Of a stretch of DNA of 64,000 nt, positions 1 through 64,000 are shown one piece after another. Under the pieces are notes generated by a model, which did not search any database, was not told where the DNA came from, and saw only the letters and a program-made list of their open reading frames with translations. The first letter of the stretch is position 1. Each line of letters starts with the position of its first letter. This DNA is from Pegea sp. RAD2-039 (Eukaryota > Chordata > Thaliacea > Salpida > Salpidae), in contig JAQGEQ010000189.1 of NCBI GenBank assembly GCA_034620365.1, forward strand, positions 62,001 to 126,000. Reading direction: 5' to 3'. The position numbers and the translations under genes are program-made.

Positions 1-1670
1 ATGATGTTAAATATAAATTAAAGAAAATTAAAGCAATTAAAATTTCAACAATATTTTGATTTCTCTGAATGTCTTTTTATTAAATTAACAATATTGGCTT
101 TTATACCTTGAAATAAGTCAAACAATATTCAGAATATAATTTTCTGCTGAAAGAGAAGATAATTATAAACTTTCTTATTCGAGTTTTTACTTTTGGATGC
201 GTTAGAAAATGTAAATTAAAGTTTATTTTTTATACGATTTACTTATTTTAATAATATTTTAATTTGGAAGCCTTACTTTCGAGAAAATTTATAAAATATA
301 AATAATAAAAATTATAAACAGTTACTCAGTTTTTAACTACCTTACAAATACTCAAACATTAATTTAATGTAATTGGCCTCAATATTAAATATTAATTATT
401 ATTAATATATCATTTATTTATTTATTTATTTATTAATATCATTATTAAATAACAGATTTATTTCTAATTTTTTACAAAATAAAAATTAATTTTAACTTTT
501 AAATTTAATATTCAATCTGATTAAAAACTTAATTATAAAAAACTTTTTCAAAAGACATCTAAACCTCTTGTTTTGTTTTACTGAGTTCACATGTTTTGGT
601 TTTACAACAATAACCTTTCTTCTTCTGGCGTACTTTGCACTTTTACATAATTTCTAAAATTAATCTTCAACATATTAAAAGATTTATTATAAACATTGTA
701 GCTTCCTAGTAGTCGTTGTTACACTCGAAAAAACTTTCTTTACAACTAGCAGTCAGCCAAATGTCACCATAATTATACTCATTGAAATAAGTTTATTTAT
801 AATCTCTTTTTTATATTCTAAAATCATAAACAAATGAGAAAAAAACGGACAATATCTTTAATGTAGAAACAAACAAATATGCTTTTAGAGTATTCTTTAA
901 GCTGAGTACCATCAACTATAGAAAAACTTGTCTTTACAAACCAACTTTGCTGCTAACAGCACGCAACTAATTACCTACTTTGATAGAATGGTGGACGCTT
1001 GTGTAGAAAAAGTAATCTTAGATGTTTAATAGCTAAAAGCTATCATAATTTTACCAAATTGTTGCTGTTTGTATTTACTCACTAGTTATTTTAATTTTGA
1101 AAATCTAAAAGTTATTAATAAAACTATCACCAACCGTTTTCAAACAAACTTTCATTTACTACTCATATAGGTGCTTCACTGTGCGTGACCGGTTTATGCT
1201 AATTTATTTATACTAAAAGTATTTCAAGAGAGCCTAGAGACTGATTATCAAATTTTGAGAACCAGCAACCTTAAAATTCGAGGTAAGCTCTTTAACCTAC
1301 TGTTTGTAAACACATTATTAGTTTTGTCTTTACTAATTATTATTATGAAAAATTAATTTAAATTTTTTAATTTGATATTTAAAAGTTAAATCACTTTACG
1401 TAAAATGTCACCAACTAAAACCTCAGTTAGTAGTAGTAGAAGGAGCTGTTGTGTATTGAAACGATTTTAAGAAGCAAACCCTGACTAGATTAACATCAAC
1501 AAAACATTGAATGAAAAATTGTTTTAAATTTCACTATTTTGCTGGAAGCAGATAGAAGTTAAGGTTCTATGTAAAGGCACAAATAAAAAAAACGACCAAG
1601 TGTTGAATTGATGACTAATCCTTTCCAACAAATAAAGGAAAATATGTTAAGTTTAATCTAGAAATAGTGT
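1..1670 (+). repeat. Block D, copy 1 (cut by window edge)
   Basis: Long repeat also seen at 14,440-16,940, 61,360-63,920 and, inverted, at 47,240-49,785. On its minus strand, around 735-767, all four copies keep a short exon-like reading GDIWLTASCKE, followed at about 562-650 by a lysine/cysteine-rich reading with CCKTKTC. I do not recognise the protein. This copy lacks about 400 bp (near position 540) that copy 2 has, and a run of seven T breaks one reading frame at about 840. A P exon relic ends it (1,405-1,590). It leads directly into a plus-strand TATA cassette, as copies 2 and 4 also do. Confidence 0.75.
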
Positions 1671-3710
1671 GTTGAATCTTATTCAACTCTAAAAATTAAA
1701 CTTTAGAGAAGTAATGAAGATACTTTTACGCTGATTTATTTCAGTATATAAATTTCGATTAGTTTAGTGTTTGTGGTGTAAATTTGCTAATAAATTATTT
1801 CGTCAAAATATTTTCTCAATTGACTCCTGTTAGCTACTTTTGACTTTAAAATTTTATTTAAGTTATCTAAATATATTTTTTTTTAGCGAATTTATGATTT
1901 AATATAATTGAAGAGATGGGAAGATATCAGAATGATGCAACTTTGAGACAAGTGGTTAGAGAGATTGAAGATCAAGATAACAAGAAGATAAATTATATTT
2001 GAATCTTTAAATCAAGAGATATTTATAGTATTAAGAATGGCACTATCAAAATCTAGCAACATATTTACGTATGCGATAAGATTTTACTAGATTTAGCCTC
2101 CTGCTTTACCACTTGTTCGTCAACCAAACAAACAACTAGTGTAGCAACACCCAACAAAATGTTTTTTTTAAAGTTGCTTTTTAAAATAAATAATAATTCA
2201 AAACATTTCAACATTTACTTAGTAAGCAACTTTCAATTCATAAATAATTAAAAAATGGAATTAATGAAAAACTACGCAACGTAAACTTTCTCATAACTAT
2301 AAGGTAAGTTTTTCAAATAATTCTTTGACAATACCTTAAATTTTATTAATATTAGTCAATATAAAGTGATTACATCCTTTCAATTTCAAAGTTAAAAGCT
2401 TTTAAAAGAAGATATTGTAAGGTACGATTGGAAAAACTTATAGAAGAAATTTGAAATATAATTTTGTAATAATTTTCAAAAAAATTTTATTTAGTATGAA
2501 ACATAATTTCAAAATTACTAATAATTATTGAAATTTAAGTCATTTCAAAATAAACTTTTGAAATTTTAAGTAAAAAAAATAAATCAATTTTTAATGATAC
2601 TTTATTTAAAAAAACATTTTATAAATTCAACTTACAAAAACTGTAAATAATAAATATAAATTATAATATCTAAAAATTTTAAATCAAAAATTTATTAAAA
2701 TAGAAAAGATATTTATACTATAGAATTGAAAAGAACTAAAAAAAGTAAAATATCAAGAAGAACATAAAAGTTAAAAAAAATTTGACTTTAAATAAAAATA
2801 TATTCTGTTTGTTTGCATAAAAAAGATTTCATTTGAAACTATTATATAATAACTGTTCTTTTAAAGAATTGTTAAAAAAACATTTAGAATTGAGAAAATA
2901 ATTATTTCGGCCAATTTTGGTCTTTCTCTAGAACTGCGCAGAATCTTTTTAAAGCTTCCAAATAAAAAACAGAAATTTTCAAAAAGAATTATACAAATCG
3001 TTCCAGGATTTTAGATCTTTTTTTAACAGTCATACTTCCATCTAATCTTACATGTCCGTATATGACAACAAAATGTTGATTGAAATTCATCATCATCAAG
3101 TTCTCTACCTTCTCATACGGCACAATTTTTCACATAAATCGAGCGTTTGCGTGTAATTTAATACAATCACGTATTTATCATCATTTATTGAACGAGTTGC
3201 TGCCATCAATAAATCCACTAACATCATTTTACCAGATAAATCGGGCTGAAAAAAATTGTTAAAACAAAGTTCCCTGACCGGGAATATCAAAAGTGTATTT
3301 CACCGCATACGTAAATGTGCTGCTAAATTATTTTAGTGCCTTTCTTATAAATATAAATCTCTTGATTTAAAATTTCAAATATAATTTTATCATCGTGTTA
3401 TTTTGATCTTCAAACTCTCTAACCACTTGTCTCAAAGTTGCATCATTCTGATATTTTCCCATCTCTTCAATTATATTAAATCATAAATTTATAATAAAAA
3501 TATTTTGAGATAATTTAAATAAAAACGTTTAAGTAAACAGTAGCTAGCAAAAATGAATTCAGAAAATTTTCTGTGACGAAATAATTTATTAGCAAATTTA
3601 CACCACAAACACTAAACTAATAGAAATTTATATAAAGGAACAAATCAGCGTAAAATTGTATTTCATCTATAATATAAGTAGCTTATTTTTAGAGTTGAAC
3701 AAGTTTCAAC
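1671..3710. mobile_element. E1: convergent-cassette element carrying RAD54 piece
   Basis: Bounded by facing TATA cassettes, plus at 1,671-1,802 and minus at 3,577-3,710. Just inside each lies a K module (plus 1,887-2,075; minus 3,370-3,475). The K module has a pyrimidine-rich acceptor ending TTTTAG, then an ATG opening a frame of about 31 codons (MGKYQNDATLRQ at its start); a second frame continues as IIFESLNQEIF. The interior holds a 17-bp RAD54 stub at 2,098-2,114 (minus sense), the M module at 2,150-2,312 ending in a good donor context, AT-rich filler, and a RAD54 exon piece on the minus strand. The inverted arms resemble long terminal inverted repeats of a non-autonomous element. No transposase is visible and I did not find a clear target-site duplication. 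Confidence 0.55.
2996..3285 (-). pseudogene. RAD54 helicase exon fragment plus tRNA-Glu stub
   Basis: Minus-strand exon from an acceptor CAG at 3,246-3,248 to about 2,996. It encodes the RAD54 segment with [29 protein letters not shown] and YVRLDGSM. A 47-bp insert after the CRMRR codons breaks the frame, and the exon stops matching RAD54 after the first codons of the VERF motif. At 3,269-3,285 lies the last part of a tRNA-Glu (GGTC...GGGAA reading on minus), joined to K-module sequence. Family identity is strong; the fragment cannot make a functional ATPase. Confidence 0.9.
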
Positions 3711-3779
3711 AGACTATTTCAATATTTATTCAAATTTTTCATCTTTACTTCGATAGCACAGATTATTTGCTGATTCACA

Positions 3780-4404
3780 ATGTAGTAGTTTTCAATTTGT
3801 ACCTTTACACAGAACTTTAAAACTTTTAACTGTTTCTAGTAATTGATTGAAATGTTTTAAACATTTTTTTAATTAATATTTTGTTGATAATAATCTAGTC
3901 AGAGTTTGGTTCATAATGTCGACTCCAAATACAAAAGCTCAGTAATAACAATTCAAAAATATTATCAATATTATTGTTAATATTGATAAATCCATTACAA
4001 TCTTCATTAAACTAAAATGTTTAAAGTTTAACAAGAATCAGTCAAAGAAAACCAAAATTTTGAACTTAAAACCATTAAATCTGCTTGAAAAGGTTTTGAA
4101 TAAAGTTATAAAAAAAATTGGAATATTTTTAGTATTAAGAAACAGAATAAAATAAGCAATAAAATTATAAATTGATGAAATAGATTGTCTTAATAATATA
4201 AAGTTATCTACTTCGTATAAAATATATGTAATTATTAAACCTATAAATCTTTGTAAAAGTCACTTAAAAATATCTTAAATTGAATAAAATCAGAGACTTC
4301 AAGAAAATAATTTCTACTTTTCCATTTAATTTCCTAGAAAGAAAAAGTTTCAATTAAAAATAAAGATATTTGGAATAAATAACAAATTTGAGATGATCTC
4401 TCGT
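3780..4404. other. P-exon relic and leader of tRNA-pair block
   Basis: Positions 3,790-3,930 match the 3' part of the P exon on the minus strand. The rest, to the tRNA pair, is AT-rich sequence repeated at 34,400-35,006 and 54,740-55,340. No open frame or RNA gene seen. Confidence 0.5.
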
Positions 4405-4478
4405 GGCCAGTTAGCTCAGTTGGTTAGAGCGTCGTGCTAATAACGCGAGTGTCGCGGATTCGATCACCGTACTGGCCA
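4405..4478 (+). tRNA. tRNA-Ile(AAU), slightly degenerate
   Basis: A 74-nt cloverleaf with fully paired acceptor stem GGCCAGT/ACTGGCC, D arm TTAGCTCAGTTGGTTAGAG and anticodon AAT in the loop CTAATAA. The T-arm has A opposite A at the pair closing the loop (GCGGA...ACCGT), so this copy may be weak or inactive. It lies 9 bp before tRNA-Asp, with no T-run between them. Confidence 0.85.
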
Positions 4479-4487
4479 TGTTCTGTG

Positions 4488-4559
4488 TCCTCGTTAGTAT
4501 AGTGGTGAGTATCCCCGCCTGTCACGCGGGAGACCGGGGTTTGATTCCCAGACGGGGAG
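4488..4559 (+). tRNA. tRNA-Asp(GUC), T-arm mutated
   Basis: 72 nt, acceptor TCCTCGT pairing with ACGGGGA, anticodon GTC in CTGTCAC. The T-loop reads TTTGATT instead of TTCGATT, and the T-stem 3' strand is CCCAG rather than CCCCG, so box B is damaged. A T4 run at 4,564-4,567 would terminate Pol III. The same mutations occur at 55,424-55,495. Confidence 0.85.
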
Positions 4560-5353
4560 TTTATTTTGTCAACTTAAAATTTCATCATTTATCAAATTAG
4601 TATGAAAATAAAAACATTTTTTGTAGCAATTTTTGGGATGGGCACTTACGTGGTGGCCTTCAAAAAATGACTCTAACTTTCAGCATTTTGTGGTTGGTAA
4701 ATTAACAGCTTACCAAGTTAATCATAAAACAATGTTGCCAACTTTCACTTTATAATGTTATCCGCAACATATACATCCCATCCTAAGCAAATCTTTATTG
4801 CCATGAAATATTTTCCCATCTTTTATCTTTTTTGATTATTAGTAAATGTTGGTTACGTGCTCTTTACTTCTTTCAATTATATTTTAATTAGCTATGGCCT
4901 ATTTTTCTACAAACTTATTTCAGTAGAAGCAAAATATTTATCAATATTAACTAAGTTGTGTTTACTTAGTATCTGTATTATGTTTTTATTAATAGTAAAG
5001 ATAATTTTTAGAATATTTTATTTGATTTTTAGTTATTTTTTTGATGTATTTGTGTATTATTTTAACTCTTTTCAAAAAATCAATTATATTTTACTTCAAA
5101 TACTTATTTATTGTATTTCCTTCTTATAATTTGTTAATAACTCTTGTTGTTTTAGTGGGTTTTATTTATAAACATTTTACTTTTATGGGAAACCTACAAT
5201 TTGCAAAACCTACAAATTTAATTCGTATAACTGCTTTATAGATATAGAAATTTTGTTGATGATTTGTTAAACCTTTTTATCAATAAGATTAAAGTCAAAG
5301 CACGTACCATCTTTGTATGACATGAGCAAATGACGAATTTAATTTTAATTCAG

Positions 5354-5849
5354 GATTACACACTTCCGTAAGATATTTGTATCTTAATAACAATGTAATT
5401 CAAGATATAGGTAGTTCAACAATGTGGTTCCTTCCCAGTTTCTTCAGTTCAATAAATCTTGAACAAGTTAATATTTCTAATAATAAACTGAAGCATCTCT
5501 CTAATGAAATCAATTGTTTGAGCACCGAAGAATAACTACCTATTCTAATTAACTAATATATTTGCCACCCGGCATATTGAATTTATTGATTCTGAAATTG
5601 TGTAGTTTTTTAAAAATCCCTTATACGAGTTTGGCAACCAGCCAATCCATGTCCAATTTTATCATGATGACATCTTTGTATGACATGCGCCATAACGTAG
5701 CTTACAGGAACAGTTTGTTGTCTGCTAAGATACTTTTAGTCTTGAAATTATTTAGTTGTGTTGATGAAAAAGAGATTCGTTCGTGTGGTGACAAGATTTT
5801 TACAGAATCACGAAAAGCAATCGTGCAAGTAACTAGACGAGGATCATGA
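5354..5849 (+). pseudogene. Leucine-rich-repeat gene fragment
   Basis: After a CAG acceptor at 5,351-5,353 the frame reads VRYLYLNNNVIQDIG ... LEQVNISNNKLKHLS, two LRR-type units with the LxxLxLxxNxL pattern, up to a stop at 5,533-5,535. A later frame (5,562-5,849) begins PPGILNLLILKL, another LRR-like stretch, then a cysteine-containing tail (LLSAKILLVLKLFSCV). Frames do not join without shifts, so it is a relic or has lost its introns' boundaries. The tail arrangement recalls small intracellular LRR proteins such as LRRC58, which is only a guess. Other copies: 35,557-35,705 and 56,289-56,784. Confidence 0.7.
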
Positions 5850-6830
5850 AAACAGCCAGAATCAGGTTTTATGCGAGAAACCTTTCCTGTTAAAGCTGTA
5901 TCCTGCTGTAAGCGATGTTTTCTGAAGCAATTGCAAGAAATAACAAAAAATGATTATCTTCAAGTCTAATAATTCATTACAAGAAAGTTTCTATTTGCAA
6001 ATTGAGAAAATCGATTGTATTTTTCTACGTATATTTTCTTGTCTTACGTTAATTATACTTTTTTTTGAAAGAAATCTCAATTTCTTTGGTGGATTATTTG
6101 ATTCTAAAATCTATTCTCTTCTAAAACAACCAAAAATTAATTTTTTACAAACTGCTGAGTTTCTTTTTTGTGTTGAAAATTAATTATTTTCTAGTGAATT
6201 AAGGATAGACAGATTTAGACAACTTAAACAGATTTGCTTGAACAAATTATTGACAACATTATCTAATACACTATCATTAGTTTCAAATAGTTTACATAAA
6301 CTACAATTCATTTTCAGATCAATAGCCTCAATACTGTATAGACGAATTTTTTTATATATTATTTATAGAATTTTATTACTTTCATTGCTATCTCTTTTTG
6401 TATTAGTTATTTCAAAAACCCCATAAACAAATTCCTGTGTGTATCAAAAAAATCATTTTAACTTTTGTTATGTTTCATACAGCTGTCTTTTGAAAGATGA
6501 ATTATGAGTCATAAGAGGGATGTTAGATAGTTGGTTATCAATACTTAGTGACAATTTGTCTGTTTAATTTATTTCTTCTGGTTTTATGAAATATATAAAG
6601 AGTTATTATATAAATAGAAAATAGTTTTTTTTTCACTTAAAATATTTAAAATACTTTTTAATGATCTAACTTTTTCTGTTTAACTTTAATTTTTGTTAAA
6701 AAATTTAAAGAAAATATTATTTTATTGTTAAATGTTGTGTAAACGTACCAATTAAACAATGCTGTTTATTGATTCAGCAAAAAATCCTTTCTACCAAATA
6801 AAGGAAGATAATTTAAGTTTAATCTTGAAT
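5850..6830. other. AT-rich repeat sequence without a gene
   Basis: Open stretches at 5,950-6,183 and 6,238-6,426 are hydrophobic AT-driven frames that are not kept in the copy at 56,880-57,360. A segment starting GTCATAAGAGGGATG at 6,509 recurs at about 19,705, 25,345 and 57,441. The end (6,735-6,836) is the conserved upstream part of a TATA cassette. Confidence 0.5.
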
Positions 6831-6836
6831 TAGTTT

Positions 6837-8568
6837 GTTGAAACTTGTTCAACTCCAAAAATTGAAAACATATATGAACATATAAAGTATTTCTTAAACG
6901 CTGATTTTTCACTTTATATAAATTTCGATTAGTTTAGTGTTTGTGGTGTAGATTTGCTAAAAAATTATTTCGTAAAATATTTTTGAATTTACTCCTGTTA
7001 GCTACTTTTGACTTTAAAATTTTATTTAAATTATCTAAATATATTTTTTCAGCAAATTTATGATTTAATATAATTGAAGAGATGGGAAAATATCAGAATG
7101 ATGCAACTTTGAGACAAGTGGTTAGAGAGTTTGAAGATCAAAATAACAAGAAGATAAAATTATATTTGAATCTTTAAACCAAGAGATATTTATAGTATTA
7201 AGAACGGCACTATAAAAATCTAGCAACATATTTACTTATGCGGTAAAATTCTACTAGATTTAGCCTCCTACTTTACTACTTGTTCGTCAAACAAACAAAC
7301 AACTAGTGTAGCAACACCTAACAAAATGGCTTTTTCAAAAGTTACTTATTAAAATAAATAATAATTCAAAAAATTTCAACATTTACTTAGTAAGCAGCTT
7401 TCAATTCATACATAATTTAAAAATGGAATTAATGAAAAATTACGCAACAAAACCTTTCTCATAACTATACGGTAAGTTTTTTATATAATTCTTTGACAAT
7501 ACCTTAAATATTTTTAATATTAGTCAATATAAAGTGATAACATCTTTTCGATTTCAATGTTAAAAGCTTTTAAAAGAAGATATTGTAAGGAACAATTGGA
7601 AAAACTTATAGAAGAAATTTTAAATAGAATTTCTTAATAACTTTCAAAGAAATTTTATTTAGTTTGAAACATAATTTCAAAATTACTAATAATTATTGAA
7701 ATTGAAGTCATTTCAACATAAACTTTTGACATTTTAAGAAAAAAAAAATTTCAATGACACTTTGTTTAAAAAACTTTTTATAAATTCAACTTACAAAATC
7801 TGTAAATAATAAATATAAATTATAATATCTAAATACTTCAAATCAAAAAACCTATTTAAAGAAAAAAGATATTTAAACTATAGAATTGAAAAGAACTGAA
7901 AAAATGAAATATCAAGAAGAACATAAAAGTTAAAAAAAATTTGAACTTAAATAAAATTATATCCTGTTTGTCTGCATAAAAAAAGATTTTATTTGAAACA
8001 ATTATATACAAACTGTTCTTTAAAAGAATTGTTAAAAAAAAACATTTAGAATTGAGAAAATAAATATTTCGGCCAATTTTGGTCTTTCTCTAGAACTGCG
8101 AAGAATCTTTTTAAAGCCAAAAAAGTTCCCAAACCGAGAATATCAAAAGTGTATTTCACCGCATAGGTAAATATGTTGCTAAATTATTTTAGTGCTCTTC
8201 TTATAAATATAAATCTCTTGATTTAAAGATTCAAATAAAACTTTGTCATCTTGTTATCTTGATCTTCAAACTCTCTAACCGCTTGTCTCAAAATTGCATC
8301 ATTCTGATATTTTCCCATCTCTTCAATTATATTAAATCATAAATTTATTATAAAAACATTTTTAGATAATTTAGATAAAAACTTTTAAGTAAATAGTAGC
8401 TATCAGAAATCAATTCAGATAATTTTTTTTGACAAAATAATTTTTTAGCAAATTTACACCACAAACACTAAACTTTTAAAACTTATATACACCAACAAAT
8501 CATCGTAAAATTTTTCAAGAAAATCATTATGAAAAATTTTTAATTTTTGGAGTTGAATAAGTTTCAAC
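6837..8568. mobile_element. E2: convergent-cassette element, RAD54 exon lost
   Basis: Plus cassette 6,837-6,972 and minus cassette 8,433-8,568 face each other, each with a K module inside (plus about 7,050-7,235; minus 8,210-8,330). The interior has the 17-bp RAD54 stub (7,267-7,283), the M module (7,325-7,475) and filler. Where E1 has the RAD54 exon, E2 keeps only the tRNA-Glu stub at 8,125-8,141, so the exon was deleted after the element formed. The right cassette has a changed TATA region (TATATAAG) and no TAGT before GTTTAGTG. Confidence 0.55.
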
Positions 8569-8898
8569 GAGCTAATTCAAAATTAGACATAAAATAATTT
8601 CCTTTGTTTAAAAGAAAGGATTATTTGCTGTATCAACATTTAATAGTCTTTATATTGTACATTTACACAACATTTAAAAATAAAATAATGTTTCCTTTAA
8701 ATTTTTAATCTTTAGTAAAAGTTAGAATTAGTTTTATTGATTTAACAGCAAAATTAAAGTTAAATAAAAAGGTAAGATCTGTACAAATTTTTTTTAATGT
8801 TTCAAGTGAAAAAATACTATTTTGTATTCTATAGAATAACAATTTAGATTTTTCATAAAAACAAACGAAATTAAGTTTAAGATCAAATTAATATTTAC

Positions 8899-9422
8899 CA
8901 AAACTAGATTCACAAAATTGTTGTTGGTTTCTCCGCTATCGGTTTTCTGAAAATATAATTTTAAGCTTTTTAATTATGTTTTCTTTTATGTCAAAAATTT
9001 TGATACAAATAAAAGTTTGTTTTATTAAGTTAAGTAAATATCGAAGTTAAATTCAAAAGTTTTAAATCTGAAAAACTTATTTTAAATAATTTAGATGAAT
9101 ATAATGTTTTATCTTCTTGTGTATAAATATGACAATTTAGTAAGTTCTTGAAAAGATATTAAATGGTTTACTCTTTGTCTGAAAGCAATCAAACCAGTTT
9201 CAATCCAATCATCTTCTATATCCCGCAAAATTGTATTAAATAATTTCATCAGTAACTGGTATTTAGATCTTTAATAACTATATTTATACCACTCTTAACA
9301 TTTAAATTTAATATGAATTTGTTTTTAGATAGAAGAAGAAATAGAAATAATCATTTTTCACTTACTGTATCAGGTTCTGAAAATATCGAAGTGACTTCAC
9401 TTTTCATTTCATTATTGTCAAT
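8899..9422 (-). pseudogene. Q gene fragment: three exon-like pieces
   Basis: Reading on the minus strand: exon 1 is 9,366-9,422, after TTTTAG and before donor GTAAGTG, in frame as IDNNEMKSEVTSIFSEPDT. Exon 2 is 9,109-9,222, WIETGLIAFRQRVNH then ISFQELTKLSYLYTRR and stop. Exon 3-like is 8,899-8,946, between an AG acceptor and a GTAAAT donor, in other copies reading ETDCGETNNNFVNLVL. Exons 1 and 2 are both in phase and read on, which supports a real former gene. The acceptor before exon 2 is GCGG here instead of GCAG, so this copy is broken. Family not recognised. Confidence 0.5.
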
Positions 9423-9429
9423 CTAAAAT

Positions 9430-9750
9430 CATAAATAAATATATTGAATAAACTGTAAGAAGTACAAATTATATCTAAAAACAAAAGAACTAAGGTTTAG
9501 TATCGAATTAACAATTACCAAAACTGGGTTCACCAAATTATTGATAATTACGAGGTAAAAACTGATATAAAACCATATTACAAAAACATAATAAACAAAA
9601 TAAATCTTTGATGAAAAACTAAATTTTTAAAATGATGAAATAAAAACTCAATACTATCATCTTACTTCATAAAACTTTTGTTAAAAAAATTACTTAAATT
9701 AATTACTGAAACAATTTTTACTTTTTTTTAAATGTAATTTAAGTTCATAT
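9430..9750 (-). repeat. Partial block D fragment
   Basis: From about 9,560 the sequence matches the interior of block D in reverse orientation (compare 15,120-15,250 and 48,900-49,090). No gene. Confidence 0.5.
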
Positions 9751-9754
9751 CTCA

Positions 9755-9900
9755 ATATTCAAAACATTTCAACATTTACTTAGTAAGCAGCTTTCAATTA
9801 ATACATAATTTAAAAATGGAATTAATGAAAAATTACGCAATGCAAACTTTCTCATAACTATACAGTAAGTTTTTCAAATAATTCTGTGACAATACCTTAA
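9755..9900 (+). repeat. M module, 5'-truncated
   Basis: Copy of the M module, starting inside it. Contains AAAATGGAATTAATGAAAA and the end CTATACAGTAAGTTTTTC, where the donor context is CAGTAAGT rather than CGGTAAGT. Confidence 0.55.
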
Positions 9901-10554
9901 ATTTTATTAATATTAGTCAATATAAAGTGATTACATCTTTTAAAATTCAAAGTTAAAAGCTTTTAAAAAAGATATTGTAAAGTACGATTGGAAAAACTTA
10001 TAGAAGAAATTTTAAATAGAATTTTGTAATATTATTCAAAGAAATATTATTTAGTACTAAACATAATTTCAAAATTACAAATAATTATTGAAATTTAAGT
10101 CATTTCAAAGTTAACTTTTGACATTTTGAGACAAAAAAATCAACAAATTTTTAATGGTACTTTATTTAAAAAACATTTTATAAATTCAACTTACAAAAAC
10201 TGTAAATAATAGATATAAATAATAATATCTTAATATTTTAAATCAAAAACCTATTAAAATAAAAAAGATATTTAAACAATAGAATTGAAAAGAACTGAAA
10301 AAGTAAAATATCAAGAAGAACATCAAAGTTTAAAAAAAATTGACTTTAAATAAAAATATATCCTGTTTGTCTGCATAAAAAAACATTTCATTTGAAACAA
10401 TTATATAAAAACTGTTCTTTAAAAGAATTGTTAAAAAAACATTTAGAATTGAGAAAATACATATTTCGGCCAATTTTGGTCTTTCTCTAGAACTGCGCAT
10501 AATTTTTTAAAGCTTCCAAATAAAAAAGAGAAATTTTCAACAAGAATTATACAA

Positions 10555-10846
10555 ATCGTTCTAGGATTTTAGATCTTTTTTTAATAGTCATACTTCCATC
10601 TAATCTTACATATCCGTATCTGACAACAAAATGTTGATTGAAATTCATCATCATCAAGTTCTCTACCTCCTCATACGGCACAATTTTTCACATAAATCGA
10701 GCGTTTTCGTGTAATTTGATACAATCACGTATTTATCATCATTTATTGAACGAGTTGCTGCCATCAATAAATCCACTAACATCATTTTGCCAGATAAATC
10801 CGGCTGAAACAAAAATGTGTAAAAAAAAAGTTTCCAGACCAGAAAT
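10555..10846 (-). pseudogene. RAD54 helicase exon fragment plus tRNA-Glu stub
   Basis: Exon from 10,803 down to about 10,555, the same piece as at 2,996-3,245, with the same 47-bp frame-breaking insert. The tRNA-Glu stub at 10,830-10,846 has decayed further (TTTCCAGACCAGAAAT). It lies beside a minus cassette (11,026-11,159), but the K module and the left-hand cassette of the element are missing. Confidence 0.9.
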
Positions 10847-11025
10847 ATCAAAAGTTTATTTTACCGCATGAGTGAATGTGTTGCTAAATTTTCTTAGTGC
10901 CTTCTTATAAATATATTATTTATATATTTAAATTTATATAAACAAATTATTATTTTTCTGATATTTATATAAAAACGTTAAAGTAAAAAGTAGCTAGCAG
11001 AAATCAATTCAGATAATTTTTTTGA

Positions 11026-11159
11026 CAAAATAATTTTCTAGCAAATTTACACCACAAACACTAAACTAGTAAAATTTATATATATCAACAAATCATCGTC
11101 AAATTGTTCTACACTTGTATTATACAGTTCATAATTTTTGGAGTTGAACAAGTTTCAAC
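11026..11159 (-). promoter_or_regulatory. TATA cassette, minus
   Basis: Palindrome GTTGAAACTTGTTCAAC, its own variable insert, ACGATGATTT, TATATATAAATTT, then the constant block. AATAAA is lost here because TAG replaces TAA in the AATAAATTATT segment. Confidence 0.6.
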
Positions 11160-11169
11160 GAGCTAATTC

Positions 11170-12000
11170 AAAATTAAACATAAAATAATTTCCATTGTTT
11201 AAATAAAGGATTTTTTGCTGAATCAACATTTAGTAGTCTTTATTTTGTACATTTACACAATTTTAAAGAAAAAAATAATGTTTCCTACAAATTTTTAAAT
11301 CTTTAGTAAAAGTTAGAATTAGTTTGATTAACTTAACAGCAAAATTAAAGTTGAATAAAAAAGTTACATCTGTAAAAATTATTTCAAATATTTTATATGG
11401 GAAGAATAATATTTAGAATTATATAAAATAACAATTTAGATATTTCATAAAAACAAAAGAATTTAAGTTTAGGATCAACATGTTATTTACTAAAACTAGA
11501 TTCACAAAATTATTGTTGGTTTCTCCGCAATCGGTTTCCTAAAAAGATAATTTTAAGTTTTTAAATTATGTTTTCTCTTATGTTGAAACTTTTGATACAA
11601 ATAAAAGTTTGGTTTAATTATTTAAGTAAAAATCGAAGTTAAATAAAACGTTTTAAATCTGAAAAACTTATTTCAAATCATTTAAATAAATAAACTATTT
11701 TATCTTCTTGTGTATATATATGACAATTTAGTAAGGTCTTAAAAATCAATTAAAATGGTTTACTCTTTGTCTCAAAGCAATCAAACCAGTTTCAATCCAA
11801 TCATCTTCTAAATCCTGCAAAATTTTATTAAATAATAACATCAGAAACTGGTATTTAGATCTTAAATAACTATAATTATACCACTGGAAACAATTAAAAT
11901 CAGAACAAACTTTTTAGATAGAAGAAAAAATAGAAATATAATTTTTCACTTACTGTATCAGGTTCTGAAAATATCAAAGTGTCTTCAGCTTTTTATTGGC
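11170..12000 (-). pseudogene. Q gene fragments
   Basis: Minus-strand copies of the ETDCGETNNN exon (about 11,500-11,545), the WIETGL exon (about 11,700-11,820) and a truncated exon 1 (about 11,945-11,985). Exon 1 is fused to the R module (CTTTTTATTGGCTC). Frame-changing differences are present in each. Confidence 0.45.
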
Positions 12001-12430
12001 TCTTATCTTTATTTACACCACAGGTATGATTCAGACTATTAACAGTTAAGGGGTTAAAACTATTATGAGGTTCATTCACTTATTTCTAAATAGTTTTTTA
12101 TAAAAACAACTTTTATATTACTTAATTTTTATACTTTATAAACAAGTTTACTTAATTATCAACCAATCTTTTATTTAGTAGCTTTTTTATACAACTTCAA
12201 TTTGTTGTTAAATTAGTCAAACTAATTACCATTTTTATTAAAAGTTTAAATAAAGAAGAAAATATTACGTAATAATTTAATGTTTGTAATTCTGCTGCTT
12301 TTAATATAGCGTTTGCACAAAATAATAATTATTATTTTATCTTTTTCAAAAACAAAGCGTAGATGTAATAAAAATGTTGAATAAAAATATTCAAAATGTT
12401 TAAAGCAAACCAGTTAAGTAGTAAACTGTT
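12000..12430. other. R module and AT-rich filler
   Basis: Begins with the R module (TTTACACCACAGGTATG), repeated at 32,345, 36,190, 52,975 and inverted near 45,500 and 50,270. The rest is AT-rich and matches 36,300-36,600. No gene seen. Confidence 0.5.
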
Positions 12431-12438
12431 CGGTGCAG

Positions 12439-12501
12439 GCCAACGTAGTTAACACATTCAAGAAAGATGCCATCAAAAAACTATCTGTAAATGAAGACTA
12501 A
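12439..12501 (+). pseudogene. C-terminal exon of an unrecognised gene (A exon)
   Basis: Acceptor TGCAG, then 20 codons and TAA. The translation is near NVVNAIKKDAIKKLS, with a Thr/Phe replacement in this copy (NTFKK). The same exon is at 14,318-14,380, 36,988-37,050 and minus 49,786-49,848; only the 36,988 copy has its preceding exon. Block D begins right after each stop, so the exon and the block probably came from one locus. Confidence 0.5.
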
Positions 12502-12502
12502 T

Positions 12503-13050
12503 ACATGATGTTAAATATAAATTAAACAAAATTAAAGCAATTAAAATTTCAACAATATTTTGATTTCTCTGAATTTGTTTTTATTAAATTAACAATATTT
12601 GCTTTTCTAACATGAAGTAAGTCAAATAATAAACTGAATACAACTTTTTGCTGAAAGAGAAAATAATTAGAAAACTTTCTGATTCAAGTTTTTACTTGTG
12701 GATGCGTAAGAAAATGTAAATTAAAAGTTTATCTTTTATATGATTTACTTTTCTTAATAAGATTTTAATTTAGAAGCTATATTTTTGTGTAATATCATTT
12801 TAGCAATAAAAAAACAAATTATAACATTTTATAAATTTTCTGCTGTTATCATTTAACTTTAATTGAAAATAATTTTTTTTATATATATAAATGCAAAGGA
12901 AGGTAATATCTCGCTAACACACATTCTAACGAGTTTCTTATGTTTTTTCTCAGGAGTTTATAAGTATGTCTCCATCCGGGGTCAAACTCGGTACTTCAGC
13001 AAATAATCTTTGCTATCGAATTAAAGAAGAAATCTAGGATAACTATTGAA
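12503..13050 (+). repeat. Partial block D and cassette leader
   Basis: Block D homology runs from 12,503 to about 12,790. It then breaks into unrelated AT-rich sequence and resumes with the cassette leader (CAGCAAATAATCTTTGC) at about 13,000. No gene. Confidence 0.5.
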
Positions 13051-13057
13051 ATAGTCT

Positions 13058-13863
13058 GTTGAAACTTATTCCTATAATCTTATTTCTAAAATTAAATGTT
13101 TGAAATAATAGTATGGTACTTTAAAGCAGATATTTTCTATTTTATAAATTTCGATTAGTTTAGTATTTGTCGTGTAAATTTGCTAATAAATTATTTCGTA
13201 AAAAAAAAATTTTCTGAATTGATTGCTGTTAGCTACTTTTGACTTAAAAGTTTTTATTTAAATTATCTAAAAATATTTTTTTAGTAAATAGATGATTTAA
13301 TATAATTGAAAAGATGGGAATATATCAAAATGATGCGTCTTTGAGACAAGTGGTTAGAGAGTTTGAAGATCAAAATAACAAGATGATAAAATTATTTTTG
13401 AATCGTTAAATCAAGAGATATTTTTAGTATTAAGAAGTGCATTATAATAATTTAGCAACACATTTACGTATGCGGTAAGATACACATTTGATGTGCAGTT
13501 CAAATAACACAGCTTTTCATCTATTCTTAGATTGAAAATGTTCAATCTAAAAGACAAGATTGATGTTAATAGGTTAAATTTGCTTTTAAATCTTCATCTT
13601 TATTATTTAATATGATGTCATGACTTCGACTTGACAACTTTTGATCATATTATAATGGTCATATAAAGTTATAAATATTTACTAAGTATTTAACTAACTT
13701 ACATACTCTCAAACGGAAATTTTTTTTCTGATAATTTAATTCATTAGCAAATATACACCACAAACACTAAACTACTAGATATATATATAACGGAAAAACT
13801 CAGCGTTTGAATATCCACAAAAACAAATAATTTGTTAATTTTTGGAGTTGAACAAGTTTCAAC
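13058..13863. mobile_element. E4: short convergent-cassette element
   Basis: Plus cassette 13,058-13,198, whose second palindrome arm is broken (TTCCTAT), then a K module at 13,313-13,480, 250 bp of AT-rich sequence, and a minus cassette at 13,731-13,863. No RAD54 or tRNA sequence inside. Confidence 0.5.
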
Positions 13864-14440
13864 AGACCATATCAAAATTAAACCTAAATTATCTTCCTTA
13901 ATCAGATTGGAAGGATTATTCGCTAAATCAACATTTAGTACTTTTAAATTTGTACTTTTTCACAGCATTTAAACTTTAACAATAAATCAATATATTCTAT
14001 TATATCAAAACTTCTAATAAAATTGAAAATTAGTTTGATTAATTTAACAAAAAATTGAAGATAAATAAAAAAGTTTTATCAGCACAACTTATTTCAAATG
14101 TTTTAATTGAAATAAAAGTATTTTGTTTATTTTTTGTATAACAATGTTGATATTTCATAAAAACAAAATAAATCAGGCCTAAATAGGCGGACAGGTAAGT
14201 TTAGTTATTTAATTTTTATCTTTTAAACATAAAACTGATTGAAATTGATGTTAATATATTAATATTTATATTAAAATTTGATGCTTCTCAATTTAAGTAG
14301 TAAATTATTTAATGCAGGCCAACGTAGTTAAAACAATCAAGAAAGATTCCATCAAAAAACTATCTATAAATGAAGACTAATACATGTTGTTAAATATAAA
14401 TTAAAATATTTAATACCACACCATACAATATACCTTGATA
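13864..14440 (+). other. Cassette leader, AT-rich filler and A exon copy
   Basis: Left part is the conserved upstream region of the preceding minus cassette. The A exon (C-terminal exon of an unrecognised gene) is at 14,318-14,380 with acceptor TGCAG; here the early codons read NVVKTIKKDSIKK. Confidence 0.5.
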
Positions 14441-16940
14441 CTGATACATGATGTTAAATTTAAATTAAAGAAAATTAAAGCAATTAATTTCTATTCAACA
14501 ACATTTTGATTTCTCTTAATTTCTTTTTATTAAATTAATAATATTGGCTTTTCTAACATGAAATAAGTAAAATAATAAACTGAAATATATTGTTTTGCTG
14601 AAAGAGAAGATAATTATAAACTTTCTGATTCGAGTTCTTACTTTTGGATGCGTACGAAAATGTAAATTAAAAGTTTATCTTTTATATGATTTACTTATGT
14701 TGAAATTATATTAATTTGGAAGCCTTATATTTGTGAAAATTCATAAAATATAAATAAAAAAAATTATAAACAGTTACTCAGTTTTTAACTACCATACAAA
14801 TACTCAAACATTAATTAAATGTAATTGGTCTCAATAATATATAAAAAATCAACAATTATTTTCATTGAAAAATTGAAGTGTCTAAAAAGATATATCATCT
14901 AGTTTAAAATTGTTAGAAATTTCAGTAATCGACTTGAATACTACTATTAAGTCTTCAAATTGAACATGGAACTACTAAATAAGCATATTAGTAAATAGTC
15001 AAATTATATTTATATTAATAATATATATTAAATTAAATTAACATTTATATAACATAATATTTTATTATAAATCTAATGTTTAAAAAAAGTGAGAATTGTT
15101 TCAGTAATTAATATAAGTAATTTTTCAAATAAATGTTTTATGAAGTAAGATGATAGTATTGAGTTTTAATTTCGTCATTTTAATAATTTACTTTTTCAAC
15201 AAAGTTATTATTTTCCTTATTATGTTTTTTAATTTATTTTTATATCAGTTTTTAGCTCGTAGGTTTCTACTGTATACAGATAAAAAACAACTTATTAAAG
15301 CAAAAATAATTGGGTAACTGACTTAATGAAATCAATTCTAATTCACTTTTGGTAAGAAATTATAACATCAAAGCCACTAATAGTTATAGAAAACAAGGTT
15401 TATAACTCTATTTATCATGAAGTCATGCTTAGTATTCTATCTATTTCTTGTTTGATATTTTAATCAAAACATAAAAATTACTTTTAAACGAAGTTAATAA
15501 TCCAACAGATTTATTTCTAATTTTTTACAAAAAAAAATAAATTTCAACTTTTAAATTTATTATTCAATCTAATTAAAAATGTTGACGATTTAACCAACTG
15601 CTGATACATTATCTTCTGTACACGGACTTCCAGTTTCTTTATTGATAACTTGGCTAGTACTTTCTTCTAAATTGTAATCAACAAAACAATCAGAAAATGA
15701 GATGAAATAGGTCGGAATTCTGTTTATAATTAATATATATTTTCATCCACCAATCATATAAGTTAGTATGGAGCAAACAATAGATCAATTACAACTTATT
15801 TTACTTTGTACAGCAGTTCATATGTTTTATTTCTTCAACAAACTCAACAATCGTGGAAGGTTATAATGAAGATACAAAACGACATCTAAACCTCTTGTTT
15901 TGTTTTACTGAGTCCACATGTTTTGGTTTTACAACAATAACCTTTCTTTTTCTGCCGTACTTTACACTTTTACATAATTTCTAGAATTAATCATCAACAT
16001 ATTAATAGACTTAACGTAAAAGTTGTAGCTTACTAGTAGTTGTTGTTCGAAAAATACTTTCTTTACAACTAGCAGTCAGCCAAATGTCACCAGAATTAAA
16101 CTCATTGAAATAAGTTTATTTATAATCTCTTTTTTATATTCTAAAATCATAAATAAAGTATTCTTTAAGCTGAGTAGCATCAACTATAGAAAAACTTATA
16201 TTTACAAACCAACTTTGCTGCTAGCAGGACGCAACTAATGACCTACTTTGATAGAATGGTGGACGCCTGTTTATAAAACGTAGTATTAAATGTTTAATAG
16301 CTTTAAACTATCATGATTTTACCAAATTGTTGCTGTTTGTATTTACTTACTGGTGTTATATAATTTTGAAAATCTAAAAGTTATTAATAAAATCATCAGC
16401 AACCGTTTTCAAACAAGCTTTCATTTACTACTCATATAGGTGCTTCACTGTGCGTGAGCAGTTTATGCTAATTTATTTATACTAAAAGTATTTCAAGAGA
16501 GCCTAGAGACTGATTATCAAATTTTGAGAACCAGCAACCTTAAAATTAGAGGTAAGCTCTTTAACTAACTGTTTGTAAACACATTATTAGTTTTGTCTTT
16601 ACTAATAATTATTATGAAAAATTTGTTTAGATTTTTTAATTTAATATTTAAAAGTTAAATCACTTTACTTAAAATGTCGCCAACTAAAACCTCAGTTAGT
16701 AGTAGTAGAAGGAGCTGTTGTATATTGAATCGATATTATGATCCAAAACCTAACTAGATTACCCTCAACAAAACATTGATTTAAAAATCGTTTAACAATT
16801 TCACTATTTTGCTGGAAGCAGTTAAAAGTTTTAAAGTTCTGTGTAAAAGCACAAATACAAAATTAACAAGTGTTGATTTTATAAAAAATCCTTTCTAACA
16901 AATAAAGGAGGATAATTTAAGTTTAATTTTGAGATAGTCT
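14440..16940 (+). repeat. Block D, copy 2 (most complete)
   Basis: Full-length-looking copy. On the minus strand it has an exon-like piece behind acceptor AAACAG near 15,715, reading SDCFVDYNLEESTSQ, the cysteine-rich piece near 15,900-15,980, and GDIWLTASCKE at 16,060-16,091. The exon around 16,150-16,200 has an internal deletion relative to copies 1, 3 and 4. A P-exon relic is at 16,670-16,860. The consistent strand suggests a captured multi-exon gene of unknown family; frames differ between copies, so none is intact. Confidence 0.65.
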
Positions 16941-18847
16941 GTTGAATCTTATTCAACTCTAAAATTCAAATCTTATAGAAGTCAATGATTACATCGAATA
17001 ATTTTACGCGGATTTGTTTCATTATATACATTTGTATTAGTTTAGTGTTTGTGGTATTAATTTGCTACAAAATTATTTCGTCAAAAAAAATTTTCTGAAT
17101 TGATTTCTGCTAGCTACTTTTTACTTAAACGTTTTCATCTAAATTATCTAAAAATATTTTTATATTAAATTTATGATTTAATATAATTGAAAAGATGGGA
17201 AAATATCAGAATGATGCAACTTTGAGACAAGTGGTTAGAGAGTTTGAAGATCAAAGTAACAAGATGATAAAATTATATTTGAATCTTTAAATCAAGAGAT
17301 TTATATTTATAAGAAGAGCACTAAAATAATTTAGCAACACATTCACGTATGCGGTAAAATAAACTTTTGATATTCCCGGTCTGGAAACTTTTTTTTTACA
17401 CATTTTTGTTTCAGTCGGATTTATCTGGTAAAATGATGTTAGTGAATTTATTGATGGCAGGAACTTGTTCAATAAATGATGATAAATACGTGATTGTATC
17501 AAATTACACGCAAACGCTCGATTTCTGTGAAAAATTGTGCCGTATGAGGAGGTAGAGAACTTGATGATGATGAATTTCAATCAACATTTTGTTGTCAGAT
17601 ACGGATATGTAAGATTAGATGGAAGTATGACTATCAAAAAAAGATCTAACATCGTAGAACGAATTGTTTAATTCTTGTTGAAAATTTCTCTTTTTTATTT
17701 GGAAGCTTTAAAAAATTATGCGCAGTTCTAGAGAAAGACCAAAATTGGCCGAAATATTTATTTTCTCAATTCTAAATGTTTTTTCAACAATTCTTTTAAA
17801 GAACAGTTTTTATATAATAGTTTCAAATGAAATCTTTTTTTATGCAGACATACAGGATATATTTTTATTTAAAGTCCAATTTATTTTTGACTTTGATGTT
17901 CTTCTTGATATTTTACTATTTTAGTTCTTTTCAATTCTATAGTTTAAATACATTTTTTATTTTGATAGGTTTTTGATTTGAATTAATTAGATATTATAAT
18001 TCATATTTATTATTTACATATCCCTTAAGTTGAATTTAAAAAATGTTTTTTTAAATAAAGTACTATTAAAAATTTATTTATTTTGTTTGTTTGAAATGTC
18101 AAAAGTTTATGTTGAAATGACTTAAATTTCAATAATTATTTGTAATTTTGAAGTTATGTTTAATACTAAATAAAATTTCTTTGAAAATTATTACAAAATT
18201 CTATTTAAAATTTCTTCTATAAGTTTTTCCAATCGTTCCTTACAATATCTTTTTTTAAAAGCTTTTAACTTTGAAATTGAAAGGGTGTAATCACCTTATA
18301 TTGACTAATATTAAAAAAGTAACAATAAAAGTAAAGTAACTTTTTAAAAAGGCCATTATGTTGGGTATTGCTACGCTAGTTGTTTGTTTGGTTGACAAAC
18401 AAGTAGTAAAGCAGGAAGCTAAATCTAGTAAAATTTTACCGCATACGTAAATGTGTTGCTAGATTTGTTTAGTGCCTTTATTAAGATTATAAACATCTCT
18501 CAATTTAAAGATTCAAATATAATATATAATATAATATAAATTTTATATTCAAGCTCACTATTCATTTGTCTCAAAGTTACACATTCTGATATTTTCCTAT
18601 CTCTTCTATTTTATTAAGTAAGAAAATTGATTAAAAAATCTTATTTAGATTATTTAAATAAAAACTTTAAAGTCATAAGTAGCTAACAGGAGTCAATTCA
18701 GAAAATATTTTTATGACGAAATAATTTATTAGCAATTCTACACCACAAACACTAAACTAATGGAATTTTGTATAAAGAAACAAATCAGCGTAAAAGCGTC
18801 TTCATCATTGCATAAGTTGTTATTTTTAGAGTTGAATACGATTCAAC
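16941..18847. mobile_element. E5: convergent-cassette element carrying RAD54 piece
   Basis: Plus cassette 16,941-17,080 (TATA changed to TATATACAT) faces a minus cassette 18,717-18,847. K modules lie at 17,190-17,350 (plus) and 18,500-18,605 (minus). Same content as E1 but inverted: tRNA-Glu stub, RAD54 exon, filler, then the RAD54 stub AGTAGTAAAGCAGGA at 18,402-18,416. Only the start of the M module (about 18,340-18,360) remains. Confidence 0.55.
17372..17664 (+). pseudogene. RAD54 helicase exon fragment plus tRNA-Glu stub
   Basis: tRNA-Glu 3' stub at 17,372-17,387 (ATTCCCGGTCTGGAAA), a long T-run, acceptor TCAG at 17,411-17,414, then the exon 17,415-17,664. It reads LVNLLMAGTCSINDD, NYTQTLDFCEKLC and, after the shared 47-bp insert, [14 protein letters not shown]. 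The match ends at GAACGAAT. Missense changes (G for A, C for R, F for L) show drift. Confidence 0.9.
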
Positions 18848-19015
18848 AGACTATTTCAATTATTAAATCAAAAGTATCTTTTTCTGTTTAAAATAAAACA
18901 TTTATTAGTTTTTAATTTGTGTCTTTTGATATTTAGATGACTTAAATAGAAACTTTAAAGAGAAACGTATCTAATTGAAAGAAATTCAGAAAATTTTCCT
19001 TTGACCAACTAATTT

Positions 19016-19138
19016 ATTAGCAATTTTACACTACAAGCACTAAACTACTAGAAATTTATATAAAGTAAAACGTCAGCGACTTAAGCGATTAATAAATATA
19101 TAAATTTTCTTAATTTTTGGAGTTGAACAAGTTTCAAC
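19016..19138 (-). promoter_or_regulatory. TATA cassette, minus
   Basis: One of the two shortest copies (123 bp). The palindrome is perfect. Before TATA the motif is CGCTGACGTTTTAC, and the constant block has GCTTGTAGTG in place of GTTTGTGGTG. Shares its variable insert with 24,650-24,782. Confidence 0.6.
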
Positions 19139-19139
19139 T

Positions 19140-20066
19140 CACTAATTCAAGATTAAACCTAAATTATTTTTGTTTATTTGCTAGAAAGGATTATTTGTTG
19201 AATCAACATTTGGATTTCAATTTGTACGTTTTTACACAACATTTAACAATAAAATAATATTTCCTTTAAATTTTTAAATTTTTAATGAAAATTAAAATTA
19301 GTTTGATTGATTTAACAACAAAATTAAAGTTAAATAAAAAAGTAAGATCTGTACAAATTTCATAAAATGTTTCAAGTGAAAAAAAGTATTTCGTTTTCTA
19401 TAGAATAACAATTTAGATACTTGATAAAACAAAAGAATTTAAGTTTAGAATCAAATTAATATTTACCTAAACTGGATTCACAAAATTATTGTTGGTTTCT
19501 CTGCAATCGGTTTCCTAAAAAATATAATTTTAAGCTTTTTAATTATTTTTTGTTTTACGTCAAAAATTTTGGAATATTGAATTTTGAAATTTTGAATAGT
19601 TAGAATTTACTTGTATTTTATTTTTATTTATTTTGATATTCATATAAATTAAACTTGTAAATTAGATATAAAATAAAAGAGGTAGTTAAAGCTCATAAAA
19701 GTCATAAGAGGGATGTTAGATAGTTGGTTATCAATACTTAGTGACAATTTGTCTGTTTACTTTATTTCTTCTGGTTTTATGAAATATCTAAATAGTTATT
19801 ATATAGAATAGAAAATAGTTTTTTTTCACTTAAAATATTTAAAATATTTTTTAATTATCTAACTTTTTTATTTAACTTTAATTTTTGTTAAATCAGTCAA
19901 ACTAATTTTTATTTTTATTAAAAATTTTAAAATTTAAAAAAATATTATTTTATCGTTAAATGTTGTGTAAAAACGTACCAATTAAAAACTACTGAATATT
20001 GATTCAGCAAATAATCTTTTCTTTTAAATAAAGGAAGATAATTTAAGTTTAATTTTGAATTAGTTT
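19140..20066. other. Q-like fragments and repeat leader, no gene
   Basis: Minus-strand relics of the Q region (ETDC exon about 19,475-19,525). The GTCATAAGAGGGATG repeat is at about 19,705, then the conserved leader of the next cassette. Nearly identical to 24,790-25,709. Confidence 0.5.
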
Positions 20067-20475
20067 GTTGAAACTTGTTCAACTCCAAAAATTAAAATAT
20101 ATATCGCCAAAAAAAATTTCAAAATCGAATTGTACGCTGATTTGTTGTTTTATATAAATTTCTTGTAGTTTAGTGTTTGTGGTGTGAATTTGCTAATAAA
20201 TTGTCGTCAAAAAATTTTTCTGTAATGACTTCTTTTAGCTACTTTTTACATAAAAGTTTTTATTTGAATTATCTAAATATATTTTTTTTGCAAATTTATG
20301 ATTTAATATAATTGAAGAGATGGGAAAATATCAGAATGATGCAACTTTGAGACAAGTGGTTAGAGAGTTTGAAGATCAAAATAACAAGAAGATACAATTA
20401 AATTTGAATCCTTAAATCAAGAGATGTTTATGGTATTAATAAACGCATTATAATAATTTAGCAAATCATTTACGT
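20067..20475 (+). promoter_or_regulatory. TATA cassette with K module, plus
   Basis: Cassette 20,067-20,206; the constant block ends TTGTCGTC rather than TTATTTCG. K module about 20,295-20,475 with the ATG frame intact to its 31-codon stop. Pairs with 25,710-26,115. It is followed by the tRNA-Glu/RAD54 unit rather than a facing cassette. Confidence 0.55.
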
Positions 20476-20853
20476 ATGCGGTAAAATACACTTCTGATAT
20501 GTAGTTCAAACAACACAGCTTTTCATCTATTTTAAGATTAAAAAAGTTCAATCTAAGATACAAGAGTAATAATGGTCTAGTAGTTCATCTTTATCCTCAC
20601 AAATATTCAAACAAGATTTTATAACTTTTTATCTGAGATTTTTTCGCAATTATATTTCATTATAGAAATAATAAATTTCTAAAAAGTTGATTTTTTGCAT
20701 TTTTTTTGAGACTTTAACAAGACTTTTTAGAAATGAGTTGAAATTCGCAAAAATTTTAAATAATTTTTTTAGCATCGTTTCATAATTTCTTTATTTTTAA
20801 GTTAAATCGAAACATTTTGATAAAAGTTTCTCAATAAAAATCGTAATCACAAG

Positions 20854-20925
20854 TCCCAGGTGGTCTAGTGGTTAGGATTCGTGGCTCTCACCCACGCGGC
20901 CCGGGTTCGATTCCCGGTCTGGGAA
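20854..20925 (+). tRNA. tRNA-Glu(CUC), intact
   Basis: 72 nt. Acceptor TCCCAGG/TCTGGGA, D arm GGTCTAGTGGTTAGGAT, anticodon CTC in loop CTCTCAC on stem CGTGG/CCACG, T-arm CCGGGTTCGATTCCCGG. A run of T follows at once (20,927 on) as terminator. It sits about 30 bp before the acceptor of a RAD54 exon, so it was probably inside or next to a RAD54 intron when the locus was copied. Confidence 0.95.
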
Positions 20926-20954
20926 CTTTTTTTCAACAATTTTTTTTTTCTCAG

Positions 20955-21622
20955 CCGGATTTATCTGGTAAAATGATGTTAGTGGATTTATTAATTTATT
21001 ATAAAATTTTTAGATATGGTTTGAATTTGATTTGTGCAAATCGGCTAGTTATGTTTGATCCTGATTGGAACCCTGCTAACGACAAACAAGCCATGGCTAG
21101 AGATGGGCAAAAAAAACCTTGTTACATTTACAGATTAAAAATTTATTAAAAAGTCAATTGGAAACACTGAAAATTAAAGTGACCGAAAATGGCTTCTTGC
21201 AGATTACTCGCAACTTCAAGTATTGAAGAGAAAATATTTCAGCGCCAAGCTCATAAAAAGGCACTTTCGTCGTGTGTAGTGGACCGTGAAGAAGATGTAG
21301 CCAGACATTTCTCATGTGATCTTCAGTTGTTTTCACCCCTCGACGACACGATGAAGTCATGTGGAAGCGACACTCATTCAACACAAAGGTAATTACGTCT
21401 GTTGGTATCGCGTCAATGACGTCATCAACGCGTCACAGATGCGTCAATTGTGTGCAAGTGCGCCCTCCACCGGCTACTGCTGATTGTAATTCAGATTTAT
21501 CGGATTGGAATCACTCATATTCAGTGAGACACATTCCGAATTACATTTGCGTCTGGGACTCTTCTGGGGCAAGTTTCGCCTTTCATCAGGTCTCGCATAT
21601 CATGCAACGAAAAACAGTTTGA
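20955..21622 (+). pseudogene. RAD54 3' end, four exon pieces with introns
   Basis: Exon pieces: 20,955-20,991 ([13 protein letters not shown]), then a deletion joining it to the end of an intron; 21,014-21,133 ([20 protein letters not shown], motifs V-VI of the SNF2 helicase core); 21,203-21,388 ([19 protein letters not shown]); 21,439-21,622 (CVNCVQVRPPP ... WNHSYS), ending at TGA. Introns are 69 bp (21,134-21,202) and 50 bp (21,389-21,438). Defects: nine bases lost, so MARVWRDGQ reads MARDGQ; the donor of the 69-bp intron is AT instead of GT; two codons lost before LQLF. It matches the known C-terminal half of RAD54-family DNA translocases. The walker-type N-terminal lobe is absent. Confidence 0.95.
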
Positions 21623-21639
21623 TGACGTCATCATCTCGC

Positions 21640-22316
21640 GATATTTTTGTCTTTATTTTTCGATATTAAATTAAAAAATGAAAAAAGTTGTAAACACTGT
21701 CTTACAATAATTTTTTTACGATAATAGTTTACGATTTTTAACAATTTTTTTAAAGAACAGTTTTTATATAATAGTTTCAAATGAAATATTTCTTTATGCA
21801 GACATACAGGATATATTTTTATTTAAAGTCAAATTTACTTTTAACTTTGATGTTCTTCTTGATATTTTACTTTTTCAGTTCTTTTCAATTCTATAGTTTA
21901 AATATCTTTTCTATTTTATAGGTTTTTTGATTTGAAATATTTAGATATTATAATTTATATTTAATATTTACAGTTTTTGTAAGTTGAATTTATAAGACGT
22001 TTTTTAAACAAAGTACCATTAAAATTTTTTTACTTGAAATGTCAAAAGTTAACTTTGAAATGACTTAAATTTCAATAATTATTAGTAATTTTGAAATTAT
22101 GTTTAATACTAAATAAAATTTCTTTAATTTTAACTTTAATTTTTGTTAAATCTATCAAACTAATTTTAATTTTTATTAAAAAATTTTAAGAAAATATTAT
22201 TTGATTGTTAAACGTTGTGTAAACGTACCAATTAAACAATGCTGTGTATTGATTCAGCAAATAATCCTTTCTTTCACATAAAGGAAGAAAATTTCAGTTT
22301 AATCTTGAAATAGTTT
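21640..22316. other. AT-rich repeat after RAD54 3' end, cassette leader
   Basis: Sequence shared with 27,000-27,692 and 59,310-59,993. No gene. The last 120 bp are the conserved leader of the next cassette. Confidence 0.5.
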
Positions 22317-22819
22317 GTTGAAACTTGTTCAACTCCAAAATCTAGCAAACATATTTGCACATATAAAGGATTTCTTAAACATTTTTACGCTGATTTTTCA
22401 CTTTATATAAATTTCGATAAGTTTAGTGTTTGTGGTGTACATTTGCTAATAAATTATTTCGTAAAAAATATTCTGAGTTCACTCCTGTTAGCTACTTTTT
22501 ACATAAAAGTTTTTATCTAAATTATCTAAATACCATTTTTTTAGAAACTATTTGATATAATATAAATGGATAAGAGATGCGAAAATAGGAAGATGATGCA
22601 ACTTTGAGACAAGCAGTTAGAGAGTTTGAAGATCAAAATAACAAGAAGATAAAATTATATTTGAAACTTTAAATCAAGAGATTTATTTTTATAAGAATGG
22701 CACTAAAATAATTTAGCTACACATTTACGTATGCGGTAAAATAAGCTTCTGATATGTAGTTCAAACAACACAGCTTTTTATCTATTTTTAAATAAGAAAT
22801 ATTCAATTGAAGAAAAACA

Positions 22820-22891
22820 GTTACAATAGTCTAGTGGTTAGGATTCTTGGATTTCACCCACGCGGCCCGGGTTCGATTCCAGGTCTGGGAA
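22820..22891 (+). pseudogene. tRNA-Glu pseudogene
   Basis: Aligns over 72 nt with the intact tRNA-Glu, but the acceptor 5' strand is lost (TTACAA for CCCAGG), the anticodon stem has a mismatch and the T-stem has an A for C. The anticodon now reads TTC (also Glu) in ATTTCAC. Box B is intact; box A is nearly so. Confidence 0.85.
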
Positions 22892-22917
22892 CTTTTTTTT
22901 CACAATTTTTTTTTCAG

Positions 22918-23167
22918 CCGGATTTATCTGGTAAAATGATGTTAGTGGATTTATTGATGGCAGCAACTCGTTCAATAAATGATGATAAATACGTGATTGT
23001 ATCAAATTACACGCAAACGCTCGATTTATGTGAAAAATTGTGCAGTATGAGGAGGTAGAGAACTTGATGATGATGAATTTCAATCAACATTTTGTTGTCA
23101 TATACGGATATGTAAGATTAGATGGAAGTATGACTATTAAAAAAAGATCTAACATCATAGAACGAAT
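22918..23167 (+). pseudogene. RAD54 helicase exon fragment
   Basis: Acceptor CAG at 22,915-22,917. Reads [29 protein letters not shown], then stops at the shared 47-bp insert; [14 protein letters not shown] follows in another frame. It ends at GAACGAAT like the E1 and E5 copies. Confidence 0.9.
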
Positions 23168-24649
23168 TGTTTAATTCTTGTTGAAAATTTCTCTTTTTTA
23201 TTTGGAAGCTTTAAAAAATTATGCGCAGTTCTAGAGAAAGACCAAAATTGGCCGAAATATTTATTTTCTCAATTCTAAATGTTTTTTTAACAATTCTTTT
23301 AAAGAACAGTTTTTATATAATAGTTTCAAATGAAATCTTTTTTTATGCAGACATACAGGATATATTTTTATTTAAGTTCAAATTTTTTTTTAACTTTGAT
23401 GTTCTTCTTGATATTTTTTTTTTAGTTCTTTTCAATTCTATAGTTTAAATACCTTTTTTATTTTGATAGGTTTATTGATTTGAAATAATTAGATATTATA
23501 ATTCATATTTATTATTTACATATCCCGTTAGTTAAATTTAAAAAATGTTTTTTTAAATAAAGTACTATTAAAAATTTATTTATTTTGTTTATTTGAAATG
23601 TCAAAAGTTTATGTTGAAATGACTTAAATTTCAATAATTATTTGTAATTTTGAAATTATGTTTAATACTAAATAAAATTTATTTAAAAGTTATTACAAAA
23701 TTATAATTTAAATTTCTTCTATAAGTTTTTCCACTCGTTTCTTACAATATCTTTTTTTAAAAGCTTTTAACTTTGAAATTGAAAGGGTGTAATCACCTTA
23801 TATTGACTAATATTAAAAAAAATTAAGGCATTGTCAAAGAATTATTTGAAAAACTTACCGTATAGTTATGATAACGTTTGCGTTGCGTAATTTTTCATTA
23901 ATTCCATTTTTAAGTTATGTATGAATTGAAAGTTGCTTACTAAGTAAATGCTGAAATGTTTTGAATTATTATTTATTTTAATAAGAAACTTTTAAAAAAG
24001 CCATTATGTTGGGTATTGCTACGCTAGTTGTTTGTTTGGTTGACGAACAAGTAGTAAAGCAGGAAGCTAAATCTAGTAAATTTTACCGCATACGAAAATG
24101 TGTTGCTAGATTTTTTTAGTGGCTTTATTAAGATTTAAACATCTCTCGATTTAGAGATTCAAATATAATATATAATATAATATAAATCTTATCTTCAAAC
24201 TCTCTATTCACTTGTCTCAAAGTTGCACATTCTGATATTTTCCTATCTCTTCTATTTTATTAAGTAAGAAATTTGCTTAAAAAATCTTATTTAGATTATT
24301 TAAATAAAAACTTTAAAGTCAAAAGTAGCTAACAGGAGTCAATTCAGAAAATATTTTGACGAAATAATTTATTAGCAATTCTACACCACAAACACTAAAC
24401 TAATAGAATTTTTTATAAAGAAACAAATCAGCGTAAAAGCGTCTCCATCACTTGGATAAGTTGTTATTTTTAGAGTTGAATACATTTCAACAGACTATTT
24501 CAATTATTAAATCAAAAGTATCTTTTTCTGTTTAAAATAAAACATTTATTAGTTTTTAATTTGTGTCTTTTGATATTTAGATGACTTAAATAGAAACTTT
24601 AAAGAAAAACGTATCTAGTTGAAGGAAATTCAGAAAATTTTCCTTTGAC

Positions 24650-24782
24650 CAACTAATTTATTAGCAATTTTACACTACAAGCACTAAACTACTAGAAATT
24701 TATATAAAGTAAAACGTCAGCGACTTAAGCGATTAATAAATATATAAATTTTCTTAATTTTTGGAGTTGAACAAGTTTCAAC
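24650..24782 (-). promoter_or_regulatory. TATA cassette, minus
   Basis: Tandem-duplicate partner of 19,016-19,138 with the same insert and the same GCTTGTAGTG variant. Confidence 0.6.
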
Positions 24783-24789
24783 TCACTAA

Positions 24790-25709
24790 TCCAAGATTAA
24801 ACCTAAATTATTTTTGTTTATTTGCTAGAAAGGATTATTTGTTGAATCAACATTTGGATTTCAATTTGTACGTTTTTACACAACATTTAACAATAAAATA
24901 ATGTTTCGTTTAAACTTTAAAATCTTTAATAAAAATTAAAATTAGTTTGATTGATTTAACAGCAAAATTAAAGTTAAATAAAAAAGTAAGATCTGTACAA
25001 ATTTCATAAAATGTTTCAAGTGAAAAAAAGTATTTCGTTTTCTATAGAATAACAATTTAGATACTTGATAAAACAAAAGAATTTAAGTTTAGAATCAAAT
25101 TAATATTTACCAAAACAAGATTCACAAAATTATTGTTGGTTTCTCTGCAATCGGTTTCCTAAAAAATATAATTTTAAGCTTTTTAATTATTTTTTGTTTT
25201 ACGTCAAAAATTTTGGAATATTGAATTTTGAAATTTTGAATAGTTAGAATTTACTTATATTTTATTTTTATTTATTTTGATATTCATATAAATTAAACTT
25301 GTAAATTAGATATAAAATAAAAGAGGTAGTTAAAGCTCATAAAAGTCATAAGAGGGATGTTAGATAGTTGGTTATCAATACTTAGTGACAATTTGTCTGT
25401 TTACTTTAATTCTTCTGGTTTTATGAAATATCTAAATAGTTATTATATAGAATAGAAAATATTTGTTTTTCACTTAAAATATTTAAAATACTTTTTAATT
25501 ATCTAACTTTTTTATTTAACTTTAATTTTTGTTAAATCAATCAAACTAATTTTAATTTTTATTAAAAAATTTAAAATTTAAAGGAAATATTATTTGATTG
25601 TTAAATGTTGTGTAAACGTAACAATTAAACACTACTGAATGTTGATTCAGCAAATAATCCTATCTTTTAAATAAAGGAAGATAATTTCAGTTTAATTTTG
25701 AATTAGTTC
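24790..25709. other. Q-like fragments and leader, no gene
   Basis: Duplicate of 19,140-20,066, with the ETDC exon relic near 25,110-25,165 and GTCATAAGAGGGATG at about 25,345. Confidence 0.5.
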
Positions 25710-26115
25710 GTTGAAACTTGTTCAACTCCAAAAATTAAAATATATATTGCCAATAAAAATTTCAAAATCGATTGTACGCTGATTTGTTTCTTTATATAAA
25801 TTTCTTGTAGTTTAGTGTTTGTGGTGTGAATTTGCTAATAAATTGTCGTCAAAAAATTTTTCTGTAATGACTTCTTTTAGCTACTTTTTACATAAAAGTT
25901 TTTATTTAAATTATTTAAATACATTTCTTTGCAAATATATGATTTAATATAATTGAAAAGATGGAAAGATATCGGAATGATGCAACTTTGAGACAAGCGG
26001 TTACAGAGTTTGAAGATCAAAATAACAAGAAGATACAATTAAATTTGAATCTTTAAATCAAGCGATGTTTATAGTATTAATAAACCCACTATAATAATTT
26101 AGCAACACATTTACG
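25710..26115 (+). promoter_or_regulatory. TATA cassette with K module, plus
   Basis: Cassette 25,710-25,848, K module about 25,935-26,115. In the K frame the codon after the M is changed (ATGGAAAGATATCGG), giving MERYRND instead of MGKYQND. Confidence 0.55.
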
Positions 26116-26250
26116 TATGCGGTAAAATATACACTTCTGATATGTAGTTCAAACAACACAGCTTTTCATCTATTTTAAGATTGAAAAAGTTCAATCTAAG
26201 ATACAAGGATAATAATGGTCTAGTAGTTCATCTTTATCCTCACAAATATT

Positions 26251-26283
26251 CACGCTGCCCGGGTTCGATTCCCGGTCTGGGAA
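26251..26283 (+). pseudogene. tRNA-Glu 3' half
   Basis: Only the anticodon-stem 3' strand, T-arm CCGGGTTCGATTCCCGG and acceptor 3' strand remain. The left side joins the ATCCTCACAAATATT sequence that lies about 250 bp upstream of the tRNA in the copies at 20,600 and 58,330, so one deletion removed the 5' half and its leader. Confidence 0.9.
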
Positions 26284-26313
26284 CATTTCTTTTATAACAA
26301 TTTTTTTTCTCAG

Positions 26314-26987
26314 CCGGATTTAGCTGGTAAAATGATGTTAGTGGATTTATTAATTTATTATAAAATTTTTAGATATGGTTTGAATTTGATTAGTGCAAAT
26401 CGGTTAGTTATGTTTAATCCTGATTGGAACCCTGCTAACGACGAACAAGCCATGGCTAGAGATGGGCAAAAAAAACCTTGTTACATTTACAGATTAAAAA
26501 TTTATTAAAAAGTCAATTGGAAACACTGAAAATTAAAGTGACCGAAAATGGCTTCTTGCAGATTACTCGCAACTTCAAGTATTGAAGAGAAAATATTTCA
26601 GCGCCAAGCTTATAAAAAGGCACTTTCGTCGTGTGTAGTTGACCGTGAAGAAGATGTAGCCAGACATTTCTCATGTGATCAGCTACTTCAGTTGTTTTCA
26701 CCGCTCGACGACACGATGACTTCATGTTGAAGCGACACTCATTCAACACAAAGGTAATTACGTCTGTTGGTATCGCGTCAATGACGTCATCAACGCGTCA
26801 CAGATGCGTCAATTGTGTGCAAGTGCGCCCTCCACCGGCTACTGCTGATTGTAATTCAGATTTATCGGATTGGAATCACTCATATTCAGTGAGACACATT
26901 CCGAATTACATTTGCGTCTGGGACTCTTCTGGGGCAAGTTTCGCCTTTCATCAGGTCTCGCATATCATGCAACGAAAACCAGTTTGA
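26314..26987 (+). pseudogene. RAD54 3' end with introns
   Basis: Same structure as 20,955-21,622: exon pieces 26,314-26,350, 26,373-26,492, 26,562-26,753 and 26,804-26,987; introns 69 bp and 50 bp. It keeps DQLLQLF, which the 20,955 copy lost, but has a TGT TGA stop where that copy has TGT GGA (about 26,728). It also shares MARDGQ and the AT donor. Ends at the same TGA. Confidence 0.95.
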
Positions 26988-27692
26988 TGACGTCATCATC
27001 TCGCGATATTTTTGTCTTTATTTTTTGATATTAAAATAAAAAAAGAGAAAAGTTGTAAACACTGTCTTACAATAATTTTTTTACGATAATAGTTTACGAT
27101 TTTTAACAATTTTTTTAAAGAACAGTTTTTATATAAAATTTTCAAATGAAATATTTTTTTATGCAAACAAACAGGATATATTTTTATTTAAAGTCAAATT
27201 TATTTCTAACTTTGATGTTCTTCTTGATATTTTACTTTTTTAGTAATTTTCAATTCTATAGTTTAAATGTATTTTTTATTTTAATAGGTTTTCGATTTGA
27301 AATATTTAGATATTATAATTTATATTTATTATTTACAGTTTTTGTAAGTTGAATTTATAAAAAGTTTTTTTAAATAAAGTATCATTAAAAATTTATTTAT
27401 TTTTTTTACTTAAAATGTCAAAAGTTTACTTTGAAATGACTTCAATTTCAATAATTATTAGTAATTTTGAAATTATGTTTAATACTAAATAAAATTTCTT
27501 TAATTTTAACTTTAATTTTTGTTAAATCTATCAAACTAATTTTAATTTTTATTAAAAAATTTAAAGAAAATATTATTTGATTGTTAAACGTTGTGTAAAC
27601 GTACCAATTAAACAATGCTGTGTATTGATTCAGCAAATAATCTTTTCTTTCAAATAAAGTAAGAAAATTTCAGTTTAATCTTGAAATAGTTT
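26988..27692. other. AT-rich repeat and cassette leader, no gene
   Basis: Copy of 21,640-22,316. An open frame at 27,146-27,352 is AT-driven and not kept in the copies. Confidence 0.5.
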
Positions 27693-28304
27693 GTTGAAAC
27701 TTGTTCAACTCCAAAATCTAGCAAACATATTTGCACATATGAAGGACTTCTTGAACATTTTTACGCTGATTTTTCAGTTTATATAAATTTAGATTAGTTT
27801 AGTGTTTGTGGTGTAAATTTGCTAATAAATTATTTCGTTATAAAATATTTCTTAATTGACTCCTTTTAGCTACTTTTTACATAAAAGTTTTTATCTAAAT
27901 TATCTAAATACCATTTTTTTAGAAAATATTTGATACAATATAAATGGATAAGAGATGGGAAAATAGGAAAATGATGCAACTTTGAGACAAGCGGTTAGAG
28001 AGTTTGAAGATCTAAATAACATGAAGATAAAATTATATTTGAATCTTTAAATCAAAAGATGTTTATAGTATTAAGAAGGACACTATAATAATTTAACAAC
28101 ACATTTACGTATGCGGCAAAATACACTTCTGATATGCAGTTCGAACAACACAAATTATTTTTATTTATTTTTTTGATGAAAATCTTTTAGCAAATCTACA
28201 CCACAAACACTAAACTAGTAGAAATTTTTATAGACTAAAAAATCTGCGTAAAGGTATTATTGCAGATTTTTTCATTTAATTTTTGAGAATGAAAAAGTTT
28301 CAAC
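27693..28304. mobile_element. E7: compact inverted cassette pair
   Basis: Plus cassette 27,693-27,837, one K module 27,930-28,110, then a minus cassette 28,175-28,304 whose palindrome is damaged (GAATGAAAAAGTTTCAAC). The minus cassette's constant block joins GATGAAAATC instead of the usual CGAAATAATT. The same join is seen at 33,840, 54,170 and 60,476. Confidence 0.55.
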
Positions 28305-28309
28305 AAACA

Positions 28310-29200
28310 AATTCAAGATTGAACCTAAATTATCTCTTTTTATTTTTAAGAAATGAATATTCCCTGAATCAACATTTGGAACTTCTTAATTTGTACGTTT
28401 TTACACAGCATTTAACAATAAAATAATATTTTCTTTAAATTTTAAAATTTTTAACGAAAATTAAAATTAGTTTGATTGATTTAACAACAAAGTTAAAGTT
28501 AAATAAAAAAGTAAGATCTGTAAAAATTTTTTCAAATGTTTGAAGTGAAAAAAAAGTAATTTGTATTCTATAGAATAACAATTTAGATATTTCATAAAAA
28601 CAAACGAAATTAAATTTAAGATCAAATTAATATTTACCAAAACTAGAATCACAAAATTATTGTTGGTTTCTCCGCAATCGGTTTCCTAAAAAGATAATTA
28701 TCTTCCTAAATCAGATAGAACGGATTATTCAATAAATCTACACTTTGTACTTTTAAATTTGTACTTTTTCACAGCATTTAACCTTTAACAATAAATTAAT
28801 ATATTCTATTATATCAAAACTTCTAATAAAATTGAAAATTAGTTTGATTAATTTAACAAAAAATTGAAGAAAAATAAAAAAGTTTTATCAGTAAAATTTA
28901 TTTCAAATGTTTTAATTGAAAAAAAAATATTTTGTGTATTTTTTGTATAACAATGTTGATATTTCATAAAAACAAAAGAAATTAAGTTTGGGATGAAAAT
29001 AATCTTTACCAAAACTGGATTCACAAAATTATTGCTGGTTTCTCTGCAATCTGTTTCCTAAAAAATATAATTTTAAGCGTTTTAATTATTTTTGTTTCAC
29101 GTCAAAAATTTTGATACAAATAAAAGTTTGATTTAATAAGTTAAGTAAAAATCGAAGTTAAATCTAAAAGTTTTAAATCTGAAAAACTTATTTCAAATCA
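28310..29200 (-). other. Degenerate Q region, no intact gene
   Basis: Two successive partial copies of the cassette leader and Q-intron region (ETDC exon relics near 28,650-28,685 and 29,010-29,060). The open frame 28,467-28,652 is intron-like sequence conserved in several copies (ISFVFMK), not a recognisable product. Confidence 0.45.
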
Positions 29201-29219
29201 TTTAAATGAATAAACTATT

Positions 29220-29531
29220 TTATCTTCTTGTGTATAAATATGACAATTTAGTAAGTTCTTGAAAAGATATTAAATGGTTTACACTTTGTCTGAAAGCAAT
29301 CAAACCAGTTTCAATCCAATCATCTTCTATATCCTACAAAATTGTATTAAATAATTACATCAGTAACTGGTATTTAATCTTTAGTAACTATATTTATACC
29401 ACTCTTAATATTTAAATTAATATGAATTTGTTTTTAGATAGACAAAGAAATAGAAATAATCATTTTTCACTCACTGTATCAGGTTCTGAAAATATCGAAG
29501 TGACTTCACTTTTCATTTCATTATTGTCAAT
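29220..29531 (-). pseudogene. Q gene fragment, exons 1 and 2 with good splice sites
   Basis: Exon 1 at 29,475-29,531 (19 codons, MKSEVTSIFSEPDT at its end) with donor GTGAGTG. The intron runs to acceptor TTTTGTAG at 29,334-29,336. Exon 2 at 29,220-29,333 reads WIETGLIAFRQSVNH ... YTRR then TAA. Frame is open across both, so this is the best-kept Q copy. Family not recognised. Confidence 0.55.
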
Positions 29532-29689
29532 CTAAAATCATAAATAAATATATTGAATAAATTGTAAGAAGTAAAAATTATATCTAAAACAAAGGAACTA
29601 AGGTTTAGTATCAAATTAATAATTACCAAAACTGGGTTGACCAAATTATTGAAAAATACGAGGTAAAAACTGATATAAAACCAGATTAC

Positions 29690-30200
29690 AACAACATAAT
29701 AAACAAAATAAATCTTTGATGAAAAAATAAATTATTAAAATGATGAAATAAAAACTCAATACTATCATCTTACTTCATAAAAAATTTGTTTGAAAAATTA
29801 CTTAAATTAATTACTGAAACAATTTTTACTTTTTTTAAATGTAATTTAAATTCATATCTCAATATTAATTTTATATATACTTTCATTTAACTTATAGATA
29901 TTACAATTATAACTGTAATCTGACAATTTACTAATAAGCTTATTTAGTGATTCCTTGTTCTATTTGAAGACTTAATTGTAGTAGTCAGGTCGATTACTGA
30001 AATTTTTCACAACTTTAAACTAGATGATTTATCTTTTAGACAATATAATTTTTCAATGGAAAAATTTGTTTATTTTTTATATATAATTGAGGCAAATTAC
30101 ATTTAATTAATGTTCAAAAATAAATAAAAGTAAAAATTTCTGTTTGAGTATTTGTAAGGTAGTTAAAAACTGAGTATCTGTTTATAATTTTTTATTAATT
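29690..30200 (-). repeat. Partial block D, inverted
   Basis: Matches block D interior (compare 14,760-15,250) in reverse. No gene. Confidence 0.5.
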
Positions 30201-30369
30201 TTATAATGGAATCAAAAGTTGTCAAGTTCAAGTCATGTCATCATATTAACTAATAAAGATTACGATTTAAAAGCAAATTTAAACTATTAACATTAATCTT
30301 GTCTCTAATATTGAACATTTTCAATCTAAAAATAGATAAAAAGATGAGTTGTTTCAACTACACATCAGA

Positions 30370-30824
30370 AATGTATCTTACCGCATACGTAAATGTGATA
30401 CTAAATTATTATAATGTACTTCTTAAAACTATAAAAATCTCTTGATTTAACGATTCAAATATAATTTTATCATCTTATTATTTTGATCTTCAAACTCTCT
30501 AACCGCTTGTCTCAAAGTCGCTTCATTCTGATATTTTCCCATCTCTTCAATTAAGTAAAATCATATATATTCTGAAAAAATTATATTTAGATGACTTAAA
30601 TATAAACTTTTATGTAAAAACTAGTAAAAAGTAGCTAAGTAAAAAGTAGCTAACAGGAGTCAATTCAGAAAATTATTTTATGACGGAATAATTTATTAGC
30701 AAATCTACACCACAAACACTAAACTACTAGAGATTTATATAAAGTGAAAAATCAGCGTAAAATGTAGAAATGCTATAGAAAACCATTAAATACTTTTAAA
30801 TTTTAGAGTTGAACAAGTTTCAAC
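30370..30824 (-). promoter_or_regulatory. TATA cassette with K module, minus
   Basis: Cassette 30,684-30,824, K module 30,430-30,560. Between them the sequence repeats AAAGTAGCTAAGTAAAAAGTAGCTAAC, a small local duplication. Variable insert not shared with any other copy in the window. Confidence 0.6.
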
Positions 30825-30829
30825 GAACT

Positions 30830-31560
30830 AATTCAAGATTGAATAAAATTTATCTTCTTTTGTTTAAAAGAAAGGATTATTTGCTAAATCAATATTCAGT
30901 AGTTTTTAATTGGTACGTTTACACAACATTTAACAATCAAATAATGTTTCTTTTAAATTTTAAAATTGTTAGTAAGAGTGAAAATTAGTTTGATTGATTT
31001 AACAACAAAATTAAAGTTAAATAAAAAATTTACATCTGTAAAAATTATTTCAAATGTTTTATGTGGAAAGAAAAATATTTAGTATTCTTTAAAATTACAA
31101 TTTAGATATTTCATACAAACAAAAGAAATTAAGTTTAGAATCAAATTAATATTTACCAAAACTAGATTTACCAAATTATTGCTGGTTTCTCTGCAATCGG
31201 TTTCCTAAAAAATATAATTTTAAGCTTTTTAATTAATTTTTGTTTCACGTCAAAAATTTTGTTACAAATAAAAGTGTGTTTTAATAGTTAATTTAAAAAT
31301 CAAAATTAAATTTAAAAGTTTTAAATCTGTAAAACTTATTTCAAATCTTCTTAATGAATAAACTATTTTATCTTCTAATGTATAAGATTGACAATTTAGT
31401 AAGTTCATGAAAAGAAATTAATGGGTTTACTCTTTGTCCGAAAGCAATGAAACCAGTTTCAATCTAATCATCTTCTATATCCTGCAAAATTGTATTAAAT
31501 AATAACATCAGTAACTGGTATTTAGTTCTTAAATAACTATAATTATACAAAAATTATTAT
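30830..31560 (-). pseudogene. Q gene fragments
   Basis: Minus-strand ETDC exon (about 31,165-31,210) and WIETGL exon (about 31,370-31,490, with ATGGTTTCAT changes). Exon 1 is missing. AT-rich otherwise. Confidence 0.4.
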
Positions 31561-31589
31561 ACTAAAAATATATAAAAAGATGTGGAGTT

Positions 31590-32026
31590 TGAACTGCATA
31601 TCAGAAGTGTATTTTACCGCATACGTAAATGTGTTGCTAAATTTTTATAGTGCCTTTCTTAATATTATAAATCCCTTGATTTAAACATTCAAATATAATT
31701 TTATCATCTTGTTAATTTGATCTTCAACCTCTCTAACCACTTATCTCAAAGACGCATCATTTTGATATTTTCCCATCTTTTCATTTATATTAAATCATCT
31801 ATTTACTAAAAGAATATTTTTAGATAATTTTAATAAAAACTTTTAAGTAAAAAGTAGCTAACAGCAATCAATTCAGAAAATTATTTTTTGACGAAATAAT
31901 TTATTAGCAAATTTACACCACAAACACTAAACTAATCGAAATTTATATAATGAAAAAAATCTGAGTAATACTACAATTTAAGCAAATTTCTATATAGCTA
32001 ATTTTTGAAGTTGAACAAGTTTCAAC
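31590..32026 (-). promoter_or_regulatory. TATA cassette with K module, minus
   Basis: Cassette 31,892-32,026 with its own insert, CTCAGATTT in place of CGCTGATTT and an ATTATATAAATTT box. K module 31,670-31,800; the M codon context is AAGATGGG and the reading DASLR replaces DATLR. Confidence 0.6.
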
Positions 32027-32099
32027 AAACTATTTCAATATTTATTCTAAATTTCTTCTTTAATTCCATCGCAAAGATTATTTGCTGAAACAAAATTCA

Positions 32100-32330
32100 G
32101 TAGTTTTCTATTTGTACCTTTACACAGAACTTTAAAACTTTTAACTGCTTTCAGTAAATGAATTAAGTTTTATTTTTCAATCAATGTATTGTTGATGGTA
32201 ATCTAGTCAGGGTTTGGTTCATAATATCGGCTCCATATCCAGCAGCTCCTTCTACTACTAACTGAGGTTTTAGTTGGCGACCATTTAGGTAAAATGATTT
32301 AACTCTTAACAATTTACTATCCAAAGATCA
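32100..32330 (-). pseudogene. P exon copy
   Basis: Minus-strand copy of the P exon (see 44,138-44,362). Reads toward AAGYGADIMNQTLTR. Confidence 0.45.
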
Positions 32331-32573
32331 ATTATAGTGTTGCCCACAGCAGCTTTTTATTGGCTCTTTTCTTCATTTACACCACAGGTATGATTCAGAC
32401 TATTAACATTTAAGGGTTTCAAACGGTTATGAGGTTCATTCACTTATTTCTAAATACTTTTTTCTAAAAACAATTTTTACATTATATAAACAAGCTTACT
32501 TTATAATCTACCGACCAATTTTTCTTGTAGTAGCTTCTATCGAATCTTCAAATGATTATTTTTTTAATTTCTG

Positions 32574-32867
32574 ACTCCATCTTTCAAAATTTTCTTTTTT
32601 CCACATCAATTTGAATTTCTTTTTCAAAAATCTCCTAGTGATCAGTTGTTGTCCTATCTCCATCAGTGGTTGTATTTCTCAATCAAGTCTTATAAACATC
32701 CTCATACAACAGATAAATATGAAACGCCGATGTGTCTTGAAAGATGAATAGATGATGATCAACATTCAGATGACTACAATACAAATTTGGATTTAGAAAC
32801 AGCTCTTGATGTGTGCTTACATAAAACAGGAAAAAATTTAATTACAAGAATTACTCACCCTACTTAG
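32574..32867 (+). pseudogene. B exon copy with nonsense mutation
   Basis: Same 294-bp exon as 53,195-53,488 but the acceptor CAG is CTG and the codon TGC in CLERC is TGA. It is followed by the Q exon 2 relic at 33,052, which itself has TAA early on. Confidence 0.55.
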
Positions 32868-32869
32868 CT

Positions 32870-33710
32870 AAATGGATAAAACCAAAATTATCGTTTATCA
32901 TGAAAACTGGTTATTTCTATTTCTTCTTTTATCTAAAGTTTAATTTAATTTGGTTTTAAGTTTTAGACTAAAGTATTTATTATAATATAGAATTGATTAT
33001 TTAAGATTTAAATACCAGTTAATGATGTAGTTATTTAATAAAATTTTGTAGGATTTATAAGATGATTAGATTGAAACTGGTTTGACTGCTTTAAGACAAA
33101 GAGTAAACCATTTTAATTTATTTTTAAGAACTTACTAAACTGTCAGATTTATACACAAGAAAATAAAATAGTTTATTTATTTAAATAATTTGAAATAAGT
33201 TTTACAGATTTATAATTTTTGATTTAACTTTGAATTTTATTTAAACTATTAAAACAAACTTTCATTTATACAAAAGTTTTAACATAAGAGAAAACATAAT
33301 TTAAAAAGCTTAAAATTATCTTTTTAGGAAACCGATTGCGGAGAAACCAACAACAATTTTGTGAATCTAGTTTTGGTAAATATTAATTTGATCTTAAACT
33401 TAATTTCGTTTGTTTTTATGAAATATCTAAATTTTTATTCTATAGAATACAATTTACTTTTTTTCACTTGAAACATTTTATGAAATTTTTAAAGATCTTA
33501 CTGTTTTATTTAACTTTAATTTTGTTGTTAAATCAATCAAACTATTTTTAATTTTCATTAAAAATTTTAAAATTTAAAGAAAATATTATTTTATTGTAAA
33601 ATGCTGTGTAAAAACGTACATATTAAAAACTACCAAATGTTGATTCAGGGAATATTCATTTCTTAAAAATAAAAAGAGATAATTTAGGTTCAATCTTGAA
33701 TTTGTTTGTT
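32870..33710 (+). pseudogene. Q exon relics and cassette leader
   Basis: Q exon 2 from 33,052 (GATTTATAA, immediate stop), Q exon 3 at about 33,330-33,378 (ETDCGETNNN, acceptor TTTTTAG, donor GTAAATATT), then the cassette leader. No complete gene. Confidence 0.45.
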
Positions 33711-33717
33711 GAAACTT

Positions 33718-34314
33718 GTTCAATCTCAAAAATTAAATGAAAATATCTTCAATAATACCTTTACGCAGATTTTTTTTTAGTTTATAAAAATTTCTACTAG
33801 TTTAGTGTTTGTGGTGTAGATTTGCTAATAGATTTTCATCAAAAAAATAAATAAAAATAAATTGTGTTGTTCGAACTGCATATCAGAATTGTATTTTACT
33901 GCATACATAAATGTGTTGCTAAATTATTATAGTGTCCTTCTTAATACTATAAACATCTCTTGATTTAAAGATTCAAATATAATTTTATCTTCATGTTATT
34001 TTGATCTTCAAGCTCTCTAACCGCTTGTCTCAAAGTTGCTTCATCTTGCTATTTTCCAATCTTTTATCCATTTATATTATATCAAATATTTTCTAAAAAA
34101 ATGGTATTTAGATAATTTAAATAAAAACTTTTATGTAAAAAGTAGCTAACAGGAGTAAATTCAGAAAATATATTTATAACGAAATGATTTATTAGCAAAT
34201 TTATACCGCAAACACTAAACTAATAGAAATTTATATAAAGGAACAAATCAGCGTAAATTTGTATTTCATGTGAGTTGCTATTACTATAATTTTTAGAGTT
34301 GAACAAGTTTCAAC
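33718..34314. mobile_element. E8: compact inverted cassette pair
   Basis: Plus cassette 33,718-33,840 (constant block ends GATTTTCATC), K module on the minus strand 33,950-34,070, minus cassette 34,180-34,314. Same layout as E11 at 54,042-54,645. Confidence 0.55.
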
Positions 34315-34319
34315 AGACT

Positions 34320-35006
34320 ATTTCAGTAATTATTCTAGCTTTCTTCTTTAATTCGATAGCAAAGATTATTTGCTGAATCAAACTTTAGTAGTTTTCAATT
34401 TTTACGTTTACACAGAACTTTAAAACTTTTAACTGTTTCCAGTAAATGATTGAAATGTTTTAAACATTTTTTTCAATCAATATTTTGTTGATGGTAATCT
34501 AGTCAGAGTTTGGTTCATAATATCGACTCCAAATACAACAGCTCAATAGCAATAATTCAAAAATATTATCAATATTATTGCTAATTCTTATGAAACTATT
34601 ACAATCTTCAGTAAACTGAAATGTTTAGAATTTAACAAGAATCAGTCAAACAAAACCAAAATATTGAACTTAAAACCTTTAAATCTGCTTGAAAAGGTAC
34701 TGAATAAAGTTTAAAAAAAAATTGGAATATTTTTAGTATTAAGAAACAGAATAAGATATGCCTTAAAATTAGAAATTTATAAAATAGATTGTCTTAATAA
34801 TATAAAGTTATCTACTTCATATAAAGTAAGTAATTATTAAACCAATAATTGTTTATTTATGTCACTTAAAAATATTTTAAATTGAATAAAATCAGAGAAT
34901 TCAAGAAAACAATTTCTCTTTTTCTATTTAATTTTCTAGAAAGAAAAAGTTTCAAATAAAAATAAAGAAATTTGGAATAAACAACAAATTTGAGATGTTC
35001 TTTCTT
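34320..35006. other. P-exon relic and tRNA-pair leader
   Basis: P relic on the minus strand at 34,400-34,540, then AT-rich sequence repeated at 3,900-4,400. No gene. Confidence 0.45.
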
Positions 35007-35080
35007 GGTCGGTTAGCGCAGTTAGTTAGAGCGTCGTGCTAATAACGCGAATGTCGCGGATTCGATCCCCGTACTGGCCA
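35007..35080 (+). tRNA. tRNA-Ile(AAU), degenerate
   Basis: 74 nt, anticodon AAT. The D-stem reads GCGC instead of GCTC, a C-A mismatch closes the T-loop, and the D-loop has AGTTAGTT. Probably a pseudogene, although its tRNA-Asp neighbour is canonical. Confidence 0.75.
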
Positions 35081-35089
35081 TGTTCTGTG

Positions 35090-35161
35090 TCCTCGTTAGT
35101 ATAGTGGTGAGTATCCCCGCCTGTCACGCGGGAGACCGGGGTTCGATTCCCCGACGGGGAG
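35090..35161 (+). tRNA. tRNA-Asp(GUC), intact
   Basis: All stems pair: acceptor TCCTCGT/ACGGGGA, anticodon stem CCGCC/GGCGG-type with GTC, T-arm CGGGGTTCGATTCCCCG. Best of the three copies. Confidence 0.95.
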
Positions 35162-35556
35162 TTTATTTTGGCAACTTAAAATCTCATCATTGTTAATAGT
35201 AAAGATATTTTTTAGAATATTTTATTTGATTTTTAGTTATTTTATTGATGTATTTGTGGATGACTTTAATTCTTTTCAAAAAATTATTTATATTTTACTT
35301 CAAATACTTATTTATTGTATTTCCTTCTTATAATTTGTTAATAACTCTTGTTGTTTTAGTGGATTTAATTATAAACAATTTACTTTTATGGGAAACCTAC
35401 AATTTGCAATAACTACAAATTTAATTCGTATAACTGCTTTATAGATATAGAAATTTTGTTGATGATTTGTTAAACCTTTTTATCAATAAGATTAAAGTCA
35501 AAGCACGTACCATCTTTGTATGACATGAGCAAATGACGAATTTAATTTTAATTCAG
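35162..35556 (+). other. Shortened spacer between tRNA pair and LRR fragment
   Basis: Same spacer as 4,560-5,353 and 55,496-56,288, but about 400 bp shorter through an internal deletion at about 35,190. No gene. Confidence 0.5.
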
Positions 35557-35705
35557 GATTACACACTTCTGTAAGATCTTAATAACAATGTAATTCAAGA
35601 TATAGGTAGTTCAACAATGTGGTTCCTTCCCAGTTTCTTCAGTTCAATAAATCTTGAACAAGTTAATATTTCTAATAATAAACTGAAGCATCTCTCTAAT
35701 GAATG
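35557..35705 (+). pseudogene. LRR gene fragment, truncated
   Basis: Acceptor CAG at 35,554-35,556. Deletion in YLYLNNN gives a frameshift. Cut off after CTCTCTAATGAA by a cassette-bearing module. Confidence 0.65.
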
Positions 35706-35727
35706 AAATGGATGAAATTTTTTTTGA

Positions 35728-35862
35728 CAAAATAATTTATTAGCAAATTTACACCACAAACACTAAACTACTAGATATATATATAAAGGAAAAATCAGCA
35801 TTTGAAAATCAGGCTTATTATGTCATAAATTCGTCAATTTTTAAAGTTGAACAAGTTTCAAC
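35728..35862 (-). promoter_or_regulatory. TATA cassette, minus
   Basis: Palindrome intact, followed by TTTAAAAATTG; TATATATATCT replaces the usual TATA. No K module on its downstream side because the LRR fragment abuts it. Confidence 0.6.
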
Positions 35863-35989
35863 AGACTATTTGAATATTAAATCTAAAACATCTTTCTTTA
35901 TTTTAGAAAGGATTATTTGTATAATCAAGATTTAGTAGTTTTTTATTTGTACCTTTACACAACACTTTACAACTTTTAACTGTTTCAAG

Positions 35990-36600
35990 TAAATGATTTA
36001 AGTTATTTTTTCACTTAATGTTTTGTTGATGGTAATCTAGTCAGGGTTTGGTTCATAATATCACCTCCATATCCAGCAGCTCCTTCTACTACTAACTGAA
36101 GCTTTAGTTGGCGACATTTTAGGTAAAATGATTTAACTCCTAAAAATTTACTATCCAAAGATCAATTATAGTGTTGCATAGAAAGCGTATATTGGCTCTT
36201 TTCTTCCTTTACACCACAGGTATGATTCAGACTATTAACAGTTAAGGGGTTCAAACGGTTATGAGTTTCATGCACTTATTTCTAAATACTTTTTTATAAA
36301 AACAACTTTTTTAATACTTAATTTTTATACTTTATAAACAAGTTTACTTAATTATCAACCAATCTTTTTTTTAGTAGCTTTTTTATACAACTTCAATTTG
36401 TTGTTAAATTAGTCAAACTAATTACCATTTTTATTAAAAGTTTAAATAGAGAAGAAAATATTACGTAATAATTTAATGTTTGTAATTCTGCTGCTTTTAA
36501 TCTGATGTTTGCAAAAAAGAATAATTATTATAATATTTTTTCAAAAACAAACCGTAGATGATAATTTAAATATTCAAAATCTTGAAAGCAAACCAGTTAG
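35990..36600. other. P exon (minus), R module, filler
   Basis: P copy at 35,990-36,170 (minus), R module 36,190-36,300 (plus), then AT-rich sequence shared with 12,100-12,420. Confidence 0.45.
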
Positions 36601-36806
36601 TTGTGATTTAATTTTGATATTAGAATTCTTTTACTTTATATGTTTTTATCTGAATTAAATATCAACTTTTTTCATATTTTTGTGACAAAACTAAAATTAA
36701 AAATTAAAATTATTGTCACTACTTTAGACAACTTTTATAAATTATATCTTCAAAATGAAACTAATAAAATTTTTGCTCTCAACTTCATTTGAATCAATTT
36801 TTTCAG

Positions 36807-37050
36807 GATCAAGGTATCCCAGATGAAGAACCTAGGAATACGAGTTTTGAAAGCATACCGGTAGGTTTCGTTATCTAATTTTTGTTTATCAGTTACATAT
36901 AAATTTGATTGAAATTATTGTTAATAAGTTAATATTTATATTAAAATTTGATGCTTCTCAAATTAAGTATTAAATTGTTCAATGCAGGCCAACGTAGTTA
37001 ACGCAATCAAGAAAGATGCCATCAAAAAATTATCTGTAAGTGAACACTAA
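36807..37050 (+). pseudogene. Two-exon 3' end of an unrecognised gene
   Basis: Exon 36,807-36,860 lies between acceptor TTTCAG and donor GTAGGT (18 codons, IPDEEPRNTSFESIP). Intron 127 bp. Exon 36,988-37,050 follows TGCAG: NVVNAIKKDAIKKLS, then VSEH and stop. The frame is phase 0 across the join. It could be the 3' end of a living gene, but upstream exons are not visible and the last exon is repeated three more times here. Hydrophilic; family unknown. Confidence 0.5.
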
Positions 37051-37201
37051 TTCCACATGTGAAATATAAATTAAAATATTTAATACCATACTGTACAATA
37101 AAACTTGATACTAATACATTATGTTGAATATAAATTAAAGAAAATTATTATTAACTGAGGAAAGTACTAATGGAAAAGAAATCATCAAACTAAACGTTAA
37201 T

Positions 37202-37696
37202 TTAATTATGGAAAATTTTAAAAATAAAAATTAATTCGCATTTAATCCGTCGAATTTTCAAAGTATCTAAATTGAAGAGGCTGAGACGATGTTTATAACT
37301 ATCATATTTAATATTAAGTTTCCTACATACTAATCTCGTAAATGTGGCCTGAACAGATTCGACTTTTTTGATATTACTAACTTGATATGGCATCCATGCA
37401 CTAACATTGTAAATAAGAATTGGACGTACGTACAGTTTGAAAATATTGTTAAAGAAGCATGGGTTCTTAGAATTAAAGGTCTTTATAATAAGGAATACAA
37501 GGTCGATTGATTTTCCAAAGATTTTGGAAACATAATTGCGCCATTTAAAGCCAGATGATAGAGTAATGCCAAGGTCTAGGACCGAAGATATTCGTTGAAT
37601 AATAAATCCTTTGATGGAGTATTGGTTTAGTGAAGGTGCAGCTGGTTTACGGTCTGACTCATCTTTGGATCGATATATCATCACTAATTCTAAACA
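37202..37696 (-). mobile_element. 5'-truncated LINE, end of reverse transcriptase
   Basis: Open minus frame from about 37,696 to a TAA at 37,202. Begins PSKCLELV, continues to DLGITLSSGFKWRNY, LYVRPILIYNVSAW, VESVQATFTRLVC and YDSYKHRLSLFNLDTLKIRR. This is the thumb-side end of non-LTR retrotransposon RTs of the Jockey/CR1/L2 kind (DLGI, YVRPxLxY, ExVQxxFT, RLxxLxLxxLxxRR). The catalytic YxDD and endonuclease are missing, so it is dead on arrival through 5' truncation. It interrupts block D-like sequence at about 37,145. Confidence 0.9.
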
Positions 37697-37739
37697 TTTC
37701 GATGGTTATTTCAAAAAACAATATTTTATAAAAAGAAAC

Positions 37740-40560
37740 TTAATAATTGATTATACCGATGATTTTATAGAAGATAAATTGAGTTGATTAATTGGTAATT
37801 GATTAATAAAGTTTCTTGTGGAATATTTTCTTTAATATTTAAAGAGTATCTGATTTTGTTTACTACAAAAACTTTTAAAAAATAAATTTAAAAGTTTCTA
37901 AATGATTTAAATCATGTAAAGTATTCAGCTTTGTAATTAAGAAATATTAAATTAAGGTTACAGCTGTTTAATTGTAAACTTTTAAAAGAGCTTGAATAAC
38001 GATTTATCTCAATAATTTATAACCTGAAAGTAAGGCTAAATAAAGAAGTTATTAATTCAAACTTATTAGCTGATGATTTTTGATAAGTATAACTTTAATT
38101 TTAACCTTAAAATTTGTAGCTTGTGGCTCTCTTGTGACATCTAGCGTTTGTTAAAAAATTATTTGACTTAATTTTGTAAACTATAAAAAATTATTTGTAA
38201 ACTATAAAGAATATTTTCTATAACATTAAAAATCAAAACCTTTTTATAATAATAAAAGTTTTTTTCAAATATTCAAAACATTTTAGTAAGCTATTAAAAA
38301 GAATATCTTAAAATAAAATTGCTTAAACTTAACTAGAAAGTTTTTAACCCATTTAAAAAGACAAAGAATATATTATACAAATTGGATAACAAACTTTTTT
38401 AGCATTTAGATATTTAGAATTAAAAAAAAAAACATTTAAATTTTATTCATTTTTAGCTACAATCAAACTTTATTTCATTGATTAATTTTTAAATTTTTAT
38501 TATTTGTATTTATAGGTTTACAGCTTATAAGGCAAAGAAAATATTTGCTTAAAATGAAAAAGTAAATAATTCTTTAAAATTGTTCAAGCATTAGGATTTA
38601 AGAAATATATTTATCTAGTGTGTGACTTGATATGAAATAAATTTATTCTTTTATTGCTTAGTTTATTGATTTTTGGTAAATTTTACCTCAAAATTAAATG
38701 TAAGTTTTAAGGTTTAATCAATCATAAAAAAATTACGTCAAACTAAAAAAAAATTACTAAAATTTTCCACAGTCAATTTACAGCTAAAATATTTTAAAAA
38801 CTTTTTTATTAAAGTATTCATAAAGTTTACTCGAAAAAAAAAATATTTTTAGATATCGTTGGCATAATAATATTATTGGTAATTAAAAAAAACTTGATAC
38901 AAATTCTTTATCAGTTCGTTTTAGTTTATGTTTTGTTAGCTACTTTTCAAGAATTTGAATATTTCATATTAAACGTAAATTTTTGGAAACTAAACTATTA
39001 TAAACATTTAATCAATTTAAAAGTCAAAAATAAACCTTGTTTTAAACGAAAATAAATCATACTTTTCATATGATCATGTCTAAAATGTTTTCAAAAATAT
39101 TTATTTCAAACCAAAAGTTACGTAAGCAAGCATACTTTGCACACGGCACGTGGTTCTTGACATTTATAACCTAAAAATGCTGAAATTTAACATTTCTTAA
39201 ATAAAACGTCATAAATATGAAGAAAAACAATAAAAGCATTCCTAGAATTTATAAACTGGATTTTTGTAAATTTAAAAAGATTTAATTATTAATTATTTAA
39301 TGGATTTTTGATTTTGAATAATTATATGAATATTTTGAAATAAACAATTTTAGTATTTTATAATGTTTTTAAGTTTACTAATTTAAGTTTCTTATAAAGC
39401 TTATAGAATTATTTCTTTTAGAAATTTACAAATTGAATTCTGTGTTTTATTGTCACTAAAAAAGCTTTTAAACAATAAATAAGCTAAATAAAGATTAAAG
39501 GTCAGATGAGAAATAAAAACGCTTTTAAATTATGCAAATTTATATTTCCTATCAGAAACTTCTTGTTTAAAATTTGATTCAACTATTTTATAAATAAAGG
39601 TCACTGGGTCACTAATAAATTGTAAAAAAGCTGACTTAGATGTTTTAAATTCCATTAAAATGCCAATCAAAACTTTTAACAAAAATATTTCACATCTAAA
39701 GAAGTTTTGATGAAATATTTCAAAGTTTTTCAGCATCAAAATAACTTTCTACTTCAAAATTGATTTAATTAAAAACATAGAAACTAAATCTGAATAAATT
39801 ATTTGAAGAAATCATTATTGAAATAATTAAGTTTTCCAATTCGGTTTTGGCGTTATTGGAACTTAGCAACAGATAGTTTTAATTAAAAATATTTTGAAAT
39901 CAACAAAATTGGAAAGAAATCGTTTCTTAACTTTATAAAGAATTTGTTTATTTCTCAAGCAAACTTATTAAAGTTATGAAACTCTAAAAACTTGAATTTA
40001 TATCAAATCGTTTTTTTAAAAGGTAGTAGTCGAAAAATTTGTTGAAAGTTTAAAAGTATTTTTAACTTGAAGTGAAATCAGAATAATATTCTCTGAAGCA
40101 TTTTGTAGTTTCCAGTATTAGTGGAAATATCATTTAATTTTTTCCATAAAACAAAAAAGATTATTTACAAAAATTCAAATTTCACAAACTCTCTTATCAA
40201 ACAAAACCATAAATAAAACATTATTTTTTCGCTTTTAAATTTTATTTTAAAATAACAACTTTACAAATTTTTAGTTTTTAAACTTCCCTGTCAATGATAA
40301 AACTAAAATTCTTTAAATGAAGTTACAAAACATCTTTTTATTAATATTTATTGATATTGCAAATAGTTTAAGAGTTAAAAATATTAAAAAAATCCTTTTA
40401 CAGTTAAAAGTGTTAATTAAATTGATTGCATCAACTGATTACTGATTAAAAAATCCTTATTTTTATTGTCTAAACTGAATACAATAGAGTATTTTTCACT
40501 TTTATTGAATAGATGCTTAGAAAGAAACATAGAAAGCAAAAAATAAAGATTTCGACAAAT
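37740..40560. other. AT-rich non-repeat DNA, no gene seen
   Basis: Shares none of the repeat modules. No convincing open frame, tRNA or splice-bounded exon. The short frame at 39,530-39,739 is composition-driven. Confidence 0.6.
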
Positions 40561-40579
40561 TTTTAAAAAGAATCTAACA

Positions 40580-40585
40580 TTTATT
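40580..40585 (-). terminator. Poly(A) signal of LITAF-like gene
   Basis: AATAAA on the minus strand about 60 bp past the stop at 40,644-40,646. It is the only one close downstream. Confidence 0.6.
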
Positions 40586-40643
40586 CATGGTTAATAAAAC
40601 ATCAAAATTATTTACAACAAATAATTTACAAGAATTCCACTTT

Positions 40644-41180
40644 CTAAGAACGCTTACAAATAGCGATAAGATGCTTACATTTGGGACATAGATGGTGGAC
40701 ATCTTTAAGATCATTAATACAAAATGGGATCAGACATAAACAAAAGACCCAACCACCAAGTAGACATATAATTCCAAACAGAATCCAGGCAGATGACCCG
40801 GTCTCATAGGACACTTGGGTCACTATATTTTGGTTGCATTTAGGACAAATACAATTAGTTGGTGCCCTTGAGTTTTGTGGACCAGTGGTTACTAAAATTG
40901 TGGTTCCAACCATCGGGACACCAGTTTGACCAGGCAGGGGCTGGTAACCAGGTGGTTGTTGAACAAATGTCCCTGGTTGCTGTGGCGGGTAAAAAGTCCC
41001 TGGTTGCTGTGGTGGGTAAATAGTCCCTGGTTGCTGTGGTGGGTAAAAAGTCCCTGGTTGCTGTGGTGGGTAAGCAGGTGCATTTGGTGGCTGTCCTGTA
41101 AACACAGGTGGACCACCTTGTTGAGAATATGGTGGTGGGACAGGCTGCCCAGTTGGATAAGGTGCAGATTTTTCAGTCAT
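40644..41180 (-). CDS. LITAF-domain protein, 178 aa
   Basis: Single-exon frame starting ATGACTGAAAAA at 41,180 and ending at TAG, the only intact gene in the window. The first 90 residues are Pro/Gln/Tyr-rich with a PPPY motif at 15-18 (a WW-domain ligand of NEDD4-type ligases in this family) and a nine-residue repeat YPPQQPGTF/I four times (37-71). The LITAF domain follows: C110, CPKC at 112-115, a hydrophobic membrane-inserting stretch 131-153 with W132, then HHLCPKC at 162-168. The paired cysteine knuckles bind zinc and the central stretch anchors the protein monotopically to endosome/lysosome membranes; this is known for LITAF/CDIP1. Length is typical. No neighbour gene; upstream CRE-like sites may regulate it. 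Function here is inferred from family only. Confidence 0.92.
   Translation of the reverse strand: MTEKSAPYPTGQPVPPPYSQQGGPPVFTGQPPNAPAYPPQQPGTFYPPQQPGTIYPPQQPGTFYPPQQPGTFVQQPPGYQPLPGQTGVPMVGTTILVTTGPQNSRAPTNCICPKCNQNIVTQVSYETGSSAWILFGIICLLGGWVFCLCLIPFCINDLKDVHHLCPKCKHLIAICKRS
40965..41072 (-). repeat. 27-bp coding minisatellite
   Basis: Four in-frame copies of a 27-bp unit (plus strand CCCTGGTTGCTGTGGTGGG core) encode YPPQQPGTF/I. Near-identical units suggest recent copy-number change without loss of frame. Confidence 0.9.
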
Positions 41181-41309
41181 TTTTTATTTACTATTTAAAT
41201 TGAATCTAAAAAGAAAATATTTGAAAAGCCAACATTAAAAAAAGCCATTTTTGTACTTTATTATTTTTTTATTGTTTTTTCCTGTTGTCTATGAAATTAT
41301 GAGAAATAA

Positions 41310-41354
41310 ATGACGTCATACTTCTCGCCCTTTTCTCTTTGAGTATGACGTCAT
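41310..41354. promoter_or_regulatory. Paired CRE sites as inverted repeat
   Basis: TGACGTCA at 41,311-41,318 and 41,346-41,353, extended to a 13-bp inverted repeat ATGACGTCATACT / AGTATGACGTCAT. About 130 bp upstream of the LITAF start, in its promoter position. A third TGACGTCA is at 41,729-41,736. CREB/ATF-type factors bind this octamer. Confidence 0.6.
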
Positions 41355-41359
41355 TGAAT

Positions 41360-42119
41360 TCATAAAAAAATTTTAATCTAAATTATTGAAATGTTAACAT
41401 TAACAGTTGTTAAAAAAAAACATCTTTTATAAAATAAACAAACAAATAAAAGTTAAATCTATTTGTATAATAATACTTATATAATACTTTTATAATATAA
41501 ACAAATTGTTTATTTTATTTAATTTAAAATTGTTATAACAAATAATATTCTCATAAAAATTTCAATTTAAAAAAAAATTATTTGTAAACCCAAAAAAAGT
41601 GAATTTTTTTAAGTTGTACAAAAACCAACTAACCAAAAATAATATCTGAAAAAAAAAACATCTTTTTAAGATTCATTTTTTTCTTCAAAATTCTATATTT
41701 CAAAGAATTTAAAAAAGAAAAAAAACTATGACGTCATCAAATGACAAGACAGAAATAAATTTTTTCAAAAACCACAAAAATTTTATTTCAGATCGAAATG
41801 TTTAATTATAACTAATAATTACAAGCTAATTCAATTTATAAATAATTTAATTTAAATGTATGCAAAGTAAATTAGATGATAAAATAAAACGTTTTTTTTT
41901 TAAAAAAGAAAAATTTCTAGCTAACTATAAACAAATAGTCGTGAAATTTTTTAAACAAAGAACAATGACATTTTTGATAAATACTTATGTTTAAAAACAT
42001 GTAAAAATACACAAAAGATTTTTTAGCCTTCTTAAATTGCAAAATTATTGTTTTTAAATTTCAATACTTTTATATTCGCCAATTCGTCACGGTTCAAAGA
42101 TTTCAGTGCGAGTTATAGA
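41360..42119. other. AT-rich DNA upstream of LITAF gene, no gene
   Basis: Only the third CRE octamer at 41,729 stands out. Repeat modules resume at about 42,120. Confidence 0.55.
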
Positions 42120-42840
42120 GGAAGAAAAACAAACCAACACCCAACAAAATGGCTTTTTTTTAAAGTTACTTATTAAAATAAATAATAATTCAAAACATTT
42201 CAACATTTACTTAGTAAGCAGCTTTCAATTCATACATAATTTAGAAACAGAATTAATGAAAAATTATGCAACACAAACTTTCTCATAACTATACGGTAAG
42301 TTTTTCAAATAATTCTTTGACAATACCTTAATTTTCTTAGTATTAGTCAATATAAAGTTATTACATCCTTTCAATTTCAAAGTTAAAAGCTTTTAAAAAA
42401 AGATATTGTAAGGAACGCTTGGAAAAACTTATAAGAAGAAATTTTAAATAGAATTTTGTAATAACTTTCAAAAAAATTTTATTTAGTATTAAACATAATT
42501 TCAAAATTACTAATAATTATTGAAATTTAATTCATTTCAACATAAACTTTTGACATTTTAAGTAAAAAAAATAAATAAATTTTTAATGATACTGTATCTA
42601 AAAAAACTTTTTATAAATTCAACTTACAAAAACTGTAAATAATAAATATAAATTATAATATCTAAATATTTTAAATCAAAAACTATTAAAATAAAAAAGA
42701 TATTTAAACTATAGAATTGAAAAGAACTAAAATAGTAAAATATCAAGAAGAACATCAAAGTTAGAAAAAAATTTTGAACTTAAATAAAAATATATCCTGT
42801 TTATCTGCATAAAAAAAGATTTTATTTGAAAATTTTACGT
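42120..42840 (+). repeat. M module and its usual 3' sequence
   Basis: M module 42,125-42,300 has an open frame (NGFFLKLLIKINNNSK ... MKNYATQTFS) up to a stop just before the donor CTATACGGTAAGT. The 540 bp after it match the filler in E1. It lacks K modules and cassettes on its left, so the repeat field starts here with a partial unit. Confidence 0.5.
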
Positions 42841-42870
42841 ATGCGGTAAAATCAGCTTACTATGATTTAG

Positions 42871-43589
42871 CCTCCAGCTTTACTACTTGTTCGTCAAATA
42901 AAAAATTGGCGTAGCTGATCACGTGAGAAATGTCTAGCTAAATCTTTTTCACGGTCCACTACACACGACGAAAGTGACTTTTTATGAGCTTGGCGCTGAA
43001 ATATTTTCTCTTCAATACTTGAAGTTGCAAGTAATCTGCAAGAAGCCATTTTCCGTCATTTTAATTTTTAGTGTTTCCAATTGATTTTTTTGTAAATTTT
43101 CAACCAGTAAACATAATAAGTTTTTTTGTCCGTCTCTCCACACTCTAGCCATGACCTGCTCGTCGTTAGCAGGATTCCAATCAGGATCAAACATAACTAA
43201 CCGATTTGCACCAATCAAATTTAAACTGCATCTAAAAATTGAAATTTTTTTTTAATTTTTTGTTTGGAAACACTGTTTGTCGTACCCTCCTGCTTTACTA
43301 CTTAGCATAAACACAAAATTTTGAGATGCTGGATCATTAAATCGTTCTACGATTTTTGATCGTTTTTTAATAGTCATACTTCCATCTAATCTTACATATC
43401 CGTATATGACAACAAAATGTTGATTGAAATTCATCATCATCAAGTTCTCTACCTCCTCATACGGCACAATTTTTCACATAAATCGATCGTTTGCGTGTAA
43501 TTTGATACAATCACGTATTTATCATCATTTATTGAACGAGTTGCTGCCATCAATAAATCCACTAACATCATTTTACCAGATAATTCCGG
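42871..43589 (-). pseudogene. RAD54 3' half, least rearranged copy
   Basis: Exon 43,286-43,589 is continuous from [16 protein letters not shown] through [17 protein letters not shown] to [11 protein letters not shown] (motif V); a 47-bp insert at 43,405-43,451 breaks the frame. A 54-bp intron (43,232-43,285, GTACG...TTTAG) restores [12 protein letters not shown] when removed. Exon 43,105-43,231 reads [21 protein letters not shown] (motif VI). A 69-bp intron (43,036-43,104) follows, then [15 protein letters not shown] to about 42,911. A stub of motif V also lies at 42,871-42,887. The last two exons found at 21,203-21,622 are missing or cut. Clearly RAD54; inactive by frame breaks. Confidence 0.95.
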
Positions 43590-43617
43590 CTAAAAAAAAA
43601 AATTGCGTGAAAAAAAG

Positions 43618-43689
43618 TTCCCAGAGCGGGAATTGAACCCGGGCCGCGTGGGTGAGAGCCACGAATCCTAACCACTAGACCACCTGGGG
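43618..43689 (-). tRNA. tRNA-Glu(CUC), lightly degenerate
   Basis: 72 nt in the same position relative to the RAD54 exon as at 20,854. Anticodon CTC. The first acceptor base is C opposite A, and the T-stem has a C-C mismatch (GGTTCAATTCCCGC), so activity is doubtful. Confidence 0.85.
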
Positions 43690-43868
43690 GTCGTCGCTAC
43701 AATTTATATTGAGAATTTATTCAACAAAATGTTTGGATTTAACTTAAAAATAAAGAAATTATGAAGCGATGCAAAAAAATAATTTAAAATTGTTGCAAAT
43801 TTTGAATTTTTACAAATGCTTCACCAAAGACAATAAAAACGATAATTCTTTTGGTTTTATCCGTTTAG

Positions 43869-44067
43869 CTAAGTAGCGTGAGTAATTCTTGTAATTAGAT
43901 CTTATCTTGTTTTATGTAAGCACACATCAAGAGCTGTTTCTAAATCCAAATTTGTATTGTAGTCATCTGATTGTTGATCATCATCTATGCATCTTTCAAG
44001 ACACATCGGCGTTTCATATTTATTTGTTGTATCAGGATGTTTATAAGACTTGATTGAGAAATACTTG
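43869..44067 (-). pseudogene. B exon copy, 5'-truncated
   Basis: 3' part of the B exon on the minus strand, ending at TAG 43,869-43,871. The match ends at ATACTTG. A further short piece (DYNANLDLEPA) is at 44,097-44,133, so two bits of the same exon lie in tandem. Confidence 0.5.
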
Positions 44068-44137
44068 ATGGTAAGATTAATTAAGTAATTGATTAAGAGC
44101 TGGTTCTAAATCCAAATTTGCATTGTAGTCATCTGTT

Positions 44138-44362
44138 TTGGATAGTAAATTTTTAAGAGTTGAATCACTTTACCTACAATGTCGCCAAATAAAACCTCAG
44201 TTAGTAGTAGAAGGAGTTGTTGTATTTGGAGTTGATTTTATTAACCAAACCCTGACTAGATTACCCTCAACAAAACATTGTTTGAAAAAATATTTAAAAC
44301 ACTTCAGTCAGTTGTTGGAAGCAGTTAAAAGTTTTAAAGTTGTGTGTAAAGGTACAAATTGA
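44138..44362 (+). pseudogene. P exon, longest open copy
   Basis: Frame of 74 codons: FLRVESLYLQCRQIKPQ, LVVEGVVVFGVDF, INQTLTRLPSTKH, LLEAVKSFKVVCKGTN, stop. In at least ten other places (both strands) the same frame recurs with stops or shifts, and GAAGYGVDIMNQTLTR is the commonest version. The conserved protein-like reading suggests a captured exon. I cannot assign a family. It always stands just upstream of a TATA cassette. Confidence 0.5.
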
Positions 44363-44442
44363 AAACTACTAAATTTTGATTCAGCAAATAATCTTTGCTA
44401 TCGAATTAAAGAAGAAAGCTAGAATAAATATTGAAATAATTT

Positions 44443-44574
44443 GTTGAAACTTGTTCAACTCTAATAGTTAAATGTTTCAAATAATAGTAGGGTACTTTTA
44501 AGCAGATTTGTTCCATTATATAAATTTTTATTTGTTTAGTGTTTGTGGTGTAAATTTGCTAATAAATTATTTCG
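44443..44574 (+). promoter_or_regulatory. TATA cassette, plus, no K module
   Basis: Standard cassette; the insert resembles that of 13,058 (TTTCAAATAATAG). The sequence after CTGTTAGCTACTTTT leaves the repeat at about 44,630 instead of entering a K module. Confidence 0.6.
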
Positions 44575-44629
44575 TCAAAATATATTTTCTGAATTGAATC
44601 CTGTTAGCTACTTTTTACTTAAAAGTTTT

Positions 44630-45220
44630 TATTTAATAAACGAAATAAATTATTTGATTTTTTAAAAGATTTTCAAATATTTAATTAAATAATTTTACTT
44701 TTGAATAAAATTATAACTAAAAAAGGTATATATAAAATTTAATAAGCAAAATGGCTAATCACTTAAATCAAAAAATACTAATTTATAAAAAAAACTTACA
44801 TTAAACCTTAATTTAAAGTAAACTAAACTTATAATATTTGTATTTTCTTAATACATCATAGCTAGATGGAAAACTGATTTTTATAAGTTTTTGATACATT
44901 TTAGTTGAGTTTTTTATTTTGTGTTTTTGTATAGTTGTTATTATTGTTTAATTTTTACAAAACTGAAATTATTAATATTTCATAAAATAAAGCAAAAGAC
45001 ACTCAAACTATATAAATGCAAGTGAAGAAGCAAAAGAAGTAATATTTTGTTTCACATCAATTATAAAAATCAATTTAACAAACAAATTATAACTTGGTAA
45101 TAGTGTTACCATCGAAGATACTGATGTAAGTGAAGATATCTCACTTGTATTATCTTCTACATTGTCCTGTTACAAATAACTGATTTAAATAAAAGTTTTA
45201 TTAAAATATTTTTCAATCTA
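44630..45220. other. AT-rich non-repeat DNA, no gene
   Basis: Not matched elsewhere in the window; no coding signal. A possible insertion or the flank of one. Confidence 0.45.
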
Positions 45221-45224
45221 TGTT

Positions 45225-45775
45225 TTGTTGATGGTAATCTAGTCAGGGTTTGGTTCATAATATCAGCTCCATACCCAGTAGCTCCTTCTACTACTAACTG
45301 AGGTTTTAGTTGGCGACATTTTAATCAAAATGATTTAACTCCTAAAAATTTACTATCCAAAGATCAATTATAGTGTTGCCCACAGCAGCTTTTTATTGGC
45401 TCTTTTCTTTGTTTACACCACAGGTGTGAAATAAGTGAATGAAACTCATAAACGTTCGATCCCCTTAACTCTTATTAATCTGAATCATACCTGTGGTGTA
45501 AAGGAAGAAAAGACCCAATAAACGCTTTCTAGGCAACACTATAATTGATCTTTGGATAGTAAATTTTTAAGAGTTGAACCACTTTACCTAAAATGTCGCC
45601 AAATAAAGCCGCAGTTAGTAGTAGAAGGAACTGCTGGATATGGAGTGGATATTATGAACCAAAACCCTGACTAGATTACCATCAATCAAACATTGATTGA
45701 AAAATAACTTATATCATTTACTGGAAGCAGTTAAAAGTTTTTAAGTGCTGTGTATAGGTACAAATAAAAAACTAC
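45225..45775. repeat. Large palindrome made of two P exons and R modules
   Basis: Left arm (P exon minus, 45,225-45,400, then R) and right arm (R inverted, then P exon plus, 45,540-45,770) face each other around a spacer of about 60 bp (TTTACACCACAGGT at 45,413 versus ACCTGTGGTGTAAA at 45,488). It could form a long hairpin. Right-arm P frame reads AAVSSRRNCWIW in the alternate frame and VVEGTAGYGVDIMNQ in the main frame. Confidence 0.65.
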
Positions 45776-45847
45776 TAAATGTTGATTCTACGAATAATCT
45801 TTTCTTAAATAAAGAAAGATATTTTAGATTTAATATTCAAATAATCC

Positions 45848-47166
45848 GTTGAAACTTGTTCAACTACAAAAATTAACAACAATATTTTAAATGAACAATT
45901 TTAGGGCTGATTTTTTCCTTTATATAACTTTCTATTAGTTTAGTGTTTGTGGTGTAAATTTGCTAATAAATTATTCATCATATAAAATTTTATATGTTGA
46001 CTCCTGTTAGTTACTTTTTACTAAAAATTTTTTATCTAAATTATCAAAATAAGAATTTTCTAGCAAATTTATGATAAGTGTAAATGGATAAGAGATGGGA
46101 AATTATTTGGTTTAATATAATTGAAGAGATGGGAAAATAGCAAGATGAAACAACTTTGAGACAAGCAGTTAGAGAGTTTGAAGATAAAATAACAAGATGA
46201 TAAGATTAAATTTGAATCTTTAAACCAAGAGATATTTATAGTACTAATAAAGGCGCTAAATAAACTTCGCAACAAATTTACGTATGCGGTGAAATTTTAC
46301 TAGATTTAGCCTCCTGCTTTACTACTTGTTCGTCAACCAAACAAACAACTAGTGTAGCAACACCCAACAAAATGGCCTTTTTTTAAAGTTTCTAATTAAA
46401 ATAAATAATAATTCAAAACATTTCAACAGTTACTTAGTAAGCAGCTTTCAATTCATTCATAATTTAAAAATGGAATTAATGAAAAATTACGCAACGCAAA
46501 CTTTCTCATAACTATACGGTAAGTTTTTCAAATAATTCTTTGACAATACCTTAAATTTTATTAGTATTAGTCAATATAAAGTGATTACAATTCAAACCTG
46601 TTTCAATCCAATAATCTTCTAAATCATGCAAAATTGTATTGAATATTTACATCAATAACTGGTATTTAGATCTTAAATAACTATAATTATACAAATATTA
46701 TTATACTAAAAATAGATAAGAAGCTGTGGTGTTTGAACTGCATATCAGAAGTGTATTTTACCGCATACGTAAATGTGTTGCTAAATTATTTTAGTTCCTT
46801 TCTTAATATTATAAATCTCTTGATTTAAACATTCAAATATAATTTTATTTTCTTGTTATTTTGATCTTCAAATTCTTTAACCACTTGTCTCAAAGTTGCA
46901 TTATTCCGATATTTTCCTATCTCTTCAATTATGTTAAATCATAAATTTATTATAAAAATATTTTTAGAAAATTTAAATAAAAACGTTTAAGTAAAAAGTA
47001 GCTAGCAGAAATCAATTCAGAAAATTTTTTTTGACGAAATAATTTATTAGCAAATTTACACCACAAACACTAAACTAATAAAAATTTATATAATGAAACA
47101 AATCAGCGTGAAAGCATCTTCATCACTTAAATAAGAATTAATTTTTAGAGTTGAATAAGGTTCAAC
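45848..47166. mobile_element. E9: convergent-cassette element without RAD54 exon
   Basis: Plus cassette 45,848-45,977 (ends TTATTCATCA), K module 46,060-46,285 with a 30-bp internal duplication (GAGATGGGAAA twice), RAD54 stub 46,309-46,326, M module 46,365-46,520, a Q exon scrap near 46,590-46,625, K minus 46,755-46,925, minus cassette 47,035-47,166. Confidence 0.5.
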
Positions 47167-47239
47167 AGACTATCTCAAAATTAAACTTAAATTATCTTCC
47201 TTTATTTGTTAGAAAGGATTATCCATCAAATCAACACTT

Positions 47240-49785
47240 GTTAGTATTTTATTTGTGCTTTTACACAGAACTATAAAACTTCTATCTGCTTCCAGCAAAA
47301 TAGTGAAATTTTTAAAACAATTTTTCATTCAATGTTTTATTGATGTTAATCTAGTCAGGGTTTGCTTCTTAATATCGTTTCAATACACAACAGCTTCTTC
47401 TACTTCTACTAACTGAGGTTTTAGTTGGCGACATTTTAGGTAAAATGATTTAACTTTTAAATATTAATTTAAAAATTTAAACAAATTTTTCATAATAATA
47501 ATTAGTAAAGACAAAACTAATAATGGGTTTACAAACAGTTAATTAAAAAGCTTATCTCTAATTTTAAGGTTGCTGGTTCTCAAAATTTGATAATCAGTCT
47601 CTAGGCTCTCTTGAAATACTTTTAGTAAAAATAAATTAACATAAACCGGTCACGCACAGTGAAGCACCTATATGAGTAGTAAATGAAAGTTTGTTTGAAA
47701 ACGGTTGCTGATATTTTTATTAATAACTTTTCGATTTTCAAAATTATAAACACTAGTAAGTAAATACAAACACCAACAATTTGGTATAAGTTTGATAGTT
47801 TATAGCTACTAAACATCTAAGACTACGTTTTATAAACAAACGTCCACAATTCTATCAAAGTAAGTAATTACTTGCGTGCCGCTAGCAGCAAAGTTGGTTT
47901 GTAAAGACAAGTTTTTCTATAGTTGATGGTACTTAGCTTAAAGAATACTCTAAAAGAATATTTGTTTGTTTCTGCATTAGCGATATCGTCCGTTTTTTCT
48001 CATTTATTTATGATTTTAGAATATAAAAAAGAGATTATAAATAAACTTATTTCAATGAGTATAATCCTGGTGACATTTGGCTGACTGCTAGTTGTAAAGA
48101 AATTTTTTTGTCGAGTCTAACAACAACTGTTAGTAAGCTACAACTTTTACGTTAAATCTACTAATATGTTGATGATTAATTCTAGAATGTATAAAAAAGT
48201 GCAAAGTACGCCAGAAGAAGAAAGGTTATTGTTGTAAAACCAAAACATGTGAACTCAGTAAAACAAAACAAGAGGTTTAGATATCGTTTTGTATCTTCAT
48301 TATAACCTACCACGATTGTTGAGTTTGTTGAAGAAATAAAACATATGAACTGCTGTACAAAGTAAGTTAAGTTGTAATTGATCTTTTGTTTGCTTCCATA
48401 CTAACTTATTTGATTAGTGGATGAAAATATGTATTAATTACAAACAGAATTCTGACCTATTCCATTTCATCTTCTATTTATGTTCTTGATTACAATTTGG
48501 AAGAATGTACCAGCCAAGTTACCAATTAAGAAACTGGAAGTACGTGTACAGAAGATAATGTATCAGTAGTTGGTTCAATCGTCAAAATTTTTAATTAGAT
48601 TGAATAATAAATTTAAAAGTTGAAATAATTTTCTTTTTTAAATAAGAAATAAATCTGTTGGATTATTAACTTCGTTTAAAAGTAGTTTTTATGTTTTGTT
48701 TAAAAATATCAAACAAGAAATAGATAGAATACTAAACATGACTTCATGATGAATAGAGTTATAAACCTTGTTTTCTATAACTATTAGTGGCTTTGATGTT
48801 ATTTTTTCTTACCAAAAGTGAATTAGAAATGATTACATTAAGTCAGTTACCCAATTATTTTTGCTTTAATAAGTTGTTTTTTATCTGTATACGGTAGAAA
48901 ACTACAAGCTAAAAACTGATATAAAAGTAAATTACAAAAATATAATAAGGAAAATAATAACTTTGTTGAAAAAGTAAAATATTAAAATGATGAAATTAAA
49001 ACTCAATATTGTCATCTTATTTCATAATACTTTAGTTTGAAAAAATACTTAAATTTATTACTGAAACATTTTTCACTTTTTTTAAACGTAATTTGAATTT
49101 ATATCTAAATAATAATCTTATATATACCTTAATTTAATTTATACATATAATAATCATAAATAAAATTTGACTATTTACTAATAAGCTTTTTTCGTTGTTC
49201 CATGTTCTATTTGAAGACTTAATAGTAATAGTGAAGTCGATTACTGAATTTTCTAACAATTTTAAACTAGGTGATATATCTTTTTAGACACTTTAATTTT
49301 TCAATCAAAATAATTGTTGACTTTTTATATATTATTGAGGCCAATTACAATTAATTAATGTTTGAGTATTTGTAAGGTAGTTAAAAACTGAATAACTGTT
49401 TATAATTTTTTTTTTATATTTTATGAATTTTCACGAATATAAGGCTTCCAAATTAATATAATTTCAACATAAGTAAATCATATAAAAGATAAACTTTTAA
49501 TTTACATTTTCTTACGCATCCAAAAGTAAAAACTCGAATCAGAAAGTTTATAATTATCTTCTCTTTCAGCAAAAAAATATATTCTGAATATTGTTTGACT
49601 TATTTTAAGGTATAAAAGCCAATATTGTTAATTTAATAAAAAGAAATTCAGAGAAATCAAAATGTTGTTGAATAGAAATTAATTGCTTTAATTTTCTTTA
49701 ATTTAAATTTAACATCATGTATTATTATCAAGGTATATTGTATAGTGTGGTATTAAATATTTTAATTTATATTTAACATCATGTA
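47240..49785 (-). repeat. Block D, copy 3 (inverted)
   Basis: Here the exon-like readings are on the plus strand: GDIWLTASCKE at 48,069-48,102, KCKVRQKKKGYCCKTK from about 48,199, and a piece behind AAACAG at 48,448 that hits TAA after CTSQVTN. The SIVDGT piece has TAG (GGTACTTAG) near 47,935. P relic on minus at 47,280-47,450. Degraded like the others. Confidence 0.65.
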
Positions 49786-49848
49786 TTAGTCTTCATTTAC
49801 AGATAGTTTTTTGATGGCATCTTTATTGATACTGTTAACTTTGTTGGC
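49786..49848 (-). pseudogene. A exon copy
   Basis: Acceptor CAG at 49,849-49,851. Reads ANKVNSIKKDAIKK then LSVNED and stop. Adjacent to block D as in the other copies. Confidence 0.5.
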
Positions 49849-49849
49849 C

Positions 49850-50618
49850 TGCATTGAACAATTTACTACTTAACTGGTTTGCTGTAAACAGTTTGAATAT
49901 TTTTATTCAAAATTTTTATTACATTTACGCTTTGTTTTTAAAAAAAATAATGTAATAATTATTCTTTTATGTAAACGCTAGATTAAAAGCAGCAGAGTTA
50001 CAAACATTAAATTATTTCGTAATATTTTCTTCTTTATTTAAACTTTTAATAAAAATGGTAATTAGTTTGACTAATTTAACAACAGAAGCTGTATAAAAAG
50101 CTACTAAAAAGAAAAATTGGTTGATAATTAAGTAAACTTGTTTATAAAGTATAAAAATTAAGTATTATAAAAATTGGTTTTATAAAAAGTATACAGAAAC
50201 AAATGAATGAAACTCATAACCGTTTGAACTCCTTAACTGTTAATAGTCTGAATCATACCTGTGGTGTAAAGGAAGAAAAGAGCCAATAAAAAGCTGCTGT
50301 GGGCAACACTATAATTGATCTTTGGATAGTAAATTCTTAGGAAGTAAATCAGTTTACCTAAAATGTCGCCAACTAAAACCTTAGTTAGTAGTAGAAGGAG
50401 CTGCTGGATATGGAGTGGATATTATGAACTAAACCCTGACTAGATTACCATCAACAAAACATTGATAAAAAAAATAACTTAAATTATTTGCTGGAAGCAT
50501 TTAAGAGTTTTAAAGTTCTGTGTAAAATCACAAATAAAAAAACTACTAAATGTTAACTCTACGAATAATCCTTTCTAAAATAAAGAAAGATATTTTAGAT
50601 TTAATATTCAAATAGTCC
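49850..50618 (+). other. Filler, inverted R module, P exon
   Basis: AT-rich filler to 50,190, R module inverted 50,190-50,300, P exon plus 50,330-50,540 (VVEGAAGYGVDIMN, then a shift), then cassette leader. Confidence 0.45.
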
Positions 50619-52147
50619 GTTGAAACTTGTTCAACTCCAAAAATTGAAGAATCTACGACATAATAAGTCTGAATTTCCCATGCTGATCTTTTCTTTATAT
50701 AAATTTCTATTAGTTTAGTGTTTGTGTTGTAAATTTGTTAATAAATTATTTTGTCAAAAAGAATTTTCTGAATTGACATTTGATACAATTGAATGGATAA
50801 ACTTATATTTGAATCTTTAAATAATGAGATGTTTATATTACTAAGAAAGGCACTATAATAACTTAGCAACAAATTTACGTATGCGGTAAAATTTTACTAG
50901 ATTTAGCTTCCTGCTTTACTACTTGTTCGTCAACCAAACAAACAACTAGCGTAGCAATACCCAACATAATGGACTTTTTAAAAAGTTACTTTACTTTTAT
51001 TGTTAATTTTTTAATATTAGTCAATATAAGGTGATTACACCCTTTCAATTTCAAAGTTAAAAGCTTTTAAAAAAAGATATTGTAAGGAACGCTTGGAAAA
51101 ACTTATAGAAGAAAATTTAAATAGAATTTTGTAATATTATTCAAAGAAATTTTATTTCGTATTAAACATAATTTCAAAATTACAAATAATTATTGAAATT
51201 TAAGTCATTTCAAAATAAACTTTTGAAATTTTAAGTAAAAAAAATAAATAAATTTTTAATGGTAATTCATTTATAAAAACATTTCATAAATTCAACTTAC
51301 AAAAACTGTAAATAATTAATATAAATTATAATATCTAATATTTCAAATCAAAAACCTATTAAAATGAAAAAGATATTTAAATTGTAGAATTGAAAAGAAC
51401 TGAAAAAGTAAAATATCAGGAAGAACATAAAAGTTAAAAAATATTTGACTTTAAATAAAAATATATCCTGTTTGTCTGCATAAAAAAAGATTTAATTTGA
51501 AATTATTATATTAAAACTGTTCTTTAAAAGAACTGTTAAAAAAACATTTAGAATTGAGAAAATAAATTATTTGGTCAATTTTGGTCTTTCTCTAGAACTG
51601 CGCATAATCTTTTTAAAGCTTCCAAATAAAAAACAGAAATTTTCAAAGTCATCTTTCACATCATTTTACCAGATAAATCGGGCTGAAAAAAATTGTTAAA
51701 ACAAAGTTCCCAGACCGGGAATATCAAAAGTGTATTTTACCGCATACGTAAATGTGCTGCTAAATTATTTTAGTGCCTTTCTTATAAATATAAATCTCTT
51801 GATTTAAAATTTCAAATATAATTTTATCATCTTGTTATTTTGATCTTCAAACTGTCTAACCTCTAGTCTCAAAGTTGCATCATTCTGATATTTTCCCATC
51901 TCTTCAATTATATTAAATCATAAATTTATTGTAAAAATATTTTTAGATAATTTAGATAAAAACGTTTAAGTAAAAAGTAGCTAGCAGAAATCAATTCAGA
52001 AAATTTTTTTTGACGAAATAATTTTTTAGCAAATTTACACCACAAACACTAAACTAGTAAAACTTACATAAAGAAACAAATCATCGTAAAATTGTTTATG
52101 AGCCACATTGTGAACTATTAAATTTTTGGAGTTGAACAAGTTTCAAC
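50619..52147. mobile_element. E10: convergent-cassette element, mostly deleted interior
   Basis: Plus cassette 50,619-50,753 (GTTTGTGTTG variant), partial K 50,795-50,885, RAD54 motif-V stub 50,908-50,925, M module nearly all lost, filler, a 25-bp RAD54 exon scrap at 51,658-51,682 plus tRNA-Glu stub at 51,706-51,722, K minus 51,790-51,905, minus cassette 52,014-52,147. Confidence 0.5.
51658..51722 (-). pseudogene. RAD54 exon start and tRNA-Glu stub
   Basis: Only PDLSGKM of the exon remains, followed on the upstream side by a tRNA stub ATTCCCGGTCTGGGAA that is cleaner than in E1. The deletion endpoint lies within the exon. Confidence 0.8.
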
Positions 52148-52149
52148 AA

Positions 52150-52980
52150 GCTATTTCAAAATTAAACATAAAATAATTTCCTTTGTTTAAATAAAGGATT
52201 ATTTGCTGTATTAACATTTAATAGTCTTTATTTTGTTCATTTACACAACTTTTAACAATAAAATAATGTTTCCTTTAAATTTTTAATTTTTAGTAAAAGT
52301 TAAAATTAGTTTGATTAACTTAACAGCAAAATTAAAGTTGAATAAAAAATTTATATCTGTAAAAATTATTTCAAATGGTTTATGTGGAAAGAAAAATATT
52401 TTGTATTCTATGAAATTACAATTTAGATTTTTCATAAAAACAAAAGAATTTAATTTTAGGATCAACATGTTATTTACTAAAACTAGATTCACAAAATTAT
52501 TGCTGGTTTTTCTGCAATCGGTTTCCTAAAAAGATAATTTTAAGTTTTTAAATTATGTTTTCTCTTATGTTGAAACTTTTGATACAAATAAAAGTTTGTT
52601 TTAATAAGTTAAGTAAAAATCGAAGTTAAATAAAACGTTTTAAATCTGAAAAACTTATTTCAAATCATTTAAATGAATATAATATTTTATCTTCTTGTGT
52701 ATATATATGACAATTTAGTAAGTTCTTAAAAATAAATTAAAATGGTTTTTTCTTTGTCTTAAAGCAATCAAATTAGTTTCAATCCAATCATCTTCTAAAT
52801 CCTGCAAAATTTTATTAAATAATTACATCAGAAACTGGTATTTAGATCTTAATTAACTATAATTATGCTGGAAACAATTAAAATCAGAACAAACTTTTTT
52901 AGATAGAAGAAAAAATAGAAATATAATTTTTCACTTACTGTATCAGATTCTGAAAATATCAAAGTGTCTTCAGCTTTTTA
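52150..52980 (-). pseudogene. Q gene fragments
   Basis: ETDC exon relic near 52,480-52,530 and WIETGL exon near 52,690-52,800 on the minus strand; exon 1 truncated and fused to the R module at about 52,975, the same fusion as at 11,985. The open frames 52,283-52,529 on both strands are intron-derived. Confidence 0.45.
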
Positions 52981-53194
52981 TTGGCTCTTATCTTCCTTTA
53001 CACCACAGGTATGATTCAGACTATTAACAGTTAAGGGGTTCAAACGGTTATGAGGTTCATTCACTTATTTCAAAATACTTTTTTATAAAAACAATTTTTA
53101 TATTATATAAACAAATTTACTTCATAATCTACCGACCAATTTCTCTGTTAGTAGCTTTTTTCGAATCTTCAAATGATTATTTTTTTAATTTCAG

Positions 53195-53488
53195 ACTCCA
53201 TCTTTCAAAACTTTCTTTTTTCCACATCAATTTGAATTTCTTTTTCAAAAATCTCCCAGTGATCAGTTGTTGTCCTATCTCCATCAGTGGTTGTATTTCT
53301 CAATCAAGTCTTATAAACATCCTCATACAACAGATAAATATGAAACGCCGATGTGTCTTGAAAGATGCATAGATGATGATCAACATTCAGATGACTACAA
53401 TACAAATTTGGATTTAGAAACAGCTCTTGAAGTGTGCTTACATAAAACAGGAAAAAATTTAATTACAAGAATTACTCACACTACTTAG
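53195..53488 (+). pseudogene. B exon, open copy (97 codons)
   Basis: Follows a good acceptor TTTAATTTCAG (53,191-53,194) and is open for 97 codons to TAG: TPSFKTFFFPHQFEFLF, SDQLLSYLHQWLYFS, YETPMCLERCIDDDQ, NLDLETALEVCLHKT, ITRITHTT. No long hydrophobic segment, no cysteine motif. A helical repeat protein is possible but I cannot name the family. Other copies at 32,574 (nonsense) and 43,869 (truncated). It could still be coding if its other exons lie outside these modules. Confidence 0.55.
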
Positions 53489-53489
53489 C

Positions 53490-54035
53490 TAAATGGATAA
53501 AACCAAAATTATCGTTTATCATGAAAACTGATTATTTCTATTTCTTCTTTTATCTAAAGTTTAATTTAATTTGGTTGTAAGTTTTAGACTAAAGTATTTA
53601 TTATAATATAGAATTGATTATTTAAGATCTAAATACCAGTTACTGATGTAATTATTTAATAAAATTTTGCAGGATTTAGAAGATTATTGGATTGAAACTG
53701 GTTTGATTGCTTTCAGACAAAGAGTAAACCATTTTAATTTCTTTTCAAGAACTTACTAAACTCTCAGATTTATATACAAGAAGATAAAATAGTTTATTTA
53801 TTTAAAAGATTTGAAATAATTTGTACAGATCTTACTTTTTTATTTAACTTTAATTTTGTTGTTAAATCAATCAAACTAATTTTAATTTTTATTAAAAATT
53901 TAAAAATTTAAAGGAAATATTATTTTATTGTTAAATGCTGTGTAAAAACGTACAAATTAAGAAGTTCCAAATATTTATTCAGGGAATATTCATTTCTTAA
54001 AACTAAAAAGAGATAATTTAGGTTCAATCTTGAAT
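53490..54035 (+). pseudogene. Q exon 2 relic and cassette leader
   Basis: Acceptor TTTTGCAG, then 53,673-53,759 reads DLEDYWIETGLIAFRQRVN, then a frameshifted end and TAA. The preceding intron matches that of the Q copies (TATTTCTATTTCTTC), so B and Q were joined within that intron. Confidence 0.45.
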
Positions 54036-54041
54036 TTGTTT

Positions 54042-54645
54042 GTTGAAACTTGTTCAATCTCAAAAATTAAATGAAAAAATCTTCAATAATACCTTTACGC
54101 AGATTTTTTAGTCTATTAAAATTTCTACTAGTTCAGTGTTTGTGGTGTAGATTTGCTAATAGATTTTCATCAAAAAAATAAATAAAAATAAATTGTGTTG
54201 TTCGAACTGCATATCAGAACTGTATTTTACCGCATATGTAAATGTGTTGCTAAATTATTATAGTGTCCTTCTTAATACTGTAAACATCTCTTGATTTAAA
54301 GATTCAAATATAATTTTATCTTCATGTTATTTAGATCTTCAAGCTCTTTAACCGCTTGTCTCAAAGTTGCTTCATCTTGCTATTTTCCAATCTTTTATCC
54401 ATTTATATTATATCAAATATTTTCTGAAAAAATAGTATTTAGATAATTTAAATAAAAACTTTTATGTAAAAAGTAGCTAACAGGAGTCAATTCAGAAAAT
54501 ATTTTTATAACGAAATGATTTATCAGCAAATTTACACCGCAAACACTAAACTAATCGAAATTTATATAAAGGAACAAATCAGCGTAAAATTGTATTTCAT
54601 ATGAGTAGCTATTACTATAACTTTTAGAGTTGAACAAGTTTCAAC
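54042..54645. mobile_element. E11: compact inverted cassette pair
   Basis: Plus cassette 54,042-54,170, K module minus 54,285-54,405, minus cassette 54,511-54,645. Close copy of E8; GTTCAGTG replaces GTTTAGTG in the plus cassette. Confidence 0.55.
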
Positions 54646-54649
54646 AGAC

Positions 54650-55340
54650 TATTTCAATAATTATTCTAGCTTTCTTCTTTAATTCGATAGCAAAGATTAT
54701 TTGGTGAATCAAAATGTAGTAGTTTTCAATTTGTACCTTTACACAGAACTTTAAAACTTTTAACTGTTTCCAGTAATTGATTGAAATGTTTTAAACATTT
54801 TTTTAATCAATATTTTGTTGATGGTAATCTAGTCAGAGTTTGGTTCATAATTTTGACTCCAAATACAACACCTCAATAATAATAATTCAAAAATATTATC
54901 AATATTACTGCTAATATTGATGAAACCATTACTATCTTCATTAAACTAAAATGTTTGAAATTTAACAAGTATCAGTCAAAGAAAACCAAAATTTTGAACT
55001 TAAAACCTTTAAATCTGCTTGAAAAGGTTTTGAATAAAGTTATAAAAAAAAAATTGAAATATTTTTAGTAATCAGAAACAGAATAAGATAAGCCTTAAAA
55101 TTAGAAATTAATGAAATAGATTGTCTCAATAATACAAAGATATCTACTTCATATAAAATATATGTAATTATTAAACCTATAAATCTTTGTAAAAGTCACT
55201 TAAAAATATCTTAAATTGAATAAAATCAGAGAATTCAAGAAAACAATTTCTACGTTTCCATTTAATTTCCTAGAAAGAAAAAGTTTCAAATAAAAGTAAA
55301 AATATTTGGAATAAATAACAAATTTGAGATGATCTCTCGT
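54650..55340. other. P-exon relic and tRNA-pair leader
   Basis: P relic minus at 54,740-54,850, then AT-rich leader shared with 3,900-4,404. No gene. Confidence 0.45.
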
Positions 55341-55414
55341 GGCCGGTTAGCTCAGTTGGTTAGAGCGTCGTGCTAATAACGCGAATGTCGCGGGTTCGAT
55401 CCCCGTACTGGCCA
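55341..55414 (+). tRNA. tRNA-Ile(AAU), intact
   Basis: 74 nt, all four stems pair (GGCCGGT/ACTGGCC with one G-T), anticodon AAT, T-arm GCGGGTTCGATCCCCGT. Best of the three copies. Confidence 0.95.
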
Positions 55415-55423
55415 TGTCCTGTG

Positions 55424-55495
55424 TCCTCGTTAGTATAGTGGTGAGTATCCCCGCCTGTCACGCGGGAGACCGGGGTTTGATTCCCAGACGGGGAG
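55424..55495 (+). tRNA. tRNA-Asp(GUC), T-arm mutated
   Basis: Same TTTGATT and CCCAG changes as the copy at 4,488, so these two units share a more recent ancestor than the 35,090 copy. Confidence 0.85.
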
Positions 55496-56288
55496 TTTAT
55501 TTTGTCAACTTAAAATTTCATCATTTATGAAATTTTTCTGAGAATAAAAACATTTTTTGTAGCAATTTTTGGGGTGAGCACTTACATGGTTGCCTTCAAG
55601 AAATAAATCTAACTTTCAGCATTTTGTGGTTGGTAAGTTAACAGCTTACCAAGTCAATCAGAAAACAATTTTGCCAACTTTCACTTTATAATGTTATCCG
55701 CAACATATACATCCCATCCTAAGCAAATCTTTATTGCCATGAAATATTTTCCCATCTTTTACCTTTTTTGATTTTTAGTAAATGTTGGTGACGTGATCTT
55801 TACTTCTTTCAATTATATTTTAATTAGCTATGGCCTATTTTTCTACAAACTTATTTCAGTAGAAGCAAAATATTTATCAATATGAACTAAGCTGTGTTTA
55901 CTTAGTATCTGTATTATCTTTTTTATTAATAGTAAAGATATTTTTTAGAATATTTTATTTGATTTTTAGTTATTTTATTGATGTATTTGTGGATTATTTT
56001 AATTCTTTTAAAAAATTTTTTATATTTTACTTCAAATACTTATTTATTGTATTTCCTTCTTATAATTTGTTAATAACTCTTGTTGTTTTAGTGGATTTAA
56101 TTATAAACAATTTACTTTTATGGGAAACCTACAATTTGCAATAACTACAAATTTAATTCGTATAACTGCTTTATAGATATAGAAATTTTGTTGATGATTT
56201 GTTAAACCTTTTTATCAATAAGATTAAAGTCAAAGCACGTACCATCTTTGTATGACATGAGCAAATGACGAATTTAATTTTAAATGAG
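55496..56288 (+). other. Spacer between tRNA pair and LRR fragment
   Basis: Copy of 4,560-5,353. Frames here are AT-driven; the frame at 4,857 in the other copy meets a stop here. Confidence 0.5.
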
Positions 56289-56784
56289 GATTACACACTT
56301 CCTTAAGATATTTGTATCTTAATAACAATGTAATTCAAGATATAGGTAGTTCAACAATGTGTTTCCTTCCCAGTTTCTTCAGTTCAATAAATCTTGAACA
56401 AGTTAATATTTCTAATAATAAACTGAAGCATCTCTCTAATGAAATCAATTGTTTGAGCACCGAAGAATAACTACCTATTCTAATTAACTAAAATATTTGC
56501 CACCCGGCATATTGAATTTATTGATTCTGAAATTGTGTAGTTTTTTAAAAATCCTTTATACGAGTTTGGCAACCAGCCAATCAATGTCCAAGTATATCAT
56601 GATGACATCTTTGTATGACATGAGCCATAACGTAGCTTACAGGAACAGTTTGTTGTCTGCTAAGATACCTGTACTCTTGAAATTACTTAATTGTGTGGAT
56701 GAAAAAGAGATTCGTTCGTGTGGTGACAAGATTTTTACAGAATCACGAATAGCAATTGTGCAAGTAACTAGACGAGGATCATGA
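56289..56784 (+). pseudogene. LRR gene fragment
   Basis: AG acceptor (ATGAG) at 56,287-56,288. Reads VNISNNKLKHLSNEI to a stop at 56,468-56,470; PPGILNLLILKL resumes at 56,497 and runs 95 codons to 56,784. Very close to the 5,354 copy with scattered substitutions. Confidence 0.7.
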
Positions 56785-57798
56785 AAGCAGCCAAAATCAG
56801 GTTTTATCCCAGAAAACTTTCCTGTTAAAGCTGAATCCAGCTCTAAGCGATGTTTACTGAAGTAATTGCAAGAAATAACACAAAATAAATATCTTGAAGT
56901 CTAATAATTCATAACAAGAATGTTTCTATTTGCAAATTGAGAAAATCGATTGTAATTTTTTTACGTATATTTTCTTGTCTTACGTTAATTATACTTTTTT
57001 TTGAAAGAAATCTCAATTTCTTTGGTGGATTATTTGATTATAAAATCTATTCTCTTCTAGAACAATCAAAATTTATATTTTACAAACTGCTAAGTTTATT
57101 TTTTGTGTTGAAGATTAAATATTTTCCAGTGAATTAAGGTTAGACAGATTTAAACAACTTAAACAGATTTGCTTGAACAAATTATTGACAACATTATCTA
57201 ATACACTATCATTATTTTCAAATAGTTTACAAAAACTACAATTCATTTTCAGATCAATAACCTCAATACTGTATAGACGAATTTTTTTTTAATATTATTT
57301 ATAGAATTTTATTACTTTCATTGCTATCTCTTTTTGTATCAGTGATTTCAAAAACCCCATAAACAAATTCCTGTGTATCAAAAAAATCACATTAACTTTT
57401 GTTATGTTTCATAAAGCTTTCTTGTGAAAGATAAATTATGAGTCATAAGAGGGATGTTAGATATTTTGTTATCAATATTTAGTGACACTTTGTCTGTTTA
57501 CTTTATTTCTTCAGGTTTTATGAAATATCTAAATAGTTATTATATAGAATAGATAATAGTTTTTTTTCACTTAAAATACTTTTTAATTATCTAACTTTTT
57601 TATTTAACTTTAATTTTTGTTAAATCAATCAAACTAACTTTAATTTTTTATTAAAAATTTTAAAATTTAAAGAAAATATTAATTGATTTTTAAATGTTGT
57701 GTAAACGTACAAATTAAAAACTACTGAATGTTGATTCAGCAAATAATCCTTTCTTTTAAACAAAAGAAGATAATTTTTATTCAATCTTGAATTAGTTT
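56785..57798. other. AT-rich repeat and cassette leader
   Basis: Copy of 5,850-6,836. GTCATAAGAGGGATG at about 57,441 marks the switch to sequence resembling 25,345-28,700. No gene. Confidence 0.5.
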
Positions 57799-58215
57799 GT
57801 TGAAACTTGTTCAACTCTAAAAATTAAAATGTATTTAATGACGTATTTCACAAACAATTTTACGCTGATTTTTTGTCTATATAAATTTCTAGTAGTTTAG
57901 TGTTTGTTGTAAAGATTTGCTAATAAATTATTTCGTTATAAAAATATTTTTGAATTGACTCCTGTTAGCTACATATTTTTACATAAAATGTTTGAATTAA
58001 ATTATCTAAATTTAATTTTTTTAGAAAATATTTGATATAATATAAATGGATAAGAGATGGGAAATTAGGAAAATGAAGCAACTTTGGGACAAGCGGTTAG
58101 AGAGTTTGAATATCAAAATAACAAGATGATAAAAGTATATTAGAAACTTTAAATCATGAGATGTTTATAATATTAATAAAGGCACTATAATAATTTAGCA
58201 ACACATTTACGTATG
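57799..58215 (+). promoter_or_regulatory. TATA cassette with K module, plus
   Basis: Cassette 57,799-57,935 (GTTTGTTGTAAAG variant), own insert; K module 58,030-58,215 with GAAGCAACTTTGGG changes. It precedes the tRNA-Glu/RAD54 unit as at 20,067. Confidence 0.55.
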
Positions 58216-58591
58216 CGGTAAAAAACATTTCTGATATGTAGTTCAAACAGCACAGCTTTTCATCTATTTTAAGATTGAAAAAGTTCAATCTAAGATACAA
58301 GAGTAATAATGGTCTAGTAGTTCATCTTTATCCTCACAAATATTCAAACAAGATCTTACAGGTATTTATCTGAGATTTCATTGCAATTATATTTCAATAT
58401 AGAAATAATTAATTTCTAAAAAGTTGATTTTTTGTATTTTTTTTGAAACTTTAAAATAACTTTTTAGAAATGAGTTGAAATTCGCAAAAATTTTAAATAA
58501 TTTTTTCAGCATCGTTTCATAATTTCTTTCTTTTTAAGTTAAATCAAAACATTTTCTTAAATATCTTCTCAATAAAAATATCAATCTAAAG

Positions 58592-58663
58592 TCCCAGGTG
58601 GTCTAGTGGTTAGGATTCGTGGCTCTCACCCACGCTGCCCGGGTTCGATTCCCGGTCTGGGAA
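58592..58663 (+). tRNA. tRNA-Glu(CUC), intact
   Basis: Same as 20,854 apart from T for G in the variable region (CGCTGCCC). All stems pair. Downstream T-runs are weaker (CATTTCTTTT). Confidence 0.93.
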
Positions 58664-58693
58664 CATTTCTTTTATAACAATTTTTTTTCTCAG

Positions 58694-59300
58694 CCGGATT
58701 TATCTGGTAAAATGATGTTAGTGGATTTATTAATTTATTATAAAATTTTTAGATATGGTTTAAATTTGATTGGAGCAAATCGGTTAGTTATGTTTAATCC
58801 TGATTGGAACCCTGCTAACGACAAACAAGCCATGGCTAGAGATGGGCAAAAAAAACCTTGTTACATTTACAGGTTAAAAATTTATTAAAAAGTCAATTGG
58901 AAACACTGAAAATTAAAGTGACCGAAAATGGCTTCTTGCAGATTACTCGCAACTTCAAGTATTGAAGAGAAAGTATTTCAGCGCCAAGCTCATAAAAAGG
59001 CACTTTCGTCGTGTGTAGTGGACCGTGAAGAAGATGTAGCTAGACATTTCTAATGTGATCAGCTACTTCAGTTGTTTTTACCACTCAACGACACGATGAC
59101 GTCATGTAGAAGCGACACTCATTCAACACTTGCGCCCTCCACCGGCTACTGCTGATTGTAATTCAGATTTATCGGATTGGAGTCACTCATATTCAGTGAG
59201 ACACATTTCGGATGACATTCTCAGTCGCGTCTAGGACCCTTCTGTGGCAAGTTTAGCCTTTCATCAGGTCTCGCATATCGCGCAACGAAAACCAGTTTGA
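58694..59300 (+). pseudogene. RAD54 3' end with one intact intron
   Basis: Exon pieces 58,694-58,730, 58,753-58,872 ([20 protein letters not shown]), 58,942 to about 59,129. The 69-bp intron (58,873-58,941) still has its GT donor, unlike the copies at 20,955 and 26,314. A TTC TAA stop lies in the HFSCD region (about 59,050). A deletion removes the 50-bp intron and the start of the last exon, so ATTCAACA joins TTGCGCCCTCC. Ends at the same TGA. Confidence 0.95.
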
Positions 59301-59309
59301 TGACGTCAT

Positions 59310-59993
59310 CATTTTTCGATATGTTTGTCTTTATTTTTCGATATTAAATTAAAAAAAGAGAAAAGTTGTAAACACTGTTTTACAATAATTTTTTACGATA
59401 GTAGTTTACGATTTTTAACAATTTTTTTAAAGAACAGTTTTTATATAATAGTTTTAAATGAAGTATTTTTTTATGCAGACAAAGAGGATATATTTTTATT
59501 TAAAGTCAAATTTTTTTCTAACCTTGATGTTCTTCCTGATATTTTACTTTTTTAGTAATTTTCAATTCTATAGTTTAAATATATTTTTTATTTTAATAGT
59601 TTTTCGATTTGAAATATTTAGATATTATAATTTATATTTATTATTTACAGTTTTTGTAAGTTGAATTTATAAGACGTTTTTTAAACAAAGTACCATTAAA
59701 ATTTTTTTACTTGAAATGTCAAAAGTTTACTTTGAAATGACTTAAATTTCAATAATTATTAGTAATTTTGAAATTATGTTTAATACTAAATAAAATTTCT
59801 TTAATTTTAACTTTAAGTTTTGTTAAATCTATCAAACTAATTTTAATTTTTATTAAAAAATTTAAAGAAAATATTATTTGATTGTTAAACGTTGTGTAAA
59901 CGTACCAATTAAACAATGCTGTGTATTGATTCAGCAAATAATCCTTTCTTTCAAATAAAGGAAGAAAATTTCAGTTTAATCTTGAAATAGTTT
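59310..59993. other. AT-rich repeat and cassette leader, no gene
   Basis: Copy of 21,640-22,316. Confidence 0.5.
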
Positions 59994-60605
59994 GTTGAAA
60001 CTTATTCAACTCCAAAATCTAGCAAACATATTTGCACATATGAAGGACTTCTTGAACATTTTTACGCTGATTTTTCAGTTTATATAAATTTAGATTAGTT
60101 TAGTATTTGTGGTGTAAATTTGCTAATAAATTATTTCGTTATAAAATATTTCTTAATTGACTCCTTTTAGCTACTTTTTACATAAAAGTTTTTATCTAAA
60201 TTATCTAAATACCATTTTTTTAGAAAATATTTGATACAATATAAATGGATAAGAGATTGGAAAATAGGAAAATGATGCAACTTTGAGACAAGCGGTTAGA
60301 GAGTTTGAAGATCTAAATAACATGAAGATAAAATTATATTTGAATCTTTAAATCAAAAGATGTTTATAGTATTAAGAAGGACACTATAATAATTTAACAA
60401 CACATTTACGTATGCGGTAAAATACACTTCTGATATGCAGTTCGAACAACACAACTTATTTTTATTTATTTTTTTGATGAAAATCTATTAGCAAATCTAC
60501 ACCACAAACACTAAACTAGTAGAAATTTTTATAGAATAAAAAATCTGCGTAAAGGTATTATTGCAGATTTTTTCATTTAATATTTGAGATTGAACAAGTT
60601 TCAAC
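59994..60605. mobile_element. E12: compact inverted cassette pair
   Basis: Plus cassette 59,994-60,138, K module 60,230-60,410, minus cassette 60,476-60,605 with a partly broken palindrome. Close copy of E7. Confidence 0.55.
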
Positions 60606-60609
60606 AAAC

Positions 60610-61244
60610 AAATTCAAGGTTGAACCTAAATTATCTCTTTCTATTTTTAAGAAATGAATATTCCCTGAATCAACATTTGGAACTTCTTAATTTGTACGTT
60701 TTTACATAGCATTTAACAATAAAATAATATTTTCTTTAAATTTTAAAATTTTTAACGAAAATTAAAATTAGTTTGATTGATTTAACAACAAAATTAAAGT
60801 TAAATAAAAAAGTAAGATCTGTACAAATTCTTTTTAATGTTTCAAGTGAAAAAATACTATTTTGCATTCTATAGAATAACTATTTAGATATTTCATAAAA
60901 ACAAACGTAATTAAGTTTAAGATCAAATTAATATTTACCAAAACTAGATTCACAAAATTGTTGTTGGTTTCTCCGCTATCGGTTTCCTAAAAATATATTT
61001 TTAAGCTTTTTAATTATGTTTTCTCTTATGTTAAAACTTTTGATACAAATAAATACAAAACAAATGAATGTCTGGTTTGAGAATTATATGATTCGATATA
61101 AATATATATTATATATATATATATATATTATTTTTAAATATTTTAGAAAAAAACAAATTGCTAATAAAAGGATATCAAGATACTCTAGAGTAAAAACTTA
61201 AAGTCAAAAGTAGCTAACAGAAGTCAACTCAGAAAATTTTTATG
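60610..61244 (-). other. Q relic and AT microsatellite
   Basis: ETDC exon relic near 60,940-60,990 on the minus strand, then an (AT)n run at about 61,101-61,130. The open frame 61,016-61,201 is not gene-like. Confidence 0.5.
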
Positions 61245-61304
61245 ACGAGATAATTTATTAGCAAATTCACACCACAATCAAAACTATCTGTAAATGAAGA
61301 CTAA
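61245..61304. repeat. Cassette scrap fused to A exon tail
   Basis: Minus cassette sequence stops inside the constant block (ACACCACAAT) at about 61,276 and joins the last nine codons of the A exon (plus, ending TAA 61,302-61,304). A recombination joint between two modules. Confidence 0.6.
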
Positions 61305-63920
61305 TACATGATGTTAAATATAAATTAAAATATCAAATACTACACTATACAATAAAACTTGATACTAATACATGATGTTAAATATGAATTAAAGAAAATT
61401 AAAGCAATTAAAATTTCAACAATATTTTGATTTCTCTGAATTTCTTTTTATTAAATTAACAATATTGGCTTTTATACCTTGAAATAAGTCAAAGAATATT
61501 CAGAATATAATTTTTTGCTGAAAGAGAAGATAATTATAAACTTTCTGATTCGATTTTTTACTTTTGGATGCGTTAGAAAATGTAAATTAAAGTTTATTTT
61601 TTATGCGATTTACTTATTTTAATAATATTTTAATTTGGAAGTCTTACTTTCGTGAAAATTTATAAAATATAAATAATAAAAATTATAAACAGTTATTCAG
61701 TTTTTAACTACCTTACAAATACTCAAACATTATTTAATTTAATTGGCCTCAATAATATATAAAAAATCAACAATTATTTTCATTGAAAAATTGAAGTGTC
61801 TAAAAAGATATATCACCTAGTTTAAAATTGTTAGAAATTTCAGTAATCGACTTGACTGCTACTATTAAGTCTTCAAATAGAACATGGAACAACGAAAAAA
61901 GCTTATTAGTGAATAGTCAAATTTTATTTATGATTATAATATATATAAATTAAATTAAGGTATATATAAAATTATTATTTAGATATAAATTTAATTTACG
62001 TTTAAAAAAAGTGAAAATTATTTCAGTAATAAATTTAAGTATATTTTCAAACTAATGTATTATGAAATAAGGTGACAATATTGAGTTTTAATTTCATCAT
62101 TTTAATAATTTACTTTTTCAACAAAGTTATTATTTTCCTTATTATGATTTTGCAATTAGTTTTTATATCAGTTTTTAGCTCGTAGTTTTCTACCGCATAC
62201 AGATAAAAAACAACTTATTAAAGCAAAAATAATTGGGTAACTGACTTAATATAATCAATTGTAATTCACTTTTGGTAAGAAATTATAACATGAAAGCCAC
62301 TAATAGTTATAGAAAACAAGGTTTATAACTCATTCATCATGAAGCCATGTTTAGTATTCTCTGTATTTCTTGTTTGATAATTTTAAACAAAACATAAAAA
62401 TTACTTTTAAACGAAGTTAATAATCCAACAGATTTATTTCTCATTTTTTACAAAAAAAAATAATTTCAACTTTTAAATTTATTATTCAATCTGATTAAAA
62501 ATTTTGACGATTGAACCAACTACTGATAAGTTATCTTCTGTACACGGACTTCCAGTTTCTTAATTGGTAACTTGGCTAGTACTTTTTCCAAATTGTAATC
62601 AAGAACATAAATAGAAGATGAAATGGAATAGGTCGGAATTCTGTTTGTAATTAATACATATTTTCATCCACTAATCAAATAAGTTAGTATGGAAGCAAAC
62701 AAAAGATCAATTACAACTTATTTTACTTTGTACAGCAGTTGATATGTTATATTTTTTCAAGAAACTCAACAACCGTGGAAGGTTATAATGAAGATACAAA
62801 ACGACATCTAAACCTCTTGTTTTGTTTTACTGAGTCCACATGTTTTGGTTTTACAACAATAACCTTTCTTCTTCTGGCGTACTTTGCACTTTTACATACA
62901 TTCTAGAATTAATCATCAACATGTTAGTAGATTTAACGTAAAAGTTGTAGCTTACTAGTAGTTGTTGTTACACTCGACAAAAAACTTTCTTTACAACTAG
63001 CAGTCAGCCAAATGTCACCATCATTATACTCATTGAAATAAGTTTAATTATAATCTCTTTTTTATATTCTAAAATCATAAATAAATGAGAAAAAACGGAC
63101 AATATCTTTAATGTAGAAACAAACAAATATGCTTTTAGAGTATTCTTTAAGTTAAGTACCATCAAATATAGAAAAATTTGTATTTACAAACCAACTTTGC
63201 TGCTAGCAGCACGCAAGTAATTACTTACTTTAATAGAATGGTGGACGCATGTTTAGAAAAAGTAATTTTAGATGTTTAATAGCTAAGATCTTTCATAATT
63301 TTACCAAATTGTTGCTGTTTGTATTTACTTACTGGTGTTTATAGTTTTGAAAATCGAAAAGTTATTAATAAAAATATCAGCAACCGTTTTCAAACATACT
63401 TTCATTTTCTACTCATATAGGTGCTTCACCGTGCGTGACCAGTTTATGCTAATTTATTTATACTAAAAGTATTTCAAGAGAGCCTAGAGACTGATTATCA
63501 AATTTTGAGAACCAGCAACCTTAAAATTAGAGGTAAGCTCTTTAACTTACTGTTTATAAACACATTATTAGTTTTGTCTGTACTAATTATTATTATGAAA
63601 AATGTATTTCAATTTTTTAATTTAATATCTAAAAGTTAAATCACTTTACTTAAAATGTCGCCAACTAAAACCTCAGTTAGTAGTAGTAGAAGGAGCTGTT
63701 GTGTATTGAAACGATATTAAGAAGCAAACCCTGACTAGATTAACATCAACAAAACATTAAATGAAAAATTGTTTAACAATTTCACTATTTTGCTGGAAGC
63801 AGTTAAAAGTTTTAAAGTTCTGTGTAAAAGCACAAATAAAAAACTAACAAGTGTTGATTTGATGAAAAATCCTGTCTAACAAATAAAGTAGGATAATTTA
63901 AGTTTAATTTAAATTAGTCT
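61305..63920 (+). repeat. Block D, copy 4
   Basis: From about 61,360. Minus-strand reading GDIWLTASCKE at 62,988-63,019 continues SFLSSVTTTTSKLQ before a stop. P relic at 63,650-63,850. Close to copy 1 in many indels. Confidence 0.65.
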
Positions 63921-64000
63921 GTTAAATCTTTTTAAACTCTAATAATTAAACCTTAGAGAAGTGATGAGGATGGTTTTATGCTGATTTGTTTCATTATATA
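63921..64000 (+). promoter_or_regulatory. TATA cassette, plus, cut by window end
   Basis: Palindrome changed to GTTAAATCTTTTTAAAC, which keeps self-complementarity (GTTAAA/TTTAAAC). The insert is the same type as 1,671-1,802. Runs out at ATTATATA. Confidence 0.55.

Follow-up and report, generated by a model that had tools for sequence, protein, structure and literature searches.

Known systems and their likeness to the cassettes

Spliced-leader RNAs and the nematode-specific SmY RNAs are Sm-site RNAs that are often multicopy, and the HSUR RNAs of Herpesvirus saimiri are few in number. To our knowledge, few Sm-class RNAs are known from animals, and those are conserved. In Drosophila, 11 Sm-class species are described, and the lineage-specific LU snRNA, an Sm-class RNA with a proximal sequence element (PSE) promoter, was found by Sm pull-down (PMC4053861). 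The U7 snRNA, as presented in PMC7026596, is a ~60-nt Sm-class RNA with a 5′ target-pairing region, an Sm site and a 3′ stem-loop, and its target choice can be altered by changing its 5′ end. The papers on HSUR RNAs (PMC6763288, PMC13158664) describe Sm-class or adaptor RNAs pairing with mRNAs, and nematode 21U piRNA genes are portrayed as clustered loci with an snRNA-derived promoter and a short variable RNA (PMC6436959).

The cassettes analysed here, found throughout a 64-kb window (the whole stretch of DNA first described) and elsewhere in the genome, would encode an RNA that resembles U7 in predicted size and in the order of its parts (5′ region, Sm-like site, 3′ stem-loop), but whose Sm-like site is closer to the spliceosomal type and which has dozens of different 5′ ends where U7 has one. 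Identity with U7, the snRNA of histone pre-mRNA 3′ processing, is unsupported, since inspection by eye found its histone-pairing box CTCTTT (CUCUUU) in 0/23 listed 5′-domain types. Whereas HSURs are viral, the cassettes form a chromosomal cluster adjoining ordinary animal genes; 19 bases of sequence (GAGTTGAACAAGTTTCAAC) had no exact match in IMG/VR. As in the 21U genes, an snRNA-type promoter and a variable short RNA, here a predicted one, occur in clusters, but the cassettes additionally have a full PSE, a TATA-like box, an Sm-like site and a hairpin, and their genome carries TTAGGG arrays whereas nematodes have TTAGGC. The predicted Sm-class type with a PSE promoter is shared with Drosophila LU, and the cassettes differ from spliced-leader genes in having no conserved splice donor. 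Literature searches of openly licensed papers returned no comparable family among the papers listed.

Census of the cassette family

A preliminary description of the window had counted 34 copies (16 plus, 18 minus) of a cassette sharing GTTGAA-N5-TTCAAC. Our paired scan, which looks for a PSE and a hairpin at the right distance, yields 33 loci, one of them doubtful; in the directions used by that description, 15 are plus and 18 minus. The doubtful locus (16849-16957) relies on the opposite strand of the hairpin at 16941, and the copy at ~63,921 reaches the end of the window. The family itself is real: the window holds 27 exact GTTGAA-N5-TTCAAC sites, 15 exact copies of ACGCTGATTT and 21 of AGTTTAGTGTTTGTGGTG (8 plus, 13 minus). 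A PSE with ≤2 mismatches, a hairpin with ≤1, a T-run of ≥4 and an insert of 16–40 nt occur together in 28/33 loci, whereas an identical best-of-window search displaced by 200 bp always gave a PSE with at least 5 and a hairpin with at least 4 mismatches. The co-occurrence of PSE and hairpin is not due to chance. AATAAA, formerly counted as a cassette element, is uninformative in so AT-rich a window (252 and 245 sites).

In all sequence examined there are 98 distinct copies. Genome-wide, 55 of 57 exact ACGCTGATTT..TATATAAA matches lie on two contigs, and the reversed pattern gave 0. A PSE (≤3 mismatches) stands at the model position in 85 of 180 hairpin-anchored entries, a set that includes every palindrome twice, once per strand, and a hairpin with ≤2 mismatches accompanies 81/83 PSE-anchored copies; shifted controls gave 0 in both cases. 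Searched genome-wide, T4-NN-AGTTGAA-N5-TTCAAC, the 3′ module, gave 255 matches (control, 2), and 33 of the first 100 listed are on seven other contigs, grouped on some, where they could form further clusters. The copy sets behind the insert types, the 28-bp scan and the tests of 5′-domain structure, splice donor and targets skip some copies and favour exact PSEs, as do those behind the +40 boundary, the hairpin variants and the U6 PSE; the census, the PSE–TATA spacing and the main divergence test were repeated free of this bias, and the divergence ratios quoted below come from the repeat.

The predicted snRNA-type genes of the window are given here on the strand of the predicted RNA. Element scan and alignment place one, from hairpin to PSE, at 1671..1776 (−; PSE 1761-1776, 5′ domain 1699-1720, Sm-like site 1688-1698, hairpin 1671-1687), and the element scan places another at 3603..3710 (+; PSE 3603-3618, 5′ domain 3659-3682, Sm-like site 3683-3693, hairpin 3694-3710). 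All elements are likewise present on the plus strand at 8459..8568, 11052..11159, 13758..13863, 18743..18847, 24386..24491, 30710..30824, 31918..32026, 34206..34314, 35754..35862, 47061..47166, 52040..52147 and 54537..54645, as well as at 19031..19138 and 24675..24782, where the PSE has 2 mismatches, and on the minus strand at 6837..6946, 16941..17054, 20067..20182, 25710..25824, 33708..33814, 45848..45952, 50619..50727, 54042..54145 and 57799..57909. Candidates with a long 5′ domain lie at 22317..22435 (−; 35 nt), 59994..60112 (−; 35 nt) and 27693..27811 (−), the last forming a divergent (inverted) pair with 28201..28304 (+), whose hairpin has 2 mismatches. The T-run is shortened in the copy at 60502..60605 (+) and missing at 44443..44548 (−), which has a degenerate Sm-like site, and at 13058..13172 (−), a degenerate copy with 2 mismatches in the PSE and 3 in the hairpin.

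Promoter identity and direction of transcription

Read on the opposite strand, AGTTTAGTGTTTGTGGTG is CACCACAAACACTAAACT, and because this element also lies upstream of the U6, U2 and (in diverged form) U1 genes of the same genome, we identify it as the snRNA PSE. With at most one mismatch, ACAAACACTAAACT is found upstream in 11/12 U6 loci read, the exception being one diverged copy (L082). The PSE–TATA spacing is 15–17 bp in 9/9 of the ACAAACACTAAACT-bearing U6 loci in which a TATA was found, whereas both U2 and all three U1 promoters read have a PSE with 0–2 mismatches 10–12 bp before the TATA, with the first base of the RNA at +41/42 from the PSE (5/5 read). Among the 98 cassettes, the spacing is 10 bp in 52, 12 in 21, 9 in 11, 6 in 4 and 15 in 1, with no TATA in 9, so that 84/98 have the TATA at the U1/U2-like distance of 9–12 bp. 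Since this fits U1/U2 and not U6, transcription by Pol II rather than Pol III is to be expected. The sequence changes from constant to variable at ~+40 after the PSE, and the predicted transcription start coincides with the beginning of the hypervariable insert. Genome-wide, the PSE plus TATA gives 232 matches (88 + 144, counting overlaps), and the reversed control gives 1. The list has 18 entries ahead of C102: 12 belong to U6 or U2 promoters, and the other six (C1, C3 twice, C11, C23, C26) carry no gene assignment. Comparison by eye revealed no 3′-box motif common to four U1/U2 3′ flanks and the cassettes.

At the level of sequence, these comparisons fix the orientation, promoter identity and element anatomy of the cassettes, which share the PSE and the U1/U2 spacing of Pol II snRNA-type (SNAPc) genes. 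The preliminary description was right in kind in proposing a short RNA gene, the cassette being a predicted gene of the snRNA type, and in seeing constrained spacing (TATA 9–12 bp from the PSE in 84/98 copies, 5′ domain 20–35 nt in 98/98). Its direction of transcription has to be reversed: the start region that it proposed, AGTTTAGTGTTTGTGGTG, is the snRNA PSE read on the wrong strand, and TATATAAA is nearly palindromic. Because transcription should run the opposite way, the roles of insert and palindrome are turned round, and what had been taken for an upstream spacer and an upstream operator would be the transcribed 5′ end and the 3′ hairpin of the predicted RNA.

Sm-like site and 3′ hairpin

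Behind the 5′ domain, the predicted RNA has a sequence resembling an Sm site, AAUUUUU(G/A)G, and then the small hairpin GTTGAA-N5-TTCAAC. The Sm site consensus is RAU4-6GR, and this strict form occurs in 50/98 copies, U4-6AG in 28 and a run of at least four T in 87/98. The hairpin stem is only 6 bp long (−3 to −4 kcal/mol), and because no compensatory change was found among the stem variants of the copies compared, the palindrome may be an RNA hairpin or a protein site in the DNA. Rfam returned no snRNA family in the stretch tested.

Divergence of the 5′ domain

The insert, which forms the 5′ part of the predicted RNA, keeps a length of 20–35 nt in 98/98 copies despite the turnover of its sequence. 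In 39 disjoint pairs of close copies, the 5′ domain differs by 12.6% and the outer flanks by 4.2%, a ratio of 3.0 (p 7e-5), although the flank parts are unequal among themselves (2.7–6.1%) and the fastest (d100) reaches half the value of the 5′ domain. The ratio to the outer flanks is 0.65 for the PSE (p 0.04) and 0.58 for the hairpin (p 0.016); with ratios of 1.56 and 1.53, the Sm-like site and the TATA box change no more slowly than the flanks. In pairs at 20–30% flank distance, the PSE differs by 3.9%, the hairpin by 8.8% and the 5′ domain by 44.8%. A 28-bp window in the insert has a mean distance of 16.6% over 144 close pairs, which are not independent, whereas 26 of 27 other such windows of the unit range from 2.8 to 9.9% and the last, which overlaps the insert, has 11.6%. 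Judged from the aligned copies, the hypervariability of the 5′ domain and the conservation of PSE and hairpin are firm, and the proposal of a hypervariable insert between constant ends, with promoter parts under selection, is borne out; insert and flank divergence are far from equal in the copies examined. Local hypermutation could also produce this excess in the 5′ domain, as could gene conversion that lowers flank divergence.

Shared insert types do exist, as described before, although we count 23–29, varying with cut and copy set, where ~18 had been given for the window. Copies of one type have common flanks on both sides, so free exchange of a variable module is unsupported as a general rule, although four listed pairs combine near-identical flanks with unrelated inserts. 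The gene at 52040..52147 (+) has flanks near-identical to those of a copy in locus L019, the 5′ domains being unrelated. Across 24 types, the 5′ domains are predicted to be no more structured than their shuffles (median p 1.0), which would suit a pairing region. No target emerged in 29 kb of neighbouring sequence, where the longest complementary stretches matched those of shuffles in length.

A candidate family of Sm-class RNAs and its alternatives

We favour, at a probability of roughly 0.57, a multigene family whose Sm-class RNAs resemble U7 and the HSURs and diversify in their 5′ guide domains. In this model, the PSE (CCACAAACACTAAACT) would be the binding site of SNAPc, and Pol II would begin transcription ~40 bp beyond it, in the opening bases of the variable insert. 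The RNA, ~48–63 nt long up to the hairpin end, would have three parts: a largely unstructured, type-specific 5′ domain of 20–35 nt; an Sm-like site, either AAUUUUUGGAG or a variant of it; and the short hairpin GUUGAA-N5-UUCAAC on the 3′ side. As the likeliest working model, drawn by analogy with U7 snRNA and viral HSUR RNAs, an Sm-class small RNP would pair this 5′ domain with target RNAs; many specificities would come from the array, whose copies would be spread by duplication and recombination, and purifying selection would keep the PSE and the 3′ hairpin while the 5′ domains diversify. Transcription, Sm binding, target pairing and selection for diversity are what we infer from this arrangement. 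A conserved promoter and 3′ hairpin around a 5′ domain that outpaces neighbouring DNA point to a recognition function under diversifying pressure, comparable to that of piRNAs but on an Sm scaffold, and the model predicts capped RNAs of ~48–63 nt starting at named bases. Much more tentatively, the genome may possess >100 guide RNAs of the Sm class, made from snRNA promoters and diversifying at their 5′ ends, a repertoire in which RNA-guided recognition on an Sm ring, not Argonaute, is pressured to change targets.

The variable first 20–35 nt could instead be a functional small RNA of its own, as in one-locus-one-RNA genes of the nematode 21U piRNA kind, carried by a short Pol II transcript with an snRNA-derived promoter in which T-run and palindrome serve termination only. 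The variable part has the right size, is unstructured and highly variable, the loci cluster in AT-rich DNA almost without long ORFs, close pairs show no special conservation of the Sm-like site, and nematode piRNA promoters are reported to descend from the SNAPc motif (PMC6436959). We nevertheless think it unlikely, as the hairpin is retained about as well as the PSE, which a mere terminator need not be, and the loci are far fewer than the >15,000 given for C. elegans (PMC7917550). Similarly improbable are relaxed or dying duplicates, that is, snRNA-type promoters copied with their region whose functionless 5′ part is free to change; the mosaic duplicated region, with its RAD54 fragments and some degenerate cassettes, would suit them, but PSE and hairpin stay well below the flanks in pairs at 20–30% flank distance, and the 5′ domain lies 3-fold above its flanks instead of equalling them.

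Genes of Pol III type 3 that terminate at the T-run, with RNAs of 20–40 nt, would account for PSE, TATA and the frequent runs of T, yet a U6-like spacing (15 bp) is seen in 1/98 copies and most are U1/U2-like, which makes them quite improbable. Least credible is a set of spliced-leader RNA genes that differ in their leaders: the cassettes resemble such genes in promoter type, multicopy clustering, Sm-like site and 3′ hairpin, but 9/23 5′-domain types are without any GT, and the best splice-donor match falls below that of shuffles (2.04 vs 2.63 of 6).

Genomic setting

A protein-coding role for the promoter was rejected, as stop codons interrupt the frame on the AATAAA side (MGKYQNDATLRQVVRE...) in nearly all of the copies listed. 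Relative to the predicted RNA, this frame precedes the PSE; Pfam gave no match for it and PDB a single one at chance level (E 2.4), and all 150 scored genome matches (of 818 candidates) are on the two contigs of the cassette cluster. A ciliate code was likewise rejected, the best tubulin matches being open under the standard code. Gamma-tubulin and other genes have an animal character, while a search for COX1 gave nothing; as a source, Xenoturbella was set aside for its 43% GC, and placozoan genomes have 29–31% (PMC11521371, PMC6277202). The cassettes may ride on a transposon or other mobile unit, given that homology ends accumulate at ~−120 and −300 before the palindrome and at +40 and +320 after AGTTTAG; because all listed matches are confined to two contigs, segmental duplication is favoured instead. 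The cluster sits in ~375 kb of mosaic duplications in an AT-rich animal genome, and the window contains only 2 ORFs of at least 150 aa.

Predicted snRNA-type promoters in the cassettes

The repeated motifs noted in the preliminary description were found in the window as it described them. Our census gave 33 cassettes there (32 of them credible), distributed over both strands at intervals of roughly 2 kb; all array sequence examined contains 98 distinct copies. The most conserved cassette block reads CCACAAACACTAAACT on the opposite strand. At 11 of the 12 U6 loci read, ACAAACACTAAACT occurs with at most one mismatch, and the U6 TATA lies 15–17 bp after the proximal sequence element (PSE; nine loci with TATA scored, locus L072 carrying TATTTAAA in place of TATA and L083 being left out of the scoring). 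The 16-bp element is also present, with 0–2 mismatches, in two U2 and three U1 promoters, where TATA follows after 10–12 bp and the RNA lies at +41/42. Among the 98 cassettes, the PSE-TATA distance is 10 bp in 52, 12 bp in 21, 9 bp in 11, 6 bp in four and 15 bp in one, with no TATA in nine; their constant part ends at about +40, and the TATA-to-start stretch is alike in U1 and the cassettes (AAATCGCTGTGAAAAGC versus AAATCAGCGTAAAAGC). Because PSE, TATA spacing and +40 boundary all match the U2/U1 promoters, the cassettes are, to judge from their sequence, carriers of snRNA promoters in the Pol II arrangement. This reverses the earlier reading: on the opposite strand, the segment once taken for an insert separating a TATA box from an upstream palindrome forms the 5′ terminus of the predicted RNA. 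This 5′ domain is followed by an Sm-like site and then by the palindrome (GTTGAA-N5-TTCAAC), whose transcript would fold into a hairpin.

Anchoring on the hairpin, we found a PSE with at most three mismatches at the place expected from the model in 85 of 180 entries, which correspond to roughly 90 loci because every palindrome was entered once per strand. In control windows displaced by 200 bp, every best PSE match had five or more mismatches. Anchoring on the PSE, a hairpin with at most two mismatches was present in 81 of 83 copies (control minimum, four). Some cassettes form head-to-head gene pairs, about 390 bp from PSE to PSE with one upstream region in common (window positions 27693–28304, 33708–34314, 54042–54645 and 59994–60605).

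Genomic distribution

Cassette copies were located on the contig of the window (C102) and on a second contig, C247, where they span roughly 157–294 kb. A 481-bp cassette copy gave 59 listed matches (40 of 230 candidates were scored) and its conserved stretch gave 150 (150 of 818 were scored); every one of these listed matches falls on the two contigs. The 3′ module, a T-run plus hairpin (T4-NN-AGTTGAA-N5-TTCAAC), has 255 exact occurrences genome-wide (142 and 113), against 2 and 0 when the pattern is reversed. Among 100 module matches listed, C102 holds 67, and the remaining 33 lie on seven other contigs, namely C23 (7), C60 (4), C64 (2), C89, C92 (17), C93 and C96; modules off C102 and C247 are grouped on C23 and C92. 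Among the matches listed for exact PSE plus TATA (to C102:194131), one is on C23, some 195 kb from the 3′ modules there, and none is on C60–C96.

Divergence of the cassette elements

In 39 disjoint close pairs, mean divergence is 4.2% in the outer flanks (3.7, 2.7, 4.9 and 6.1% in their parts) and 12.6% in the 5′ domain, which exceeds the flanks in 28 pairs and falls below them in 10 (p = 7e-5). In the same pairs, the PSE differs by 2.7%, the hairpin by 2.4%, TATA by 6.4%, the Sm-like site by 6.5% and the TATA-to-start stretch by 6.9%. At flank distances of 20–30% (1,505 non-independent pairs), the PSE differs by 3.9%, the hairpin by 8.8% and the 5′ domain by 44.8%, which is near saturation. 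In a set drawn from a best-match search that skipped some copies and favoured exact PSEs, all 5,000 resamplings gave a higher value for the 5′ domain than for 24-bp flank windows (11.4% versus 6.7%); when the domain was compared with the farther downstream flank, that biased set showed no significant excess (p = 0.10). At least four pairs combine near-identical flanks on both sides with unrelated 5′ domains. Copies with the same 5′ domain generally have flanks in common too, which suggests that free exchange accounts for less of the change in this domain than alteration in place or short conversion does.

Nature of the predicted RNA

SNAPc and Pol II would transcribe an RNA of 48–63 nt (predicted starts include window positions 3658, 24441 and 52094 on the plus strand), on whose AAUUUUU(G/A)G site an Sm ring would form; the hairpin would stabilise the 3′ end, and the exposed 5′ domain would base-pair with target RNAs. 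A guide repertoire would show such a pattern, with the scaffold fixed and the 5′ end changing. Three observations count against the snRNA reading: the Sm-like site and TATA region change no more slowly than the flanks in the 39 close pairs, the strict Sm consensus is present in 50 of 98 copies (a further 28 have AG behind the U-run), and no compensatory change was seen in the hairpin stem. Rfam snRNA models gave no match in a 6-kb stretch at a relaxed threshold or in the window at gathering level, and the 5′ domains are no more structured than shuffles. Spliced leaders are very unlikely, since no conserved splice donor is present, nine of the 23 5′-domain types lacking GT.

The nearest working analogues of these predicted RNAs are U7, whose target is set by its 5′ end (PMC7026596), and the HSURs (PMC6763288, PMC13158664). 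None of the 23 5′-domain types contains the U7 histone box. Nematode piRNA genes illustrate that an snRNA promoter can be co-opted for a large number of variable small RNAs (PMC6436959).

A duplicated genomic setting

The window lies inside C102 (250,794 bp); the genome (105.7 Mb) is GC-poor, uses the standard code and contains TTAGGG arrays. The window is a mosaic of blocks duplicated in both orientations (the best 45 of 750 self-matches diverged by 4–17%), with many RAD54 exon fragments and repeated tRNA genes. The duplicated RAD54-like Helicase_C fragments, with exons still readable, lie at 2953–3239, 10550–10797, 17421–17665, 21015–21314, 22924–23168, 26368–26673, 42924–43583 and 58751–59050. 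Duplicated with the mosaic blocks are tRNA-Ile(AAT)-Asp(GTC) pairs (4404–4559, 35006–35161, 55340–55495) and tRNA-Glu(CTC) (20854–20926, 43617–43689, 58592–58664), the latter adjoining RAD54 exons. Leucine-rich-repeat gene pieces (5158–5532, duplicate 56093–56392) match LRR_4/LRR_8 below cut-off. An intact ORF at 40644–41180 encodes a LITAF-like zinc-ribbon protein (PF10601), and its block is 95–97% identical to C247:138–147 kb.

At 138–152 kb, C247 carries a RAD54-like gene adjoining a LITAF-domain gene, a retrotransposon relic and an STK36/fused-like kinase, the RAD54, relic and STK36 assignments there being presumptive. Its RAD54-like copy, near 138–141 kb, is fuller, with close copies on C102 and C247. 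The U6/U2/U1 cluster is present on C32 and again on C39, and therefore both haplotypes may be represented in some of the assembly. Since the start of C102 is the same kinase region as on C247, with 98.7–99.0% identity over 2.1 and 5.4 kb (about 99% between loci L069, C102:1–9000, and L055/L056, C247:138001–158000), C102 may represent either a recent duplicate or the alternative haplotype, in which case the two haplotypes would carry their arrays on different sides of the kinase gene. The kinase copy on C102 is broken into two frames.
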